This document shows positions 1-64,000 of a stretch of DNA of 64,000 nucleotides, piece after piece. The stretch spans positions 28,633 through 92,632 of the forward strand of contig JAEUPB010000054.1 in the NCBI GenBank assembly GCA_016789955.1. Direction: 5' to 3'. The stretch is from Rubrivivax sp. (lineage in GTDB: Bacteria > Pseudomonadota > Gammaproteobacteria > Burkholderiales > Burkholderiaceae_C). Both the position numbers and the translations under genes were made by a program. The notes below the pieces were generated by a model. The model was not told the origin of the DNA and did no database searches. It was given only the letters and a program-made list of their open reading frames with translations. Each line of letters starts with the position of its first letter. Position 1 is the stretch's first letter.

Positions 1-387
1 CGGCGTGCGCGGCAGCAGCGTGGGCGGCGTGTAGGTGTCGCCGCCCCACACGGCCTCCACCCCGCCGTGGATGATGCTGGCCATGCCGATCGTGGCCATC
101 AGCACCGCCACCGTGGGCTGGCCCGACAGCGGCCGCAGCACGGCCCGCTCCACCAGCACCGCGAGCACGCCGATCACGCCCATCGAGATCAGGAACGCCA
201 GCCACGGCGCCAGGTGGAAGGTCTCGGCACCGGCGTAGTACAGGTAGGCGCCGAGCATCATCACCTCGCCGACGGCGAAGTTCACCACGCCCGTGCCCTT
301 GTAGATGAGCACGAAGCTGAGCGCGATCAGCGCCGTCACGCCGCCGGACAGCAGCCCGAGCAGGGCGTACTCGATGAACTCGCTCAC
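1..387 (-). CDS. livH: Branched-chain amino acid-type ABC transporter permease LivH (3' end outside window)
   Basis: Inner-membrane permease subunit of a LivFGHMJ-type importer. Only the N-terminal 129 residues are in the window and the gene runs off the left edge. The visible part has hydrophobic segments starting at LLGLLSGGVTALIALSFVL, followed by YKGTGVVNFAVGEVMMLGAY, a stretch typical of LivH, and a later RPLSGQPTVAVLMATIG. The start is GTG at 387. It lies downstream of livG on the same strand with a 150 bp gap that carries a direct repeat. In a CoA-catabolic cluster of Burkholderiales such importers often carry aromatic or alicyclic acids rather than amino acids, so the substrate here is inferred to be the acid degraded by the neighbouring genes. 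The family call is firm and the substrate is not. Confidence 0.9.
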   Translation of the reverse strand, partial: MSEFIEYALLGLLSGGVTALIALSFVLIYKGTGVVNFAVGEVMMLGAYLYYAGAETFHLAPWLAFLISMGVIGVLAVLVERAVLRPLSGQPTVAVLMATIGMASIIHGGVEAVWGGDTYTPPTLLPRTP

Positions 388-410
388 GGGACTGCCCTCC
401 GTGCTTCGCA

Positions 411-524
411 CTCCGGGATGAGCGCTTGGGAGCGGCCCGGCGCGTTCATGACAGCCCCTCGCCCGGCGGGTACGCCGGGGGATCCCCCAAGGGGATGCGG
501 GCCGGCTTGGGAGCGGCCCGGCGC
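411..524. repeat. Short GC-rich repeat, tandem copies plus a distant inverted copy
   Basis: A 20 bp unit GCTTGGGAGCGGCCCGGCGC occurs at 424-443 and again exactly at 505-524, in the gap between livG and livH. The longer block 411-444 also matches the reverse complement of 36387-36420 at 33 of 34 positions. No coding potential is evident. It behaves like a small interspersed intergenic element. Its function is unknown; a structure in the mRNA between livG and livH is possible. Confidence 0.7.
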
Positions 525-537
525 TCGGCCCGCGAAC

Positions 538-1347
538 TCATGCCACGGCCTCCGCGCCGAGATAGGCCTCGACCACCTGCGGGTGGCGGCGCACCTCGGC
601 GGGCGTGCCGGCCGCGATGACCTGGCCGAAGTTCAGCACCACCACGCGGCTGGAGATGTCCATCACCATGCCCATGTCGTGCTCGACCAGCAGCACCGAG
701 ACGCCCCACTCCTCCTGCACGTCGAGGATGAAGCGCGCCATGTCCTCGGTCTCTTCGCGGTTCATCCCGGCCACCGGCTCGTCGAGCATCAGCACGCGTG
801 GGCGCATCGCCAGCGCGCGGGCCAGCTCCACCCGCTTCTGCAGGCCGTAGGGCAGCGCGTCGACGCTGCGGTGGCGGATGTGGTCGATCTCGAGGAACTC
901 GATGACGCGGCGCTCGATCTCGTCGCGCAGCGCGTCTTCCTCGTCGCGCGCGCGCCTGCCGTGCAGCAGCGCCGACACCAGCCCCGCGCCCAGCGTGTGG
1001 TGGCCGCCGAGCTTGATGTTCTCGAGCACCGACAAGCCGCGGAACAGCGCGATGTTCTGGAACGTGCGTGCCAGCCCCATGCCGGCGCGGCGGTGCACGG
1101 GCACGTGGGTGATGTCGGCATCGCCCAGCACCACGCGCCCGGCGGCCGGGCGGTAGAAGCCCGAGATCGTGTTGAAGACGCTGGTCTTGCCGGCGCCGTT
1201 GGGGCCGATGACCGCCGTGATCTGGCCCGCCGCCGCCTCGAACGAGACCCCACGCAGCGCATGGATGCCGCCGAAGCGCAGGTCGACCCCCTCGACCTGC
1301 AGCGGCAGGCCGGGCGCGGAGGCGCCGGAGGAAGGGACGGAAGCCAT
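538..1347 (-). CDS. livG: Branched-chain amino acid-type ABC transporter ATP-binding protein LivG
   Basis: ATPase subunit of the same importer as livH (269 aa, normal length). Walker A is GPNGAGKT near residue 48. The Q-loop region reads LARTFQNIALF, the signature motif is the LivG-type variant LPYGLQKRVELARALA, Walker B is VLMLDEP, and the switch His is in LVEHDMGMV. A LivG-style C-terminal tail ends in VVEAYLGAEA. No Shine-Dalgarno is visible before the ATG at 1347, and a palindromic operator-like motif (1351-1364) ends only three bases upstream. The transcript may therefore be leaderless, or the true start may differ. The gene follows two crotonase-fold genes on the same strand, consistent with import of their substrate. 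Confidence 0.93.
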   Translation of the reverse strand: MASVPSSGASAPGLPLQVEGVDLRFGGIHALRGVSFEAAAGQITAVIGPNGAGKTSVFNTISGFYRPAAGRVVLGDADITHVPVHRRAGMGLARTFQNIALFRGLSVLENIKLGGHHTLGAGLVSALLHGRRARDEEDALRDEIERRVIEFLEIDHIRHRSVDALPYGLQKRVELARALAMRPRVLMLDEPVAGMNREETEDMARFILDVQEEWGVSVLLVEHDMGMVMDISSRVVVLNFGQVIAAGTPAEVRRHPQVVEAYLGAEAVA

Positions 1348-1350
1348 ACC

Positions 1351-1364
1351 GTACGCTACCGCAC
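1351..1364. promoter_or_regulatory. Operator-like palindrome, site A
   Basis: GTACGCTACCGCAC is an imperfect palindrome directly in front of livG. It matches sites at 3035, 7937, 10408 and 17943, with consensus about GTRCACTASCGTAC. The recurrence only at the heads of transcription units in this cluster suggests a shared regulator, most plausibly the MarR protein encoded at 9770-10246. The regulator assignment is inference. Confidence 0.55.
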
Positions 1365-1425
1365 TGTATGTCTACGCACCTTAGGAGTTTCCCCGCATCG
1401 GCCCCCGTGCGCCGGGGCCAAGCGG

Positions 1426-2187
1426 CTATCGGCCCTGCCCCCGCAGCCGCGCAAGACGGGTGTCGATCTGCTCGCGCGTGACGCCCAGGTTGGCGGCACG
1501 GGCGCGGTTGCGCTCCAGCGCCAGCGCCTCGCCGAACGGCAGCGCGGCCTCGTCGTCCAGCAGCTGCTTGTAGGCCGCCAGCCCCTCAGGCACCGCGGCC
1601 AGCATCTCGCGCGCCAGCGCCTCGGCTACAGCGCGCAGCCGCTCGGGCGCCACGACGCGGTTCACCAGGCCCCAGGCGAGCGCCTCGTCGGCGGACACGA
1701 AACGCGCCGTCAGCGCCATCTCCTTCGCGCGGTGCGGGCCGATGCGCTGCTGCAGCCGCACCGAGCCGCCCCAGCCCGGCAGCAGGCCGACCCTGGTGTG
1801 CGTGTCGGCGAAGCGCGCCTCGGTGGACGCGACGAGCAGGTCGCAGGCCAGCGCCAGCTCCAGGCCGCCGGTGATCGTGAGGCCGTTGATGGCGCCGATC
1901 ACCGGGCCGCTGAAGGGCAGGATCGCCTGCACCGCGTCGTGCTCCCACGCGGCGGCAGCCGGTGCGACGCCCCACTCGTCGAGGTCGAGCCCGGCGCTGA
2001 AGGCGCGGCCCTGCCCGGTGAGGATCAGCACGCGGATCGCAGGATCGGCCTCCAGGGTGGTCACCGCTGCGGCGAGGTCGCGCCGCAGCGCGATCGACAA
2101 CGTGTTGAGCTTGTCCGGGCGGTTGAAGACGATCGTGGCGTAGCCGTCGGCGTGGCGCTCGACGATCAGCGGAGCCGAATCGCTCAC
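1426..2187 (-). CDS. Enoyl-CoA hydratase/isomerase family protein
   Basis: Crotonase-fold enzyme of 253 aa acting on acyl-CoA thioesters in the cytoplasm. The oxyanion-hole motif GQGRAFSAGLDLDEW and the helix motif NGLTITGGLELALACDLLVA are clear. The first catalytic Glu (in GGLELA) is present. At the second Glu position the sequence is FADTHTRVGLLPGWGG, with THT in place of PE. That pattern is common in EchA-type paralogues whose reaction is not simple hydration. The GTG start at 2187 gives an N-terminus (VSDSAPLIVERHADG) that fits the family; longer upstream reading is antisense noise. It sits 14 bp after the upstream crotonase gene and is presumably co-transcribed with it. Substrate not determinable. 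Confidence 0.88.
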   Translation of the reverse strand: MSDSAPLIVERHADGYATIVFNRPDKLNTLSIALRRDLAAAVTTLEADPAIRVLILTGQGRAFSAGLDLDEWGVAPAAAAWEHDAVQAILPFSGPVIGAINGLTITGGLELALACDLLVASTEARFADTHTRVGLLPGWGGSVRLQQRIGPHRAKEMALTARFVSADEALAWGLVNRVVAPERLRAVAEALAREMLAAVPEGLAAYKQLLDDEAALPFGEALALERNRARAANLGVTREQIDTRLARLRGQGR

Positions 2188-2201
2188 CGCGTTGCCCCGG
2201 C

Positions 2202-2990
2202 TCAACGCCCCTGGAACACGGGCTTGCGCTTCTCGAGCATAGCGGTGATGCCCTCGCGCGCATCGGCGCTGCCGGCCACGCGGGCCAGCGTCAGCGCCTC
2301 GTCCTCGAGCTGCGCCTGCAACTGCACCGCCCCGGCGCGCATGAACAGGCGCTTGATCTCGCCGTAAGCCAGAGTGGGGCCGGCGGCGAGCTTGCGGGCG
2401 AGCGCCAGGCCCTGCTCCTGCAGATCGGCATCGGGCACGATCTGGTCGGCCAGGCCCGCGGCCAGCGCCTCCTCGGCCGCAAGCACCTCCGACAGCAGGA
2501 TGAAGCGCCGGGCGCGCGCCATGCCCATGCGAGCCGTGAGCGTGGCACTCGACCCGCTGTCGCAGCTGAAGCCGATCTGCGAGAACGCCGCGCCGAACTT
2601 CGCGCCCTGGCCGGCCAGCACCACGTCGCAGCCGGCCAGCACGCCGACGCCGCCGCCCATCGCGTAGCCCTGCACCGCGCAGACCACCGGCACCGGCAGG
2701 CTCCAGAAGCGCTGCAGGCCCATGTGCAGGTCGGCCGTCCACCGGCGCACCAGCGGCCCCAGTTCGTTCACCACTGGGCCGAAGGTCTTCAGATCGCCGC
2801 CGAACGAGAAGTTCGGCCCGTCGGCGCGCAGCAGCACGGCGCGCAGGCCGGCCTCGTTGCCCAGCTGCAGCGCCACCGTGCGGAAGTCCTGCGTGAAGGC
2901 GTCGTCGATCGGGTTGCCGCGCCCGGGCTGGGCCAGGTTGAGGATGGCCAGCGCGCCCTCGCGTTCGACGCGGATGGAAGGGGTGGACAT
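2202..2990 (-). CDS. Enoyl-CoA hydratase/isomerase family protein (PaaG/isomerase-like active site)
   Basis: Crotonase-fold protein of 262 aa. Both hydratase glutamates are absent: the first site reads GGGVGVLAGCD and the second reads FSQIGFSCDSGSS. An Asp in the latter (SCDSG) sits where PaaG-type isomerases carry their catalytic Asp. A double-bond or ring isomerisation of an acyl-CoA is therefore more likely than hydration. ATG at 2990 was chosen because upstream residues run into the divergent promoter with the site B operator. It is the first gene of a leftward unit with the next crotonase and livGH, and is divergent from the gene at 3074. Confidence 0.87.
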   Translation of the reverse strand: MSTPSIRVEREGALAILNLAQPGRGNPIDDAFTQDFRTVALQLGNEAGLRAVLLRADGPNFSFGGDLKTFGPVVNELGPLVRRWTADLHMGLQRFWSLPVPVVCAVQGYAMGGGVGVLAGCDVVLAGQGAKFGAAFSQIGFSCDSGSSATLTARMGMARARRFILLSEVLAAEEALAAGLADQIVPDADLQEQGLALARKLAAGPTLAYGEIKRLFMRAGAVQLQAQLEDEALTLARVAGSADAREGITAMLEKRKPVFQGR

Positions 2991-3034
2991 CGCGGCGCGC
3001 TCCGGAAATGGACAGACGGATGGATGGGGCGACT

Positions 3035-3048
3035 GTACACTACCGTAC
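3035..3048. promoter_or_regulatory. Operator-like palindrome, site B
   Basis: GTACACTACCGTAC is a near-perfect palindrome in the 83 bp divergent gap between the crotonase gene starting at 2990 and the gene starting at 3074, so it could control both. It is the best-formed member of the repeated motif family of this cluster. Confidence 0.6.
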
Positions 3049-3073
3049 GAATCAAGCACTCCGAGCGAACCCC

Positions 3074-4183
3074 ATGCTGAGCCCGCAGGACGACCTCATC
3101 GGCCACCAGCTGCCGACGCCGTTCGACCAGATCGACAACAGCGACCCGGCGTGGATGGAGCGGCTCTGGTACACGGGCCATCCGGTGCCGGGTGGCGACG
3201 TGATCTTCGACATCGGCCTGGGCTACCACCCCAACCGCAACGTGATGGACGTGTTCGCCGGCGTCGCGGTGCCCGGCCGGCAGTGGAACTTCCGCGCCAG
3301 CCGCCGGCTGCGGCCCGACCCGCTGAACACCGCGGTGGGGCCGCTGTCGATCCGCGTGGTCGAGGGGCTGCGGCACCACCGGCTGGAGCTCGCACCCAAC
3401 GACTCGGGCCTGAGCTTCGCGCTGGACTTCCATGCCACGCTGAACCCGCACGAGGAGGCCGGCCACCTGCGCCGGCGCGACGGCCGCATCACCGAGCACA
3501 TGTACCGCGCGCAGCAGATGGGCCGTTACACGGGCTGGCTGGCCTGGGACGGCCGCCGCGTCGAGGTCGACGGCTGGCCCGGCCAGCGCGACCACAGCTG
3601 GGGCGTGCGCGCCGAGATGCGCACCGACGAGACCACGCCGCCGCTGACCTACTACCCGCCGTTCTTCTTCTGCTGGACCACGGTGCAGTTCAAGGAGCGC
3701 GGCCTGGTGATCTTCTTCAAGGAGCGCGCGCCCGGCGAGCTGATCTACCTGAGCGGCGAGCAGGTGCGCCCGATCGGCACGCGGGCGTCCGGCCGCGACC
3801 AGCTCGCGGTGGTTCAGCACGACGTGCAGTGGCATGACGACCCGCTCGGCCAGAGCCTGCGCTCGGCGACCTTCGAGCTGACCTTCGCCGGCGGCGAGCG
3901 CCGCACGGTGCAGCTGCGCACGCTGCCCGCGCGCTACTGGCTCAAGGGCGGCCTGTACGGCGGCCTGGACGGCTGGTTCCACGGCGACGACAAGGGCAAG
4001 CTCCACACCGCGCACGAAGTGTGGGAGACCACCGATGCGGCCACGCGTCGCCGCATGCGCACGCTGGCCGACGAGGTCATCGAGGTGCGCGACGGCGACG
4101 AGATCGGCTACGGGATCATCGAGTACGGCGTGGGCACCGGGTACGAGAAGTACCGCGAGGTGCAGCAGCACCCGCCGATTTGA
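3074..4183 (+). CDS. Hypothetical protein, DUF7064/DUF7065-like
   Basis: A 369-residue soluble protein without signal peptide or membrane segment. It is rich in aromatic residues and beta-strand-like alternation (for example LTYYPPFFFCWTTVQF and GQRDHSWGVRAEM). The RDHSWG motif and the overall look recall the DUF7065/DUF7064 proteins, distant lipocalin-like relatives of hydroxyneurosporene synthase that often occur beside acyl-CoA catabolic genes. That family call is from memory and moderate. ATG at 3074 was chosen because the reading upstream of it passes through the operator. It is transcribed alone, divergent from the crotonase genes, and ends in a convergent gap with a terminator-like repeat. 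Its role in the pathway is unknown. Confidence 0.75.
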   Translation: MLSPQDDLIGHQLPTPFDQIDNSDPAWMERLWYTGHPVPGGDVIFDIGLGYHPNRNVMDVFAGVAVPGRQWNFRASRRLRPDPLNTAVGPLSIRVVEGLRHHRLELAPNDSGLSFALDFHATLNPHEEAGHLRRRDGRITEHMYRAQQMGRYTGWLAWDGRRVEVDGWPGQRDHSWGVRAEMRTDETTPPLTYYPPFFFCWTTVQFKERGLVIFFKERAPGELIYLSGEQVRPIGTRASGRDQLAVVQHDVQWHDDPLGQSLRSATFELTFAGGERRTVQLRTLPARYWLKGGLYGGLDGWFHGDDKGKLHTAHEVWETTDAATRRRMRTLADEVIEVRDGDEIGYGIIEYGVGTGYEKYREVQQHPPI

Positions 4184-4189
4184 AGTGAG

Positions 4190-4270
4190 CCCCCGAGCTC
4201 GCTGGCGCTCGCTACCCCCCGAGGGGGCCGTCCGCCAGCGGACCGGCAAAGCCGGATCCGCGGCGGGAAG
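4190..4270. terminator. Terminator-like dispersed repeat between convergent genes
   Basis: The gap contains two hairpins. One is CGAGC...GCTCG in GAGCTCGCTGGCGCTCGC and the other is the palindrome CCCCCGAGGGGG, followed by GTCCGCCAGCGGAC. Similar blocks are frequent downstream of genes in Comamonadaceae/Rubrivivax-type genomes. The location between two convergent genes suits a bidirectional terminator. No U-tract is present. Confidence 0.5.
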
Positions 4271-4322
4271 CTGGATCGTCAGGTTCATGCGGCGCGGGTG
4301 CCGCTTCGGCATGGACGACGGA

Positions 4323-4793
4323 TCAGCCTTCCTTCCCGCTCGACATCTCGGCGAACAGCGGCCGCGGCGCGTGCTTCAGCTCGAGGTCGACCTCGGCCCG
4401 CAGCGCTCGCCGCAGATGGGCCTCCACCTGCGCGCGGCGCTCGGGATCGGCGGTGGCCTCCGGCCCGTCGAGCCACGCGAGAACGGTTTCCAGCGCGCGG
4501 TTGCCCGCGTCGCGGCGGGCGAGCAGCTCGGCCACCGGCGTGGCGAGCGGCAGCGGATCGGCGGGCAGCGGCAGCGCCGTGAGCGGCCGGATCGCGTCCA
4601 GCGCCTGCTGCTGCGCGGCGATCTGCTCCAGCAGGAAGCCGGTGCTCCAGTCGGCGCGCACCTTGAAGGTGTTGAGCAGGTTGATGACGCCGTAGACCTG
4701 GCCGCGCGCGAACTCGTCGTCCAGGCGCGTCAGCACCTCGGTGCGCAGCGTGGCGCACATGCCGTCGATCAGGCGGGCGTACGAGTTGTTCAT
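4323..4793 (-). CDS. Small hypothetical protein, partner of the adjacent kinase-like gene
   Basis: A 156-residue, mostly helical, charged protein with no signal peptide or membrane segment. It has no motif I recognise (for example MNNSYARLIDGMCATL near the start). Its ATG overlaps the stop of the phosphotransferase gene by 4 bp, so the two are translationally coupled. In Pseudomonas putida the levulinate operon pairs the APH-fold kinase LvaA with a small required protein, LvaB. This arrangement is analogous, but sequence homology to LvaB cannot be shown here. Its tight coupling suggests it forms a complex with, or activates, the kinase. Confidence 0.82.
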   Translation of the reverse strand: MNNSYARLIDGMCATLRTEVLTRLDDEFARGQVYGVINLLNTFKVRADWSTGFLLEQIAAQQQALDAIRPLTALPLPADPLPLATPVAELLARRDAGNRALETVLAWLDGPEATADPERRAQVEAHLRRALRAEVDLELKHAPRPLFAEMSSGKEG

Positions 4794-5824
4794 GCGGTCT
4801 CGATGAGCTTGTCCATCTGACGCAGGCAGGTGGCGACCTGGCTGCCCATCGCCGGCATGCGCATGTCGTTGAAGCGGCCTTCCTCGAAGCAGCGCGCCGC
4901 CGCCATGTGCGTGGCCGCCAGCTTCAGCAGCGAGAACACCTGCCAGTAGCGCACCGACGCCATGCTCACCTCGATGCCCGACTGCTGCGCGTAGCGCTCG
5001 TAGAACCACTCGGGCTCGCACAGCCGGCACAGGTACGGGCTGCCGCCCTTGTACATCGGCAGGCTGGCCCAGGCGAGGTCTTCGTGCGGGTCGCCCAGGT
5101 GCACGAGTTCCCAGTCGAGGATGGCGGTGATGCGCCCGCCCGACTCGAGGAAGTTGCCGGTGCGGTAGTCGCCGTGCACGACCGTGACCCGCGGCGCCAC
5201 CGGTCGGTGCTGCGCGAGCCAGCGCAGGCCCCATTCGGCCAGCGGATAGGGGCGCATCGCCCAGCGCTCGATCAGCCGCTGCCACACGGCGACGGTGCGC
5301 TCCGCGGCGTTCTCGGGCGTGAGGTCGCCGGCCATCGCGGCGATCGGCTGCGGCCGCCAGTCGAGTCGGTGCAGCGCGGCCAGCGCGTCGATGAACTGCG
5401 CGCCGAGCTGCCGGCGGTAGCCCTCCTCCAGCGGCGGCTCGGTGGCCGAGACCCAGGGCACCACGGCGTGGCCCGCCACCTTCTCGCAGAACAGGAACGG
5501 CGCGCCGAGGATCGCGGGGTCGTCGCTGTGCCAGCCGGCGCGCGGCACCGGCACCTCGCTGCCCTCGAACGAGCGCATCGCCAGCACCTGAGGCAACGCG
5601 CTGTACGGAGCGAAGAGTCCGTCGTCGGGGCCCAGCCTCAGGATCAGTTCGCGCGGGTCGCAACCTTCGCCGTCGAGCCCGGACACCGGCACCGCGTAGG
5701 TCACCCACGAGAAGCCCACCGGAAAGCGGCGGATCTCGCCGACCGTGACCGCACGGCCGGTCTGCGCCTGCAGGTACCGCTGCACCCGCGCGGCGAGCGC
5801 GGCCTCGTCGCCCGGTGGATTCAT
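4790..5824 (-). CDS. Phosphotransferase family protein (APH/ACAD10-like kinase)
   Basis: A 344-residue aminoglycoside-phosphotransferase-fold kinase. The catalytic loop is VVHGDYRTGNFL and the metal-binding motif is ILDWELVHLGDPHEDLAW. Related enzymes (the kinase domain of ACAD10/11 and LvaA) phosphorylate hydroxyacyl-CoAs so that the phosphate can be eliminated to an enoyl-CoA. Here it sits with a small partner gene, an SDR and an acyl-CoA dehydrogenase on the same strand, which supports that role over antibiotic resistance. ATG at 5824 lies 37 bp after the SDR stop. Confidence 0.88.
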   Translation of the reverse strand: MNPPGDEAALAARVQRYLQAQTGRAVTVGEIRRFPVGFSWVTYAVPVSGLDGEGCDPRELILRLGPDDGLFAPYSALPQVLAMRSFEGSEVPVPRAGWHSDDPAILGAPFLFCEKVAGHAVVPWVSATEPPLEEGYRRQLGAQFIDALAALHRLDWRPQPIAAMAGDLTPENAAERTVAVWQRLIERWAMRPYPLAEWGLRWLAQHRPVAPRVTVVHGDYRTGNFLESGGRITAILDWELVHLGDPHEDLAWASLPMYKGGSPYLCRLCEPEWFYERYAQQSGIEVSMASVRYWQVFSLLKLAATHMAAARCFEEGRFNDMRMPAMGSQVATCLRQMDKLIETA

Positions 5825-5861
5825 GCGACCGACGACGTGAGTCCGGAGCGGGCGCGCGGCG

Positions 5862-6734
5862 TCATCGACCGTGCTTCAGCAGGTCCGGCTGCACCGCGCG
5901 GTGGAAGCCCTCGTAGGGCACGTTGTTGCGGCTGGGCTGCAGCTTCCAGGTGGTCGGTCGGTGGTTGGGTGCGCCCCCGTCCACACGCACGCAGCTGCCG
6001 GTGACGTAGGCCGCCGCCGGCGACAGCAGATAGACGATCGCCGATCCGATCTCGGCCTCGGTGCCGTAGCGCTGCAGCGGCACCTGCGGCGGGAACTCGA
6101 GGATCTTGGCCTTGGCCTCGGGGGTGTAGGTGTCGAAGCCGCTGGAGGCGATGCCGCTGGGCGCCACGCAGTTCACGCGCACGCCGCTGGCAGCCCACTC
6201 GCAGGCGGCGGTCTCGGTGAGCGTGAGCATGCCGCCGCGCGCGGCGCCGCTGTGCGCGTAGTCGGGCCAGCCGTGCCAGATGTCGGCGATCACGTTGACG
6301 ATGGCGCCGCCGTGCTGCTCCATGCAGCGGTTGAACACCTCGCGCATGAAGATGAAGCCGCCGGTCAGGTTGCTGCGCACCACCGCCTCGAAGCCCTTGG
6401 TGCTGATGGTCTTCATCGGCGCGCGGTACTGGCCGCCGGCGTTGTTGACGAGCGCGTCGATGCGGCCGCGCTCGCGCAGCACCGTCTCGATGACCTCGAT
6501 GACCTGCGCTTCCTCGCGGATGTCGGCCACGTGCAGGCTGGCGCTGCCGCCGTCCTCCGCGATCTCGGCCTGCACCGCCTGCAGCTTCTCGATCTTGCGG
6601 CCCACCAGCGCGAGGTGCGCGCCCAGCGAGGCCAGCTCGTGCGCCGTGCAGCGGCCGATGCCGCTGCCGCCGCCGGTGACGATGATGGTCTGGCCGTCGA
6701 AGAGGCCGGCGCGGTAGATCGATCGGTAGCCCAT
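5862..6734 (-). CDS. SDR family oxidoreductase, peroxisomal trans-2-enoyl-CoA reductase (PECR)-like
   Basis: A 290-residue Rossmann-fold enzyme. The cofactor motif TGGGSGIG is near residue 20 and VNNAGGQYRAP near 96. Where classical SDRs have YxxxK it reads YAHSGAARGGMLTLTETA, starting at Tyr159, so the catalytic Lys is not in the usual place. The HSGAARAG-type string and NNAGGQ are hallmarks of mammalian PECR, which reduces trans-2-enoyl-CoA with NADPH. It may therefore reduce or interconvert an enoyl-CoA in the pathway. It lies 18 bp after the acyl-CoA dehydrogenase gene and is probably co-transcribed with it and with the kinase pair downstream. Confidence 0.88.
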   Translation of the reverse strand: MGYRSIYRAGLFDGQTIIVTGGGSGIGRCTAHELASLGAHLALVGRKIEKLQAVQAEIAEDGGSASLHVADIREEAQVIEVIETVLRERGRIDALVNNAGGQYRAPMKTISTKGFEAVVRSNLTGGFIFMREVFNRCMEQHGGAIVNVIADIWHGWPDYAHSGAARGGMLTLTETAACEWAASGVRVNCVAPSGIASSGFDTYTPEAKAKILEFPPQVPLQRYGTEAEIGSAIVYLLSPAAAYVTGSCVRVDGGAPNHRPTTWKLQPSRNNVPYEGFHRAVQPDLLKHGR

Positions 6735-6752
6735 GGTGGTACGACCCTCGCT

Positions 6753-7901
6753 TCAGTACTGGACGGCCGTGCGGCCGATGCGCTCGCGCGCGATGATCAG
6801 CTTCATCACCGCGGCCGTGCCGTCGCCGATCTCCAGGCCCATCACGTCGCGCAGGCGCTGCTGGTGCGGCAGGTCCTTGCTCCAGCCGTAGTGGCCGAAG
6901 GTCAGCAGGCACTGGTGGATCACGTCCACCGCGTGCTTGGGGCCCATCCACTTGCACATCGCCGCTTCCTTCGTGTGCGGCAGGCCCGCATCGCGCAGCG
7001 CCAGCGTGTGCAGGCACAGCTGCCGGATGGCCTCGATCTGCGACTCGCCCTCGGCCAGCGGGAAGGTCACGCCCTGGAACTGGCCGATCGGGCGGCCGAA
7101 GGCCTCGCGTTCCTTCGTGTAGGCCCAGGCCTCGTCGAGGCTCGCCTGCGCGGCGCCGCAGGCCTGCAGCCCGATCAGCGCGCGGCTGTAGTCGAAGCCC
7201 TGCATCACCTGCGTGAACCCCTGGCCCTCGTCGCCCAGCAGGTGGTCGGCGGGCACGCGCACGTCGTCGAGGAAGACCTGGCCGCGGCCGATCACCGCGC
7301 TGCCGAGGTCGTCGAAGGCCAGGGTCTGGATGCCGGGCGTGCCGGCCGGCACGAAGAACGCGCTGACCCCCTTCGCGCCCTGCTCCGGCGTGCCGGTGCG
7401 CGCGAAGATCAGGTAGGCGTCGGCGCGGTCGGCGAAGGTGATGCTGGTCTTCTCGCCGTTGAGCACCCAGTGGTCGCCGTCACGGCGCGCCTTCAATTGC
7501 AGGTGGCTCGCGTCAGAGCCGCCGCGCGGCTCGGTGAGACAGATCGCGATCACCGCCTCGCCGCGCACCATCCTCGGCACCCAGGCATCCCGCACCGCGG
7601 GCCGGGCGTGGCGGACCAGGATCGCGCCGTTGAGCGAGATGCCCACCGGCACCGCACTGACGTTGAAGTCCCCGTACGCCAGCGCCTCGACGACGAGGCC
7701 GGTGGTGACGCCGTCGAGCCCCATGCCGCCGTGGGCCTCGGGCAGGTCCATGCCGAGGAAGCCGAGGCGGCCCATTTCGGCCACCAGGGCGCGGTCGAGG
7801 ATGCCGTCGCGGTCTCGCTGCTGATAGCCGGGCAGCAGCACCTCGCGGGCGTAGCGGCGCGCGGATTCGAGCAGGGCCTTCTGGTCGTCGGAGAGAACCA
7901 T
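6753..7901 (-). CDS. Acyl-CoA dehydrogenase (alicyclic type, lacking the canonical Glu)
   Basis: A flavin-dependent acyl-CoA dehydrogenase of 382 aa. The FAD/substrate motif ICLTEPRGGSDAS is near residue 125, followed by LNGEKTSITFADRADAYLIF. The C-terminal segment is RDVMGLEIGDGTAAVMKLII. At the position where most family members carry the catalytic Glu (GGTxEIMR) there is Ala, in GTAAVMK. Dehydrogenases of the cyclohexanecarboxyl-CoA group are known to use a different acidic residue, and Asp78 (AYGDFN) is one candidate. That fits the BadH/BadI homologues nearby. ATG at 7901 follows operator site C, so this gene likely heads the unit running to 4323. Confidence 0.9.
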   Translation of the reverse strand: MVLSDDQKALLESARRYAREVLLPGYQQRDRDGILDRALVAEMGRLGFLGMDLPEAHGGMGLDGVTTGLVVEALAYGDFNVSAVPVGISLNGAILVRHARPAVRDAWVPRMVRGEAVIAICLTEPRGGSDASHLQLKARRDGDHWVLNGEKTSITFADRADAYLIFARTGTPEQGAKGVSAFFVPAGTPGIQTLAFDDLGSAVIGRGQVFLDDVRVPADHLLGDEGQGFTQVMQGFDYSRALIGLQACGAAQASLDEAWAYTKEREAFGRPIGQFQGVTFPLAEGESQIEAIRQLCLHTLALRDAGLPHTKEAAMCKWMGPKHAVDVIHQCLLTFGHYGWSKDLPHQQRLRDVMGLEIGDGTAAVMKLIIARERIGRTAVQY

Positions 7902-7936
7902 CGTCTCGCACCGGTGGGATCGTGATCGATGATACC

Positions 7937-7950
7937 TTGCACTAGCGTAC
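7937..7950. promoter_or_regulatory. Operator-like motif, site C
   Basis: TTGCACTAGCGTAC lies between the acyl-CoA dehydrogenase start (7901) and the stop of the upstream ligase (7958). Its core CACTAGCGTA is shared with site D, which suggests the dehydrogenase-SDR-kinase genes have their own regulated promoter. Confidence 0.55.
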
Positions 7951-7957
7951 GATCTGC

Positions 7958-9616
7958 CTAGGGACTTTCCGCGTGGTCCCCCGGCCCGTCCCCGCCGCCT
8001 GCGGCGATCTCGCGCAGCCGGAACTTCTGCACCTTGCCGCTGGGCGTGCGCGGCAGCTCGTCGAGGATCTCCACGCGCTCGGGCCAGTACTGCTTGGCGA
8101 CCCTGTTTCCGGCCATCCAGGCCTGCAGGTCGGCGAGCGTGAAGGTGGCACCCGGCCGCAGCACGACGAAGGCGCAGCCGCGTTCGCCCAGCCGCGCATC
8201 GGGGTAGCCCACCAGCGAGGCGGCCGCCACCGCGGGATGCTGGTAGAGCAGCGCCTCGATCTCGACCACCGGCACGTTCTCGCCGCCGCGGATCAACACG
8301 TCCTTGGTGCGCCCGTTGATGCGGATGTAGCCCTCGTCATCGGCATAGGCCAGGTCGCCGGTGTCGAACCAGCCGTCGGCATCGAAGGTCGGGATCTCCG
8401 GGCGCTTGTAGTAGCCCATGAACATCTGCGCGCCGCGCACCAGCAGCCGCCCCGTCTGCCCCACCGGCAGCGGCCGCCCGTCGGCGTCGACGATGCGGAT
8501 GTCCACGCCTTCGAGCGAGCGGCCGTCGGAGCTGGCCGACTTCTGCAGCGCGCGCTCGGGCTCGGTCAGCGTGCTGGACAGGCTTTCGGTCATGCCCCAC
8601 AGCGAGCAGACCTTCAGCTCGAGTTCGCGCGCCGCGCGCTCGATCAGCACCGGCGGGATCGGCGCGCCGCCGCACAGGAAGTTGCGCAGCCTCGACGGGC
8701 GCGGCGCGCCGGCGGCCACCGTCTCGCAGATGTCGTTGAGAAAGGGCGTGGAGGCCGCGGTGAAGGTCACGCCCTCGTCGGCCATGATCTGCACGCCTCG
8801 TCGCCCTTCCCACACGTCCTGCAGCACCACCGTGCCGCCCAGGCTCAGCCCCAGCAGCATCACGGCTGCGTAGCCGGTCATGTGGCCCAGCGGGGAACAG
8901 GCCAGCATCACGTCGGAGCCGTCGAGGTGGAAGCGGCCGGCCAGCGAGCGGTTGCAGGCGAGCAGCGTGTGGGTGCTGTGCATCACGCCTTTCGGCGAGC
9001 CGGTGGTGCCCGACGTGAACATCACCACCGCCATCGCGTCGGGTGCCAGCAGCGGGCGCGCCGGTGTCGCCTCCACGCGCGTGCTGCCGGAGAGCAGCAT
9101 GCGGTCGATTCCGTCGGCGCCGTCACCGTCGACCACGATCACGTGCTGCAGCCGCGGCAGGTCCTTCTGCAGGGCCCGGGCCATCGCCGCGTGGTCGTGA
9201 CCGCGGAACATGCGGGGCACCACCAGCACCTTGGACTCCGCGAACCCGAGCATGTAGCCGAGTTCGCGTTCGCGGAAGATCGGCATCAGCGGGTTGACGA
9301 CCGCACCGATGCGGTTGGCCGCCAACGACACGATGACGAACTCGCACCAGTTGGGCAATTGCACCGCGACGATGTCGCCAGGCTGCACGCCCAGGCCCTG
9401 CAGCGCAGCCGCGGCGCGCGCCACCGAGTCGCCCAGCCCGGCATAGGTCAGGCGGCGGACCTCCGTGCGGTCGCTGCGGTAGCCGACGATGGCGGCCTTG
9501 TCCGGCGTATTCTCGACCGCCCGCTGCAGCAGCGCGTCGTAGACAGTGTCGGTCCAGTGGCCTTCGGCGCGCATGCGACGGGCATGGGCCGCGGCATCGA
9601 AGCGGGCCGTGCTCAT
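7958..9616 (-). CDS. AMP-dependent acyl-CoA ligase, cyclohexanecarboxylate-CoA ligase (AliA)-like
   Basis: A 552-residue ANL-family ligase that adenylates a carboxylic acid and transfers it to CoA. The P-loop motif is MFTSGTTGSPKGVM. The A5 motif is SLWGMTESLSST, the A7 motif is DGWFDTGDLAYADDEGYIRI, the hinge is GRTKDVLIRGGENV, and the catalytic Lys is in TPSGKVQKFRLRE. The N-terminal FDAAAHARRMRAEGHWTD resembles AliA-type ligases, and the BadH/BadI/MarR context supports an alicyclic acid substrate. ATG at 9616 was preferred over 9649 because of the GGAG at about 9 nt. It is downstream of the MarR gene, separated by a large palindromic repeat. Confidence 0.9.
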   Translation of the reverse strand: MSTARFDAAAHARRMRAEGHWTDTVYDALLQRAVENTPDKAAIVGYRSDRTEVRRLTYAGLGDSVARAAAALQGLGVQPGDIVAVQLPNWCEFVIVSLAANRIGAVVNPLMPIFRERELGYMLGFAESKVLVVPRMFRGHDHAAMARALQKDLPRLQHVIVVDGDGADGIDRMLLSGSTRVEATPARPLLAPDAMAVVMFTSGTTGSPKGVMHSTHTLLACNRSLAGRFHLDGSDVMLACSPLGHMTGYAAVMLLGLSLGGTVVLQDVWEGRRGVQIMADEGVTFTAASTPFLNDICETVAAGAPRPSRLRNFLCGGAPIPPVLIERAARELELKVCSLWGMTESLSSTLTEPERALQKSASSDGRSLEGVDIRIVDADGRPLPVGQTGRLLVRGAQMFMGYYKRPEIPTFDADGWFDTGDLAYADDEGYIRINGRTKDVLIRGGENVPVVEIEALLYQHPAVAAASLVGYPDARLGERGCAFVVLRPGATFTLADLQAWMAGNRVAKQYWPERVEILDELPRTPSGKVQKFRLREIAAGGGDGPGDHAESP

Positions 9617-9650
9617 CGCAGGCGTCTCCGGTCTCCCCGGGATCTTCACA

Positions 9651-9767
9651 AGGTGCGAAAGAACCGTAGCGAGCGGCCCGAGGTCGGTTCGAGCAGCGCA
9701 GCCGTACTGACGTACGGCGAGCAGCGCAGGGCCGAGATCGGGTCGCGCAGTAGGTTCTCTCGCACCT
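9651..9767. repeat. 117 bp palindromic element between marR and the ligase gene
   Basis: Outer arms AGGTGCGAAAGAACC (9651-9665) and GGTTCTCTCGCACCT (9753-9767) are inverted with one mismatch. Inner arms GCCGTAC (9701-9707) and GTACGGC (9712-9718) flank a 4 nt loop. CGAGCAGCGCAG occurs on both sides of the centre. It fills almost the whole 153 bp gap. It could be a dispersed repeat, an attenuating or terminating structure, or an mRNA-processing site. No open frame is evident. Confidence 0.75.
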
Positions 9768-9769
9768 GG

Positions 9770-10246
9770 TCAGACCTCGTCGCCCTGCAGGTATTCGAGC
9801 AGGTTGCGTTTCATCGCATCGAGCGTCAGCGCCGCGCTCTCGAGCTTGTCGTCGGCCAGCCCTTCGAGGATCTTGCCGTTCATCCGGTGGCTGACCTTGC
9901 GCATCTTGGTGATCAGCTGCTTGCTCTTGGGCTCCAGGAAGACGCGGTTGACGCGCCGGTCGGCGGCGTCGGCCACGCGCCTCACCAGGCCGCTCTTCTC
10001 CAGCCGGTCGATCAGGCCGCCCACGGCCACCTTGCCCAGGTCGAGCTCCTCGGCGAGCTGGCTCTGCGTCATGCCGTCCTCGCGCGAGAGGTAGGCCAGC
10101 ACCCACCACTGCGAGCGCGTCACGTTCAGCGGCTTCAGGCAGCGGTCGAACGCGCTGCGGCGCAGCCGCGACACATCGTGGATCAGGAAGCCGAGCCGCA
10201 GCTCCCAGTCGGTGCTGTGCGGGTCGGTGGCGGCGGATGCCGGCAT
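9770..10246 (-). CDS. MarR family transcriptional regulator (BadR-like position)
   Basis: A 158-residue winged-helix regulator. The DNA-recognition region reads TQSQLAEELDLGKVAVGGLI, followed by the wing VRRVADAADRRVNRVFLEP. ATG at 10246 was chosen because GAGGGA precedes it by about 7 nt; the in-frame ATG at 10288 lacks a ribosome site. In Rhodopseudomonas palustris a MarR protein, BadR, represses the cyclohexanecarboxylate genes aliBA-badHIK, and its ligand is a CoA-thioester intermediate. The same family in the same gene context makes a BadR-like role likely. A divergent gap to the gene at 10479 carries operator-like sites D and E. Confidence 0.88.
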   Translation of the reverse strand: MPASAATDPHSTDWELRLGFLIHDVSRLRRSAFDRCLKPLNVTRSQWWVLAYLSREDGMTQSQLAEELDLGKVAVGGLIDRLEKSGLVRRVADAADRRVNRVFLEPKSKQLITKMRKVSHRMNGKILEGLADDKLESAALTLDAMKRNLLEYLQGDEV

Positions 10247-10292
10247 GTCGCAGTCCCTCTGCTGTCGAGGGTCGCCGTGGCGACCCATTACT

Positions 10293-10306
10293 GTAAGCCT
10301 GCGTAT
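10293..10306. promoter_or_regulatory. Weak operator-like motif, site E
   Basis: GTAAGCCTGCGTAT, 47 bp upstream of the marR start, matches the cluster consensus only partly (GCGTA half and flanking GTA). If real it would allow autoregulation. TATATTG beside it could be part of a -10 element. Confidence 0.3.
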
Positions 10307-10342
10307 ATTGTGCGGCCATACGGGTGCCGGTGACGTCGGCTC

Positions 10343-10396
10343 CGGGCGGGTCTAACCCGTAGTCGCCGCGTGCGACGGCATCCGGGTTAGGCCCGG
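10343..10396. repeat. Nested hairpin element upstream of the thiolase operon
   Basis: CGGGTCTAACCCG on the left pairs imperfectly with CGGGTTAGGCCCGG on the right (10382-10396). The loop itself holds GTCGCCGCGTGCGAC, a second hairpin. It lies between the divergent genes marR and 10479, just before operator site D. It resembles a small dispersed repeat; a regulatory role is unproven. Confidence 0.5.
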
Positions 10397-10407
10397 GGTC
10401 CGAGATC

Positions 10408-10421
10408 GTGCACTAGCGTAA
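10408..10421. promoter_or_regulatory. Operator-like motif, site D
   Basis: GTGCACTAGCGTAA, 57 bp upstream of the ATG at 10479, shares CACTAGCGTA with site C. It would control the long rightward operon beginning with the HMG-CoA-synthase-like gene. Confidence 0.55.
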
Positions 10422-10478
10422 GATGCGGCACAGCATCAAGCTCACCGGCCCGACGGCACTCCGGCACTCGCTCCCCCC

Positions 10479-11915
10479 ATGACGACCCCTGTCGGCGTGC
10501 TCGCCACCACGCGCTACCTGCCGCGGCTGCGGCTGGAGCGCAGTGCCGTGCTGGCGCAGCACGCCTGGATGGCGCCGGGCCTGCGCGGCCTGGCCAAGGG
10601 CCGGCGCGCGATGGCGAACTGGGACGAGGACGCGGTGACGATGGCCGTGGAGGCCGGGCGCCGGCTGCTGCACGCGCTGCCCGGCTGCCAGCCGGCGGGC
10701 GTGACGCTGGCGTCGACCTCGCTGCCCTTTGCCGACCGCCTCAACGCGGCCATCGTCGCCGGGGCGCTCGACGTGCCCGAAGGCGCCGCGGTGCGCGACG
10801 TCACGTCCAGCCCGCGCGCCGCGCTGGGCGAACTGGTCGCCGCGCTGCAGCACGCTGGCGCCGGCCCGCAGCTGCTGCTGGCGGCCGAGCGCCGCATCGC
10901 ACGCCCCGCCAGCGCCCAGGAGATGCTGTTCGGCGACGGGGCCGCCGGCGCGCTCGTCGGCAGCGGCGCCGTGCTCGCCGGGTACGTCGCATCGGCCACG
11001 CTGCATGCCGACTTCGTCGACCACTTCCGCGAGGCCGGGCAGGACCACGACTACGGCTGGGAAGAACGCTGGGTGCGTGACGAGGGCTACCTGAAGCTCG
11101 CCGTCGCCACGGCGCGGCGCTGCCTGGCCGGTGCCGGTGTCGCTCCGGCGGATGTGGCGCACTTCGCGATGCCGGCCGCGCTGCCGAAGGTCAACGACGC
11201 CGTGGCGAGGAAGCTCGGCATCGCGCCGGGCGCGGTCGTCGACGCCGGTCACGAGTCGGGTGGCGACCTCGGCGCCGCGCAGCCGCTGGCGTTGCTGGAT
11301 GCCGCGCTGCGCGCGGCCGCACCGGGTGCGCTGGTGCTGGTGTGCGCCTTCGGCAGCGGCTGCGACGCGCTGCTGCTGCGCCGCACCGAGGTCCCCTGCC
11401 CCGGCGCCGTGCCCGGCGACGGCAAGCCCGAGGCCAGCTACCTGAAGTACCTGTCGTTCACCGGCCAGGTCGCGCTCGAGTGGGGCATGCGGGCCGAGAT
11501 GGACAACAAGACCGCGCTCACCGCGGCGTGGCGCGAGCACGGCCGCATGGCGCGCTTCGAGGGCGGCCGCTGCAGCGCGTGCGCCACGGTGCAGTTCCCC
11601 AAGACCGGCGCGTGCGTGAACCCGGCCTGCCGCGCCCTCGGCACGCAGCAGACGCTGAGCTTGGCCGACGTGCCGGCGCGCGTGCTGTCGCATACCAGCG
11701 ACTTCCTCGCGTACACGCCGCACCCGCCGTTCCAGTTCGGCCATGTCGATTTCGACGGCGGCGGGCGCGTGCTGATGGAGTTCGCCGACAGCGATGTCGG
11801 CGAGCTGCAGGTGGGCCTGCCGCTGCGCATGGTCTACCGCGTGAAGGAGTTCGACCGGCACCGGGGCTTTCGCCGCTACTTCTGGAAGGCCACGCCGGTC
11901 AGGGAGTCGATCTGA
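10479..11915 (+). CDS. HMG-CoA synthase-like protein fused to a DUF35/OB-fold zinc-ribbon domain
   Basis: A 478-residue two-domain protein. Residues about 1-310 have a thiolase-superfamily, archaeal HMG-CoA-synthase-like fold (MLFGDGAAGALV; HFAMPAALPKVND with His228). Residues about 330-478 form a DUF35 module with zinc ribbon Cys365, Cys368, Cys379 and Cys384, then an OB-fold. The catalytic Cys and Glu of HMG-CoA synthases appear missing: the sites read DVTSSPRAAL and ASTSLPF. It may thus be a scaffold. Its stop overlaps the thiolase start by one base. In archaea thiolase, HMG-CoA synthase and DUF35 proteins form a channelling complex. BbsAB and Ltp2-ChsH2 likewise pair a thiolase-fold enzyme with a DUF35 partner. 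It probably acts as the obligate partner of the next gene. Confidence 0.85.
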   Translation: MTTPVGVLATTRYLPRLRLERSAVLAQHAWMAPGLRGLAKGRRAMANWDEDAVTMAVEAGRRLLHALPGCQPAGVTLASTSLPFADRLNAAIVAGALDVPEGAAVRDVTSSPRAALGELVAALQHAGAGPQLLLAAERRIARPASAQEMLFGDGAAGALVGSGAVLAGYVASATLHADFVDHFREAGQDHDYGWEERWVRDEGYLKLAVATARRCLAGAGVAPADVAHFAMPAALPKVNDAVARKLGIAPGAVVDAGHESGGDLGAAQPLALLDAALRAAAPGALVLVCAFGSGCDALLLRRTEVPCPGAVPGDGKPEASYLKYLSFTGQVALEWGMRAEMDNKTALTAAWREHGRMARFEGGRCSACATVQFPKTGACVNPACRALGTQQTLSLADVPARVLSHTSDFLAYTPHPPFQFGHVDFDGGGRVLMEFADSDVGELQVGLPLRMVYRVKEFDRHRGFRRYFWKATPVRESI

Positions 11916-13129
11916 TGGCCAGCGGCATCCGAGACAAGGTCGCGATCCTCGGCATGGGCTGCTCGCGCTTCGGCGAGCGTTGGGATACCGATGCCGACGG
12001 GCTGATGCTGGAGGCCTGGACCGAGGCCGCCGCCGACGCGGGCATCGCCACGAACCAGCTGCAGGCCGCCTGGCTGGGCGTGTGCCTTGAAGAGAACAAC
12101 GTCGGCAAGACCGCCGGCCCGCTGGCCAATGCGCTGCGGCTGCCGCGCATCGCCGCCACGCGCGTGGAGAACGCCTGCGCCACCGGCACCGAGGCGCTGC
12201 GGGGTGCCGCGTACGCGGTGGCGGCCGGCGCCTACGACATCGTGCTGGCGATGGGCGTCGAGAAACTGAAGGACACCGGCTACGGCGGCCTGCCGGTGCG
12301 CACGCGCGGCGTGGCCAACGACCTGTGGCTGCCCAACAGCACCGCGCCCGGGGCCTTCGCGCAATTGGCCTCCGCATATGCCGCCCGGCACCGCGTCGAC
12401 CCGAAGGACCTGAAGCGCGCGATGGCGCACGTGTCGGTGAAGAGCCACGCGAACGCGACGCTGAATCCGAAGGCGCACCTGCGCAACGCGATCACCGAGG
12501 AGGACGTGCTCAAGGCCGCCACCATCGCCGCGCCGCTGGGGCTGTACGACTGCTGCGGCGTCAGCGACGGCGCGGCCTGCGCGATCCTGACGACACCGGA
12601 GATCGCCAAGGCGATGCATCCCAGCCGCGAGGTGGTCACGATCAAGGCCCTCGAAATCTCGGTCAGCAACGGCGAGGAGCAGAGCTGGAGCGGCCCTGCC
12701 GCCTGGGACGGCAGCTGCATCCAGACCGCCCGCGAGGCCGGGGCACGCGCCTACGCCAGTGCCGGCATCACCGACCCGCGCCGCGGGATCCACATGGCCG
12801 AGGTGCACGACTGCTTCTCGATCACCGAGGCGGTGCTGATGGAGGACCTGCAGTTCAGCGCCGAGGGCCGCGCGATCCACGACGTGCTCGATGGCGTGTT
12901 CGACCGCGGCGGCGCGCTGCCCGTGCAGCCCGACGGCGGACTCAAGTGCTTCGGCCACCCGATCGGCGCGAGCGGCCTGCGCATGGTCTACGAGATCTGG
13001 CTGCAGCTGCACGGCCGTGCCGGTGCGCGCCAGCTCACCCACGTCGACCGCGGCCTCACGCACAACCTGGGTGGCCATCCGCACCAGAACGTCTGCGCCG
13101 TGTCCATCGTCGGCCGGTTCGGCGCCTGA
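11915..13129 (+). CDS. Thiolase family protein (SCP-x/BbsB-like)
   Basis: A 404-residue thiolase of the non-condensing SCP-x type. The nucleophile Cys88 is in VENACATGTEALRG, near AAYAVAAGAYDIVLAMGVEK. HDCFSITEAVLMEDL and GGLKCFGHPIGASGLRM follow, and the C-terminal motif is THNLGGHPHQNVCAVSIVG. It cleaves a beta-ketoacyl-CoA with CoA or catalyses a retro-aldol reaction. ATG overlaps the stop of the DUF35 fusion (TGATG), indicating a stoichiometric complex. In this pathway it may remove a side chain or shorten the linear product after ring opening. Confidence 0.9.
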   Translation: MASGIRDKVAILGMGCSRFGERWDTDADGLMLEAWTEAAADAGIATNQLQAAWLGVCLEENNVGKTAGPLANALRLPRIAATRVENACATGTEALRGAAYAVAAGAYDIVLAMGVEKLKDTGYGGLPVRTRGVANDLWLPNSTAPGAFAQLASAYAARHRVDPKDLKRAMAHVSVKSHANATLNPKAHLRNAITEEDVLKAATIAAPLGLYDCCGVSDGAACAILTTPEIAKAMHPSREVVTIKALEISVSNGEEQSWSGPAAWDGSCIQTAREAGARAYASAGITDPRRGIHMAEVHDCFSITEAVLMEDLQFSAEGRAIHDVLDGVFDRGGALPVQPDGGLKCFGHPIGASGLRMVYEIWLQLHGRAGARQLTHVDRGLTHNLGGHPHQNVCAVSIVGRFGA

Positions 13130-13156
13130 ATCCCCGTTCCTGAAGGAGACCGATCC

Positions 13157-13927
13157 ATGCGAGGACTGAGCGGCAAGACCGCCATCGTGACCGGCGCGGG
13201 CAGCGGCATTGGCCGCGCCATCGCCATGCGTCTGGCGGCCGAAGGCTGCATCGTCGGCGTGTTCGACATCCACGAGGCCGGCGCCGCAGAGACCGTGGCC
13301 ACGATCGAGGCGGCGGGAGGCCGGGCACTGGCCGTGCACTGCGACATCACTGACTACGCCGGGGTCACCGCGGCCGTGGCCCGGTTCGAGGAGCAGGTGG
13401 GCCGTGGCACCGACGTGCTCGTCAACAACGCCGGCTGGGACACGCCGATGCCGTTCCTGAAGACCACGCCCGACTTCTGGGCCAAGGTCACGGCGATCAA
13501 CTGGTTCGGCCCGCTGCACATGACGCATGCCGTCGCCCAGGGCATGGCCGCGCGCAAGGCGGGCCGCATCATCCAGATCGCCAGTGACGCCGGCCGCGTC
13601 GGCAGCACCGGCGAAGTGGTCTACAGCGGCTGCAAGGGCGCGACGATCGCCTTCAGCAAGGCGCTGGCGCGCGAGCTGGCGCGGGCCAACGTCACGATCA
13701 ACACGATCTGCCCCGGCCCCACCGACACGCCCGCGATGGCGGCCTTCGTCGGCACCGGCGAGCAGGGGCAGAAGATCCGCGACGCGATGGTCAAGGGCGT
13801 GCCGCTGGGCCGCATCGGCGTGCCCGACGACTATCCGGGCCTGGTCGCCTTCCTCGCCAGCGACGACGCGGCCTTCATGACCGGCCAGACGATCAGCGTC
13901 TCCGGCGGCCTCACGATGCACGGCTGA
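13157..13927 (+). CDS. badH: 2-hydroxycyclohexanecarboxyl-CoA dehydrogenase-like SDR (BadH homologue)
   Basis: A 256-residue classical SDR that would oxidise 2-hydroxycyclohexane-1-carboxyl-CoA to the 2-keto compound with NAD. The cofactor motif is TGAGSGIGRA and the active site has Ser in IQIASDAGRVGS and Tyr/Lys in VYSGCKGATIAFSKALAREL. Several stretches closely resemble BadH of R. palustris as I recall it: VLVNNAGWDTP, ICPGPTDTPAMA and the C-terminal GQTISVSGGLTMHG. It is preceded by GAAGGAGA at 13142. The ring-opening hydrolase homologue BadI follows 30 bp later, in the same order as the R. palustris badHI pair. Confidence 0.88.
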   Translation: MRGLSGKTAIVTGAGSGIGRAIAMRLAAEGCIVGVFDIHEAGAAETVATIEAAGGRALAVHCDITDYAGVTAAVARFEEQVGRGTDVLVNNAGWDTPMPFLKTTPDFWAKVTAINWFGPLHMTHAVAQGMAARKAGRIIQIASDAGRVGSTGEVVYSGCKGATIAFSKALARELARANVTINTICPGPTDTPAMAAFVGTGEQGQKIRDAMVKGVPLGRIGVPDDYPGLVAFLASDDAAFMTGQTISVSGGLTMHG

Positions 13928-13957
13928 TCCATTCCTTCCTCCAAGAGCGCACCCACC

Positions 13958-14752
13958 ATGGCTGAGTACAAGGACATCACCTACGACGTCGGCGAGAACG
14001 CCGTGCGGATCATGATCAACCGCCCGGAGGTGTTCAACGCCTTCCGCGCGCAGACCCTCGAGGAGCTGATCCATGCCTTCCGCCGCGCCGACGAGGAGCG
14101 GACGGTGAACACCGTGATCTTCGGCGGCGCCGGCGACAAGGCCTTCTGCACCGGCGGCGACCAGAAAGTGCACCTGTCGGAAGACGGGCTGTACGGCCCG
14201 CGCGGCCTGGTGGGCCTGCCGATCGAGGAGATGCAGAGCGCGATCCGCGACTGCCGCAAGGTGGTGATCGCCCGCGTGCAGGGTTTCGCGATCGGCGGCG
14301 GCAACGTGTTCGCGACGCTCTGCGACCTGACCATTGCCTCCGAGAAGGCGCAGTTCGGGCAGGTCGGCCCGAAGGTCGGCTCGGTCGACCCCGGCTTCGG
14401 CACCGCCTACCTCGCCCGCGTGGTGGGCGAGAAGCGGGCGCGGCAGATGTGGTTCACCTGCCGCCGCGTCGACGCGAAGACCGCGCTCGCCTGGGGCCTG
14501 GCCAACGAGGTGGTGCCGCACGAGCAGCTCGACGCCGAGTGCGAGGCCTGGGCGGCCGAGATCAACGCGATGAGCCCCACGGCGCTCGCCATCGCCAAGC
14601 GCAGCTTCAACGCCGACAGTGAGAACATCCGCGGCCTGAGCTTCCTGGGCATCGCGGCGGTGAAGGGTTACTACCAGAGCGAGGAATCGCGCGAAGGCGT
14701 GCGCGCCTTCAACGAGAAGCGCAAGCCCGACTTCAAGAAGTACATGGGTTGA
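13958..14752 (+). CDS. badI: 2-ketocyclohexanecarboxyl-CoA hydrolase (BadI homologue)
   Basis: A 264-residue crotonase-fold enzyme that hydrolytically opens the ring of 2-ketocyclohexanecarboxyl-CoA to pimelyl-CoA. Motifs match BadI as I recall it: GAGDKAFCTGGDQ, RVQGFAIGGGNVFATLCDLT, FGQVGPKVGSVDPGFGTAYL, MSPTALAIAKRSFNADSE and ESREGVRAFNEKRKPDFKKY. It is MenB-like rather than hydratase-like at the active site, consistent with C-C bond hydrolysis. It follows badH in one operon. This gene is the best single indicator that the cluster degrades an alicyclic ring. Confidence 0.9.
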   Translation: MAEYKDITYDVGENAVRIMINRPEVFNAFRAQTLEELIHAFRRADEERTVNTVIFGGAGDKAFCTGGDQKVHLSEDGLYGPRGLVGLPIEEMQSAIRDCRKVVIARVQGFAIGGGNVFATLCDLTIASEKAQFGQVGPKVGSVDPGFGTAYLARVVGEKRARQMWFTCRRVDAKTALAWGLANEVVPHEQLDAECEAWAAEINAMSPTALAIAKRSFNADSENIRGLSFLGIAAVKGYYQSEESREGVRAFNEKRKPDFKKYMG

Positions 14753-14768
14753 AGCCGCCCACGCCTCG

Positions 14769-16196
14769 ATGACGACGCCGATCACCACCGCACTGGACGC
14801 CGACGGCGTCCTGCTCGCCACCATCGACATGGCCGGGCGCACGATGAACGTGTTCTCGGTCGAGCTGATGGACGCGCTCGATGCGCTGATGGACCGCGTG
14901 GACGCCGACCCGGCCGTGCGCAGCTGCGTCATCACGTCGGGCAAGCCGAGCTTCCTGGCCGGTGCCGACCTGGTGATGGTGCGCGGCTACTGCGATGCCG
15001 CGCGCACCGGCACGCACGACCAGATGTTCGAGATGTGCGGCCGGCTCGGCCGGCAGTTCGTGCGGCTGGAAGCATCGGCCAAGCCCTACGTCGCCGCGGT
15101 GAACGGCCTGGCGCTGGGCGGTGGCCTCGAGCTCGCCCTGGCCTGCCGCGCGCGGTTGGTGGCCGACGATCCGCGGCTCCAACTGGGGGTGCCCGAAGTG
15201 CGCTGGGGCCTGCTGCCCGGTGCCGGCGGCACGCAGCGGCTGCCGCGGCTGGCCGGCTTCGAGGCGGCGATGGGGCTGCTGCTCAGCGGGCGCTCGGTGG
15301 ACCCGCGCACGGCGCTCGACCTGGGCATCGGGTCGGCGGTGGTTCCGGCGGCCCGCCTGGTCGACGAGGCGAAGGCCGCTGCGCGCGCCTTCCACGGCCG
15401 GCCCTACGACGAGACGGCGAAGTACCGCCACCTGGCGCAGGCCGACGTGCCCGACACCCGTGACGCCGGCGCTGAGATTGCCGCGCGGTTCGGCGTGTCG
15501 ACCGAGGACTACGCCGCGTACCCGGCCTACCCGGCCATCGTCGACAGCGTGCTGCAGGGCGCGCACCAGCCGCTCGCCCAGGCCACCGCCACCGAGATGC
15601 ACAACTTCCTGCGGCTGATGTTCAGCCCGGTCGCCGGCCGCATGGTGCGCACGCTGTTCCTCGAGCGGCTGCGCGCCGAGCGAGAGCTGGCACCGCCGCC
15701 TGGCGTGGCCGTCGAACGGCTGCGCCACGGCGCCTTGCCGGCAGCGTGGGACGCGGCGCTGGCCAGGCTCAAGGTGCCGCGCGACCGCAGCGACGCCCTG
15801 CCCGCGGGCATGCTCGAGGTGGTCGATGGGGGCGGGGCCGTGCACCGCGCATGGCTGCGCGAGCTGGCCGATGCACCGGCCGCAGCCGACGCGCCGCAGC
15901 TCGCGATCGCGCCACAAGGCCCGTACGGCCGCGTGATCGAGATCGTCGGCGCGAGCGATGACTCGGCCGCCGTGTTCGCCGCCCTGGCCGTGCGGTTGTG
16001 GTCGCTGCCCTGGCGCACGCCGGGGCCCCAGAGCCGCCTGGCTCGCCTGGCGACGGCGCCGCTGGCCGATCAGGCGCGCATCGCAAGGGCCTGGAGCGAT
16101 CCCGAGCCGGCGTTCATCGACGTGGCGGCGTGCCTGGCCGGCCTGGCACCCGCCTGGAGCGGCGGCCCGCTGTCCTGGCAGGCCGATCCGCGGTGA
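14769..16196 (+). CDS. FadB-like enoyl-CoA hydratase with a degenerate dehydrogenase region
   Basis: A 475-residue protein. Residues about 1-290 are a FadB/FadJ-type hydratase with both catalytic glutamates (GGGLELALAC and LGVPEVRWGLLPGAGGTQRL). Multifunctional FadB proteins then continue with an NAD-binding dehydrogenase. Here the linker (NFLRLMFSPVAGRMVRTLFL) is followed by about 180 residues with no GxGxxG motif. Only a weak trace of the end of that domain (VIEIVGASDDSAAVFAALAV) is visible. It probably hydrates an enoyl-CoA of the ring or of the opened chain, and BadH would supply the dehydrogenase step. The start ATG lies 16 bp after badI. Confidence 0.86.
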   Translation: MTTPITTALDADGVLLATIDMAGRTMNVFSVELMDALDALMDRVDADPAVRSCVITSGKPSFLAGADLVMVRGYCDAARTGTHDQMFEMCGRLGRQFVRLEASAKPYVAAVNGLALGGGLELALACRARLVADDPRLQLGVPEVRWGLLPGAGGTQRLPRLAGFEAAMGLLLSGRSVDPRTALDLGIGSAVVPAARLVDEAKAAARAFHGRPYDETAKYRHLAQADVPDTRDAGAEIAARFGVSTEDYAAYPAYPAIVDSVLQGAHQPLAQATATEMHNFLRLMFSPVAGRMVRTLFLERLRAERELAPPPGVAVERLRHGALPAAWDAALARLKVPRDRSDALPAGMLEVVDGGGAVHRAWLRELADAPAAADAPQLAIAPQGPYGRVIEIVGASDDSAAVFAALAVRLWSLPWRTPGPQSRLARLATAPLADQARIARAWSDPEPAFIDVAACLAGLAPAWSGGPLSWQADPR

Positions 16197-16200
16197 GCCG

Positions 16201-17451
16201 GTGGTGCCCGTGACGCTGCGGCTGGTCGACACGCTGGCGCCCGGGCTGCGCGTCTGGGTGCCGACGCTGTCGAACGAGTCGCAGCGCCTGGCCGATGAGC
16301 TGCGCGCCGACCCCGAGCGGGCGCGCGGTGTCACCTTCGCCGGCGTGCAGTTCCCCGGCATCGATCGCTTCGACTACCTCGCCGTCCATCCCGAGGCCCG
16401 GGCGCTCGGCTGGTTCATGACGCCGGCGCTTCGCCGCGGGCTCGCGGAAGGCCGCGCCGAGCTGCGGGCGCAGGACTACCTCGGCATCGTGCGTGAGTTG
16501 CGCGAGGGAGAACCGTTCGACGTGGCCTGCGCGCAGCTGACGCCGCCCGATGCCGATGGTTGGTGCGCGCCGGGGTTGTCGGCGGACTTCCTGCCGTTCG
16601 TGTGGCCGCGCGCGAAGCGCCGCATCGCGCACCTGAACCCGCGCCTGCCGCGCCTGGCCAGCAGCTTCCGTGTACACGTGTCGGAGATCGACATCGCCGT
16701 GGAGGCCGATGCGCCGCTGCTCGACCATGCCGAGACCCGCGGTGGTGCGCTCGAGGCTCGCATCGGGGCGCATGCCGCGACGCTGGTGCGCGACGGCGAC
16801 ACGCTGCAGTTCGGCATCGGCAGCGTGCCGCTGTCGCTGGCGCAGTCGCTCGCGTCGCACCGCCGCCTGCGGTTCCACGGCGGCATGCTGCCGGCCGCGT
16901 TCCGCACGCTGTGGGACGCCGGCGCGATCGACCGCGACGCGCCGGTGATCACCGGGCTGGTGCTGGGCGACGCGGCGCTGCGCGAGCATGCCGCCACACT
17001 GCCGGGCCTGCGGCTGGAGCCGGTGACGGTGACGCACGATCCCGCGCACCTGGCGACGCTCCCGCGCTTCGTCGCGATCAACGGTGCCGTCGAGGTCGAC
17101 CTCTTTGGACAGGTGAACGCCGAGCGCACCAGCGGCGCGATCCTGGCCGGGGCCGGTGGCCTGCCGGCGGTCGCGCAGGGTGCGCTGGCGTCGCCCGGCG
17201 GCCGGCTCGTCATCGTGCTGCCGGCCACGGCCAAGGGCGGCAGCGTGTCGCGCATCGTGCCGGCGCTGGGCGCGCAGTCGCTCGTGACGCTGCCGCGGCA
17301 ACTGGCCGACGCGATCGTCACCGAGCATGGCGTGGCCGAGCTGCGCGGGCGCTCGCTCGACGCCCGCGCGCAGGCGCTGATCGAAATCGCGGCACCCGGG
17401 CACCGCGCGGCGCTCGCCGCCGCGTGGGACGAGATCCTGCGCCACGCATGA
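16201..17451 (+). CDS. Acetyl-CoA hydrolase/4-hydroxybutyrate CoA-transferase family protein
   Basis: A 416-residue class I CoA-transferase-like protein. Motifs include LQFGIGSVPLSLAQSLASH, FHGGMLPAAFRTL, and the catalytic Glu region AINGAVEVDLFGQVNAERTS. The C-terminal IVTEHGVAELRGRSLDARAQ is a signature of the AcH/4HBT group. It would move CoA between the pathway acid and an acyl-CoA, saving ATP, or release CoA. Three in-frame GTG starts exist (16201, 16204, 16210) and none has a strong ribosome site. The gene begins 5 bp after the previous stop and its own stop overlaps the next ATG. Confidence 0.88.
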   Translation: MVPVTLRLVDTLAPGLRVWVPTLSNESQRLADELRADPERARGVTFAGVQFPGIDRFDYLAVHPEARALGWFMTPALRRGLAEGRAELRAQDYLGIVRELREGEPFDVACAQLTPPDADGWCAPGLSADFLPFVWPRAKRRIAHLNPRLPRLASSFRVHVSEIDIAVEADAPLLDHAETRGGALEARIGAHAATLVRDGDTLQFGIGSVPLSLAQSLASHRRLRFHGGMLPAAFRTLWDAGAIDRDAPVITGLVLGDAALREHAATLPGLRLEPVTVTHDPAHLATLPRFVAINGAVEVDLFGQVNAERTSGAILAGAGGLPAVAQGALASPGGRLVIVLPATAKGGSVSRIVPALGAQSLVTLPRQLADAIVTEHGVAELRGRSLDARAQALIEIAAPGHRAALAAAWDEILRHA

Positions 17452-17963
17452 CGGTCATCCCCGAGGGCTTCGTGCCCGTGAAGCTGGGCAGCACCTTCGC
17501 CACCCACAGCGCCACGCTGCACGCGCGCTGGCACGGCGGCAAGCTGCAGGTCGGCTTCATCGTCGAGGCGCACCAGGCCAACCCCGGCGGCCACTGCCAC
17601 GGCGGCATGCTGGGGCTGTTCGCCGACATCGTGCTGTCCAGCGCGGCGCAGTACCAGACCGACATCCCGCGGCAGTTCCTGCCCACCATTAGCCTGCAGC
17701 TCGACTACATGAACGGCGCGCCGCTGGGCCGCTGGGTGCAGGGCGAGGCCGAGATCCTGCAGGTCACGCGCAACCTCGTCTTCAGCCAGGGCCTGATCAC
17801 ATGCGACGCCAAGGCCGTGGCCCGCGCCAGCGGCGTGTTCCGCCGCGGGCCGCTGCTGCCCGACACCGAGAGCGACCATCGGCTGCGGTTGCCGGGCATG
17901 CCGGACATGTCCCGAGTTGCGGACGACAGTCGATTCGATATAGTACACATGCGTATCGTGTAG
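17448..17963 (+). CDS. PaaI-type hotdog-fold thioesterase
   Basis: A 171-residue hotdog protein with the motif NPGGHCHGGMLGLFADIVLS and LQLDYMNGAPLGRWVQG. Such enzymes hydrolyse acyl-CoA esters and in catabolic operons rescue CoA from dead-end thioesters. It is coupled to the CoA-transferase by an ATGA overlap. Its last codons overlap operator-like site F, so the next gene probably has its own promoter embedded in this reading frame. The low-hydrophobicity tail after LLPDTESDH is atypical and may be a consequence of that overlap. Confidence 0.86.
   Translation: MTVIPEGFVPVKLGSTFATHSATLHARWHGGKLQVGFIVEAHQANPGGHCHGGMLGLFADIVLSSAAQYQTDIPRQFLPTISLQLDYMNGAPLGRWVQGEAEILQVTRNLVFSQGLITCDAKAVARASGVFRRGPLLPDTESDHRLRLPGMPDMSRVADDSRFDIVHMRIV
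17943..17956. promoter_or_regulatory. Operator-like motif, site F
   Basis: GTACACATGCGTAT sits at the end of the thioesterase gene, 87 bp before the next start at 18043. It matches the GTACAC and GCGTA parts of the consensus; CCGTACGCTGCGG follows at 17966-17978 as a possible second half. An internal promoter for the acyl-CoA dehydrogenase genes is the likely purpose. Confidence 0.45.
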
Positions 17964-18042
17964 TTCCGTACGCTGCGGTTGCGGCACGTGGGTCGATCGC
18001 CGGCAACCCCGTGCAGGCGCATCGTGCGCCAGGAGTGGATGG

Positions 18043-19209
18043 ATGGATTTCTCGGTCAGCGAAGACCACCGCGCGATCCGCGACGGCGTCGCCGCCGTGG
18101 TGCGGCGTTTCGACGACGAGTACTGGCTGACGCGCGACGACGACGGCGAGTTCCCGCGCGAGTTCCACCGCGCGATGGCCGAGGCCGGCTGGCTGGGCAT
18201 CACGATGCCGGCGGAGTACGGTGGCGCAGGCCTGGGCGTGACCGAGGCGGCGATCATGCTGCACGAGGTCGCCAGCCACGGCGGCGGCATGGCGGCGGCC
18301 AGCACGGTGCACATCAACCTGTTCGGCCCGCACCCGATCGTGGTCTTCGGCACGCCCGAGCAGAAGCAGCGCTGGATCCCTCGCCTGGTCGCCGGCGAGG
18401 ACCAGTGCGCGTTCGGCTTCACCGAGCCCGACGCGGGGCTGAACACCACCGCGATCAAGACCTTTGCGCAGAAGGTGCCGGGCGGCTACCTGGTGCACGG
18501 GCAGAAGGTCTGGACCAGCACGGCGCAGGTGGCCAGCAAGATCATGCTGCTGACCCGCACCACGAAGCTCGAGGACTGCGCGCGGCCGACCGACGGCATC
18601 ACGATCTTCTACACCGACCTCGACCGCAGCCGGATCGAGGTGCGCCGCATCCCCAAGATGGGCCGCAAGGCGGTGGACAGCAACGCGATCTTCATCGACG
18701 GCTTGTTCATCCCCGACGGCGACCGCATCGGCGAGGAAGGCAAGGGCTTCTCGTACATCCTGCACAGCCTGAACCCCGAGCGGCTGCTCGTGGCAGCCGA
18801 GGCCATCGCGATCGGCCAGGACGCGCTGCGCCGCGCCACGCGGTACGCCCGCGAGCGCATCGTCTTCGACCGGCCGATCGGCCAGAACCAGGGCATCCAG
18901 CACCCGCTGGCCGAGCGCTGGATGGCGCTGGAGGCGGCGTGGACGATGGTGATGAAGGGCGCCTGGCTCTACGACCAGCACCAGCCCTGCGGGGCCGAGG
19001 CCAACACCGCGAAGTTCCTGGGTGCGCGCGCGGGCCACGACGCCTGCATGCAGGCCGTGCTCACCCACGGCGGCTTCGGCTACGCCAAGGAGTACCACGT
19101 GGAGCGGCTGCTGCGCGAGGTGACGATCACGCGCATCGCGCCCGTCACCGAGCAGCTGATCCTGTCGTTCATCGCCGAGAAGGTGCTCGACCTTCCGAAG
19201 TCCTACTGA
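18043..19209 (+). CDS. Acyl-CoA dehydrogenase
   Basis: A 388-residue flavoprotein that introduces a double bond into an acyl-CoA and passes electrons to ETF. Motifs are FGFTEPDAGLNTTAIKTFAQ and VWTSTAQVASKIMLLTRTT. HGGFGYAKEYHVERLLREV leads into RIAPVTEQLILSFIAEKVL. The Glu in PVTEQL is in the position of the catalytic base. A GGAGTGGATGG context precedes the ATG. It is immediately followed by another acyl-CoA dehydrogenase 9 bp downstream. The two could oxidise successive intermediates (for example cyclohexanecarboxyl-CoA, then the opened pimelyl chain) or form a heteromer. Confidence 0.91.
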   Translation: MDFSVSEDHRAIRDGVAAVVRRFDDEYWLTRDDDGEFPREFHRAMAEAGWLGITMPAEYGGAGLGVTEAAIMLHEVASHGGGMAAASTVHINLFGPHPIVVFGTPEQKQRWIPRLVAGEDQCAFGFTEPDAGLNTTAIKTFAQKVPGGYLVHGQKVWTSTAQVASKIMLLTRTTKLEDCARPTDGITIFYTDLDRSRIEVRRIPKMGRKAVDSNAIFIDGLFIPDGDRIGEEGKGFSYILHSLNPERLLVAAEAIAIGQDALRRATRYARERIVFDRPIGQNQGIQHPLAERWMALEAAWTMVMKGAWLYDQHQPCGAEANTAKFLGARAGHDACMQAVLTHGGFGYAKEYHVERLLREVTITRIAPVTEQLILSFIAEKVLDLPKSY

Positions 19210-19217
19210 AGGCCGCC

Positions 19218-20378
19218 ATGTTCAAGCGAGAACTGTTCAACGAGGACCACGAGGCGTTCCGCGACACCGTCCGCCGCTTCGTGGAGCAGGAGATCGCTCC
19301 GCACCACGCCCGATGGGAGGAGAGCGGCGTGGTGCCGCGCGAGCTGTGGCTGAAGGCCGGTGCCGCCGGCCTGCTGTGCTGCACGGTGCCCGAGGTCTAC
19401 GGGGGCGCCGCGGCCGACTACCTGTTCGACGTGGTCGTGTTCGAGGAGATGGCCCGCTCCGGCTACACCGGGCCGGGCTTCATGATCCATTGCGACCTGG
19501 TCGCCACCTACATCGCCAGCTTCGGCAGCGAGCAGCAGAAGCGCACCTGGCTGCCGAAGATGGTGCGCGGCGAGGCGATCGGCTCGCTGGGCATGACCGA
19601 GCCGCACGCCGGCTCCGACCTGAAGGCCATCCGCACGAAGGCGGTGCGGGACGGCGACGACTTCGTCATCAGCGGCCAGAAGGTCTTCATCTCCAACGGG
19701 CAGCTGTGCGACGTGATCGTGCTGGCCACCAAGACCGACAGCGCGGCCGGCGCCAAGGGCGTGACGCTGTTCCTGGTGGACACCCGGCTGCCGGGATTCC
19801 GCCGCGGCAAGAACCTGCACAAGCTCGGTCTGAAGGCGCAGGACACCTCGGAGCTGTTCTTCGACGAGATGCGCATCCCCTCCAGCGCGATGCTCGGCGA
19901 GGAAGGCCGCGGCTTCGAGCTGATGATGACCAAGCTGGCCCAGGAACGCCTGGCCCAGGCGATCCGCTCGGCGGTGGTGGCCGAGACGGTGATCGACTGG
20001 ACGGTGGAGTACACCGCCAACCGCAAGGCCTTCGGCAAGACCATCGGCGACTTCCAGAACACGCAGTTCAAGCTCGCCGAGCTGAAGACCGAGGCGACGA
20101 TCGGCCGCGTGTTCACCGACCAGTGCATCGCCAAGTTCATGCGCGGCGAGCTCGACGCGGTGGACGCCGCGATGGCCAAGATGTGGCTGTCCAACCTGCA
20201 CTGCAAGGTGGTCGACGAGTGCCTGCAGCTGTTCGGCGGCTGGGGCTACATGTGGGAGTACCCGATCGCGCGCGCCTATGCCGATGCCCGCATCGTCAAG
20301 ATCGCCGGTGGCTCCATCGAGGTGATGAAGCACATCATCGGCCGGCAGATGTTCGCCAACGCCGGCGGAGGCAAGTGA
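19218..20378 (+). CDS. Acyl-CoA dehydrogenase, long-chain-type
   Basis: A 386-residue acyl-CoA dehydrogenase with all family marks: LGMTEPHAGSDLKAIRTKAV, FISNGQLCDVIVLATKTD, and LQLFGGWGYMWEYPIAR. The C-terminal segment ARIVKIAGGSIEVMKHIIG has Glu at the usual catalytic position, unlike the dehydrogenase at 6753. ATG at 19218 was chosen because it aligns with family N-termini (FKRELFNEDHEAFRDTVRRF); a long in-frame extension upstream lies antisense or out of frame within the preceding gene. It forms a tight unit with its neighbours, 1 bp before the SDR. Confidence 0.92.
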   Translation: MFKRELFNEDHEAFRDTVRRFVEQEIAPHHARWEESGVVPRELWLKAGAAGLLCCTVPEVYGGAAADYLFDVVVFEEMARSGYTGPGFMIHCDLVATYIASFGSEQQKRTWLPKMVRGEAIGSLGMTEPHAGSDLKAIRTKAVRDGDDFVISGQKVFISNGQLCDVIVLATKTDSAAGAKGVTLFLVDTRLPGFRRGKNLHKLGLKAQDTSELFFDEMRIPSSAMLGEEGRGFELMMTKLAQERLAQAIRSAVVAETVIDWTVEYTANRKAFGKTIGDFQNTQFKLAELKTEATIGRVFTDQCIAKFMRGELDAVDAAMAKMWLSNLHCKVVDECLQLFGGWGYMWEYPIARAYADARIVKIAGGSIEVMKHIIGRQMFANAGGGK

Positions 20379-20379
20379 C

Positions 20380-21282
20380 ATGGGTCCATCCACCTTCCGC
20401 GCCGACGTGCTGGCGGGCAAGCGCATCCTGATCACTGGCGGCGGCACTGGCCTCGGCAAGGAGCTGGCGCGCCACTTCGTCGCGCACGGTGCCGCGGTGC
20501 ACATCTGCGGCCGCCGCGAGGCCGTGCTGCAGGCGGCCGTCGAGGAGCTGCGCCAGGCCGCGCAGCACGGCGGCACCGTGGAACACCACGTCTGCGACGT
20601 GCGCGACGCCGAGCAGATCGAGGCGATGGTCGAGGGCATCTGGGCCGGCGGGCCGCTGACCGGCCTCGTCAACAACGCCGCGGCGAACTTCATCTCGCCC
20701 TCGGTGGACATCAGCCCGCGCGGGTTCGCGGCGGTGCGCAGCACGGTGATGGACGGTGCGCTGTTCGCCACGCTGGCCTGCGGCCGGCGCTGGATCCGCG
20801 ACGGGTTGCCCGGCAGCGTGGTCAGCATGCTCGTCACCTGGGTGTGGACCGGCTCGGCCTACGTGCTGCCGAGCACGATGGCCAAGACCGCGGTGCACGC
20901 GATGACGATGTCGCTGGCGGTCGAATGGGGCCGGCACGGCATCCGCGTGAACGCCGTCGCGCCGGGCCCGTTCCCCACCGAGAGCGCGTGGGAGAAGCTC
21001 GCGCCGATCCCCAAGGCCAACGTCGGCGCGGCCTCGGCCGACGAGGTGCCGATGGGCCGCTTCGGCCGCATGCACGAACTCTGCAACCTGCTGACCTTCC
21101 TGCAGGCCGACGGCTGCGAGTACCTCACCGGCCAGAACATCGCGATCGACGGCGGCCACCACCTGGCGGCGCCCTCCACCTTCGCGGCGCTGGGCAAGCT
21201 GACGCCCGACGACTGGGCCGAGGCCAAGGCGCTGGTGCGCGGCAAGGCTGAGCAGGAGAAGGCGCAGCGGTCGACGGGCTGA
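20380..21282 (+). CDS. SDR family oxidoreductase, 2,4-dienoyl-CoA reductase (DECR)-like
   Basis: A 300-residue SDR. The cofactor motif TGGGTGLG is near residue 20 and GLVNNAAANFISPSVDISP near 105. The segment TGSAYVLPSTMAKTAVHAMT replaces the classical YxxxK spacing, as in mammalian DECR1 (NNAAGNFISP and PSASAKAG). DECR-type enzymes reduce conjugated dienoyl-CoA with NADPH, a step needed when a ring or chain carries an extra double bond. Its presence suggests unsaturated alicyclic or terpenoid substrates. It begins 1 bp after the upstream stop. Confidence 0.88.
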   Translation: MGPSTFRADVLAGKRILITGGGTGLGKELARHFVAHGAAVHICGRREAVLQAAVEELRQAAQHGGTVEHHVCDVRDAEQIEAMVEGIWAGGPLTGLVNNAAANFISPSVDISPRGFAAVRSTVMDGALFATLACGRRWIRDGLPGSVVSMLVTWVWTGSAYVLPSTMAKTAVHAMTMSLAVEWGRHGIRVNAVAPGPFPTESAWEKLAPIPKANVGAASADEVPMGRFGRMHELCNLLTFLQADGCEYLTGQNIAIDGGHHLAAPSTFAALGKLTPDDWAEAKALVRGKAEQEKAQRSTG

Positions 21283-21292
21283 CGCGCCGCCC

Positions 21293-22843
21293 ATGCACGA
21301 CGACGTGCAGGACCTGCGTCGCCATGCGGCGGCGGATCCGGAACGCCGGGCGATCGTCTGCGGGACGCGCAGCCTGTCGTACGGCGAACTCGAAGCCCGG
21401 TCGAACCGGCTCGCGGCCGCGTGGCGGCGCCTGGGGCTGGTGCGGGGCGACCACGTCGCCACGCTGATGGGCAACGTGCCCGAGGCGCTGGCCGCGGCCT
21501 GGGCAGCATGGCGCTGCGGCGTGTACCTCACGCCCGTGCCCACGACGCTGGCCGCGCCGGAGACTGCGGCGATGGTGGCGGACTGCGAGGCGCGCCTGGT
21601 ACTGGCCGACGGTGGCAGCGCGGCGGCCGCGGCGCTGGCCGCGCAGGTCCCCCGGCTCGTCATGAACGGGGTGCGGTGGCGATCGATCGGCGGCGAGATC
21701 CACGGCTACGAGCCGATCGAGCTGGCTCTCGCCACCGCGTCGCCGGAACCAGCCGCCGACGAGCCGCCGGGCGCGCTGATGATGTACACGTCGGGCACCA
21801 CCGGCGCGCCGAAGGGCGTGATCCGCCCGCTGCTGCCGGCGGACTGGCGCGGCACGCCGCCGTTCGCAGGCGACCTGATCGCGCTGTTCGGCGTCGGCGG
21901 CCCCGATGTGCGCTACCTCTCGACCGCGCCGCTGTACCACGCAGCGCCGCTGCGCACCGCGCTGGCCGTCACCGCCGGCGGCGGCACCGTGCACGTGATG
22001 GACCGCTTCGACGCCGAAGCCGCGCTCGACGTGCTCGAGCGCGAGGCCATCACGCACAGCCAGTGGGTGCCGGCGATGTTCCAGCGGCTGCTGGCGCTGC
22101 CCGACGAGCGTCGCCGCGCCCTCCGGGCACCGGCGCACCGTACCGCCATCCACGGCGCCGCGCCCTGCCCCATCGCAGTGAAGCGCGCGATGATCGACTG
22201 GTGGGGCCCGATCCTGCTCGAGTACTACTCGGGCAGCGAAGGCGTCGGCCTGACGCTGATCGACTCCCGCGAGGCGCTGGCGCACCCCGGCTCCGTGGGT
22301 CGCGCGCGCAAGGGCCGGCTGCACGTCGTCGACGACACCGGGCGCGAACGGGCGAGCGGCGAGACCGGCCTGGTGTGCTTCTCGGGCGTGGCGCCGTTCG
22401 AATACCACCGCGCGCCCGAGAAGACCGCGGCGCGCACCTTGCACGCCGCCGACGGCACGCGGCTGCAGACCTTTGGCGACCTCGGCCACGTCGACGCCGA
22501 AGGCTGGCTCTTCCTCACCGACCGCCTCGACGACATGATCATCTCCGGCGGCGTGAACGTGTATCCGCAGGAGATCGAAGCGGTGATCGGCGCCGTGCCG
22601 GGCGTGTGGGAGTGCGCCGTGGTCGGCGTCGAGGACGGGGCGTTCGGCGAGCGCCCGATCGCCTTCATCGTGCCGCGGCGCGGAGCGCCGATCGAGCCGT
22701 TGCGCGCCGCGCTGGTCGACGCCATCGAACGCAACCTCGGCCGCATCAGGCGGCCGGACGCCATCCACGTCATCGACGAACTGCCGCGGTCGCCGACCGG
22801 CAAGCTGCTGCGCCGGAAGCTGCGGCCTCCCGCGGCCGGGTGA
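21293..22843 (+). CDS. AMP-dependent acyl-CoA synthetase
   Basis: A 516-residue ANL ligase, second in the cluster. The P-loop motif is MMYTSGTTGAPKGVI, A5 is LEYYSGSEGVGLTLI, the A7/A8 region is LQTFGDLGHVDAEGWLFLTD then DDMIISGGVNVYPQEIEAVI, and the catalytic Lys is in SPTGKLLRRKLR. It likely activates a second carboxylate substrate or an intermediate acid. The C-terminal 80 residues are highly similar to a truncated ligase remnant at 55456-55710. It ends the long rightward operon, 14 bp from a convergent gene. Confidence 0.92.
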   Translation: MHDDVQDLRRHAAADPERRAIVCGTRSLSYGELEARSNRLAAAWRRLGLVRGDHVATLMGNVPEALAAAWAAWRCGVYLTPVPTTLAAPETAAMVADCEARLVLADGGSAAAAALAAQVPRLVMNGVRWRSIGGEIHGYEPIELALATASPEPAADEPPGALMMYTSGTTGAPKGVIRPLLPADWRGTPPFAGDLIALFGVGGPDVRYLSTAPLYHAAPLRTALAVTAGGGTVHVMDRFDAEAALDVLEREAITHSQWVPAMFQRLLALPDERRRALRAPAHRTAIHGAAPCPIAVKRAMIDWWGPILLEYYSGSEGVGLTLIDSREALAHPGSVGRARKGRLHVVDDTGRERASGETGLVCFSGVAPFEYHRAPEKTAARTLHAADGTRLQTFGDLGHVDAEGWLFLTDRLDDMIISGGVNVYPQEIEAVIGAVPGVWECAVVGVEDGAFGERPIAFIVPRRGAPIEPLRAALVDAIERNLGRIRRPDAIHVIDELPRSPTGKLLRRKLRPPAAG

Positions 22844-22857
22844 CGGCTCACACCTTG

Positions 22858-23481
22858 TCAGGGCTTCGCCGGTGAGCCGGCGGATGCCGGGCCGGCCAGG
22901 TGCGCGGCGCAGATCGTGTTGGTCTTCTTCAGCTCGTCAGCCGTGTGGATCGCCAGCGACTCGGCCCGGATCTCCTTCATCGCCGCGAGCACGGTCTCGT
23001 CCAGCGCCTTCTCGATGCGCTTCTCGGCCTTCACCTTGAAGGCCGCCACGTCCTTGGCCGCCACCTTCACCGGGGCCTTGCACTGCGGCGCGGTGGCGTC
23101 GGCCACGGCCCTGCGCACCTCGACGCAGCGACTCGCTGCTCCCTTCTTGTACGCCTCCAGATGGCGCTTCTCGTGCTCGAAGACGTGCACATAGCAGGGG
23201 CTGCCCTTGCTGATCGCCTTGTCGATCATGACCTTGGCCGTGATCGAGACCGCCACCGAGACCTTGCGGATGGCCAGCGTCACCATGCCCTTGGCCTTGT
23301 CCGGAGTCTCCGACCACTCGACGGCGGGAACCGGGATCATCAGCGTCGGTTCGGTCACGCCGAGCGTCTTCGTGCCCTTGATGGCGTTCTGCTGCTTCTG
23401 GATCGTTGCGCTGTCGACGTGATCCAGCAGCACCTTGTCGGCCAGGGACATCGTGACGTCGAAGGTGGTCTTGTCGGCCAT
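22858..23481 (-). CDS. Hypothetical protein with an HEXXH motif
   Basis: A 207-residue, Lys- and Ala-rich soluble protein without signal peptide. It carries HEKRH at residues 103-107 (HVFEHEKRHLEAYKKG), the pattern of gluzincin-type metalloproteases, and four cysteines. I do not recognise the family. The Met at 23481 was chosen because GAGGAG ends exactly before an upstream ATG (23487), leaving 6 nt to the second ATG. Flanking genes are a CoA ligase, convergent, and a broken HD hydrolase gene, so the context gives no functional clue. A metal-binding or proteolytic role is possible; a third zinc ligand cannot be identified from sequence alone. Confidence 0.75.
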   Translation of the reverse strand: MADKTTFDVTMSLADKVLLDHVDSATIQKQQNAIKGTKTLGVTEPTLMIPVPAVEWSETPDKAKGMVTLAIRKVSVAVSITAKVMIDKAISKGSPCYVHVFEHEKRHLEAYKKGAASRCVEVRRAVADATAPQCKAPVKVAAKDVAAFKVKAEKRIEKALDETVLAAMKEIRAESLAIHTADELKKTNTICAAHLAGPASAGSPAKP

Positions 23482-23757
23482 AGGCATCTCCTCGTCCCAG
23501 GGCCATCGTGACCCCGCTGCCGAGAATCGCAATCCCACGCTCGAACCGGACAGTCGCCTCGCGCGACGAGCAGCCCACCCGCATCGCCAATGCGCCGGCC
23601 TTCGATGCCTGGCGTGGCCGGCCGCAGCGGGCCATGCAGAGCCGCTGCGGGGCGGGCGTGGCACCCGTTCGGCCATGCCCCGAGTCGAGGGGGTGCCGGG
23701 GCAGACGAGGCCTTGGGCGAGGCTCGGCCGCCGCAGGCGAGCAAACTCGTCGCCCTC

Positions 23758-24472
23758 ATGCTGTCCAACGGGAGCCCGGTGCGCGATCGAAACGAGACCT
23801 TGCCCCAGTCGTGGCTCAAGCACTCGGCCGGCATCGGCATCGCGGAACAGTCGATGCCGTTGCTGTCGCGGCTGATCGCCTGCTGGAGCGAACCGCACCG
23901 GCACTACCAGACGCTGCGCCACCTGCAGGAGTGCCTGCAGCTGCTCGAGGAGTGGGGGGCGCCAGCATCCGCTGCGTCATGAGATCGGCATGGCGTTGTG
24001 GTTCCACGATGCGATCTACGACCCGACACGTGCCGACAGCGAGGAGCGCAGCGCGCGGCTGGCCACGCGCACGTTGGGCAAGTGCGGGGCCGACGTCGAC
24101 CGGGTCCGTACCGTCGCCCGCCTCGTGCGCGCGACCCGTCACGGCACGCAAAGGCGACTGGTGGAGGGCGCCGACTTGATGCTCGACATCGACCTGGCCA
24201 TCCTCGGTGCGGACCGGGCCCGCTTCGAGGAGTACGAGCGCCAGGTCCGCGCCGAGTTCGCGCATGTGCCGGACGATGCCTTCGCCCGCGGAAGGGCGGC
24301 GTTCGTGGACGCGATGCGCGGCCGCCCGCGCCTCTTCCTGACCGAGCCGGGGCAGCGGCTGGAGGCCCGGGCGCGCGAGAACCTCCAGCGGTCATCGCTG
24401 CGGTGGCACCGGCTGGCCGAGCGGGCCCGGGCCTCAGCGAGCCGCGCTGAACGCCTCGCCGTCCGCGGCCGC
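23758..24472 (+). pseudogene. HD-superfamily metal-dependent hydrolase gene with a frameshift
   Basis: Two overlapping frames together encode a predicted metal-dependent phosphohydrolase of the HD superfamily. The first part (from ATG 23758) reads SWLKHSAGIGIAEQSMPLL then EPHRHYQTLRHLQECLQLLE. The second, in a different frame, reads MALWFHDAIYDP, EERSARLA, LMLDIDLAILGA and REFAHVPD-like RAEFAHVPDDAFARGR. Removing one base from the run of six G at 23954-23959 joins them as LLEEWGRQHPLRHEIGMALWFHDAIYDP, split here only by the run. It is either a true pseudogene or an assembly error. The family normally ends near ARENLQRS (about 24395); the open frame beyond it runs antisense to the next gene and is not credible. 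Confidence 0.75.
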
Positions 24473-26584
24473 TCAACCCCCGCGCCCCGGCGCGAACGCG
24501 AAGCGCATCGCACGGTACTCGGCCAACGTGCCTGCGGGTGGCGTCACCCCCTCCGGCCAGGGGCGCCCGTTCACCGACTGGAAGTACGCCAGACAGGCGT
24601 CGCGCCACCAGCGCGCCTCGGCATGCTGCTGCGCCAGGTGCTCCGAGACATCACGGTGGCGGCGCGCGTCGACGTGCCCCTGCAGCCGCCGCCAGGTGGC
24701 GCGCAGACGCTGCACCGTGCGCACGCCGCGGTCGTAGCGCTCGGCCAGTTCGTGCCACAGATCGCGGCCCGAGGGCATCGGGTGGCCCCACGGCAGGTGG
24801 TGGAACCACAGCAGCAGTTCCTCCGGCGTCGTCTGCGGGTCGTCCCAGCGGCGGGCCAACGGCTCGGCGTACTGCGACACCGCGCCGCTGCCACGGGTGC
24901 TGCGGTCGAAGCCGATGCCGTGCCGATCGGCCCGGTGGTAGTAGGTCGGGTTCCACTCGGGACGATTCAGCTCGCTGACCCACGGTCCCGGCCCATGGTG
25001 GTGCCCGGTGTCCATCAGGTGGTGCAGGCCGAGCGGCGTCATGTAGTCGACCACCGCCTCGCGCGAGGCCATCATCATGCGGACCACGGCGTCTCGAACC
25101 GCCGGGTCGTTGCCGAAGGTCAGCACCGCCCACTCGGCGGCGATCGCACGCGAGCGCGCCCCGACGTCCCATGCCAGGCGACCGTAGGCGTACCAGTTGG
25201 CCTGGTCGAAGTGCGATCCGCACCAGTTGCGGTCGCTGCCGATGTTGGCCACGCCGGCCATGCCGGCCCGCGGCTGCGCCGTCAGCGTGGCGGCCACGGT
25301 GTGGCCCGCTTGCGGGCGGTGCGTGTCGCTGCGCAGCACCTCTTCCCACATCGGCCCGAGGTAGGCCAGGTGCGTGGAGAAGCCCAGGTACTCCTTCGTC
25401 AGCTGGCACTCGAGGATCAGCGGCGTGGCGCGCATCGCGCCGAACAGCGGATGGAACGGTTCGCGCGGCTGGAAGTCGATGGGGCCGTTCTTGACCTGCA
25501 CGATCACGTTGGGCAGGAACTGGCCGTCCAGCGGGACGAACTCGTCGTAGGCCTGCATCGCACGGTCGCGCGGGTTCTCCGCCGCATAGACGAAGGCGCG
25601 CCACATCAGCACGCTGCCGTGGGGTGCCAGGGCGCGCGCCAGCGTGTTGGCGCCCTCGGCATGGCTGCGGCCGTAGTCCTGGGGGCCCGGCTGGCCCTCG
25701 GAGTTCGCCTTGACGAGCCAGCCGCCGAAGTCGGGGATCGCGCGGTGGATCTCCGCGGCCTTGTCGGCCCACCAGCGCTGCACGCCGGCATCGGCCGGGT
25801 CGGCGGTGGCCTGGCCACCGAGCTCGCGCGGTGCGGAGAAGCGCACCGACAGGTAGACGCGCACGCCCCAGGGCCGGAACACGTCGGCCAGCGCGGCGGC
25901 CTTGGCGATCCAGGCGGCGGACAGCACCTCGCTGGCCGCGTTGACGTTGTTGAGCACGACGCCGTTGATCCCCACCGAGGCACAGGCGCGCGCGTGGTCG
26001 GCATAGCGCGCGTCGACGATCGACGGCAGCTTCCACCAGTCCCAGATCGACTGGCCGGCATAACCGCGCTCGACGCTGCGGTCGAGGTTGTCCCAGTGGT
26101 TCAGCAGCCGCAGCGACAGTGCCGGCGCCGAGCGCAGGTCGAGCGAACGGGGGTCGGCGCCGAGCTGCAGCGCGCGGATCAGCGCGAAACCGCCGTACAA
26201 CAGGCCACGCTCGTGCCGGGCGCAGACGATGATCGCCCGCCCCCTCCCCACCGGCGCCGTGCGCACCACGTACCCTTCGTCGCCGAGATCCTCCAGCGGC
26301 CCGCAGGCCGCCGCCAGGGCCGGCTGCGACTGCGGCGTGGCCAGCACGATCGTGCCGGGCGCGGCGCGCGCCGCACGCCCGGGTGCCCGCCCGCAGAGGA
26401 CGCCGATCGCCCGACCCAGCTCACCCACCACTGCATCGGTCATCGGCGTAGCCGGCCGCGGCGCGAGCAGCGCGCGTGCCGATGCGAGCAGCCGCCGGCG
26501 CGGCGCGGCGGGCAGCGTGCGGTACCGCAGCCACAGTTCGTAGCCGTCCTCGTCCGGCGGGAGGACCCCGGTGCGTGTCGCCAT
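24473..26584 (-). CDS. aguA: GH67 alpha-glucuronidase
   Basis: A 703-residue GH67 enzyme that removes (4-O-methyl)-D-glucuronic acid from the ends of aldouronic acids released from glucuronoxylan. Catalytic residues are visible: Glu296 (VKANSEGQPGPQDYG, acid), Asp370 (VKNGPIDFQPREPFHPLFG) and Glu392 (ILECQLTKEYLG). Other family hallmarks are IWDWWKLPSIVDARYADHAR and NWCGSHFDQANWYAYGRLAW. There is no signal peptide, so it acts in the cytoplasm on imported oligosaccharides. It is divergent from the GH3 gene, with an xyl-box-like operator between them. Confidence 0.96.
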   Translation of the reverse strand: MATRTGVLPPDEDGYELWLRYRTLPAAPRRRLLASARALLAPRPATPMTDAVVGELGRAIGVLCGRAPGRAARAAPGTIVLATPQSQPALAAACGPLEDLGDEGYVVRTAPVGRGRAIIVCARHERGLLYGGFALIRALQLGADPRSLDLRSAPALSLRLLNHWDNLDRSVERGYAGQSIWDWWKLPSIVDARYADHARACASVGINGVVLNNVNAASEVLSAAWIAKAAALADVFRPWGVRVYLSVRFSAPRELGGQATADPADAGVQRWWADKAAEIHRAIPDFGGWLVKANSEGQPGPQDYGRSHAEGANTLARALAPHGSVLMWRAFVYAAENPRDRAMQAYDEFVPLDGQFLPNVIVQVKNGPIDFQPREPFHPLFGAMRATPLILECQLTKEYLGFSTHLAYLGPMWEEVLRSDTHRPQAGHTVAATLTAQPRAGMAGVANIGSDRNWCGSHFDQANWYAYGRLAWDVGARSRAIAAEWAVLTFGNDPAVRDAVVRMMMASREAVVDYMTPLGLHHLMDTGHHHGPGPWVSELNRPEWNPTYYHRADRHGIGFDRSTRGSGAVSQYAEPLARRWDDPQTTPEELLLWFHHLPWGHPMPSGRDLWHELAERYDRGVRTVQRLRATWRRLQGHVDARRHRDVSEHLAQQHAEARWWRDACLAYFQSVNGRPWPEGVTPPAGTLAEYRAMRFAFAPGRGG

Positions 26585-26650
26585 GTCGATGAAACCCCCT
26601 GGGGTGGATCCCTAGCCGGCCCGCACCGGGATGGCGGGGCGGCCTGTTTA

Positions 26651-26664
26651 TGATAGCGCTCCCT
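26651..26664. promoter_or_regulatory. xyl-box-like LacI-family operator 1
   Basis: TGATAGCGCTCCCT resembles the xanthomonad xyl-box TGGTAGCGCTAACA, with the TAGCGCT core intact. It lies in the 118 bp gap between the divergent aguA and GH3 genes and could repress both. The presumed regulator is the LacI protein at 50292-51383. Confidence 0.6.
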
Positions 26665-26702
26665 TTTTCTCCGCCGCGTCCGGCGCGGTCGAGCACCTGA
26701 CC

Positions 26703-29009
26703 GTGGCCACACCACCGTACAAGGATCCGACGGCGCCAATCGAGACCCGCGTGGCCGACCTGCTCGCGCGCATGACGCTGGACGAGAAGGTCACGCAGAT
26801 CGTCACGCTGTGGGACGGCAAGGGCGCGCTGCTGGACGCCGATCGCCGTGTCGACCCGGCCCGGCTGCGCGAACGCCACCCGCACGGCGTGGGCCATGTC
26901 GCGCGGCCGGCCGACTCCAAGGGCGAAGGCGGCAACAGCGCGCAGAACGGCCGCGGCGTGCGCGCGACGGTCGAGCTCGTCAACGCCTACCAGCGCCACG
27001 CGATGGAGCACACCCGGCTCGGCATCCCGGTGCTGTTCCACGAGGAGGGCCTGCACGGCTACGCGGCGCCCGGCGCCACCAGCTTCCCGCAGGCGCTGGC
27101 GCTGGCGTCGAGCTGGGACCGCGCGCTGGTGCGGGACGTCAATGCGGTCACGGCGCGCGAGATGCGCGCCCGCGGCGTGCACCTGGCGCTGACGCCGGTG
27201 CTGGACATCGCGCGCGATCCGCGCTGGGGCCGCATCGAGGAGACCTTCGGCGAGGACCCGTGGCTCGTCGCCGAGCTCGGCGTGGCCGCCGTGCGCGGGC
27301 TGCAGGGCGACGGCGACACGCTCGCGCCGGAGAAGGTCTACGCCACGCTGAAGCACCTGGCCGGCCATGGCCAGCCGGAAGGCGGCATCAACGTCGGGCC
27401 GGCGCCGATCGCCGAGCGCGAGCTGCGCGAGCAGTTCCTGCCGCCGTTCGAGGCCGCCGTGCGGCGTGCCGGCGCGCGGGTCGTGATGGCGTCGTACAAC
27501 GAGATCGACGGCGTGCCGTCGCACGCGAACCGCTGGCTGCTGCAGGACGTGCTGCGCGGCGAATGGGGATTCGACGGTGCGGTGATCGGCGACTACTTCG
27601 CCATCGACCAGCTCGCGACGCTGCACCGCGTCGCCGCCGACCTCGAGGATGCCGCGGTGCAGGCGCTGCAGGCCGGCGTCGATGCCGACCTGCCCAGCGG
27701 CGCCGCCTACGCCCGGCTGGCCGATGCCGTCCGCGGCGGGCGCATCACCGACGCGCAGCTCGACGTGGCCGTGGCGCGCATGCTCGAGCTGAAGTTCCGC
27801 GCCGGGCTCTTCGAGGCCCCCTACGCCGACGCCGATGCCGCCGAGCGCGCGACGCGCCGCGCCGACGCGCTGGCGCTGGCCGAGCGTGCCGCCGAGCGCT
27901 CCATCGTGCTGCTGAAGAACGACGGCGTGCTGCCGCTGGTGCTGCCGGCGGCGCGCCGTGCGGTGGTCGCCGTCGTCGGGCCCAACGCCGCGGTGGCCCG
28001 GCTGGGTTCGTACAGCGGCGAGCCGCCGGGCCCGACGAGCCTGCTGGAGGGCCTGCGCGAGCGGCTGGGCGACGCCGCCGAGGTCCGCCACGCGCAGGGC
28101 GTGCGCATCACCGAAGACGACGACTGGTGGGCCGACGAGGTCCGCGCCACGCCGGCGGAGGTGAACCGCGGGCTGATCGCCGAGGCCGTGGCCTGCGCCC
28201 GCGACGCCGACGTGATCGTGCTGGCGGTGGGCGACGACGAGCGCACGAGCCGCGAGGCCTGGGCCGCGCACCACCTGGGCGATCGTTCGGCGCTCGACCT
28301 GCCCGGCGACCAGGGCGCGCTGTTCGAGGCGCTGCATGCGCTCGGCCGGCCCGTCGTCGTGGTGCTGATCAACGGCCGGCCCGTGTCGTCGCAGCGGCTG
28401 GCCGAGGCGGCGCACGCCGTGGTGGAGGCGTGGTTCCCCGGCGAGGCCGGCGGCCGCGCGATCGCCCGCGTGCTGATGGGCGACGTGAACCCGGGCGGCA
28501 AGCTGCCGCTGTCGGTGGCCCGGCACGCGGGCACGCTGCCGGCGTTCCACAACCACAAGCCGTCGGCGCGGCGCGGCTACCTCTTCGACGACGTGCGGCC
28601 GCTGTACCCGTTCGGCTTCGGGCTCAGCTACACGAGCTTCGACCTCTCGGCGCCGATCCTCTCGTCGGCCACGCTGCCGGCCGATGGCTCGGTGGAGGTG
28701 GATGTCGACGTGCGCAACACCGGCAAGCGCACCGGCGACGAGGTCGTGCAGCTGTACGTGCGCGACCGCGTGGCCTCGGTCACCCGGCCGGTGCTGCAGC
28801 TGGCCGGATTCGAGCGGGTGACGCTCGCGCCCGGGCAGGCGTGCCGCGTGCGATTCACGCTCGCCGCCGCGCAGCTGCGCCTGTGGAACCGGCAGATGCA
28901 GCCGGTGGTCGAGCCGGGCGAGGTCGACGTGCTGGTCGGAGCCGACTCGCAGCGGCTGAAGTCCGCGATGCTGCTCGTCACCCCGGCCGGAGCCGGCCGA
29001 TGCCGATGA
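26703..29009 (+). CDS. GH3 beta-glucosidase/beta-xylosidase
   Basis: A 768-residue family 3 glycosidase. The N-terminal barrel has YKDPTAPIETRVADLL, RIEETFGEDPWLVAELG and ATLKHLAGHGQPEGG. The nucleophile Asp is in GFDGAVIGDYFAIDQL (about residue 297). The C-terminal part includes a second sandwich domain (ERSIVLLKNDGVLPL, LYPFGFGLSYTSF) and a fibronectin-like domain ending in QLRLWNRQM. GTG at 26703 is preferred over ATG 26631, because the latter would put the operator inside the gene and the family N-terminus begins at ATPPYKDP. No signal peptide, so it is cytoplasmic. In this locus a xylosidase activity on xylo-oligosaccharides is most likely. Confidence 0.93.
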   Translation: MATPPYKDPTAPIETRVADLLARMTLDEKVTQIVTLWDGKGALLDADRRVDPARLRERHPHGVGHVARPADSKGEGGNSAQNGRGVRATVELVNAYQRHAMEHTRLGIPVLFHEEGLHGYAAPGATSFPQALALASSWDRALVRDVNAVTAREMRARGVHLALTPVLDIARDPRWGRIEETFGEDPWLVAELGVAAVRGLQGDGDTLAPEKVYATLKHLAGHGQPEGGINVGPAPIAERELREQFLPPFEAAVRRAGARVVMASYNEIDGVPSHANRWLLQDVLRGEWGFDGAVIGDYFAIDQLATLHRVAADLEDAAVQALQAGVDADLPSGAAYARLADAVRGGRITDAQLDVAVARMLELKFRAGLFEAPYADADAAERATRRADALALAERAAERSIVLLKNDGVLPLVLPAARRAVVAVVGPNAAVARLGSYSGEPPGPTSLLEGLRERLGDAAEVRHAQGVRITEDDDWWADEVRATPAEVNRGLIAEAVACARDADVIVLAVGDDERTSREAWAAHHLGDRSALDLPGDQGALFEALHALGRPVVVVLINGRPVSSQRLAEAAHAVVEAWFPGEAGGRAIARVLMGDVNPGGKLPLSVARHAGTLPAFHNHKPSARRGYLFDDVRPLYPFGFGLSYTSFDLSAPILSSATLPADGSVEVDVDVRNTGKRTGDEVVQLYVRDRVASVTRPVLQLAGFERVTLAPGQACRVRFTLAAAQLRLWNRQMQPVVEPGEVDVLVGADSQRLKSAMLLVTPAGAGRCR

Positions 29010-30145
29010 CGCGCCGGGACGCGCTGGCCGCGCTCGGCGCGGCGGTCTGCGCCTCCGCCGAAGCCGAAGACTCCGCGCCGGAGCCCCTGCGGGTGCTCGC
29101 CGAGCGCAAGGGCCTGGCGTTCGGGTCGGCGGTGGGCCGCAAACGCGCCGATGCGACGCCGGCCCAGGGCTTCGACGATCCGCGCTATCGCGCCCTGCTC
29201 GCGCGCGAGTGCGCATGGATCGTCCCGGAGAACGAGCTGAAGTGGCAGGCGCTGCGGCCGACGCGGGGCGAGTTCCGCTTCGAGGCGGCCGACGCGATGC
29301 GGGCCTGGGCGCGCGAGGCGGGCCTGCGCATGCGCGGCCACACGCTGCTGTGGCACGACCCGAAGTGGCTGCCCGACTGGGTCAACCGCCACCGTTTCGG
29401 CGCGCAGCCCGTGGCCGAGGCCGAGGCGATGCTCGCCGAACACGTCCGCACGGTCTGCACGCACTGCGGGCCGCAGATCGCCAGCTGGGACGTGGTCAAC
29501 GAGTCGGTGCAGCCGGACACCGGCACGCTGCGCGACAACGCCTTCACGCCGCACCTGGGCAACATCGGGCAGATCGAGCTCGCGTTCCGCGTCGCCCACG
29601 AGCATGCGCCGCAGGCGCAGCTGGTCTACAACGACTTCATGACCTGGGGCAGCCACAGTGCCCGCCATCGCGCCGGCGTGTTGGAGCTGCTCAAGACGCT
29701 GACGTCGCGAGGGGTGCCGGTACACGCACTGGGCCTGCAGAGCCACCTGGGCACCGGCGCCGACGGACGCTGGGTGCCTCGTGGCGGCGACGCCGAGCGC
29801 GACTGGCGGCGCTTCCTCGACGAGGTCGCGTCGATGGGCCTGTCGCTGCTGATCACCGAGCTCGACGTCAACGACCGCTACCTGCCCGCGGACGTGGCGC
29901 AGCGCGACGCGGCAGCCGCGACGATGGTGCGCGACTATCTCGACGTGTGCCTGGACCAGCCGGGCCTGCACACGGTGATGACCTGGGCGATGGCCGACCC
30001 CGTCAGCTGGATGCAGACCTGGTGGCCGCGCGCGGACGGGCTGCCGAAGCGGCCGAGCCCGTACGACGGCCGGTTTCAGGCCAAGCCGATGCGCGAGGCG
30101 ATCGCCGCGGCGTTGCGCGCCGCGCCCTCGCGCCCACCGGCCTGA
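29000..30145 (+). CDS. GH10 endo-1,4-beta-xylanase, Tat-exported
   Basis: A 381-residue GH10 xylanase. The N-terminus MPMTRRDALAALGAAVCASA is a short twin-arginine signal. The acid/base is Glu168 (ASWDVVNESVQPDTG) and the nucleophile is Glu287 (LLITELDVNDRYLP). GHTLLWHDPKWLPDWV, ALGLQSHLG and the late MTWAMADPVSWMQTWWPR (aglycone tryptophans) complete the family pattern. ATG overlaps the GH3 stop by 10 bp. Its 3' end overlaps the convergent esterase gene by 70 bp. It would cut xylan in the periplasm. Confidence 0.95.
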   Translation: MPMTRRDALAALGAAVCASAEAEDSAPEPLRVLAERKGLAFGSAVGRKRADATPAQGFDDPRYRALLARECAWIVPENELKWQALRPTRGEFRFEAADAMRAWAREAGLRMRGHTLLWHDPKWLPDWVNRHRFGAQPVAEAEAMLAEHVRTVCTHCGPQIASWDVVNESVQPDTGTLRDNAFTPHLGNIGQIELAFRVAHEHAPQAQLVYNDFMTWGSHSARHRAGVLELLKTLTSRGVPVHALGLQSHLGTGADGRWVPRGGDAERDWRRFLDEVASMGLSLLITELDVNDRYLPADVAQRDAAAATMVRDYLDVCLDQPGLHTVMTWAMADPVSWMQTWWPRADGLPKRPSPYDGRFQAKPMREAIAAALRAAPSRPPA

Positions 30146-31374
30146 CGTTCGACCACCGCAGGCAGCGGCACCGCCTCGGCCAGCGCCTGCAGCCCCGCGG
30201 GCGACGGGTGCAAGGCGTCGCCGCAGTGGAGTCCCTCGCGGACGCGATCGGGTGCGGCCGGATCCCGCAACGCGGCGTCGAAGTCGGCCACCGCGTCGTA
30301 CGCGGGTGTGCCGCGGATCCACGCGTTGAGCTCCTGGCGCAGCGCCTCGTCGATGGCGCCGGGCCGGTAGCCCGCATGGCCGACGAAGGGTGTCAGCGTG
30401 GCACCGATCACCGTGACACTGCGCGCGTGCGCCGCGTCGGCCAGCGCCTGCCAGCCCTGCACCATCGCGCGCACGAACGCCTGCCGGCCCTCATCGCCGT
30501 CGTCCCAGTGTTCCCGCCGCGTGCCCAGGTCGTTGATGCCGATGTGCACCAGCGCCACGCGGACACCGGCCCGGCCGAGCACGTCGTGCGAGAAGCGCGA
30601 GCTCAGGCTCGGGCCGACGCGGTCGTGCAGCAGCCGGTTGCCTCCGAGCGCAGCCTGCACGACCACCGGCCGGGGCGTGCTCGCGAGCAGCCCTTCGCGG
30701 GCCCAGCGCTCCCGCAGCCGGTCGGTCCAGCGATCGTTGCCATTCGTGGTCGAGCCGCGGCCATCGGTGATCGAGTCGCCGACAGCCACCCACAACGACA
30801 CGGGTTCCTCGGCGACGGCCTCCAGGTCGGCGATCAGGTACCAGTGCTCGATCTCGACGGCGCCGGTCAGGCTGGCCTCGTGCAGGTGGTCGCCGGCCTG
30901 CACGAAGGACGTCGTCCGGGAGCCGGGGTGGCCGGTCTGGGTCGGTGGCAGCTGGTGGACCACGAGGGTGATCGCGAGGTCCGCCGGGCCCCCCGCATCG
31001 ATGACGAACTCGTCGCTGCAGCCCTCGCTGCCGGCGGGGAGGTGCACCTCGCGCCGGCCACCGAATCGCAGTTCGACCGAGCGCGCGGGATCGATCCGCG
31101 ACGTGCCGAATGCACACGCCGGGGCCACGGCGGCGGCCGCGACGACCAACGGGGCGTCACCGTAACGGTTGCTCAGCCGCAGGCGCCAGCGCCGTCCACC
31201 CCAGGCCGTGCGCACGCACTGGCGCAGCGTCGCCGCGCGCGTGTAGGCGTCGGGCAACCGGTTCTCCGGCTCCACCGCCTGCTGCGCGGCGCACCAGGCG
31301 GCGACCCAGGGCGGCGCCTCGGCATCGGCCCGCAGTCCGGGAAGACACGAGGTGGACGTGCGTTGACGCGTCAT
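30076..31374 (-). CDS. SGNH/GDSL-family hydrolase, probable acetylxylan esterase
   Basis: A 432-residue SGNH hydrolase with an N-terminal beta-rich region of about 190 residues (RWRLRLSNRYGDAPLVV). The catalytic part has block I VAVGDSITDGRGS, block II Gly in ALGGNRLLHD, block III HIGINDLGTR and block V DALHPSPAGLQALAE. Relatives deacylate polysaccharides. With a xylanase and xylosidases around, removal of acetyl groups from xylo-oligosaccharides is likely. ATG at 31374 has GGGAG about 5 nt upstream and is preferred over 31386. No clear signal peptide. The last 23 codons overlap the xylanase gene on the other strand. An xyl-box-like site lies just upstream. Confidence 0.88.
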   Translation of the reverse strand: MTRQRTSTSCLPGLRADAEAPPWVAAWCAAQQAVEPENRLPDAYTRAATLRQCVRTAWGGRRWRLRLSNRYGDAPLVVAAAAVAPACAFGTSRIDPARSVELRFGGRREVHLPAGSEGCSDEFVIDAGGPADLAITLVVHQLPPTQTGHPGSRTTSFVQAGDHLHEASLTGAVEIEHWYLIADLEAVAEEPVSLWVAVGDSITDGRGSTTNGNDRWTDRLRERWAREGLLASTPRPVVVQAALGGNRLLHDRVGPSLSSRFSHDVLGRAGVRVALVHIGINDLGTRREHWDDGDEGRQAFVRAMVQGWQALADAAHARSVTVIGATLTPFVGHAGYRPGAIDEALRQELNAWIRGTPAYDAVADFDAALRDPAAPDRVREGLHCGDALHPSPAGLQALAEAVPLPAVVERQAGGREGAARNAAAIASRIGLA

Positions 31375-31396
31375 GGGGGCTCCCATAGACTGCCGA

Positions 31397-31410
31397 TGGT
31401 AGCGCTATCG
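31397..31410. promoter_or_regulatory. xyl-box-like LacI-family operator 2
   Basis: TGGTAGCGCTATCG, within the palindrome CGATGGTAGCGCTATCG, matches the first eleven positions of the xyl-box TGGTAGCGCTAACA. It sits 22 bp upstream of the esterase start and in the divergent gap to the oxidoreductase operon at 31580. It is the best operator copy in the locus. Confidence 0.75.
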
Positions 31411-31579
31411 GTTTGCCTGCACCCATTCCTGGCTGCGTCCTGTTCCCGACCCACCCGATCCCCGCGTCGCGCCCTCCTGCCGGCCCACGAGTTCCCGTGT
31501 CCCCCATCCTCCGCCAGCAGCCGACCTGTCGCGGTCGTCGAGCGGCTCCCGTCCCGTCCGGATCGAAGGCCCGGCCCCG

Positions 31580-32620
31580 ATGACGACGTCGCACCGCCCG
31601 CCGCTGCGCCTGGCGGCGATCGGCATCGACCATGGCCACGTCTTCGACCACGTGCGCGGCCTCACGGCGGCCGGTGCCGAGTTCGTCGGCTACTGTCCCG
31701 ACAGCACGGTACCGGGCCTGGTCGAGCAGCTCGCGCGGGCCTACCCCGATGCGCGGCCGCAGCCCCGCCAGGCACTGCTCGACGATCCGCAGATCGACAT
31801 CATCAGCATCTGCGCGGTGCCCAGCCAGCGGGCCGGCCTCGCGATGCAGGCGATGCGGGCGGGCAAGGACACCATCGTCGACAAGCCCGGCGTGACGACC
31901 TTCGAGCAGCTCGAGGCCGTGCAGCGCACGGTGCGCGAGACCGGTCGCATCTACTCGGTGTGCTTCTCGGAGCGGCTGTGCGTGCCCAGCGCGGTGCATG
32001 CCGGCGAGCGGGTCGCCGCCGGCGAGATCGGCCGCGTGATCCAGACCATCGGCCTGGGGCCCCACCGCAAGGGCCGGGCGCGCCCGGACTGGTTCTGGCG
32101 CATGGAGGACGTGGGCGGCATCCTGGTGGACATCGCGTCGCACCAGATCGACCAGTTCCTGCACTACACGGGCGCTGCGACGGCCGAGGTGCAGGCCAGC
32201 GCGGTGGGCAACTTCGGCACGCCCGAGCACCCGCGCTTCGAGGACTACGGCGAGGTGCTGCTGCATGCGCCGCAGGGCCGCGGCTACGTGCGGGTGGACT
32301 GGTTCACGCCCGACGGGCTGCCGACCTGGGGCGACGGGCGCCTGACGATCCTCGGCACCGAGGGCTACATCGAGCTGCGCAAGTACATCGACATCGCCGG
32401 CCGCAGCGGCGGCAACCACCTGTTCATCAGCAACCGGGACGGGACGCGCCACATCCCGTGCGAGGGCCTGCCGCTGCCGTACTTCGCGGCGCTGGCCCGC
32501 GACGTGCACGAGCGCACCGAGACGGCGATGTCGCAGCGCCACGTCTTCGAGGTCTGCCGCCTGTCGCTGCAGGCCCAGCAGCAGGCGCGCAGGTTGGGTG
32601 CCCTGGAGGCCGCCGCGTGA
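31580..32620 (+). CDS. Gfo/Idh/MocA family oxidoreductase 1
   Basis: A 346-residue NAD(P)-dependent sugar or sugar-acid oxidoreductase. The N-terminal Rossmann region (RLAAIGIDHGHVFDHV) lacks the usual GxGxxG. The substrate domain starts with the family motif DTIVDKPGVTTFEQLEAVQ, with Lys in DKP, and continues with GGILVDIASHQIDQFLHYTG. It heads a rightward operon running through xylA. The exact substrate is unknown; a uronic acid, an oxidised xylose derivative or the debranching product of aguA are options. Confidence 0.88.
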   Translation: MTTSHRPPLRLAAIGIDHGHVFDHVRGLTAAGAEFVGYCPDSTVPGLVEQLARAYPDARPQPRQALLDDPQIDIISICAVPSQRAGLAMQAMRAGKDTIVDKPGVTTFEQLEAVQRTVRETGRIYSVCFSERLCVPSAVHAGERVAAGEIGRVIQTIGLGPHRKGRARPDWFWRMEDVGGILVDIASHQIDQFLHYTGAATAEVQASAVGNFGTPEHPRFEDYGEVLLHAPQGRGYVRVDWFTPDGLPTWGDGRLTILGTEGYIELRKYIDIAGRSGGNHLFISNRDGTRHIPCEGLPLPYFAALARDVHERTETAMSQRHVFEVCRLSLQAQQQARRLGALEAAA

Positions 32621-33705
32621 CCCGGCCGCTGCGCGTGGCGGTGATCGGCGCCGGCATCGCCGACCGGCACGTGGCCGCCTTCCGCTGGCTGCCGCGCCAG
32701 TACGACGTGGCGGTGGTGTGCTCGCTCGACGAGGAGCGGGGCCGCGCGCTGTGCCAGCGCCACGACGTGCGCGAGTACAGCCGCGACGCCGCGGCCACCA
32801 TCGCCCGCGCCGACATCGACATCGTCGACATCTGCACGCCGCCGTCGGAGCACTATGCGATGGTCGAGCGGGCGCTGGCGGCGGGCAAGCACGTGATCTG
32901 CGAGAAGCCGCTGTTCGGCTCGCTGGCCGAGGTCGACCGCATCGCCGGGCGCGTGCGCGAGTCCGGCCGGCAGCTGATGCCGATCTTCCAGTACCGCTAT
33001 GGCGCCGGCGTGCAGAAGCTGCGCCACCTGGTCGGGCTCGGGCTGGCCGGTGCGCCGATCCTGACCACGGTGGAGACGCACTGGTGGCGCGGACCGTCGT
33101 ACTACGACGTGCCCTGGCGCGGCAAGTGGGCCACCGAGCTCGGCGGCGGCCTGCTCGGCCACGCGATCCACGCGCACGACCTGCTGTGCCACGTGCACGG
33201 GGACGTCGAGCACGTCTACGCGCTCGGCACCACGCGGGTCAACCCGATCGAGGTCGAGGACACGATGGCGCTGTCGCTGCGCATGGCCAACGGCTCGCTG
33301 GCCAGCCTGTCGATGACGCTGGGGTCGCGCCAGGAGATCTCGCGCCTGCGCTTCTGCTTCCGCGAGCTGTGCGCGCAGAGCGTCACCGAGCCGTACACGG
33401 TGGGCCGCGACCCGTGGACCTTCATCGCCGGGGATCCCGCGCACCAGGCGCGGGTGGACGCGGCGCTGGCCGACTGGCCCGCGCACGAGGACGGGTACAC
33501 GCGGCAGTTCGAGCTGTTCCATGCCGCGCTCGCCGCCGGTGCCGAGCCGCCGGTCACGCTCGCCGATGCGCGCCGCTCGCTCGAGCTCGTCACCGCCGCC
33601 TACCACTCGCAGCGCCACGGCTGCGGCGTTCCGCTGCCGATCACCGACACCCATCCGCTGTACGCGTCGTGGCTGCCAGCGAACCACCGGGAGACCGCGC
33701 GGTGA
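32617..33705 (+). CDS. Gfo/Idh/MocA family oxidoreductase 2
   Basis: A 362-residue oxidoreductase with a canonical dinucleotide motif (VAVIGAGIADRHVAAF), the catalytic Lys motif HVICEKPLFGSLAEVD, and the substrate-site LGGGLLGHAIHAHDLLCHVHG. The GTG start overlaps the previous stop (GTGA), so the two oxidoreductases are translationally coupled and may act in sequence or together. It shares only the fold with oxidoreductase 1. Its stop overlaps the GH43 GTG in the same fashion. Confidence 0.89.
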   Translation: MTRPLRVAVIGAGIADRHVAAFRWLPRQYDVAVVCSLDEERGRALCQRHDVREYSRDAAATIARADIDIVDICTPPSEHYAMVERALAAGKHVICEKPLFGSLAEVDRIAGRVRESGRQLMPIFQYRYGAGVQKLRHLVGLGLAGAPILTTVETHWWRGPSYYDVPWRGKWATELGGGLLGHAIHAHDLLCHVHGDVEHVYALGTTRVNPIEVEDTMALSLRMANGSLASLSMTLGSRQEISRLRFCFRELCAQSVTEPYTVGRDPWTFIAGDPAHQARVDAALADWPAHEDGYTRQFELFHAALAAGAEPPVTLADARRSLELVTAAYHSQRHGCGVPLPITDTHPLYASWLPANHRETAR

Positions 33706-35309
33706 TCGTCAACCCCATCCTTCCGGGCTTCAACCCGGACCCGTCGATCTGCCGCGTCGGCGACGTGTACTACATCGCGACGTCGACGTTCGAGTGGTAC
33801 CCGGGCGTGCAGATCCACCGCTCGACCGACCTCGTCAACTGGACGCTGGTCGCGCGGCCGCTGACGCGCGCGTCGCAGCTGGACATGCGCGGCAACCCGG
33901 ACTCGTGCGGCATCTGGGCGCCGTGCCTGTCGTGGGCCGATGGCCTCTTCTGGCTCGTCTACACCGACGTCAAGCGCTACGAGGGCAACTTCAAGGACAC
34001 GCACAACTACATCGTCACCGCGCCGGCGATCGACGGCCCGTGGAGCGACCCGGTGCACGTCAACTCATCGGGCTTCGACCCGAGCCTGTTCCACGACGAC
34101 GACGGGCGCACGTGGTTCGTCAACATGGTCTGGAACCCGCTCACCGCATCGGTCGGCGGCAAGCCGCGCGCGCCGGCGTTCGACGGCATCCTGCTGCAGC
34201 AGTGGGACGCGGCACAGCGCCGGCTGGTCGGCCCGGTGCGCAACATCTTCAAGGGCACGTCGCTCGGCCTCGTCGAGGGACCGCACCTGCACAAGCGCGG
34301 CGGCTGGTACTACCTCACCACCGCGGAGGGCGGCACGGCCTACGACCACGCGGTGACGATGGCGCGCTCCCGGCACATCGAGGGCCCCTACGAGCTGCAC
34401 CCGCAGCGGCACCCGATCACGTCGAAGGACCACCCGGAGGCGCCGCTGCAGCGTGCCGGCCACGGGCAGATCGTCGAGACGCCCGACGGGCTGACCTACC
34501 ACACGCACCTGTGCAGCCGGCCGCTGCCGGGAACGCGCCGCTCGCCGCTGGGCCGCGAGACGGCGATCCAGCGCTGCGAGTGGCGCGACGACGGCTGGCT
34601 CTACCTGGCCGGCGGCGGCGTCGTGCCGCACGTCGAGGTGCCGTCGCCCGATCCGGCCAGCCGGCGCGAGCCGCGCGGCGAGCGCCATCACCGCTTCGCC
34701 GACTCGCGCGAGCTGCCGATGGACTTCCAGTGGCTGCGCACGCCCGACCCCGAGCGGTTGTTCACGCTGACGCCGGGCGGCCTGAGGCTGCACGGACGCG
34801 AGTCGATCGGCAGCTGGTTCGAGCAGAGCCTGGTCGCACGGCGGCAGGAGGACTTCGTGTTCCGCGCCGAGACCACGCTCGCGCGTTTCGAGCCAAGCAC
34901 CTACCAGCAGTCCGCGGGCCTGGTGCTGTACTACAACCGCTTCAAGTTCCACTTCCTCTCGGTGAGCCGCGACGAGCGGCTCGGGCGCGTGCTGACGATC
35001 CTGTCGTGCCCCGCCGACTGGCCCGACGGCCGGCTGGAGTTCCCGCTGGCCGAGCCGATCCCGCTGCCCGGCGACGGCCCGCTGCGCCTGGCCATCGAGG
35101 TCGACCACGCGCAGGCGCGCTTCTGGTGCGATGCCGGCAGCGGTCCGATGCCGGTGGGCGGCGTGCTCGATGCGAGCCTCGTGTCCGACGAGGCCGGCCG
35201 CGGCGCGCACGGCTCGTTCACCGGCGCCTTCGTCGGCATGCTGGCCTTCGACACCTCCGGCGGGGGCTGCCCCGCCGACTTCACCGAGTTCCGGTACACG
35301 CCGCGCTGA
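33702..35309 (+). CDS. GH43 beta-xylosidase (XynB type)
   Basis: A 535-residue cytoplasmic beta-xylosidase. The catalytic triad is Asp13 (ILPGFNPDPSICR), Asp126 (SSGFDPSLFHDDDGRTWF) and Glu192 (LVEGPHLHKRGGWYYL). A C-terminal beta-sandwich (from about residue 335, LPMDFQWLRTPDPERLF) is typical for GH43 beta-xylosidases. It splits xylo-oligosaccharides to xylose for the downstream XylA/XylB. The start is GTG, overlapping the upstream stop. No signal peptide. Confidence 0.93.
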   Translation: MIVNPILPGFNPDPSICRVGDVYYIATSTFEWYPGVQIHRSTDLVNWTLVARPLTRASQLDMRGNPDSCGIWAPCLSWADGLFWLVYTDVKRYEGNFKDTHNYIVTAPAIDGPWSDPVHVNSSGFDPSLFHDDDGRTWFVNMVWNPLTASVGGKPRAPAFDGILLQQWDAAQRRLVGPVRNIFKGTSLGLVEGPHLHKRGGWYYLTTAEGGTAYDHAVTMARSRHIEGPYELHPQRHPITSKDHPEAPLQRAGHGQIVETPDGLTYHTHLCSRPLPGTRRSPLGRETAIQRCEWRDDGWLYLAGGGVVPHVEVPSPDPASRREPRGERHHRFADSRELPMDFQWLRTPDPERLFTLTPGGLRLHGRESIGSWFEQSLVARRQEDFVFRAETTLARFEPSTYQQSAGLVLYYNRFKFHFLSVSRDERLGRVLTILSCPADWPDGRLEFPLAEPIPLPGDGPLRLAIEVDHAQARFWCDAGSGPMPVGGVLDASLVSDEAGRGAHGSFTGAFVGMLAFDTSGGGCPADFTEFRYTPR

Positions 35310-35329
35310 CCGGCGCCGCCGCAACCCGC

Positions 35330-36385
35330 ATGGCCCACGCCCTCGCCCTCGTCCTCGAACGCGCCCGCGAGATGCGCCTGCGCGAGATCGACCTGCCGCT
35401 GGTGCCGGGGCCGGACGAGCTGCGCATCGGCATCCGCACGGTGGGGATCTGCGGCAGCGACCTGCACTACCTGCAACACGGCGCGATCGGGCCTTTCGTG
35501 CTGCGCCAGCCGATGGTGCTCGGGCACGAGGCCTCCGGCGTCGTGCTGGAGGTCGGCAGTGCGGTGCGGGGCTACGCGGTCGGCGACCGCGTCTGCATCG
35601 AGCCCGGCGTGCCGCGCCTGGACTCGCCGGCCGTGCTGAGGGGCGTCTACAACCTCGACCCGTCGGTGCGCTTCTGGGCCACGCCGCCGGTGCACGGCTG
35701 CCTGACGCCGGAGGTGGTGCACCCGGCGCTGTTCACGCACAAGCTGCCCGATGCCGTGAGCTTCGCCGAGGGCGCCTTCGTGGAACCGCTGGCCATCGGG
35801 CTGCAGGTGGCGACCAAGTCGCGGTTCAAGCCCGGCGACGTCGCCGTCGTCCTGGGTGCCGGCACCATCGGCGCGATGTGCACGCTGGCCGCGTTGGCCG
35901 GCGGTGCCGCGCAGGTGGTGCTCGCCGATCCGGTGGCGCCGAAGCTGGCCCGGTTCGCGCAGCGGCGCGCCGTGCGCACCGTCGAGCTGCCGCGCGAGTC
36001 GCTGGCCGATGCCGTGTCGCAGGCCACCGGCGGCTGGGGAGCCGACGTGGTCATCGAGGCCAGCGGCGCGGCCGGCGCGTATGCCGGGATCTCCGACCTC
36101 GCCGGGCCGGGTGGCTGCCTCGTGCTCGTCGGCATGCCCGCGCTGCCCGTGCCGCTGGACATCGTCGCGCTGCAGGCCAAGGAGCTGCGCGTCGAGACGG
36201 TGTTCCGCTACGCCAACATGTTCCCGCGCGCCCTCCAGCTGCTGGCCAGCGGGCAGGTCGACGTGCGGCCCTTCATCTCGCGGCGCTTCGCCTTCGCGTC
36301 GGCGATCGAGGCCTTCGAGCAGGCGGCGCTGGGTCTGCCGCAGGACCTGAAGATCCAGATCGACATGCCCGGGGGAGCGGCGTGA
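35330..36385 (+). CDS. Zinc-dependent medium-chain alcohol dehydrogenase, xylitol/L-iditol dehydrogenase-like
   Basis: A 351-residue MDR enzyme of the sorbitol/xylitol dehydrogenase group. Zinc-site residues are Cys in GICGSDLHYLQHG, His/Glu in VLGHEASGVV, and a Glu in FVEPLAIGLQVATK. The NAD motif is VVLGAGTIGAMCTLAAL. It would oxidise xylitol to D-xylulose, feeding xylulokinase next to it, or interconvert other pentitols. The structural-zinc cysteine cluster of many family members is absent (IEPGVPRLDSPAVLRGVYNL), which is common in sorbitol-dehydrogenase types. It lies 20 bp after the GH43 gene. Confidence 0.89.
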   Translation: MAHALALVLERAREMRLREIDLPLVPGPDELRIGIRTVGICGSDLHYLQHGAIGPFVLRQPMVLGHEASGVVLEVGSAVRGYAVGDRVCIEPGVPRLDSPAVLRGVYNLDPSVRFWATPPVHGCLTPEVVHPALFTHKLPDAVSFAEGAFVEPLAIGLQVATKSRFKPGDVAVVLGAGTIGAMCTLAALAGGAAQVVLADPVAPKLARFAQRRAVRTVELPRESLADAVSQATGGWGADVVIEASGAAGAYAGISDLAGPGGCLVLVGMPALPVPLDIVALQAKELRVETVFRYANMFPRALQLLASGQVDVRPFISRRFAFASAIEAFEQAALGLPQDLKIQIDMPGGAA

Positions 36386-36386
36386 G

Positions 36387-36420
36387 CGCGCCGGGCCGCT
36401 CCCGAGCGCTCATCCCGGAG
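36387..36420. repeat. Dispersed repeat copy between xylitol dehydrogenase and xylB
   Basis: This 34 bp block is the reverse complement of 411-444 with one mismatch, although the two are 36 kb apart in unrelated operons. It occupies most of the 55 bp spacer after the dehydrogenase stop. It contains the palindromic core GAGCGCTC. It is presumably a small mobile or REP-like intergenic element. Confidence 0.7.
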
Positions 36421-36440
36421 CCGCAGGCGGGGGGTCTTCA

Positions 36441-37937
<1,497 letters not shown>

Positions 37938-37977
37938 CCTGAACGACCGTACGACCCTTCCTTCGACAAGGCCCGCC

Positions 37978-39294
37978 ATGACGACCACCGTCTACTCCCA
38001 TGTCCCCGAGATCCGCTACGAGGGCCCCGACAGCCGCAACCCGCTCGCCTTCCGTTGGTACGACGCCGGGCGCGTCGTGCTGGGCAAGACGCTGGCCGAG
38101 CAGCTGCGTCCGGCGGTGTGCTACTGGCACACTTTTGTCTGGGGCGGCCAGGACCCGTTCGCGCTCGGCGGCAACCTGTTCGAGCGGCCCTGGTTCAGCG
38201 GCGAGCCGATGGCGGCGGCGCGGCTGAAGCTCGATGCGGCGTTCGACTTCTTCGGCCGCCTGGGCCTGCCGTACTGGTGCTTCCACGACCGCGACGTGGC
38301 TCCGGAGGGCGCCTCGCTGCGCGAGTCCAACGCGAACCTGGATGCCATCCTCGAGGTCGCCGCACGCAAGATGCAGGACGGCGGGCCGAAGCTGCTGTGG
38401 GGCACGGCCAACCTGTTCTCGCACCCGCGCTACATGAGCGGCGCGGCGACCAATCCCGACCCGGAGGTCTACGCCTACGCGGCCGCGCAGGTCAAGCACG
38501 CCCTCGAATGGACGCAGCGGCTCGGCGGGGCCAACTACGTGCTGTGGGGCGGGCGCGAAGGGTACGAGACGCTGCTGAACACGCAGCTGCGGCGCGAACT
38601 CGACCAGTACGGCCGCTTCCTCGCCGCGGTGGTCGAGCACAAGCACCGGATCGGGTTCGGTGGAACGATCCTGATCGAGCCCAAGCCGCAGGAGCCCACC
38701 AAGCACCAGTACGACTACGACGTCGCCACCGTCTACGGCTTCCTCGCGCGCTACGGCCTGGAGGACGAGGTCAGGGTCAACATCGAGGTCAACCACGCCA
38801 CGCTGTCGGGCCACAGCTTCGAGCACGAGGTAGCCACCGCGTGCGCGCTGGGCATCTTCGGCTCCATCGACGCCAACCGCGGCGACGAGCAGCTCGGCTG
38901 GGACACCGACCAGTTCCCGAACAACCATGTCTCGCTCGTCCCGGCGATGCTCGAACTGATCCGCCACGGCGGCTTCACGACCGGCGGCATGAACTTCGAC
39001 GCCAAGGTGCGCCGCCAGAGCATCGACCCGCAGGACCAGCTCGAGGCCCACGTCGGCGGCATCGACACGCTGGCCCGTGCGTACCTCGCCGCGGCGGCGC
39101 TGTACGAGTCCGGCGAACTGGAGCGGGTGCTGACCGAGCGCTACGCCGGCTGGGATGGTGCGCTCGGCCAGCGCATCCTCGGCGGCGCCACGCTGGACGA
39201 CCTCGCGCAGACCGTGCAGCAGCAGGGGCTCGATCCGCGGCAGCGCTCGGGCCGGCAGGAGCGTCTGGAGAACATCGTCAACCGCCACGTCTGA
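37978..39294 (+). CDS. xylA: Xylose isomerase
   Basis: A 438-residue class II xylose isomerase, converting D-xylose to D-xylulose. The catalytic His/Asp pair is in [12 protein letters not shown]. Metal ligands are visible in [51 protein letters not shown] and [11 protein letters not shown]. The substrate Trp is in [16 protein letters not shown] purine-rich stretch before the ATG (ACAAGG) serves as a ribosome site. It closes the rightward xylose operon and converges on the lactonase gene. Confidence 0.97.
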
Positions 39295-39329
39295 CGGCAG
39301 TCGGATCGCCGGCCGGCCGGGCGTGCGGC

Positions 39330-40238
39330 TCAGGCCGCGAACCGCCAGGGCGGCAGGCCGCGGCGCCCGACGGCGCACGCGAGCACGGCACCGGCCAGTG
39401 GCTGGCCGGCGAGCGCCGGCGCGGACAGCCCGATGCGGGCCGTCGTCACGAACAGCGTGTCCAGGCCCGCCCCGCCGAACACCGGACAGGTCGGGCGCGT
39501 CACCGGCAGCGCCTGCCGCTCGGTGATGGCGCCGGAGGGGTCGAACCGCACCACGGCGCCGCCGTCCCACAACGCGACCCACAGCCCGCCCTCGGCGTCC
39601 ACCGCCGCGCCGTCGGGAAAACCGTCCGTGTGGGCCAGCCGTGCGAACTCCTGCGGGGGGCCGAGCGTGCCGTCCGGGTGGTAGTCGGCCGTGAGGATGC
39701 ACCGCGTCGGCGAGTCGCACCAGTACAGGCGCGTCCCGTCCGGGCTGAAGGCGATGCCGTTGGCCACCGTCACCGGCGGCAACGGGAGCCGCTGCACCGA
39801 CATCCGCTCGTCGACGCGGTAGTAGGCCCCGATCGGCGCGCCGTCGCGCGCCTCGTTGAACGTGCCGAAGACGAACCGGCCCTGCGAGTCGCAGCGGCCG
39901 TCGTTGATGCGCGTGGTGGGCTGCTCGGGCTGCACCGGCACGACGTCGCCCAGCAGCCTGCGCGTGTGCCAGTCGTACAGCGCCACACCCTGCTCCAAGC
40001 CCAGCAGCAGGCGACCCGGGCTGCGGCACAGCGCGAAGCTGCCGACGCGCTGGGTCAGCGCGAACGTGTCGAGACGACCTGCCGCATCGAGCCGGTGCAG
40101 CGTGCGCGACTCGATGTCGGTCCACCACAGCGCCTGCTCCCGGTCGCACCACAACGCGCACTCGCCGAGCACCGCGCGCACGGCACCGGCGCCCCGCACC
40201 GGCACGGCCGGCGTCATCGGGCTCGACGGCGTGGACAT
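39330..40238 (-). CDS. SMP-30/gluconolactonase family sugar lactonase
   Basis: A 302-residue six-bladed beta-propeller lactonase. The first metal Glu is in AVLGECALWCDREQALWW, Asn in INDGRCDSQGRFVFGTFNE, another Asn in TVANGIAFSPDGTRLYW and Asp in HTDGFPDGAAVDAEGGLWVALW. Such enzymes hydrolyse sugar lactones, here perhaps xylono- or arabinonolactone, hinting that the oxidoreductases produce aldonolactones beside the XylAB route. It is the last gene of the LacI-headed leftward operon, 13 bp after the ABC ATPase. Confidence 0.9.
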   Translation of the reverse strand: MSTPSSPMTPAVPVRGAGAVRAVLGECALWCDREQALWWTDIESRTLHRLDAAGRLDTFALTQRVGSFALCRSPGRLLLGLEQGVALYDWHTRRLLGDVVPVQPEQPTTRINDGRCDSQGRFVFGTFNEARDGAPIGAYYRVDERMSVQRLPLPPVTVANGIAFSPDGTRLYWCDSPTRCILTADYHPDGTLGPPQEFARLAHTDGFPDGAAVDAEGGLWVALWDGGAVVRFDPSGAITERQALPVTRPTCPVFGGAGLDTLFVTTARIGLSAPALAGQPLAGAVLACAVGRRGLPPWRFAA

Positions 40239-40251
40239 CGCACCGCGCCGC

Positions 40252-41106
40252 TCAGGGCACCGCCAGCTGGCGGTGGTCGGGGTCGGGGTCGAGCGCGGCG
40301 GCCAGCAGGCTGCGCGTGTACGGATGCTGCGGGCGCTCGAACAGCGCTTCGGTCTCGTCGAGCTCGACCAGGCGGCCTTGGACCATCACGGCCACGCGCG
40401 TGCACAGGTGCCGCACGACCGACAGTCCGTGCGCGATGAACAGGTAGGTCAAGCCGAAATCCTCCTGCAACTCGGCCAGCAGGTTGATGACCTGGGCCTG
40501 CACCGAGACGTCCAGGGCCGACACCGCTTCGTCGGCCACGACCAGCGAGGGTCGCATGACCAGCGCGCGCGCGATGCCGATGCGCTGCCGCTGGCCACCC
40601 GAGAAGGCGTGCGGATAGCGCGTGCGGTACTCCGGCCGGATACCCACGCGCCGCAGGATCCCGACCACACGGTCCTCGAGCTCGCTGCCGCTGGCCAGCC
40701 GGTGGATCACCAGCGGCTCGGCGACGATCTGCTGCACGGTCATGCGCGGGTTCAGCGAGCCGAACGGGTCCTGGAAGATCATCTGCAGCTCGGTGCGCAG
40801 CGGCTTGAGCGCCGCCTCGGGGAGCGCGGCCAGGTCCACCGGCGGCTCGCGGCCCTCGAGCGCGGCCCGGTGGTTGAACAGCACGCGGCCCGAGGTCGGG
40901 CGCGTGGCACGCAGGATCGCCCGGCCGAGTGTCGTCTTGCCGCTGCCGCTCTCGCCGACGATGCCCAGCGTCTCGCCGCGCTTCAGGTCGAAGGACACGT
41001 CGTCGCAGGCCTTGACCAGGCCGACCTGGCGCGACAGGAAGCCCTTCTGGACGATCGGGTAGTGCTTGCACAGCTGCTGCACCGACAGGATCACGTCGGG
41101 GTTCAC
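40252..41106 (-). CDS. Oligopeptide/oligosaccharide ABC transporter ATP-binding protein (OppF type)
   Basis: A 284-residue ATPase. Walker A is GESGSGKTTLGRAI, the Q-loop is MIFQDPFGSLNPRM, and the signature is SGGQRQRIGIARALV. Walker B reads VVADEAVSALDVSVQAQV and the switch His is in FIAHGLSVVRHL. It ends with the Opp-family C-terminal region FERPQHPYTRSLLAA, although the distal zinc/Fe-S-like cysteine tail is short. GTG overlaps the OppD-type stop. With the SBP-permease fusion it would energise import of xylo-oligosaccharides or aldouronic acids. Confidence 0.92.
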   Translation of the reverse strand: MNPDVILSVQQLCKHYPIVQKGFLSRQVGLVKACDDVSFDLKRGETLGIVGESGSGKTTLGRAILRATRPTSGRVLFNHRAALEGREPPVDLAALPEAALKPLRTELQMIFQDPFGSLNPRMTVQQIVAEPLVIHRLASGSELEDRVVGILRRVGIRPEYRTRYPHAFSGGQRQRIGIARALVMRPSLVVADEAVSALDVSVQAQVINLLAELQEDFGLTYLFIAHGLSVVRHLCTRVAVMVQGRLVELDETEALFERPQHPYTRSLLAAALDPDPDHRQLAVP

Positions 41107-42146
41107 GTCGCGATCCCTTCGGCGGCCAGCTCCTCGGCCCGCAGGCAGGCCACGCGGTGGCCCTCGGCCAGCGGCCGCAGCGGCGGCGGCTCGCCCTGGT
41201 CGCAGCGGCCCGGCTGCGCGTGCGGGCAGCGCGGGTGGAACGGGCAGCCGCGCGGCAGGTCGGTCAGCGAGGGCACCGAGCCGGCGATGCTCGGCAGGCG
41301 GCGGCTGCGAGCCCCCGCGAGGGCCGGCAACGACATCAGCAGCCCGCGCGTGTACGGATGGCGCGGCCGCTTCATGACCTCGCGCACCGGCGCCGACTCG
41401 ACGACACGGCCGCAGTACATCACGACCACGTCGTCGGCCGTCTGCGCGACCACCGCGAGGTCGTGCGTGATGAGCAGGATCGCGGTGCCGAGCGAGGCCT
41501 GCAGGGACTTCAGCAGCCGCAGGATCTGCGCCTGCAGCGTGACGTCCAGCGCCGTCGTGGGCTCGTCGGCGATCAGCAGCATCGGGTTGCACACCAGCGC
41601 CATCGCGATGACGACGCGCTGGCGCATGCCGCCCGAGAGTTCGTGCGGGTACTGCTTCAGCCGAGCCTCGGGCTGCGGGATGCCGACCTTCTCGAGCATC
41701 TCGAGCGCCCGCGCCTGCGCCTGCCGCCGCGTCACCGGCTGGTGCAGCAGGATCGCCTCGCAGATCTGGTTGCCGATCGTGTGCACCGGCGACAGCGCCG
41801 CCTGCGGCTCCTGGAAGATCATCGCCGCGAGTTCGCCGCGCACGCGGTACAGCTCGGGCGACCCCGCCGGCAGCGCGAGCACGTCGATCGGCGGCTCGCC
41901 CGTCGGGTGGATGCGGATCGAGCCGCCGGTGATGCGGCCCGGCGGCTGCACCAGCCGCAGGATCGAGTACGCGGTGACGCTCTTGCCGCAGCCCGATTCG
42001 CCCACCACCGCCAGCGTGCCGCCGCGCCGCAGCGTGAAGCTGGCGCCGTCGACCGCGCGCACGACGCCTTCCTCGGTGGCGAAGGTCGTGCGCAGCTCGC
42101 TGACCTCGAGCAGCAGGTCCGCGGGCGAGTCGCCGGGCTCAGCCAT
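41103..42146 (-). CDS. Oligopeptide/oligosaccharide ABC transporter ATP-binding protein (OppD type)
   Basis: A 347-residue ATPase. Walker A is VGESGCGKSVTAYSIL, the Q-loop is MIFQEPQAALSPVHTIG, and the signature is LSGGMRQRVVIAMALV. Walker B reads LLIADEPTTALDVTLQAQI. The Opp-type C-terminal cysteine motif is CPFHPRCPHAQPGRCDQG. It partners the OppF-type ATPase with a 4 bp gene overlap and overlaps the permease gene by 8 bp, so the whole transporter is translationally coupled. Confidence 0.93.
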   Translation of the reverse strand: MAEPGDSPADLLLEVSELRTTFATEEGVVRAVDGASFTLRRGGTLAVVGESGCGKSVTAYSILRLVQPPGRITGGSIRIHPTGEPPIDVLALPAGSPELYRVRGELAAMIFQEPQAALSPVHTIGNQICEAILLHQPVTRRQAQARALEMLEKVGIPQPEARLKQYPHELSGGMRQRVVIAMALVCNPMLLIADEPTTALDVTLQAQILRLLKSLQASLGTAILLITHDLAVVAQTADDVVVMYCGRVVESAPVREVMKRPRHPYTRGLLMSLPALAGARSRRLPSIAGSVPSLTDLPRGCPFHPRCPHAQPGRCDQGEPPPLRPLAEGHRVACLRAEELAAEGIAT

Positions 42147-43275
42147 ACGGGTCCGCCGCGTCCCTCAGGCCGTCGCCGAGGAAGTTGAAGCACAGCACGA
42201 CGCTGACGATGAAGCCCGCCGGCATCAGCAGCCACGGGTAGAAGCGCACCGCCTTCACGTCCAGGCAGTCCTGCAGCATCACGCCCCACGAGACGATCGG
42301 CGGCCGCAAGCCGAGGCCGAGGAACGACAGCGCCGTCTCGCCGAGGATCATGCCCGGCACCGACAGCGTCAGCGCGACGATGATGTGGCTCGTGAAGCCC
42401 GGCATCAGGTGGCGGAACAGGATGCGGCCGTGGCTCGCGCCCAGCAGCCGCGCGGCCACCGCGTAGTCCTCCTCGCGCAGCGCCAGGATCTTGCCGCGCA
42501 CCACCCGCGCCAGGCCGGTCCAGTTCAGCAGCCCGAGCAGCAGCGTGATCGCGAAGTACACCTTCAGCGCCGACCAGTCGCCCGGCAGGATCGCCGCCAG
42601 CGCGATCCACAGCGGCAGCTGCGGGAACGCCTGCAGGATCTCGATGCCGCGCTGGATCAGGTTGTCGGTGCGGCCGCCGACGTACCCGCTGATGCCGCCG
42701 ATCGTCATGCCCAGCACGAAGGTCAGCACGATGCCGACCAGGCCGACGGACAGCGAGATCCGCGCGCCGTAGACGGCGCGGCTGAACAGGTCGCGGCCGT
42801 ACTTGTCGGCGCCGAGCAGGAACAGCGTGGCGGTGGCGCCTTCGGGCGGCGCGCGTGCCGCCGACGCCGCCCGCCACGCCGCCTCGTCGATCGCCAGCAG
42901 GCGCGTGCGCATCGGCAGCAGGCCCCACAGCCGCACGTCGCTGCCGGGCGTGAACCAGGCCAGCGGCACCGCCACGTCGGTCTCGCTGTAGCTCTTGCGG
43001 AACGTGATCGGATCGGTGTGCTGGCGCAAGGCGCGCACGTGCAGGCCCTGCGACGGGCTCCAGCGCAACGCCTGCGGTGGCGCGTAGGCGTGATCGAGGT
43101 GGCGCTCGTCGGGCGCGTACGGTGCGACGACCTCGGCCATCACGCCGATCAGGTACAGCGCGATCAGCACGAACAACGACGCCACGGCCAGCTTGTGGCG
43201 GCGGAAGCGCCGGGCGATCAGTTGGCCCTGGGACAGGCTGCCGCTGGCGGCGCCGCGGGCGGAGTCGGCGCTCAT
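42139..43275 (-). CDS. ABC transporter permease (OppC type)
   Basis: A 378-residue inner-membrane permease. A cytoplasmic N-terminus with RRFRRHKLAVASLFVLIALY leads into TM1. An unusually long periplasmic insert (about residues 45-165, with LLGADKYGRDLFSRAVYGAR) follows, then five helices. The EAA loop reads REEDYAVAARLLGASHGRIL and the C-terminus is VVLCFNFLGDGLRDAADP. It pairs with the permease half of the fusion encoded upstream. ATG overlaps the upstream stop by 4 bp. Confidence 0.92.
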   Translation of the reverse strand: MSADSARGAASGSLSQGQLIARRFRRHKLAVASLFVLIALYLIGVMAEVVAPYAPDERHLDHAYAPPQALRWSPSQGLHVRALRQHTDPITFRKSYSETDVAVPLAWFTPGSDVRLWGLLPMRTRLLAIDEAAWRAASAARAPPEGATATLFLLGADKYGRDLFSRAVYGARISLSVGLVGIVLTFVLGMTIGGISGYVGGRTDNLIQRGIEILQAFPQLPLWIALAAILPGDWSALKVYFAITLLLGLLNWTGLARVVRGKILALREEDYAVAARLLGASHGRILFRHLMPGFTSHIIVALTLSVPGMILGETALSFLGLGLRPPIVSWGVMLQDCLDVKAVRFYPWLLMPAGFIVSVVLCFNFLGDGLRDAADPYG

Positions 43276-46200
43276 GACGCGGCGGCCTCGTAGCGGATGC
43301 GCGGGTCCAGCCACAGCAGCAGCAGGTCGGCCACCAGCGTGCCCAGCACCGCCAGCAGCGACAGCGCCATCAGCATCGACCCCGCCACGTAGAGGTCCTC
43401 GTTGAACAGCGCCGTCAGCAGCAGCGGGCCGACGGTGGGCAGGCTCAGCACGATGGCCACGATCGCGCCGCCGGAGACCAGCGCCGGGAAGATGTGTCCG
43501 ACGCCCGAGACGAACGGGTTCAGCGCGATGCGCACCGGGTACTTGAATAGCAGCGTCAGCGGCCGCACGCCCTTGGCGCGCGCGGTCGTGACGTAGGGCT
43601 TCTTCAGCTCGTCGAGCAGGTTGGCGCGCATCACGCGGATCAGCCCCGCGGTGCCCGACACTGCGCTGACGAGGATCGGCACCCAGATGTGCGCGAGCAG
43701 GTCCTGCACCTTGGCCCAGTTCCAGTAGGGCTGCGCGGCGAACGCCGGCGAGTACAGGCCCGAGACCCCGGCCAGCACCATGATCACCAGCGCCAGCAGG
43801 AACGGCGGCACGCTCATGCCGACGAAGCCGACCAGCGTGGCCGCATAGTCGCCCACCGAGTACTGGCGCACCGCCGAGTACACGCCGATCGGGATCGCGA
43901 TGACCCACGTCAGCACGATCGTGCCCAGCGAGATCAGGAAGGTCAGCAGGATGCGGTCGCCGACCACGTCGTTGACCGCGCGGGCCGTCTCCATCGACAG
44001 CCCCATGTGGCCCTGCAGCAGCCCGGCGTCCTTGGCGTCGTAGGTCGCGAACCACAGCACCCCGGTCCAGCGCAGGTACTGCTTCCACATCGGATCGTCG
44101 AGGTGGAAGGTGTGCTTCAGGTCCTCGGCCTCCTTCAGGTACGCCGCGTCGCCGGTCTCCTGCAGGTAGGTCAGGCGCGACGTGAGGTAGTCGCCCGGCG
44201 GCAGCTGGATGATCGTGAACACCACCACCGAGATCACGGCCAGCGTGGGCACCATGATCGCGAGCCGCCGCGCGATGAACGGGTGCCGCAGCGCGACGAG
44301 CAGCACGAGCACGCCGGCCACGATCCAGGCGAGCCAGGCGACGATGCGCGTGATCGACGTGCCGCCCTCGGCCGCGCCGCCGGACGGCGGGCCGTCCGCG
44401 GCGATGCGCTTCCACGGCCGCGGCGACTCGAGCAGCGAGCGGGTGTCGGCCACCGCGTTGTGCACCGGGTGGCCGAAGAAGTAGGTCTCGAAGCCGGCGT
44501 TGGCCGGCGTCTTGGTCACGGCCGAGAACAGCGCGTTCCTCGGCACGTTGTGAAGGTCGTTGTTGACGACGACGAGGAACGGCGGCGCCTCGGCGATGTT
44601 GATCGTCCAGGTGTTCTCGGCGGCGATGTCCAGCACCTCGCGGAAGATGCGCACCTGCTCGGCCTGCGTGGGCGCCTGCAGCGCCGCGACATAGGCCTCG
44701 TAGGCGCGGTACATCGGGTGGTCCTTCGGCGGGCCTTGCGCATTGGTCAGGCCTTGCACCGCGTCGGGGTTCCACAGGCCGCCGCGCAGGAACCAGCGGC
44801 CCCAGTTCACGGCCCAGTAGCTCTCGATGTCCGGCGGCACGAACTGGCTGGGCTGCAGCAGCGGGAACATGTCGCTCTCGCTGGTCCAGATCATGAAGTC
44901 GAAGTCCGACGCGTCGCGCTTCGTGTAGAAGAGCGCGCGCTGCATCTCCCGCACGATCGCGCGGATGCCCACGCGGGCCCAGTCGTCGACGACGAACTGC
45001 CCGGGCCCGAGGCCCGTGAAGGCGGAGAAGTTCAGGTACAGCGTCAGCGTGCGGCCGTCGGGCAGCGTGCGCATGCCGTCGATGTCGCGCCGGGTCAGGC
45101 CGATCTCGTCGAGCAGCCGGCTGGCCCGCGCGGGATCGTGCTCGACGAAGGCCCGGCCGAGCCCGGGGTGGTGGAACGGAGACTGCGGCCCCGGCTCGAC
45201 CTGCGCCGCCCGGACCTGGCCGTTGTACTCGGCCTTGATGATCGCGGCGCGGTCGATCGCCAGCGACAGCGCCTGGCGGAAGCGCCGGTCGGCCAGCAGC
45301 GTGGCCTTGCCCGCGGTGTCGGGCTGCTCGGGATCGACCCGCCGCGTGATGTTGGGATGGATGATCCAGCTCGAGCGCGACGCCGGGTACCAGTGGACGA
45401 GGCGGTAGCCGGCGGTCTCCTGGCGCGCCATCAGCTCGGTGTAGTTCTCGTAGCGGACATTGCGGCCCTGCATGCTGACCTCGCCGTTGGCGAAGGCCAG
45501 CGACACCATCTGCGGGCTGCGCACGTCGAACTGCAGCCGGTCGATGTAGGGCAGCTGGTTGCCCTTCGGATCCACGGCGTAGTAGTAGGGGTTGCGCACG
45601 AAGACGTGCGGCGGCGTGGCCTTGAGCTCGCGCAGCACCCACGGCCACAGCCGCGGCGCCTCGGGGTTGTCCCACTTCTTCAGGCGGTTGTTGTAGAGCG
45701 CGCGGGCGTTGTTGCTGCCCAGCGCCTTCAGCTCGCGGGCCAGGAAGGCCGGGTCGGCGAGGTCCGGGTGGTACTTGCTGTAGTAGTGCTTGGCCAGCGC
45801 GCACATGGAGGCGCTGTAGCTGGCCAGCACCTCCTTGAAGTTGCCGTACGGATGCTCGAAGCGGAAGCGCACCGTGTGGTCGTCGATCTTCTCGACCTCG
45901 GTCCTGCCGCCGCCGGAGACCATCCAGCGCGCCGGCGCCTTGTCGCCCACGGTCTCGTTGGTGTCGTCGTAGACCCACCAGTAGAGGATGTCGTCGGCGG
46001 TGAACGGATGCCCGTCGCTCCAGCGCACGCCGCGCCGCAGGTGCACCGTGAACTCGCGCTTGTCGGGCGACTCGTCCATGTGCGTGGCCAGGTGCGGCAC
46101 GATCGGGTGGCCGAGCGGGCTCCAGCGGAACAGCCCGGCGTACGCCAGCCGGTGCTCGACGATGAAGATGTCGCTGTCGCTGGTGGCCACGCGCAGCCAG

Positions 46201-46634
46201 GTGCCGCCGTAGGTGCCGATCTCGCCGCCGTCGAGCACGAGCGGCTGCGGCCCGGTGCGCTGTGCCACCGGCGGCAGCCTGCCCGCCTGGACGAGGTCGG
46301 CGAGCACCGGCGCCTCGCCCTTGGGCCACCACGCCGCGCGACGGCCTTCGCGGTAGTCCACGTCGCGCTGCACGCGGGGCAGCTGCTCCGGGCGGCTCGC
46401 ATCGAACGAGACATCCCGCAACGCCTCGGCCTGCGCGACCCGCTCCGGCGGCGGCTGCGGCGGCGGCCGGCTGAGGTCGGGCCGCAGTGCCAGCGCCACC
46501 AGCATCAGCACGCCGAGGAAGCCGGCCCCGGCCAGCAGCACGACACCACCTGCCCGCAGCCATCGCCAGGGCCGCGCGAGCCCGTCGCCCCGCCGTCGCG
46601 CCGCCGGTGTCGACTCGCTGGCGTCGACGCTCAC
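43272..46634 (-). CDS. Fused ABC transporter: family 5 solute-binding protein plus OppB-type permease
   Basis: A 1120-residue single polypeptide. A N-terminal membrane anchor (about 27-50, GGVVLLAGAGFLGVLMLVAL) is followed by a periplasmic SBP_bac_5 domain (about 110-735: FTVHLRRGVRWSDGHPFTAD, FDFMIWTSESDMFPLLQP). An OppB-type permease spans about 745-1120, with RRLAIMVPTLAVISVVVFTI, the insert LDDPMWKQYLRWTGVLWF and the EAA loop YVTTARAKGVRPLTLLFKYP. These are normally two genes. GTG at 46634 has GGGAGG about 4 nt upstream and overlaps the previous stop. The frame is continuous with no stop at the join, so the fusion looks genuine. It would tether the binding domain permanently to its channel. 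Confidence 0.9.
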   Translation of the reverse strand: MSVDASESTPAARRRGDGLARPWRWLRAGGVVLLAGAGFLGVLMLVALALRPDLSRPPPQPPPERVAQAEALRDVSFDASRPEQLPRVQRDVDYREGRRAAWWPKGEAPVLADLVQAGRLPPVAQRTGPQPLVLDGGEIGTYGGTWLRVATSDSDIFIVEHRLAYAGLFRWSPLGHPIVPHLATHMDESPDKREFTVHLRRGVRWSDGHPFTADDILYWWVYDDTNETVGDKAPARWMVSGGGRTEVEKIDDHTVRFRFEHPYGNFKEVLASYSASMCALAKHYYSKYHPDLADPAFLARELKALGSNNARALYNNRLKKWDNPEAPRLWPWVLRELKATPPHVFVRNPYYYAVDPKGNQLPYIDRLQFDVRSPQMVSLAFANGEVSMQGRNVRYENYTELMARQETAGYRLVHWYPASRSSWIIHPNITRRVDPEQPDTAGKATLLADRRFRQALSLAIDRAAIIKAEYNGQVRAAQVEPGPQSPFHHPGLGRAFVEHDPARASRLLDEIGLTRRDIDGMRTLPDGRTLTLYLNFSAFTGLGPGQFVVDDWARVGIRAIVREMQRALFYTKRDASDFDFMIWTSESDMFPLLQPSQFVPPDIESYWAVNWGRWFLRGGLWNPDAVQGLTNAQGPPKDHPMYRAYEAYVAALQAPTQAEQVRIFREVLDIAAENTWTINIAEAPPFLVVVNNDLHNVPRNALFSAVTKTPANAGFETYFFGHPVHNAVADTRSLLESPRPWKRIAADGPPSGGAAEGGTSITRIVAWLAWIVAGVLVLLVALRHPFIARRLAIMVPTLAVISVVVFTIIQLPPGDYLTSRLTYLQETGDAAYLKEAEDLKHTFHLDDPMWKQYLRWTGVLWFATYDAKDAGLLQGHMGLSMETARAVNDVVGDRILLTFLISLGTIVLTWVIAIPIGVYSAVRQYSVGDYAATLVGFVGMSVPPFLLALVIMVLAGVSGLYSPAFAAQPYWNWAKVQDLLAHIWVPILVSAVSGTAGLIRVMRANLLDELKKPYVTTARAKGVRPLTLLFKYPVRIALNPFVSGVGHIFPALVSGGAIVAIVLSLPTVGPLLLTALFNEDLYVAGSMLMALSLLAVLGTLVADLLLLWLDPRIRYEAAAS

Positions 46635-49600
46635 GCCACCTCCCGCCAGGCCACCGGGCCCACCATCAGGCCGGTAAAGTGTCTTCCGCCGCCGGCCGTC
46701 TGCACGCTGAGGTCGCGGGTCGGCACGCCAGCGCCGAGCGGCCGGGCGGCGACCTCGGCGCGAATCTCGTCGCCATCGCTGCTGAGCCGGAGTTCGACCG
46801 TGGCGGCGGCATCGACCGGGGCACGGGCGAGCACCTCGTGGCGCCCGTCGCGATGCGCCTCCAGCCGGGCCACCACCCCGGCGTCGGCGAGCTGCAGCGT
46901 GAGCGTCAGGTGCTGCCGTTCGCTCTGGAACAGCGCGAGGCCCACCGCCGCGCCGGCGCGATCCGGCGGCTCGACGACCAGTTCGGCGTCGAAGCGGCCG
47001 TGGGCCACGCGGCGCGCGACGAAGCTCGGCGTCCCCGATCCGGCCAGCCGGTCGGGCCTGGGCGAGATCTCGAGGCCCCCGTCGCCGCATCGCCACCAGC
47101 GCTGCTCCGGCGCGCGAAGCCGCACCCACGACGGATCGAGCTCGACGCCGGTGTAGTCGTCGACGACCTCGCCGGCCTCGGCCTGCAGCGACGTGCCCTG
47201 CGGCGACGGCAGCACCTGCGGCACGCGCTCGCCCCGCGGCAGGATCACGGGCCAGCCGTCGTCGGTCCAGCGCACCGGCAGCAGGAAGGTCTCGCGGCCG
47301 TTCAGCCAATGGCCGCCCGGCAGCGGCCGGCAGCCGAGGAAGCTGGCCCACCAGCGGCCGTCGCGGGCTTCGACGAGCTGCGCGTGGCCTGCACAGGTCA
47401 CCGAGCCGGGCACCGACGGATCGAGGTCGCGCTGCGTCAGGATCGGGTTGCCCGCACGCCACGGCTCGTAGGGCCCCAGCACGTGGCGGCTGCGGAAGAC
47501 GACCTGCGAGTGCTGCACCGACGTGCCGCCCTCGGCGGCGGTGAGCAGGTACCAGCCGCCCCGGCGCAGCAGGTGCGGGCCTTCGATCCAGACCGGGTTC
47601 GTGGCCGGATCGGCGCCGCCGTCGACGAGCACGCGGCGCGGCCCGACCAGCTGCCGGGCGTCCGCGTCGAAGCGCTGGATCCAGATCGCGCGGTGGCCGT
47701 CGTAGCGGGGCGTCCCGTCCGGCGGGCCGTTGTTCAGCATCCACGCGCTGCCGTCGTCGTCGAAGAACAGCGACGGGTCGATGCCGTCGAACGGCAGCCA
47801 CTGCGGATCGCTCCACGGCCCCGCGGGGTCGGTGGCGGTGACGAGGAAGTTGCCGCCGCCGTCCACCATCGTGCAGACGAGGTGGAAGGTGCCGCGATGG
47901 AACGACAGCGCCGGCGCGAACAGTCCGCGCGAGACCCCGAGACCGGCGTAGCGCAGCATCCGCGGCCGGTCGATCGCGTGGCCGACGAGTCGCCAGCGGA
48001 CGAGATCCCGGCTGTGGTGGATGGGCAGCCCCGGGTACCACGCGAAGCTCGACGTGACGAGGTAATGGTCGTCGCCGACGCGGCACAGCGTGGGATCGGG
48101 GTGGCAGCCGGGCAGGATGGGGTTGCGGTAGTGACCGACGGGCACGGCAGGCTCGGCGTCGAGACCGCGATAGCGGAAGCGCCGCACCCTCACGACGCCG
48201 CGCGCACCGGCGTGCGGCAGGACGCCGCTGCCGCCGGTCGGGTGCGAGAACGGCCACGCCGGCCAGCCCTGCGCATCGTGGAGGTTGTTCTGCTGCGGGT
48301 TGTCGACCCAGCCGAAACGCAGGGCCACCGGCTCGGCGATGTCGGGGTGCCAGGCCACGACGCGGCGCCCCTCCAGCCGCGCCTGTGCCGCGCGGAACCG
48401 CCCGTCCGGCCCGGCCACGGCGAACCCCTGCGGCGCGCTGCCCGTCGGGCGCGTGACCAGGCCGAGGCCGTGGTCGTCGAAGGTCGCGACCAGCGACGGG
48501 CCCTCGCGCTGCACCTGCTGCATCACGGGTCCTGCCGGCCCGGCCCGGCCATCCTCCAGCAGGCGTCGGGCCAGCACCGCGAACCGCTCGCCCACCGTGC
48601 GCTTGTCGCGCGGGTGCAGGTCGCCGTCGTCACCGGCATCGGTGAGCACCGCCATCGCCGTGCCGGGCAGCGTGAGCGCGTGGCGCTGGGCGTCGCGCAG
48701 GTCGGCCCAGCCACTGCGGTCGAGGTCGTTGGCCGCCACCGCGCCGAACGGCGCCAGCTGCGCGTAGACGAACGGCAGCCGCGGGTCGTCGAAGTGCCGG
48801 CGCCAGTCGACGATCAGGCGCCGGAACGCATCGGCATAGGCCGCGGCCCGCCCGACGTTGCTCTCGCCCTGGTACCAGAGCACGCCCCGCAGCGGCAGGC
48901 CGCGCAGTGGCGCCACCATGCCGTTGTGCGCAAGGCTCGGGGCATCGTTGGCCGTGGCCTCGGCCGCGCTGCGCACCTCGGCCACGCGCGCGTGCCAGCG
49001 GCCCGCCAGCGGCACGGGCCCGGCGGCCGTGTCGAGCCGCAGCATCGCCGGATCGCCGTGCAGGCCGCCGTAGCCGCCCAGGTCCGTGACGCGCACCGCG
49101 ATCGTGTTGGCCCCTGCGCGCAGCAGCCCAGCCGGCAGCGGGTAGCGGCGCGGTGTGTCGTGGTGCCGGGTGCTGCCGACGTGCACGCCGTTGACGTAGG
49201 TGTCGTCGTGGTCGTCCACCTTGGCCAGGTGCAGCACGGCAACGCCCGCGGCCTGTGCCGGCGTCAGCACCACGCTGCGGCGGTACCAGACCACGCCGTC
49301 CAGCCCGGCCAGCCCTTGCGACTCCCACCACTGAGGGGCCTGCAGCGTCGGCCAGTCGCCGTGGTCGAGGGAGGGGTCAGCCCCGTTCGAGTGGTCGGTC
49401 GCCAGGGCCGCGGGCCCCTGGAAGGCCTCGACGCGGGCGATCACGTCACGGCCCAGCTTCGCCGCGAGGGCCGCGTCGTCGGCGGGTGTCTCCTCCGCGG
49501 CGGCAGCCAGCTCCGGATCGGCCCGCGCCGCGTCGCGGCGGACCCAGGTTTCCAGGTTGGAGCCGTTCCAGGCGACGTTCACCAGGCCCACCGGCACGTC

Positions 49601-50212
49601 CAGCTCCGCCTGCAGGCGTCGCGCGAAAGACCAGCCGACGGCACTGAACTCCGCCGTGTCGCCGCCTGCGCGCGCGGCCACCCAGGGCGCCGCTGGAATG
49701 TCGTCCTGGGGTCGCGCCCGGGCCTGCAGCGGCACGCGCAGGTGGCGGATGCGCGGCGCGTCGACCGCCGCGATGTCGGCGTCGCCGCCCCGGGCGTCCT
49801 TCAGCGGCCACGCCATGTTGGACTGCCCGCCCAGCAGCCAGACATCGCCGATCAGCACGTCGCGCAGGCGCAGCGCCTCGCCGCCCTGCTCCACGCGCAG
49901 CTCCAGCGGCCCGCCGGCAGGGCGCGCCGGCAGCTCGAGCCGCCAGCGCCCCTGGGCGTCGACCGGGCCTCGGGCCGATGCCGTGCCACCCGGGCCCTCC
50001 AGCGTGCCGCGGACCTCCGCGCCCGCACGCCCCCACCCCCACAGGCGGATCGGCCGCCCGCGTTGCAGCACCATGTGATCGCCGAACACCCGCGCCAGTC
50101 GCAGCGTCGTCGGGGCCGGCCGCTCGGCCGGGAAGGCGGGTGGCATCGGGGCGGTGAGCAGCAGCGTGAGCGCGCGGCGCCTCGAGGCGCTCACACGGGC
50201 ATCGGTCGGCAT
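46631..50212 (-). CDS. Bimodular enzyme: SGNH sialate-O-acetylesterase-like (CE20-type) domain plus GH43 domain
   Basis: A 1193-residue fusion. Residues about 35-680 form a SASA/CE20-like acetylesterase: Ser131 in WLLGGQSNMAWPL, WNGSNLETWV, LWYQGESNVGRAAAY and the Asp/His motif DDGDLHPRDKRTVGERF. A jelly-roll insert (YVNGVHVGSTRHHDTPRRY) divides it. Residues about 690-1193 form a GH43 enzyme: Asp706 (ILPGCHPDPTLCRVG), Asp812 (DGIDPSLFFDDDGSAW), Glu in PVWIEGPHLLRRGG, with a C-terminal sandwich. It would deacetylate and cleave xylo-oligosaccharides in one protein. RRRALTLLLTAPMPPAFPA may be a signal peptide. It lies 79 bp after the LacI gene. Confidence 0.9.
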   Translation of the reverse strand: MPTDARVSASRRRALTLLLTAPMPPAFPAERPAPTTLRLARVFGDHMVLQRGRPIRLWGWGRAGAEVRGTLEGPGGTASARGPVDAQGRWRLELPARPAGGPLELRVEQGGEALRLRDVLIGDVWLLGGQSNMAWPLKDARGGDADIAAVDAPRIRHLRVPLQARARPQDDIPAAPWVAARAGGDTAEFSAVGWSFARRLQAELDVPVGLVNVAWNGSNLETWVRRDAARADPELAAAAEETPADDAALAAKLGRDVIARVEAFQGPAALATDHSNGADPSLDHGDWPTLQAPQWWESQGLAGLDGVVWYRRSVVLTPAQAAGVAVLHLAKVDDHDDTYVNGVHVGSTRHHDTPRRYPLPAGLLRAGANTIAVRVTDLGGYGGLHGDPAMLRLDTAAGPVPLAGRWHARVAEVRSAAEATANDAPSLAHNGMVAPLRGLPLRGVLWYQGESNVGRAAAYADAFRRLIVDWRRHFDDPRLPFVYAQLAPFGAVAANDLDRSGWADLRDAQRHALTLPGTAMAVLTDAGDDGDLHPRDKRTVGERFAVLARRLLEDGRAGPAGPVMQQVQREGPSLVATFDDHGLGLVTRPTGSAPQGFAVAGPDGRFRAAQARLEGRRVVAWHPDIAEPVALRFGWVDNPQQNNLHDAQGWPAWPFSHPTGGSGVLPHAGARGVVRVRRFRYRGLDAEPAVPVGHYRNPILPGCHPDPTLCRVGDDHYLVTSSFAWYPGLPIHHSRDLVRWRLVGHAIDRPRMLRYAGLGVSRGLFAPALSFHRGTFHLVCTMVDGGGNFLVTATDPAGPWSDPQWLPFDGIDPSLFFDDDGSAWMLNNGPPDGTPRYDGHRAIWIQRFDADARQLVGPRRVLVDGGADPATNPVWIEGPHLLRRGGWYLLTAAEGGTSVQHSQVVFRSRHVLGPYEPWRAGNPILTQRDLDPSVPGSVTCAGHAQLVEARDGRWWASFLGCRPLPGGHWLNGRETFLLPVRWTDDGWPVILPRGERVPQVLPSPQGTSLQAEAGEVVDDYTGVELDPSWVRLRAPEQRWWRCGDGGLEISPRPDRLAGSGTPSFVARRVAHGRFDAELVVEPPDRAGAAVGLALFQSERQHLTLTLQLADAGVVARLEAHRDGRHEVLARAPVDAAATVELRLSSDGDEIRAEVAARPLGAGVPTRDLSVQTAGGGRHFTGLMVGPVAWREVA

Positions 50213-50291
50213 GGCACGCGCCGGGGCCCGTGCGCGGCCGCTGCAGCCTGCACCGGGCCGCAGGAGGCCCCTGCCCGGGCGGCCCGCGCCT

Positions 50292-51383
50292 TCACGATGC
50301 CTTCATCACCCGCAGCGGCGGCCGCACGCGCGGCGCCGCATCCGACTGCCGGCGCACCAGCTCGTGGCCGAGCACGACGTGGCTGGCCGCCTCCTCGGCG
50401 CCCTGCCGCCTCGCACGGACCTGGCGGACGAGCATCTCCACCGCCAGGCGCGACATCTCGGCGATGGGCTGCCGGATGGTGCTCAGTTCCGGCCAGATGG
50501 TCGTGGCGATGGCGGTGTCGTCGAAGCCCACCACCGTGAGGTCGCCCGGCACGTCCAGCCCCTTGCGGTGCGCCACCGCCACCGCGGCTGCGGCCATGTC
50601 GTCGTTGGCGGCGAAGATCGCCGTGGGCCGCGGCTCCAGCGCGAGCAGCGCCTCGGCCGCGTCCAGTCCCGAGCGATAGCTGAACAGGCCCCGCACGACC
50701 AGGTCGTCGGGCACGACGAGGCCGGCGCCCTTCATCGCCTCGCGAAACCCCTGCAGCCGCTTGGCGCTCGCGGTCTGGTTGGGATGGCCGCAGATGAACC
50801 CGACGCGCTGGTGGCCCAGCGAGAGCACGTGGCGCGTCATCTCCAGCGCCGCGTGGTAGTCGTCGATGCCGACGGTGCTGACCTTGTCGGACGGCCGCCC
50901 GCTGGCCACCAGCACCGCCGGCGTACCGGTGCTGGTCACGAGCTGCAGCAGCTTGCGGGAGTCGCACAGCGGCGGCGGCAGGATGATCCCGTCGACCCCG
51001 TTGTCGAGCAGCTCGCGCGCGTGCTGTTCCTCGCTGGCGCCCACCTCGCACTTCTCGACGACCAGCTGGGCATGGCTGCGGCTGGACTGCTCCAGCAGCC
51101 CGACGAGGAACTCGCTCAGGTAGGCCGCGCTCGGGTTGCTGTACAGCACGCCGATGCGCAACTGGTCCGAGCCGGCCAGCCGCTGCGCGGCCTGGTTGGG
51201 CACATAGCTCAGCGCGGCGATCGAGGCGACGACCTTCTCGCGCGTCGTGGGCCGCACGTTGGCCGCCCCGTTGATCACGCGCGACACCGTCATCGGCGAC
51301 ACACCGGCGTGGCGCGCCACATCCTCGATGGTGGCCACGCCGCCTCGTTGCGGTGTGCGCGATCTGGGCTTGGCGTTGCTCAT
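50292..51383 (-). CDS. LacI family transcriptional regulator, probable xylan-locus repressor
   Basis: A 363-residue LacI-type repressor. The HTH is TIEDVARHAGVSPMTVSRVI and the hinge is YVPNQAAQRLAGS. The periplasmic-binding-like core contains NGVDGIILPPPL, VSTVGIDDYHAALEMTRHV, RVGFICGHPNQTASAKRLQG, IFAANDDMAAAAVAVA and VVGFDDTAIATTIWPELSTI. It heads the leftward transporter operon and faces the TonB-dependent receptor gene. TAGCGC-centred operator matches lie in front of its targets, including this divergent gap. It probably responds to xylose or xylo-oligosaccharides, as XylR of Xanthomonas does; the ligand is inferred. Confidence 0.93.
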   Translation of the reverse strand: MSNAKPRSRTPQRGGVATIEDVARHAGVSPMTVSRVINGAANVRPTTREKVVASIAALSYVPNQAAQRLAGSDQLRIGVLYSNPSAAYLSEFLVGLLEQSSRSHAQLVVEKCEVGASEEQHARELLDNGVDGIILPPPLCDSRKLLQLVTSTGTPAVLVASGRPSDKVSTVGIDDYHAALEMTRHVLSLGHQRVGFICGHPNQTASAKRLQGFREAMKGAGLVVPDDLVVRGLFSYRSGLDAAEALLALEPRPTAIFAANDDMAAAAVAVAHRKGLDVPGDLTVVGFDDTAIATTIWPELSTIRQPIAEMSRLAVEMLVRQVRARRQGAEEAASHVVLGHELVRRQSDAAPRVRPPLRVMKAS

Positions 51384-51440
51384 CGGTGGTGCTTGCGGGA
51401 ACGCAGCCGACGTTCTAGCAGGTCAGCGGCAGGGGCGGAT

Positions 51441-51454
51441 TGTGAGCGTTATCC
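51441..51454. promoter_or_regulatory. Weak xyl-box-like site near the lacI start
   Basis: TGTGAGCGTTATCC matches operator 2 (TGGTAGCGCTATCG) at 10 of 14 positions. Located 58 bp upstream of the repressor start, it could mediate autoregulation. The evidence is the match and position only. Confidence 0.3.
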
Positions 51455-51551
51455 CAGCCCGCATCAATGCAACTTCCCGGCCCTCCTCATTGGTGTTTTC
51501 CTCGGGGTCCTTCCTCCTTGACGGTCCGGCGTGACGGCTCGTAAATTCGAA

Positions 51552-51565
51552 TGTGCGCGCTACCA
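51552..51565. promoter_or_regulatory. xyl-box-like LacI-family operator 3
   Basis: On the minus strand this reads TGGTAGCGCGCACA, matching the xyl-box TGGTAGCGCTAACA at 11 of 14 positions. It lies 66 bp upstream of the TonB-dependent receptor start, in the divergent gap with the repressor gene. Confidence 0.6.
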
Positions 51566-51630
51566 TTCGATGGCATGCGTGGCATGGCCCCGGCGGCAGC
51601 AAGACCCCCAGCGACCAGGAGACAACCGGC

Positions 51631-54600
51631 ATGAGCAGCAACTCCCTCCGTCCCTCCCGCCGCGGCAAGGCCGGGCGCAGGCTGATCTTCGGTACCACCG
51701 CGCTCGCGGGCCTCGTCGCGCAGGCGTACGCGCAGCCGGCGGCGACGCCGGAGGGCAGCCAGACGGTCACCGTCACGGGCTTCCGCGCCAGCCTGAACAA
51801 GGCCATCGAGTCCAAGCGCGACGCGATCAACTTCACCGACTCCATCTTCGCCGAGGACATCGGCAAGTTCCCCGACGCCAACGTCGCGGAGTCGCTGCAG
51901 CGGATCCCGGGCATCACGATCGTGCGGGAGATCAACGGCGACGGCCTGAACGTGCAGATCCGCGGTCTGGGGACCAACTTCACCAAGATCCTGCTCAACG
52001 GGGCGCCGGTGGCGGTGGCCTCCACCGGCCGCACCGACGCGCAGAACACCAACCGGGAGGTCGACCTCGACCTGCTGCCATCGGAACTCTTCTCGCAGCT
52101 GTCGGTGACCAAGAGCCCGACGGCGTCGATGCTCGAAGGCGGCGCCGCCGGCGTGGTGGAGATGCGCACGGCGCGCCCCTTCGATCGCAAGGGCACGCGC
52201 TACGTGTTCAGCGCCGAGGGCAACAACAACTCGCTGGTGAAGGAGTGGTCGGGCAAGGCGAGCTTCCTGGCCAGCACCACGGTCGGCGACACCTTCGGCA
52301 TCCTGGGCGGTGTCGTCTGGTCCAAGCAGAACGTGCTCACCAAGGGCTTCGAGACCATCGGCTGGACGAATGCCAACCTGTCGGCCGCCCAGAACTCGAG
52401 CAGCCCGCGCAACAACACCGGGGGCGGAAACTGGACCATCCCGGCCACCGTGCCGGCCAATGCCGGCAACGGCCTCACGGTCGGCGACACCATCAACGAG
52501 GCCTTCCTGCTGGCCAAGAACCCGGGGCTGACGATCCAGCAGATCGACAACGCGCTGATCCCGAGACTGGGCCGGCCGATGGAGGAGACCGGCACGCGCG
52601 AGCGCCTCTCCGGCGTGCTCAGCGTCGAGTACCGGCCCACGAGCGACCTGCGGTTCTACGTCGACGCACTGGCGGGCAAGAAGGACAACCAGCTGACCCG
52701 CGTCGACCTGGCCTGGGTGGGCCGCAACGGCTCGATGGTGCCGCTGAACCTCCAGGTGGACCGCAGCGATTGCTCCCAGGGCTGCGTCGTGACCAAGGGC
52801 ACCTTCGCCAACGCGCAGTTCTTCCTGGAGTACCGGCCGCACCTGGAGGACGTGGAGCTGTGGGGCGTCAACCCGGGCTTCGTCTGGAACCTGAACCCGC
52901 AGATGACGCTCGACGGTCAGGCCAACTTCACGAAGAGCAAGTTCCATCGCGAGTCGCCGTCGGTGCTCGTGATCTCCCGGCCCAGCTCGGGCGTGACCCT
53001 GCAGTACGACAACACGGGCGCCCTGCCCGTCTACACCACCAACCTCGACTTCAACGATCCCAGCAAGTTCGGCTGGTTCAGCGGCTCCCGCGTCAACATC
53101 CAGGACGAGTACCGCGACACCGAGACCAAGGGCTTCCGCACCAACCTGACCTGGGGCGACCGCAAGTTCAACCTGAAGTTCGGCCTGGCCTACGACGACA
53201 TCTCGCGCCGCGTGAAGCCGCGCGACAACTCACAGGCCTGGCAGAACGCGGTGTGCGGCAACAACCCGAACCCGAACCCGCTGTTCCAGGGCGGCCCGGC
53301 CTGCGACGGGCTGAACGCCCCGGGCAGCGCGGCGGCGCAGTACCCGGGTTTCGGCACCGGTTACACGGCCGGCCAGACGGGCCCCGTGGTGTACACGGGC
53401 TCGCTGATTCCCAACAGCGCCATCGCCAACTACCTCAAGCCCAGCAGCGCCGGGTTCATCACGGTGGACTGGGCCCGGTTCGCCGCCGACGGCAAGTACG
53501 ACGTGTACCACTCGGCCGCCTTCGAGGTCAGCGGTGCGAACACGGGCGCCAACAACGGCTACATCCGCGAGAAGACCGAAGGGTTCTACGCGGAGGTCAA
53601 CGGCGACACCACGCTGCTGGGCCGGCGCACCCGCTACAACCTGGGCACGCGCTACGTGCGCACCGACCAGGACGTCGGCGGATTCGTCTCCATCGCCGAC
53701 CCGCGCAACACGACGCAGAACCTGCAGGCCGGCGGCCGCTACCCCACCGTCGATCAGCTGGTGGTGCTGAACAACAAGTACCACAACACGCTGCCATCGG
53801 GTACGGTGGCGCTCGACGTGACCAGCGAGGTCGTGCTGCGCGGGGCGTTCTCGCGCTCGATGACGCGCCCCAACCCCGACCAGGCCCGGCCGGCGGTGAA
53901 CTTCACGAGTCCGTCGGCCGACACCGGCACGATCGGCAATCCGACCCTGAAGCCCTTCGTCTCCAACAACCTCGACCTGGGCCTGGAGTTCTATCCGGCA
54001 CGCGACACGACCGTCGCGCTGACCGCGTTCAAGAAGAGCATCACCGGGTTCACGATCAACGAGAACATCACGCTGCCGTTCTCGGCGCTGTCGGTGTACG
54101 GCATCACCTACGACACGCTGACGCCCACGCAGCAGCAGGGTCTGAACCTTCGCGGCGGCCCCAACGCGGCGACGGTGGTGATGACGCGGCAGATCAACTC
54201 GCCGTACAAGCTGCACATCAATGGCGCGGAACTGCAATGGGTGCAGTCGCTGGACCGGATCCTGCCGGTGCGCGGCTTCGGCTTCACCGCCTCGTTCATG
54301 AAGGTGCACCAGACCTCCGGCGATCCGTCGGTGGTCGCGCTGGGCGTGCCCAAGGATGCCTACAACCTGACCGCCTACTACGAGAACAAGGGCGTGATGA
54401 TCCGCATCTCCCAGGCCTTCGGCAAGGGCAGCCAGACCTCCACGCTGAACCAGAACGGCATCGCCGCCGCGGCGTTGTACGGTGACGACTACAAGCAGGT
54501 GGATCTCTCCACCAGCCTGGCCCTGGACTCGTTCTTCGACATCAAGGGCGAACCGCTGCTGACCTTCAACGTCAACAACCTGACGAACCAGAAGCAGCGC

Positions 54601-54684
54601 AGCTACTTCCAATTCACCAACGCCACCTTCACCGAGTACCAGCCCTCGCGCAGCTACTTCCTGGGGCTGCGCATGAAGTTCTGA
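51631..54684 (+). CDS. TonB-dependent receptor
   Basis: A 1017-residue outer-membrane receptor for energised uptake. A signal peptide follows a basic start (RRGKAGRRLIFGTTALAGLV, cleavage near AQA). The TonB box is TVTVTGFR. The plug starts DAINFTDSIFAEDIGKFPDA and NVAESLQRIPGITI, typical of the Caulobacter/Xanthomonas-type carbohydrate receptors. A large barrel ends in SYFLGLRMKF with the C-terminal Phe required for assembly. ATG at 51631 was chosen because CAGGAG precedes it; the upstream in-frame ATG overlaps operator 3. It probably imports xylan fragments, as XytA of Xanthomonas does. Confidence 0.95.
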   Translation: MSSNSLRPSRRGKAGRRLIFGTTALAGLVAQAYAQPAATPEGSQTVTVTGFRASLNKAIESKRDAINFTDSIFAEDIGKFPDANVAESLQRIPGITIVREINGDGLNVQIRGLGTNFTKILLNGAPVAVASTGRTDAQNTNREVDLDLLPSELFSQLSVTKSPTASMLEGGAAGVVEMRTARPFDRKGTRYVFSAEGNNNSLVKEWSGKASFLASTTVGDTFGILGGVVWSKQNVLTKGFETIGWTNANLSAAQNSSSPRNNTGGGNWTIPATVPANAGNGLTVGDTINEAFLLAKNPGLTIQQIDNALIPRLGRPMEETGTRERLSGVLSVEYRPTSDLRFYVDALAGKKDNQLTRVDLAWVGRNGSMVPLNLQVDRSDCSQGCVVTKGTFANAQFFLEYRPHLEDVELWGVNPGFVWNLNPQMTLDGQANFTKSKFHRESPSVLVISRPSSGVTLQYDNTGALPVYTTNLDFNDPSKFGWFSGSRVNIQDEYRDTETKGFRTNLTWGDRKFNLKFGLAYDDISRRVKPRDNSQAWQNAVCGNNPNPNPLFQGGPACDGLNAPGSAAAQYPGFGTGYTAGQTGPVVYTGSLIPNSAIANYLKPSSAGFITVDWARFAADGKYDVYHSAAFEVSGANTGANNGYIREKTEGFYAEVNGDTTLLGRRTRYNLGTRYVRTDQDVGGFVSIADPRNTTQNLQAGGRYPTVDQLVVLNNKYHNTLPSGTVALDVTSEVVLRGAFSRSMTRPNPDQARPAVNFTSPSADTGTIGNPTLKPFVSNNLDLGLEFYPARDTTVALTAFKKSITGFTINENITLPFSALSVYGITYDTLTPTQQQGLNLRGGPNAATVVMTRQINSPYKLHINGAELQWVQSLDRILPVRGFGFTASFMKVHQTSGDPSVVALGVPKDAYNLTAYYENKGVMIRISQAFGKGSQTSTLNQNGIAAAALYGDDYKQVDLSTSLALDSFFDIKGEPLLTFNVNNLTNQKQRSYFQFTNATFTEYQPSRSYFLGLRMKF

Positions 54685-54696
54685 CCGATGCAGGCG

Positions 54697-54736
54697 GCGG
54701 ACGCAGCGCAGTCCTCGAGGTCGGCGCCGCGTCCGC
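54697..54736. terminator. Possible hairpin after the TonB-dependent receptor gene
   Basis: GCGGACGC (54697-54704) and GCGTCCGC (54729-54736) are perfect inverted arms with a 24 nt spacer, 13 bp after the stop. No U-tract follows, so it could be a transcript-end stabiliser or a weak terminator. Confidence 0.35.
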
Positions 54737-54799
54737 AGCGGCGATCAGCAGGTGGCGTAGCGCGTCGTCGGCGACGGCACCGGGGCACGGCCGCCGCGG

Positions 54800-55452
54800 T
54801 CAGGACTTTCCGAGCTGCGGCCGCCCGAACAGCGTGGAGGCGCGGCTGATCGGGCCGAGTTCCGCCGTGGCGGCGAGCATGGCCGGAGCGAGCTGCTGCA
54901 TGCGCGCCACCGTGAGGCGCTGACGCGGTCCTGCGATGCTGATCACACCGACGGCCTCGCGGCCGCGGACCACGGGCGCCGCCATCGCCGTCATGCCCGG
55001 TGCGAACACTTCGTCGATCATCGCGTAGCCGCGCGCCCTCGCGGCCTGCAGCAGGCCCAGCAGCGACCTGACCGTCGTGGGCGCCTTCGGCCCATGGTCC
55101 TTGGGCTGGCCGAAGCCCTGGCGGCTGACCAGCTCGAGCGCCCGCTCATCGCTCAACGTGAGCAGCCAGGCGTGACCGGACGCGGTGCACGACAGGCGGG
55201 CGTCCATCCCCATGTCCGGGTCGTAGCGCAGGCCGCTGCGCGTGCCTTGGGCCATCGCGACCCAGACGAGCCGGTCATCGTCGACGATCGCCAGACGCAC
55301 CAGCTCACCCGACTCCTTGGCCAGGCGCTCGAGCAAGGGTTCGGCGATGTCGACGATGCCCGAGCTGCTGAGGAAGCCCAGGCCCAGCGACGCGAGCTTG
55401 GCCGTGAGCTGATAGTCGCCATGGCTGCGCGACTGGCGCACGTAGCCGCGCC
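54800..55452 (-). pseudogene. IclR family regulator, 5'-truncated
   Basis: The ligand-binding domain of an IclR regulator is intact: GDYQLTAKLASLGLGFLSSS, LERLAKESGELVRLAIVDDD, ARLSCTASGHAWLLTLSDE, YAMIDEVFAPGMTAMAAPV and VISIAGPRQRLTVARM. The N-terminal winged helix-turn-helix is missing. Similarity stops at GYVRQSRSHGDY (about 55445), and the open frame upstream is Arg/Pro-rich antisense of a ligase fragment. Without its DNA-binding domain it cannot regulate. It probably once controlled the ligase remnant facing it or the six-gene operon next door. Confidence 0.85.
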
Positions 55453-55710
55453 TTCGCCGCCGTGCCCGGGGTGTGGGAGTGCGCCGTCGTCGGCGTCGAG
55501 GACGCCGCGTTCGGCGAGCGACCAGTGGCCTTCGTGGTGCCGCGGCGCGGCGTGCCGATCGAGCCGCTGCGGGACGCGCTGACCCAGGCAATCGAGCGCA
55601 ACCTCGGCCGCATCAAGCGACCGGACGCCCTCCACCTGATCGACGAACTGCCGCGGACACCGACGGGCAAGTTGCAGCGCCGGCGCTTGCGTCCTCCCGG
55701 CGTCGCGTGA
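55453..55710 (+). pseudogene. C-terminal remnant of an AMP-dependent acyl-CoA ligase
   Basis: About 84 codons encode only the last part of an ANL ligase: PGVWECAVVGVEDAAFGERP, PLRDALTQAIERNLGRIKRP and the catalytic Lys motif RTPTGKLQRRRLRPP. It aligns closely with the C-terminus of the ligase at 21293-22843. The rest of the gene is missing, cut at the same point where the iclR remnant ends. The stop is at 55708-55710. A short ATG-less piece like this is unlikely to be functional. Confidence 0.85.
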
Positions 55711-55718
55711 GGGCGTCC

Positions 55719-55736
55719 GCAGGCGCCGCCGCCTGC
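55719..55736. terminator. Hairpin after the ligase remnant
   Basis: GCAGGCG and CGCCTGC pair across a 4 nt loop (CCGC) eight bases after the ligase remnant stop. It is probably the leftover terminator of that gene. The rest of 55711-55910 shows no gene. Confidence 0.4.
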
Positions 55737-55910
55737 ACGCGACGCGGCAGGCGGCCGTGTGATCGGCTGGTCCGCCGCTGGAGTGTGTGGATCGTGTCCG
55801 TTCGCCAGCGAGACGGCTCTCCCGAGGGGAGCTGAGGTAGCGAGCAACGTGCGCTTCATTGAAGCGACTGTGGGCGGGCACGCACAAGCTGAGCACGGCC
55901 CTGGCGACGG

Positions 55911-56900
55911 CTACTCCTTGACGTGCCCGACGGCCGCGAGAGCCCGTTCCCAACGCTGGTACGACTCGCGGATCGCCGCCGCGAACTCCTGCTGGCCGAG
56001 CCACTGGGCCTCGACGCCGCCCGCCAGGAACTCCTCGCGCACCTTGGGCATGGCCAGCACCTGCGCGATCGCGTCGCTGAGCCGCGCGGTGGTCTTGGGG
56101 TCGAGCCCCGCGGGGCCGACGAATCCGATCCAGCTGCCGATGTCGACGCCGGAGATGCCCTGCTCGCTCATCGTCGCCAGATCGGGGAACAGCACGCTGC
56201 GTGCCGGCGCCACGGCGGCGATCATGCGGATCTCGCCGGTCTTGGCCAGCGCCACCGCGGCGGACGATGACGCGAACTGCAGGTGCACGCGGCCGGCCAC
56301 GAAGTCCTTCGCCACGTCGTTGGCGCCCTTGTAGGGCACGTGCACGATGTCGATGCCGGCCTGCCGCGCGAACACCTGGCCGAACACGTGCGCCGGCGTG
56401 CCCACGCCCTGCGAGACGTAGTTCAGCTTGCCCGGGTGGGCCTTGGCATAGGCCACCAGGTCCTTCACGCCCTGCCCCGGCACCGACTTGTGCACCACCA
56501 GCACCAGCGGGCCGAGGGCGCCCTGCGCCACCGGCGTGAAATCCTTGAAGGTGTCGTAGCGGACCGTCGACAGCGTGTGCGGCAGCAGCGACAGCGTCGA
56601 CGCGGGCGTGTACAGCAGCGTGTGGCCGTCGGCGGCCGAGCGGGCCACCTCCGTGGCCGCCAGCATCGTTCCCGCTCCCGGCCGGTTCTCCACGATCACC
56701 GGGACGCCGAGGATCGGCGAGAGGAACTGCGCCACGGTGCGGGCCTGCAGATCGGTGCCGCCGCCGGCCGGGAAGCCGACCACCAGCCTGAGCGGCTTGC
56801 CGGGCACGGGGAAATCGGCCGCCTGCGCCGTGCGGGCCAGCGGCACGGCGGACAGGATCAGCGCCGCGAGCCACGCGCCGAGGCGCCGCCAGGTGTTCAT
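55911..56900 (-). CDS. Bug family tripartite tricarboxylate transporter substrate-binding protein
   Basis: A 329-residue periplasmic binding protein of the Bug/TctC type, abundant in Burkholderiales. Signal peptide: WRRLGAWLAALILSAVPLAR then ending TAQA. Family motifs are PLRLVVGFPAGGGTDLQART, VIVENRPGAGTMLAATEVA, YVSQGVGTPAHVFGQVFA and HVPYKGANDVAKDFVAGRV. Such proteins bind carboxylates or nicotinate-like acids. It is the last gene of the six-gene leftward operon, 25 bp after the UGSC-family gene. No TctA/TctB membrane subunits are in the window, as is usual for orphan Bug proteins. Confidence 0.93.
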   Translation of the reverse strand: MNTWRRLGAWLAALILSAVPLARTAQAADFPVPGKPLRLVVGFPAGGGTDLQARTVAQFLSPILGVPVIVENRPGAGTMLAATEVARSAADGHTLLYTPASTLSLLPHTLSTVRYDTFKDFTPVAQGALGPLVLVVHKSVPGQGVKDLVAYAKAHPGKLNYVSQGVGTPAHVFGQVFARQAGIDIVHVPYKGANDVAKDFVAGRVHLQFASSSAAVALAKTGEIRMIAAVAPARSVLFPDLATMSEQGISGVDIGSWIGFVGPAGLDPKTTARLSDAIAQVLAMPKVREEFLAGGVEAQWLGQQEFAAAIRESYQRWERALAAVGHVKE

Positions 56901-56925
56901 CGCCGGGTTCCTCCGAGGTGGTTGC

Positions 56926-58593
56926 TCATCGCCAGTCGTCGACCGACACCGTGGCGCGGTGATGCGCGCCCATGATCTGCCAGTACCCGTTGGCCTCGCC
57001 GCCGGTGACGACGACGTTGATCGCGTCCTCCTCGAACATGCGCAGCGGGGTGTCGGGCGGCACACCGACGTAGCGCGCCTTGGGCGACTCCGAGGGGCCG
57101 AACGTGGCACGCGAGTACACGTAGTTCTGCACCAGCTGCAGGTCCCAGTAGCGGCCGGCGGGCATCTCGGCGGTCTCGTGCAGCCAGCGGATCAGCTTGG
57201 CCTTGGTGTCGAAGCCGCCGCGGTCGACGAACTGGCGCGCCGCGATCGGGTCGAGCACCAGCACCGGGGCGGTGATCGCGTCGGTGCCCAGCAGCATGTC
57301 CTTCACGTGCTCGCGCCAGCGGTCCTTGCGCAGGCCCAGGCTGAAGGTGGTCGAGCGGCAGCCGTGGAAGACCGAGACCGTGCTCGTGCCGGCGTCGAAG
57401 CCCTTCTGCACGTGCAGCGGCTCCCAGGGCGAGCGCTCCTCGTTCTCGGCGAAGGTGATGCCGTTGTAGGTGTAGCTGTTGCCGATCGAGCCCATGAAGG
57501 TCTCGCCCGGGACCGAGCCGCCCTGCAGGTTCTGCGACAGCAGGCCGTAGGCGCGGCCGATCGTGGCGTTGGCGGCGTTGTACGGGCCCATCGCGCCGAT
57601 GCCGCAGTTCATGCCGATCTCGTGCCGGATCGGGCCGTTGACCACCGTCATCACCGACGCGGAACTGGACGTGCTGCCGCGCGCGCTGATGCCGGTGGAG
57701 GCCAGCGCCAGGATGACGGGGAAGTACTCGGGCCTGGCACCTGCCATCACCGCGTTGACCGCCACCTTCTCCACCGTGTACTCCCACAGGCCGCGGTTGG
57801 GCGTGGGCTGCATGCGGCCCACCACCTCGTCGGGGCGCCGCCGCGTGCCGGCCAGCATCGCCGCGACGCGGTCCTCGGTGGGCAGCACGATGGGCAGGAA
57901 GTCGGTCCAGCCGTTGCGCTCGAAGCGTGCACGCAGGTGGTCTTCGCTGTCGGGTTCCTCCAGCCTCGGCGTGTCGCGCGCACAGCGCTCCTCGCCCGCC
58001 GCGCTGGCGGCCAGGCCCTGCGTCAGCCCGTCCACGACCGCCTGCATCACCGGCTTGCCGGAGACCGGGTCGCGGCCTTCCACGTAGGCGCGCAACTCGG
58101 CCCCGCTCTTGCCCATCACCGGCTGAGGCACGAACACCTGCGGCAGCTGCGGCAGCCCGCCCATGCGGCTGACCGAGCGCGTGATCGCGATGAAGCGATC
58201 GGTGTGCAGGGCCACGGTCGGCACGCCGTACATGGTCTCGAGCGTGATCGCGTGCGTGGTCACCGCGGGCGAGCAGGTGCTGCAGTGGCCCACGCCGATG
58301 ATGGCGGCATGGCCCAGCGTGCGGATCTCGTTCCACAGCTGCGGGTCGTCCTTGCCGTAGTAGCTGGCCATCTGGCGCAGCACCGTCTTCACGCCCGGCA
58401 TCCGGGCCGCGAACCAGGCCTGCACCTGTCGCAGCAGTTCGACCGAATCGTCGAACTTCGTGTCGACGAGATAAACGGTCTTGCCGTCCAGGCTGCCCGG
58501 GCGCGCCGCGGGCTGCTTGCGGGTGATCGTCGGCGGGTAGCCGACCGGGTTGTGCACGGTGATCAGCGGCCCGGCCTTCACGGTGGTCAGCAT
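56926..58593 (-). CDS. UGSC-family protein, Cys form, with a large C-terminal domain of unknown function
   Basis: A 555-residue protein. Residues about 1-190 resemble the UGSC domain: the selenoprotein signature VGDUGSC is here VGHCSTCSPAV (Cys104, Cys107), between HAAIIG and THAITLETMYGVPTVAL. Residues about 235-555 form a second domain of unknown function with PTPNRGLWEYTVEKVAVNAV, VVNGPIRHEIGMNCGIGAMG and DAINVVVTGGEANGYWQIMG. The CxxC could be redox-active. There is no in-frame TGA, so selenocysteine is not used. GAGGAG precedes the ATG. The start overlaps the hydrolase gene by 7 bp. Reaction unknown; a role in degrading the operon's substrate is inferred from context. Confidence 0.78.
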   Translation of the reverse strand: MLTTVKAGPLITVHNPVGYPPTITRKQPAARPGSLDGKTVYLVDTKFDDSVELLRQVQAWFAARMPGVKTVLRQMASYYGKDDPQLWNEIRTLGHAAIIGVGHCSTCSPAVTTHAITLETMYGVPTVALHTDRFIAITRSVSRMGGLPQLPQVFVPQPVMGKSGAELRAYVEGRDPVSGKPVMQAVVDGLTQGLAASAAGEERCARDTPRLEEPDSEDHLRARFERNGWTDFLPIVLPTEDRVAAMLAGTRRRPDEVVGRMQPTPNRGLWEYTVEKVAVNAVMAGARPEYFPVILALASTGISARGSTSSSASVMTVVNGPIRHEIGMNCGIGAMGPYNAANATIGRAYGLLSQNLQGGSVPGETFMGSIGNSYTYNGITFAENEERSPWEPLHVQKGFDAGTSTVSVFHGCRSTTFSLGLRKDRWREHVKDMLLGTDAITAPVLVLDPIAARQFVDRGGFDTKAKLIRWLHETAEMPAGRYWDLQLVQNYVYSRATFGPSESPKARYVGVPPDTPLRMFEEDAINVVVTGGEANGYWQIMGAHHRATVSVDDWR

Positions 58594-59276
58594 GGCGGTG
58601 CGCTCCTCGTCAGGAATTGTTCGGTGCGGGCGGCGGCGAGTTCGGCGCTGGGCGCGTGGAAGGCCGCGCGCGCGTCGCAGTTGAAGCCGTGGCCGGCCGG
58701 GTAGACGTGCAGCTCGGCCTGCGGGCAGGCAGCGGCGATCTGCCGCACGTGCTCCGGCAGGATGTGCGCATCGTGCTCGCCGAAGTGCAGCAGCACCGGC
58801 ACGCGCGGCACGGCCTGAAGGTGGCCGGCGATGTTCGTCCCGTAGTACGCCACCGCGGCGTGCAGCCGCTCGAGGCGCGCCGCCGCCAGCCAGGCCAGCG
58901 TGCCGCCCCAGCAGAAGCCGATCACGGTCACCGCCGTGCCGGGCGCCGCCGCGTGGTCGATGGCAGCCTGCACGTCGAGCAGCGCCTGCTCTTCGCTCAC
59001 CTGCGCCTTGAGCTCGCGCCCGCGGGCGATGTCTTCCGGGCCGTAGCCCAGCTCGGGCACGGTGGGCACGGCACGGTCGAACAGCGAGGGCGCGATGGCC
59101 ACCCAGCCGCGGCTCGCCCAGCGCTCGCACACCGAGCGGATGTGCGAATTGGCGCCGAAGATCTCCTGAAGCACGACGATGGCGCCTTGCGGCTGCAACG
59201 CGCCGGGGTCGGCGGGCCGGGCGACCCAGGCCCGCAGCACGTGGCCATCGGCGGCACGCAGGTCGGTCCATCCCAT
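58587..59276 (-). CDS. Dienelactone hydrolase family protein
   Basis: A 229-residue alpha/beta hydrolase. The nucleophile Cys is in VTVIGFCWGGTLAWLAA, the supporting Glu in VVLQEIFGANSHIRSVC, Asp in HFGEHDAHILPEHV and His in VYPAGHGFNCDARAAFHA, the full dienelactone-hydrolase triad set. It could open a lactone or hydrolyse an ester intermediate. It lies 25 bp after the aldo/keto reductase gene and overlaps the UGSC-family gene, so these three act in one pathway. Confidence 0.91.
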   Translation of the reverse strand: MGWTDLRAADGHVLRAWVARPADPGALQPQGAIVVLQEIFGANSHIRSVCERWASRGWVAIAPSLFDRAVPTVPELGYGPEDIARGRELKAQVSEEQALLDVQAAIDHAAAPGTAVTVIGFCWGGTLAWLAAARLERLHAAVAYYGTNIAGHLQAVPRVPVLLHFGEHDAHILPEHVRQIAAACPQAELHVYPAGHGFNCDARAAFHAPSAELAAARTEQFLTRSAPPC

Positions 59277-59301
59277 TGCGGCTCTCTCCAGTCCCGTGCG
59301 G

Positions 59302-60414
59302 TCAGTGGGCCGCGCGGCTCGGCGCGCCGGCGCGGGCCCGCTGCATCGGCTCGAACTCGTGCACCTTCTCCGGCCGCAGCAGGCGGTACGGCGGCGCCAC
59401 CGAGCGGTCTTCGTCGACCAGCGTGATGCGGTCGATCTCGACCAGGTCCTCAGGGGTGAAGCGCACCTGCAGCGCCTGCACGTTCTCGCGCAGGTGCTCG
59501 GGCTTGTCGGCGCCGGCGATCACCGTGAACGTGGCGGGCCGCTGCAGCAGCCACGCGAGCGCCATCTGCGGCAGCGTCCAGCCGCGCGCCCGAGCAAAGG
59601 CGTGCAGCTGCTCCGTGACGGCCCAGTTGCGCTCGGACTGCCAGGCCGGCGTGTTCGGGTTGTTGGCCTGGCGCGTGCCGGGGGCGATCTCGCCGCGCCG
59701 GTGCACGCCCGAGAGCATGCCGGCGGCCAGCGGGAAGTAGTGCGTCATGCCGAGGCCGTACTTGACGCAGAACGGCTCGAAGCGCCGCTCGAGGTCGCGG
59801 TACAGCAGGCTGTGGTGGTCCTGCGTGGAGATGAACCCCGACAGGCCGTACCGCTCGGCCGTGAAGTGCGCCTCGCACAGCTCCCAGGCCGAGAAGTTGG
59901 ACGCGCCGATGTAGCGCACCTTGCCGGCTCGCACGAGGTCGTCGAGCGCGCGCAGCGTCTCCTCGATCGGCGTGGCCGAATCGGGCCAGTGCACCTGGTA
60001 CAGGTCGATCCAGTCGGTCCTCAACCGCCGCAGGCTGGCCTCGCAGGCGGCGATGACGGCGATGCGCGAGTTGCCCACGTCGTTGGGCCCGTCGCCGGTG
60101 CGGTTGCCGAACTTGGTGGCGATCAACGCCTGCTGGCGCCTGGCGCCCTGCAGCGCCAGGCCCAGGGCTTCCTCCGACCTCCCGATGCCGTAGCTGTTGG
60201 CGGTGTCGAAGTAGTTGATGCCGAGGTCCAGCGCCTGGTCGACGACCGCCTGCACGCCGGCCTGCGGCACGTAGCCGCCGAAGGGGAAGCAGCCGACCCC
60301 GATGGCCGAGGCGACGAGCCCCGAGCGGCCGACGTGCCGGTACTGCATGGCCGACTCGCGCGGCGTGAGGCCGATGGCGGTCACGCGCTGCTGGAGGTCA
60401 CCGGGCTCGGCCAT
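59302..60414 (-). CDS. Aldo/keto reductase
   Basis: A 370-residue NADPH-dependent reductase of the AKR superfamily. The tetrad is visible: Asp and Tyr in GINYFDTANSYGIGRSEEAL, Lys in ALIATKFGNRTG and His in DLYQVHWPDSATPIEETL. The cofactor region ends with PATFTVIAGADKPEHLRENV. Start at 60414 is 3 bp after the upstream stop, favouring coupled translation; the family-typical start MQYRHVGRSG at 60348 is an alternative. It would reduce an aldehyde or ketone, or work in reverse, in the operon's catabolic route. Confidence 0.9.
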   Translation of the reverse strand: MAEPGDLQQRVTAIGLTPRESAMQYRHVGRSGLVASAIGVGCFPFGGYVPQAGVQAVVDQALDLGINYFDTANSYGIGRSEEALGLALQGARRQQALIATKFGNRTGDGPNDVGNSRIAVIAACEASLRRLRTDWIDLYQVHWPDSATPIEETLRALDDLVRAGKVRYIGASNFSAWELCEAHFTAERYGLSGFISTQDHHSLLYRDLERRFEPFCVKYGLGMTHYFPLAAGMLSGVHRRGEIAPGTRQANNPNTPAWQSERNWAVTEQLHAFARARGWTLPQMALAWLLQRPATFTVIAGADKPEHLRENVQALQVRFTPEDLVEIDRITLVDEDRSVAPPYRLLRPEKVHEFEPMQRARAGAPSRAAH

Positions 60415-60417
60415 CGG

Positions 60418-61410
60418 TCAGCCATCCATCTTCATGCCGGTCTCGCGGATCACCGGGCCCCAGCGGTCGCGGTTGGCCTGCAGCTTCTTCATGAACTGCT
60501 CGGGCGTGCCGCCGCGCGGCACCAGCCCCATCTTGTGCAGCAGCTCGGTGACCGGCGCCGAGGCCAGCGCCTCGGTCACGATGGCGGCGTACTCGGCGGC
60601 CAGCGCCGCCGGCATGCCGGCCTTGCCGTAGAGGCCGAAGAAGGTCTCGGCCACGTAGCCGGGATAGCCCGCCTCGGCGAAGGTGGGGATCTCCGGCGCC
60701 AGCGGCGAGCGCGCCTCGCTGGCATGGCCCAGCACCTTGAGCTTGCCGGCACGGTGCAGTTCCAGGTAGTCCGGCAGGATCGAGCCGCTGGCCGGGATCT
60801 GCTGGCCCAGCAGGTCGGTGAGCAGCGGCGCACCACCGCGATAGGCCACCGACTGCAGCGGCAGCTTCAGCTGCTGGCCGAGCTGGTAGATCACCAGCGA
60901 CGACTGGCTCACCGGGCTGGGCACGCCGATCGAGCCGCGCTTCGAGTCCTTCTTCACCGTCTCGAAGTACTCGGCCATCGAGGCGACGCCGGAGGCCGGG
61001 TGCACGGTGAAGGCCATCGGCGCCATCGCGCAGTCGACAATGGGCAGCAGGTCCTTCTCCATGTCGAAGGTCGCCCGGCTCATCAGCAGCGGCAGCAGCG
61101 AGACCGAGGAGTTCGGCGCCATCATCAGCGCGCTGCCGTCGGCGTCCAGCTGGCGCAGGTGCTGCACCGCCATCAGGCCGCCGGCACCGGACTTCGACTC
61201 CACCACCACCGGGCGGTCGAGCCGGGCGCGCAGCCGGTCGCCGAGCGTGCGCGCCAGCGTGTCGGACGACGTCCCAGGTGGCACGGTGAGGATGATCGTC
61301 AGCGGCTTCGGCTGCGCCAGCGCCAGCGTGGGCAGCCCCAATGCCGCCGGCAATCCGAGCGGTGCCGTGCCCAGGGCGGCGATGAGTCTGCGCCTGCTTC
61401 GATGTGTCAT
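60418..61410 (-). CDS. Bug family tripartite tricarboxylate transporter substrate-binding protein
   Basis: A 330-residue periplasmic binding protein, second of the operon. The signal peptide starts THRSRRRLIAALGTAPLGL and ends near ALAQP; the RRR may make it Tat-dependent. Motifs are LTIILTVPPGTSSDTLARTL, VVVESKSGAGGLMAVQHLR, GSIGVPSPVSQSSLVIYQLG and YRGGAPLLTDLLGQQIPAS. ATG at 61410 was chosen because it starts the signal peptide. It differs clearly in sequence from the Bug protein at 55911, so the two may bind different ligands. Confidence 0.92.
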   Translation of the reverse strand: MTHRSRRRLIAALGTAPLGLPAALGLPTLALAQPKPLTIILTVPPGTSSDTLARTLGDRLRARLDRPVVVESKSGAGGLMAVQHLRQLDADGSALMMAPNSSVSLLPLLMSRATFDMEKDLLPIVDCAMAPMAFTVHPASGVASMAEYFETVKKDSKRGSIGVPSPVSQSSLVIYQLGQQLKLPLQSVAYRGGAPLLTDLLGQQIPASGSILPDYLELHRAGKLKVLGHASEARSPLAPEIPTFAEAGYPGYVAETFFGLYGKAGMPAALAAEYAAIVTEALASAPVTELLHKMGLVPRGGTPEQFMKKLQANRDRWGPVIRETGMKMDG

Positions 61411-61498
61411 GTCGTCGTGTCTCCTCGGGTGGAAGGTGCGAGCCCCTTGCCGGCCATTCTTCGCCACGCGCGGGGTGCCGGCAAATGAAACAGGGTGG

Positions 61499-62614
61499 CT
61501 ACGCGTCGCCCCACACCTCGCGCGCCACCTCCACCACGCGCTCGAGCTTGCGCCACTGGTCGTCCATCGACAGGTCGTTGCCGTGGTAGGTGCTGCTGAA
61601 GCCGCACTGCGGCGACAGGCACAGCTGTTCCAGCGGCACGATGCGGGCGGCTTCTTCGATGCGGCGCTTCAGCGCGTCCTTGCCCTCGAGCTCGCCGAGC
61701 TTGGTGGTCACGAGGCCCAGCACGACGCGCTTGGCGGCGGGCACGCGGCGCAACGGCTCGAAACCGCCGGAGCGCGCGCTGTCGAACTCCATGAACCAGC
61801 CGTCGACGTCGGTCGAGAACATCGCCTCCACCACCGGGTCGTAGCCGCCCTCGGCGACCCAGGCACTCTTGAAGTTGCCGCGGCAGGTGTGGATGGTCAC
61901 CGTCATGTCGGCCGGCCGGTCGCGCAGCGCCTCGTTGATGACCCGTGCATAGCGCATCGGCAGCGCCATCGGGTCGTCGCCGTTGCGGCGGCAGTTGTCG
62001 TGGATCTTCGGGTCGCAGAGATAGGCGAAGGTGATGTCGTCGAGCTGCAGGTAGCGGCAGCCGGCGGCGGCCAGGTGCGCGATCGCCTGCCGGTAGGCCG
62101 CGGCCACGTCGCTCCAGAAGTCGTCGAGGTCCGGATACACCTCGCGCGAGATCGCGGCGCGGCCGCCGCGCAGGTGCAGCATGCTCGGCGACGGAATCGT
62201 CATCTTCGGCACCACCTGCGCGCGCGCATGGGCGAGCTGCTTCAGGTAGGCGAAATGCTCGACCATCACCGCACGGCTGCAGCCGATGCGCCCGGTGATC
62301 GACGCGATGGGCGGCTGCTCGCTCTGGCCGGCGAAGCGGAACTTCTCGCCGGCGTTCGCCTGCAGCTCGACCCCATCCAGCTGCGCGAGGAAGTCCAAAT
62401 GCCACCAGTCCCGGCGGAACTCGCCGTCGGTGACCGCCCGCAGTCCGATCGCCTGCTGGCGGCGCACGGCTTCGGCGATGGCCCGGTCTTCCGCCTCGCG
62501 CAGGGCCTCGGCGGGCAGTTCGCCGCGCTTCCAGGCCGCACGGGCTTCGGACAACGCCGCGGGGCGCAACAGGCTGCCGACCTGGTCGGCGCGGAATGGG
62601 GGGTGCGGGTTCAT
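61499..62614 (-). CDS. Methionine synthase II (MetE C-terminal)-like methyltransferase family protein
   Basis: A 371-residue protein with the fold of the catalytic half of cobalamin-independent methionine synthase. The N-terminus FRADQVGSLLRPAAL and RRQQAIGLRAVTDGEFRRDW are typical. Zinc ligands appear complete: His and Cys in VTIHTCRGNF, Glu in GWFMEFDSARSGGFEPL and Cys in LCLSPQCGFSSTYHGN. Single-domain relatives in catabolic operons are thought to transfer or remove thiol or methyl groups rather than make methionine. It is the first gene of the leftward six-gene operon and has 177 bp upstream to the divergent gene. Confidence 0.9.
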   Translation of the reverse strand: MNPHPPFRADQVGSLLRPAALSEARAAWKRGELPAEALREAEDRAIAEAVRRQQAIGLRAVTDGEFRRDWWHLDFLAQLDGVELQANAGEKFRFAGQSEQPPIASITGRIGCSRAVMVEHFAYLKQLAHARAQVVPKMTIPSPSMLHLRGGRAAISREVYPDLDDFWSDVAAAYRQAIAHLAAAGCRYLQLDDITFAYLCDPKIHDNCRRNGDDPMALPMRYARVINEALRDRPADMTVTIHTCRGNFKSAWVAEGGYDPVVEAMFSTDVDGWFMEFDSARSGGFEPLRRVPAAKRVVLGLVTTKLGELEGKDALKRRIEEAARIVPLEQLCLSPQCGFSSTYHGNDLSMDDQWRKLERVVEVAREVWGDA

Positions 62615-62791
62615 GGCGAGCGTGTGGAGCGGCCGTGAATCGGCCTCGCGGGAGGCTACCCCAAACAGCGCGGCCGGCTCGGGCGCCGGGTGGCTCCCTA
62701 ATCCGCGCCCATCCGGGTGGTCGCGCGACGGGCTTCGACTCGCTAGCATCCGTGACGCCGAGCACCGGGTCGGTGCGGGAAGGGGAACGCG

Positions 62792-64000
62792 ATGGCGGAA
62801 GCACACGACAGCTGGCTCTCCGGGCTGGGGATCGACGTCGACAAGGTCCTGAAGTCGCTCGGACCGCCGATGCCCGAGGCGCCGCAGCCGATGCCGTTCG
62901 GGCTGCTGACCCCTGAGGAGGTGGATGCGATCGCGGACGGGCGATACGAAGGCCCGGGCGGCGAATCGCAGGTGGGCGGCGACGGCAGCCAGAGCGGCAA
63001 GGGCCGGCTGCTGAAGACCGACGACGGCCATGGCGGGTCCACCGAGTACTTCAGTGGCGAGTACGACGTGAAGCCCGACGGCAGCGGCTCGGTGAAGGGT
63101 GCCGTCGCCAAGAAGACGAGCATGGATGGCGCCGTGGTCGAGACCACCGGCGAGGTGGAGCTGTCGAAGGGCAAGGCCGCAGTGACGGCCAAGAAGACCG
63201 AAGTCGACGTCGCCAAGCTCGCGGGCGATGCCTTGCCCGAGGGCACGGTCCTCAAGTTCGACATGGGCGGGGGCACCGCCAGCGCCGAGAATTCGATCCG
63301 CGACGACGGCATGTCGTTCGGCGTGCAGGCCAACGCCGGCGAGGGCTCCATCACGGCGGGCACGCAGAATGCCAAGAGCGACACCGACGAGACGACGCGC
63401 TTCGGCCTCAGCGAAGGCGCGGGCGGCGCAGGGCGCGTTCATTGGGGCGATGCCGACAAGGATGGGAATGCCGAGTACGGCATCGGTGCGGACATCGGGC
63501 CGGTGTCCTTCGACATCAAGACCGAAGACCCGCTGCGCACGGCACTCAAGACGCTCGGCAACAGCGCCGTACCCGGCCTCGGCACCCTGGCCCAACTGGC
63601 CGACCAGACCGGGCTGCTGGGCAAGGAGAACCTGACAAAGAAGGCCAAGGAGGGCGCCAGCGAACTGGCCGACGAGGCCATGGAGGCCGGACAAGAACTG
63701 GTCGACGGCGCAAGCGAAGCCATCGACGACGCGACGGAGGCGGCCGGCGAGGCCATCGATGAGGCCACGGAGGCGGCCAGTGAGGCAGTCGATGCCGCTA
63801 CGGAGGCGGCAGGTGAGGCGATCGACGCCGCCACCGAAGCGGCCGGCGAGGCCGTCGACGCCGCTACGGAAGCAGCTGGCGAAGCAGTCGATGCCGCCAC
63901 CGAAGCGGCCGGCGAGGCCGTCGACGCCGCTACCGAAGCAGCTGGCGAAGCAGTCGACGCCGCCACCGAAGCGGCCGGCGAGGCCGTCGACGCCGCTCCG
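62792..64000 (+). CDS. Hypothetical protein with C-terminal 11-residue repeats (3' end outside window)
   Basis: An open frame from ATG 62792 to the window end (403 codons). Residues about 1-30 (DSWLSGLGIDVDKVLKSLG) and a Gly/Asp/Lys-rich beta-like middle (EYFSGEYDVKPDGSGSVKGA, VLKFDMGGGTASAENSIRDD) show no family I know. A hydrophobic helix (GNSAVPGLGTLAQLADQTG) follows. From residue about 314 the unit ATEAAGEAVDA repeats. AAGGGGAAC before the ATG is a ribosome site. No signal peptide, so export by a specialised system or a cytoplasmic role is possible. The long minus-strand Ala/Ser/Thr open frame opposite the repeat is its shadow. Confidence 0.8.
   Translation, partial: MAEAHDSWLSGLGIDVDKVLKSLGPPMPEAPQPMPFGLLTPEEVDAIADGRYEGPGGESQVGGDGSQSGKGRLLKTDDGHGGSTEYFSGEYDVKPDGSGSVKGAVAKKTSMDGAVVETTGEVELSKGKAAVTAKKTEVDVAKLAGDALPEGTVLKFDMGGGTASAENSIRDDGMSFGVQANAGEGSITAGTQNAKSDTDETTRFGLSEGAGGAGRVHWGDADKDGNAEYGIGADIGPVSFDIKTEDPLRTALKTLGNSAVPGLGTLAQLADQTGLLGKENLTKKAKEGASELADEAMEAGQELVDGASEAIDDATEAAGEAIDEATEAASEAVDAATEAAGEAIDAATEAAGEAVDAATEAAGEAVDAATEAAGEAVDAATEAAGEAVDAATEAAGEAVDAAP
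63731..64000 (+). repeat. 33 bp in-frame tandem repeat array (hendecad repeats)
   Basis: Units start at 63731, 63764, 63797, 63830, 63863, 63896, 63929, 63962 and 63995, each encoding a variant of ATEAAGEAVDA. From 63830 alternate units share codon choice (GCCACCGAAGCG versus GCTACNGAAGCA), giving a 66 bp higher-order period. This points to recent duplication in pairs. The array continues beyond the window. Confidence 0.92.

What the first reader, a model, noticed from the sequence alone, without database searches (positions are those of the whole stretch)
4323..22843. An alicyclic-acid (cyclohexanecarboxylate-type) degradation cluster with extra modules
Homologues of BadH, BadI, an AliA-like ligase, a MarR regulator and an atypical acyl-CoA dehydrogenase occur together, as in R. 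palustris. This cluster adds a thiolase/HMGCS-DUF35 pair, PECR- and DECR-like reductases, a CoA-transferase, an APH-like kinase and a second ligase. Benzoyl-CoA reductase genes are not present. The combination suggests substrates such as substituted, unsaturated or terpenoid cyclohexane acids, perhaps a pathway not yet described.
Basis: partly seen in the sequence, partly recalled or inferred. Interest (0 to 1): 0.8.

Follow-up and report, generated by a model that had tools for sequence, protein, structure and literature searches.

The report
Terpenoid cyclohexane-acid ring-cleavage gene cluster
This is a bacterial gene cluster that most likely opens and breaks down plant-terpene-derived six-membered-ring acids; it matches a known terpene-degradation island in another bacterium more closely than the simple cyclohexane-acid pathway it was first taken for, and it points to unproven later steps that can be tested.

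Summary
In detail: 17 genes lie at 4323-22843 with the domains described. They are not the R. palustris-type cyclohexanecarboxylate (bad-ali) pathway. The BadH, BadI, AliA and AliB homologues hit those NCBIfam models best but miss all four cut-offs. Genuine bad-ali proteins of Aromatoleum toluclasticum, and a second BadH/BadI pair elsewhere in this genome, pass. [quoted passage not shown] Reciprocal best hits there include MrcB-F, an acyl-CoA dehydrogenase (85%), the HMGCS-like/DUF35 protein, its thiolase and the CoA-transferase. Published mrcC and mrcF mutants do not grow on limonene, an mrcD mutant at most weakly. The operon recurs in Burkholderiales (Variovorax, Paraburkholderia, Rubrivivax). 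New here: an ali-like entry pair of a distinct subfamily, a conserved operator unlike BadR's, and a consistent but unproven lower pathway for beta-branched products: LCAD/IVD-type dehydrogenases, a MaoC-CitE pair moved to another contig beside an acetoacetyl-CoA-synthetase-like gene, and a PhlABC-like thiolase complex whose HMGCS domain has lost its catalytic residues. Verdict: new variant of a known kind; substrate inferred, not shown.

The parts
538..1347 (-). g2, LivG-type ATPase of a branched-chain-amino-acid-type ABC transporter; probable uptake system of the cluster
   Evidence: PF00005/PF12399; homologue over 60% identity in 11 of 80 loci, to the left of AliA/MarR there; rest of the transporter on the contig upstream
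2202..2990 (-). g4, enoyl-CoA hydratase, 49% to one on the C. defragrans contig
   Evidence: PF00378; reciprocal best hit c39
3035..3048 (.). operator-like palindrome GTACACTACCGTAC between divergent g4 and g5
   Evidence: one of 7 places in the 5.26-Mb genome that match RTACRCWNNNDTAY
3074..4183 (+). g5, Rv3169-family protein
   Evidence: NF053593 314 bits, cut-off 150; weak likeness to C. defragrans c7
4323..4793 (-). g6, unknown, 156 aa, paired with g7
   Evidence: no Pfam or NCBIfam hit; 63% homologue in L079
4790..5824 (-). g7, APH-like kinase
   Evidence: PF01636; 36-37% to c29, 33% to c61 of the C. defragrans contig
5862..6734 (-). g8, SDR, enoyl/dienoyl-CoA-reductase-like
   Evidence: reciprocal best hit 65% with c58 of the C. 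defragrans contig
6753..7901 (-). g9, AliB-like ring acyl-CoA dehydrogenase of a separate subfamily
   Evidence: TIGR03207 546.5 bits, under cut-off 575.35; 71-80% to copies in L034, L052, L079, L100, 56-59% to bad-ali AliB
7958..9616 (-). g10, AliA-like acid:CoA ligase of a separate subfamily
   Evidence: TIGR03208 702.3, under cut-off 792.3; 61-80% in 11 Burkholderiales-type loci, 49-53% to bad-ali AliA
9770..10246 (-). g11, MarR-type regulator
   Evidence: PF12802; 51% reciprocal best hit with C. defragrans c12; 31-33% to the regulators of bad-ali loci
10288..10312 (-). operator site upstream of g11
   Evidence: motif from MarR upstream regions, this site included in the training
10479..11915 (+). 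g12, HMGCS-like domain fused to DUF35; catalytic residues lost
   Evidence: predicted fold nearest PhlA and 6ESQ_I
11915..13129 (+). g13, thiolase with complete SCP2/archaeal-type active-site motifs
   Evidence: PRK06157 over cut-off; 6ESQ_A E 1.5e-47; motifs in 28 of 28 sequences
13157..13927 (+). g14, MrcD/BadH-like 2-hydroxy ring acyl-CoA dehydrogenase
   Evidence: TIGR03206 321.9, under cut-off 431.2; 72% to MrcD
13958..14752 (+). g15, MrcE/BadI-like ring-opening hydrolase
   Evidence: TIGR03210 394.6, under cut-off 467.6; 80% to MrcE; tree
14769..16196 (+). g16, MrcF-like ring hydratase, a shortened FadB/FadJ alpha subunit
   Evidence: 41-43% to MrcF; both hydratase Glu in 59 of 59 sequences; predicted fold
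16201..17451 (+). g17, acetyl-CoA hydrolase/4-hydroxybutyrate-type CoA-transferase
   Evidence: 46% reciprocal best hit c4
17448..17963 (+). g18, hotdog thioesterase
   Evidence: PF03061
17938..17962 (-). operator site before the g19-g22 operon
   Evidence: second best hit of the MarR-upstream motif in the window, not in its training set
18043..19209 (+). g19, acyl-CoA dehydrogenase with a Glu at the IVD/LCAD base position
   Evidence: 85% reciprocal best hit c45
19218..20378 (+). g20, MrcB-like, LCAD-type acyl-CoA dehydrogenase
   Evidence: 8w0t E 6.3e-121; 81% to MrcB
20380..21282 (+). g21, MrcC-like 2,4-dienoyl-CoA reductase
   Evidence: PRK07677 best family, under its cut-off; 62% to MrcC
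21293..22843 (+). g22, FadD-type acyl-CoA ligase
   Evidence: PF00501, NF038341 best family, under its cut-off; over 60% homologue in 7 of 80 loci

Best explanation
A catabolic cluster, probably MarR-controlled, for 4-substituted, probably terpenoid (p-menthane type, perillate-like) cyclohexane or cyclohexene carboxylic acids. A Liv-type transporter takes up the acid; the AliA-like ligase makes the CoA ester; the AliB-like dehydrogenase, where the ring is saturated, makes the ring-1-ene ester; g16 (MrcF-like) hydrates it, g14 (MrcD-like) oxidises it, g15 (MrcE-like) hydrolyses C1-C2 to an isopropenyl- or isopropyl-pimelyl-CoA. One round of beta-oxidation then leaves a 3-substituted glutaryl-CoA, branched at the beta carbon. 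I infer that the IVD/LCAD-type dehydrogenases (g19/g20) and the dienoyl-CoA reductase (g21) work on it, that a MaoC-CitE pair (here on contig C98) hydrates it to a tertiary alcohol and splits it into acetyl-CoA and an acetoacetate-like acid, that the CoA-transferase g17 or an acetoacetyl-CoA synthetase reactivates this acid, and that the thiolase g13, held by the inactive HMGCS-DUF35 protein g12, cleaves it. Shown here: family membership, subfamily, reciprocal best hits to an island with published mutant and proteome data, operon and operator conservation. Inferred: substrate, reaction order, regulator-operator pairing, the whole lower pathway.
For: Reciprocal best hits, contig against contig, of 13 of the 17 genes at 4323-22843 (g7, g8, g10-g17, g19-g21; the weakest are g10 29% and g7 37%) plus g4 on the C. 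defragrans monoterpene contig; g12-g13-g17 adjacent there as c6-c5-c4. Published for those genes (my match by order, annotation and length): MrcB, MrcD, MrcE, MrcF and the g12, g13, g19 homologues are marked ++ (LC peptides only in the alpha-phellandrene fraction; PMC4109377 Table 1); mrcF and mrcC insertion mutants do not grow on limonene, an mrcD mutant weakly on solid and not in liquid medium (PMC5876002). BadI tree: window and MrcE in one 66-row clade, support 100/100, apart from five bad-ali BadI. Cut-off split. Among 100 genomes (own included), all 5 with an mrcE-type gene (my limit 66% identity) have g12, 2 of 95 others do (P 2.8e-7 if genomes were independent). CitE within 300 bp before g19 in 23 of 32 loci including C. 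defragrans; MaoC-CitE at 85%/76% beside an acetoacetyl-CoA-synthetase-like gene in this genome. Operator. Base position in g19, g20.
Against: No substrate has been tested. The limonene dehydrogenase CtmB has no match at 1e-20 in this genome nor in 14 others of 21 searched; five more have only 26-28% matches. So the terpene entry of C. defragrans is missing. C. defragrans has no ali-like pair on that contig (g9 best hit 37%; g10's 29% hit is the GeoC-like ligase). g12 also occurs in genomes whose found BadI lies outside the mrc clade (L097, L101), and is not found in three whose BadI lies inside it (L060, L061, L092). g16 is only 41-43% to MrcF. The homologues of CitE, g8 and the MarR gene were LC '0' (unchanged) and that of the CoA-transferase was not detected in the published proteome. 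The genome is a 79.6% complete draft.
Confidence: 0.68

Rival explanations
1. It is an ordinary bad-ali cluster for unsubstituted cyclohexanecarboxylate, as in R. palustris and Aromatoleum sp. CIB, with extra beta-oxidation genes.
For: Best NCBIfam families are AliA, AliB, BadH, BadI. Sanz and Diaz list Variovorax and Paraburkholderia among bad-ali carriers and say most Burkholderiales clusters lack badK (PMC9795900, section read).
Against: All four proteins miss the cut-offs that bad-ali proteins of A. toluclasticum pass, as do BadH and BadI of this genome's contig C114. 10 of 18 genomes with an mrc-type copy (74% or more) also have a second BadI at 59-64% identity; of the four of these second copies whose 15-kb surroundings I fetched, three (L173, L175, L176) sit with AliA and AliB and one (L174) does not. 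No BadR operator CAAN4TTG in the cluster.
Confidence: 0.1
2. The substrate is a non-monoterpene 4-alkyl or polycyclic ring acid (naphthenic acid, resin-acid remnant), with the same enzymes.
For: Carriers of the BadI relatives include soil, freshwater and contaminant-site genomes as I read their titles; the AliB-like enzyme suits saturated rings; a Rieske dioxygenase pair lies further upstream on the contig.
Against: The nearest characterised island is terpene-induced and needed for growth on terpenes. The dienoyl-CoA reductase, LCAD/IVD-type dehydrogenases and CitE fit an isopropenyl branch, but would also fit other branches.
Confidence: 0.18
3. g12-g13 work as a reversed HMG-CoA synthase/thiolase that cleaves a 3-hydroxy-3-substituted glutaryl-CoA directly.
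For: g12 and g13 match the three parts of the archaeal thiolase/HMGCS/DUF35 complex 6ESQ.
Against: At the places aligned with the Glu, Cys and His of 6ESQ (their catalytic roles are recalled) g12 and its homologues have Thr in 29 of 29, no Cys in 29 of 29 (mostly Ala) and no His in 29 of 29 (28 Pro, 1 Ser).
Confidence: 0.06

Closest known systems
mrc cluster and monoterpene island of Castellaniella defragrans (Petasch et al. 2014, PMC4109377)
   Same: MrcB-F, the g12/g13/g17 module, g19, g8, g4, MarR and an APH-like gene as reciprocal best hits between the two contigs
   Different: No AliA/AliB-like pair on that contig and no CtmB here; there the genes lie in several blocks, MaoC-CitE is beside g19's homologue and MrcA, G, H are present; here MaoC-CitE is on another contig
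bad-ali cluster of R. palustris and Aromatoleum sp. CIB (PMC9795900)
   Same: Reaction types: ligase, ring dehydrogenase, 2-hydroxy dehydrogenase, ring-opening hydrolase, MarR regulator divergent from catabolic genes
   Different: Separate subfamilies under all four cut-offs, no BadR operator, extra lower-pathway genes, hydratase of FadB/FadJ kind
PhlABC acyltransferase and archaeal thiolase/HMGCS/DUF35 complex (5M3K, 6ESQ)
   Same: Three-part make-up: KASIII/HMGCS-like protein, DUF35, thiolase
   Different: HMGCS-like and DUF35 parts fused in one chain; HMGCS catalytic residues lost; catabolic setting
Itaconate degradation trio RipA/B/C (Ict, Ich, Ccl)
   Same: MaoC and CitE partners have RipB and RipC as best NCBIfam families
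   Different: Far under those cut-offs (127.9 of 340, 154.8 of 375 bits); the CoA-transferase is nearer 4-hydroxybutyrate CoA-transferases than 3qli (taken as RipA from recall)

Membership tests
bad-ali (cyclohexanecarboxylate) cluster | BadH, BadI, AliA, AliB over the NCBIfam equivalog cut-offs | tested here: not met
   0 of 4 in the window; controls pass: 4 of 4 in A. toluclasticum, 2 of 2 tested on own contig C114 (the AliB there is cut by the contig end and was not scored)
bad-ali (cyclohexanecarboxylate) cluster | BadR operator CAAN4TTG in the divergent promoter region | tested here: not met
   only match in the window is at 2098, inside g3; feature from PMC9795900
bad-ali (cyclohexanecarboxylate) cluster | growth on and induction by cyclohexanecarboxylate | not testable with these tools
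   needs a culture
mrc (monoterpene ring cleavage) cluster | MrcB-C-D-E-F orthologues in one cluster | tested here: met
   five reciprocal best hits, 81, 62, 72, 80, 43%, between the two contigs
mrc (monoterpene ring cleavage) cluster | ring hydrolase in the MrcE clade | tested here: met
   100/100 clade of 66 of 85 rows
mrc (monoterpene ring cleavage) cluster | MrcA, MrcG, MrcH present | tested here: not met
   no hits on the window's contig for c48, c54, c55 at 1e-8; rest of genome not searched
mrc (monoterpene ring cleavage) cluster | required for growth on monoterpenes | not testable with these tools
   known only for C. defragrans mutants
HMG-CoA synthase | catalytic Glu, Cys, His | tested here: not met
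   absent in 29 of 29 (roles of the three residues recalled)
SCP2/archaeal-type thiolase (g13) | active-site Cys, HDCF, GHP motifs | tested here: met
   each in 28 of 28

The most novel reading that the evidence does not exclude
The cluster is a complete route, not described before, for saturated and unsaturated p-menthane-type acids in common soil Burkholderiales: a second, paralogous ali/bad set opens the ring, and the beta-branched C8 remnant is degraded without a biotin carboxylase by IVD/LCAD-type dehydrogenation, MaoC hydration to a tertiary alcohol, CitE retro-aldol cleavage, reactivation of the beta-keto acid and thiolysis by a thiolase carried on an inactive HMG-CoA-synthase scaffold. 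Many clusters listed as bad-ali in Burkholderiales would then be terpenoid-acid clusters.
Probability: 0.25. Interest if true: 0.7.

Novelty: new variant of a known kind. Interest (0 to 1): 0.5.

Why it matters
Cyclic monoterpenes are released in large amounts by plants, and how bacteria finish off the branched remnant after ring opening is, as far as I found, open. If right, the cluster names candidate enzymes for each step, gives a marker set (MrcE-type hydrolase, g12/g13, MaoC-CitE, a GTAC-N6-GTAC-like operator) to find terpenoid-acid degraders in metagenomes, and separates them from cyclohexanecarboxylate degraders with which they are easily confused.

Tried and rejected
BadR operator CAAN4TTG: absent from the cluster. 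A pair of GGGTTAGRCCC-like inverted repeats between g11 and g12: the first regex was wrong; corrected, with one mismatch allowed, found upstream in 2 of 28 MarR and 0 of 27 g12 loci, so dropped for the conserved GTAC-type motif. The motif matrix was trained on 15 of the 16 sites that reached 16 of 25 matches; I left out L059's poor match, and the window's own site at 10288 is in the training set. Motif counts in C. defragrans (5 hits over 14 bits in 67.6 kb) are hardly more than the overall density predicts (about 3.9), so only the position of the best hit, about 110 bp before its MarR gene, is mentioned. A test of the motif 300 bp before g19 gave 1 of 32 because MaoC-CitE lie between; the later test over the whole gap gave 19 of 20 at 12 bits (17 of 20 over 14). 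The motif was not found by L195, the MaoC-CitE locus of this genome, at 10 bits. The genome-wide pattern was written with the sites at 10293 and 17943 in view, so only the site at 3035 is independent. Reverse HMG-CoA synthase: rejected because the catalytic residues are lost. Aldolase like Sal/Ltp2: g13 has HDCF, not YDCY/YDHF (PMC12329534, passages). Limonene dehydrogenase: no CtmB match in this genome. The co-occurrence limit of 66% identity was set after seeing (nearest below: 65%, G011); three g12 matches there carry an in-frame TGA, and only 16 candidates per genome were scored. My note 3 says MaoC-CitE is in 18 of 20 relatives; the checked figure is CitE before g19 in 23 of 32 loci, MaoC found in the locus in 19 of those 23. 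MrcF is 1239 b in the paper, my frame c53 is 482 aa; not resolved. The published strain is 65Phen, the contig is from DSM 12141. The structure model of g12 is of middling confidence (pLDDT 73.2).
Full report
What is there. The cluster is divergent: g6-g11 on the minus strand, g12-g22 on the plus strand. To the left, on the same contig, lie a complete Liv-type ABC transporter, a long ligase and hydratases. The genome is a 5.26-Mb draft, 79.6% complete; its order is Burkholderiales by inference from the named loci with the same operon.

Not bad-ali. BadH-, BadI-, AliA- and AliB-like proteins hit the matching NCBIfam equivalogs best but score 321.9, 394.6, 702.3 and 546.5 bits against cut-offs 431.2, 467.6, 792.3 and 575.35. 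The C. defragrans MrcD and MrcE score alike (318.1, 389.3). Bad-ali proteins of A. toluclasticum pass all four, and a BadH/BadI pair on contig C114 of this same genome, beside a contig-end fragment of AliB, passes with 467.1 and 525.1. Of 23 genomes searched by handle, 18 hold a BadI of 74% or more to the window's; 10 of these 18 also hold a second one of 59-64% identity (a 19th, G120, has a 66% copy and two at 61%). I fetched 15 kb around six copies of 59-63%: four (L173, L175, L176, L178) sit with AliA and AliB, two (L174, L177) do not; L178 is the Thiolinea genome, which showed no closer copy.

It is mrc-like. A scan of 84,980 species' genomes with BadI kept the best 80 of 251 relatives. 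At set thresholds g12 homologues lie in 27 of these 80 loci, g13 in 26, g14 in 60, g16 in 57, g17 in 43, g19 in 32, g20 in 34, g21 in 33 (the others fail the threshold or run off the locus). The order MarR | g12 g13 g14 g15 g16 g17 (g18) g19 g20 g21 recurs in Variovorax, Xenophilus, Rubrivivax, Hydrogenophaga and others; Paraburkholderia has g19-g22 inverted. On the 67.6-kb C. defragrans contig, reciprocal best hits, contig against contig, were found for g4, g7, g8, g10-g17 and g19-g21. The BadI tree of 85 rows puts window and MrcE in a 66-row clade with 100/100 support; the five bad-ali copies fall outside. In the published island table, the homologues I assign to g12, g13, g19, g20 and g14-g16 are marked ++ (LC peptides only in the alpha-phellandrene fraction), as are those of MaoC and the acetoacetyl-CoA synthetase; those of g8, MarR and CitE were unchanged, MrcC was raised 2.3-fold on 2D gels, and the CoA-transferase was not detected (PMC4109377 Table 1). 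Insertions in mrcF, mrcC and CDM25297 stop growth on limonene; an mrcD insertion leaves weak growth on solid and none in liquid medium (PMC5876002 table). CDM25297 is probably c7 by length (1023 bp), a weak relative of g5's family. I read sections and passages, not whole papers.

Where g12 occurs. Of 28 genomes searched through loci, 20 have a strong g12 homologue (E below 1e-150), 3 a weaker one and 5 none; the five are those of L060, L061, L092, L102 and L106. The thiolase is next to it in 23 of 23 mapped hits. In 100 relatives (own included) taken regardless of either gene, mrcE-type copies (66% or more) are in 5 and g12 in 7, including all 5 (P 2.8e-7 if genomes were independent, which they are not). 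Against a strict link, the genomes of L097 and L101 have g12 but their found BadI is outside the clade, and L060, L061 and L092 have a BadI inside it but no g12 found.

What g12 and g13 do. g12's first half is predicted to fold like PhlA and the archaeal HMG-CoA synthase of 6ESQ; its DUF35 half keeps four zinc-type cysteines in 29 of 29 sequences. At the synthase's Glu, Cys and His places it has Thr (29 of 29), mostly Ala and never Cys, and Pro (28 of 29; one Ser) (alignment, counts). PhlA has Gly at the Cys place in the printed alignment. g13 keeps Cys, HDCF and GHP in 28 of 28. I therefore read g12 as scaffold and g13 as the enzyme; passages of PMC12329534 describe DUF35 domains holding such complexes together.

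The branch problem. From the structure, cleaving C1-C2 of a 4-substituted 2-oxocyclohexanecarboxyl-CoA puts the substituent on carbon 5 from the thioester (the paper writes 4-isopropenylpimelyl-CoA). One beta-oxidation round gives a 3-substituted glutaryl-CoA, blocked at the beta carbon. The cluster offers what this needs. g20 is LCAD-like (E 6.3e-121). g19 (33 of 33) and g20 (35 of 35) have a Glu at the IVD/LCAD base position and none at the MCAD position (33 of 33 and 33 of 33 readable, two gapped; the roles are recalled). A CitE-like lyase lies within 300 bp before g19 in 23 of 32 loci, with a MaoC hydratase gene in the locus in 19 of these 23; both are nearest to itaconate RipC and RipB, under cut-off. 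In this genome the pair is on C98 (85% and 76%), beside a 41% relative of the island gene annotated acetoacetyl-CoA synthetase. Dehydrogenation, hydration, retro-aldol cleavage, reactivation and thiolysis would follow. This is inference.

Regulation. Upstream of the mrc-type MarR gene, 16 of 23 sequences (window included) match a 25-base motif around GTACGCATCATTAC in at least 16 places (random 260-bp pieces: 99th percentile 15). A matrix from 15 of those sites finds a site between g17/g18 and g19 in 19 of 20 loci at 12 bits, 17 of 20 over 14. In the window it marks 10288 and 17938, and more weakly 1345. A 14-base pattern derived from it matches 7 places (8 matches) in the genome, against 5 matches of the reversed control; 3 of the 7 places lie in this cluster, at 3035, 10293 and 17943. 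No site was found by L195, the MaoC-CitE locus.

Entry. The AliA/AliB-like proteins form a subfamily by identity (61-80% within, 49-59% to bad-ali); no tree was made of them. A saturated-ring substrate would need AliB; perillate would not. The limonene dehydrogenase CtmB is not found here, so the cell probably takes up ready-made acids or uses another oxidation.

g16's predicted model (pLDDT 91.8) matches FadB/FadJ-type alpha subunits best; it has 475 residues against about 720, with both hydratase Glu in 59 of 59 sequences.

Print check. Searches 'Castellaniella defragrans/perillate/ring', 'cyclohexanecarboxyl-CoA/badI/aliA' (21), 'monoterpene/mrc/perillyl-CoA' (32), 'thiolase/DUF35/HMG-CoA synthase/monoterpene' (62), 'badKHI/monoterpene/Aromatoleum' (63), 'monoterpene ring cleavage/isopropenylpimelyl/...' (73) and 'cyclohexanecarboxylate/Variovorax/...' (74) listed no paper whose title or abstract describes this combined cluster; only the four papers named in this report were opened. 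Sanz and Diaz mention extra badKHI clusters without aliAB in two Aromatoleum strains, suggested for monoterpenes by Weiten et al. 2021, which I did not see. Subscription papers are mostly not held.

Noticed in passing
window 13958-14752 (g15): The ring hydrolase is 88-90% to L031 and L035 but 72-76% to L071, L086, L089 and L091, whose BadH (89-91%), thiolase (85-90%) and g19 (93-95%) are nearest to the window's: looks like single-gene replacement inside a conserved operon (only the BadI tree was built).
   Followed up: partly
own genome C98:36386-37728 (L195): MaoC-CitE pair, usually inside the operon, lies on another contig beside an acetoacetyl-CoA-synthetase-like gene.
   Followed up: yes
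own genome C111:50004 and 50077: Two identical ATACACATCTGTAT sites 73 bp apart before a gene that looks TetR-like by eye, near thiolase- and hydratase-like genes.
   Followed up: no
own genome C28:189936-192248: Two HGD-D (2-hydroxyglutaryl-CoA dehydratase type) domains in one 830-aa frame.
   Followed up: no
window 24473-35309: Xylan-utilisation set: GH67, GH3, GH10, GH43 and oxidoreductases.
   Followed up: no
L009:5983-10630 (own contig C97 upstream): Rieske ring-hydroxylating oxygenase alpha and beta, a glyoxalase-fold protein and a GMC oxidoreductase.
   Followed up: no
L177 (genome of L092, Bradyrhizobium macuxiense): g19 and g20 homologues at 85% and 77% and the SDR at 70% beside a BadH/BadI pair outside the mrc clade and not with the bad-ali rows.
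   Followed up: no
window 3074-5824 and C. defragrans contig 28292-30819: An APH-like kinase gene, a gene for a small unknown protein and a third gene (Rv3169 family here; only a short, weak match to it there) stand together in both, though the small proteins show no detectable similarity.
   Followed up: partly
PMC5876002 table of C. defragrans mutants: Insertions in a LivH-type permease gene also impair growth on monoterpenes; the window cluster has a Liv-type transporter beside it. Whether the two transporters correspond was not tested.
   Followed up: no
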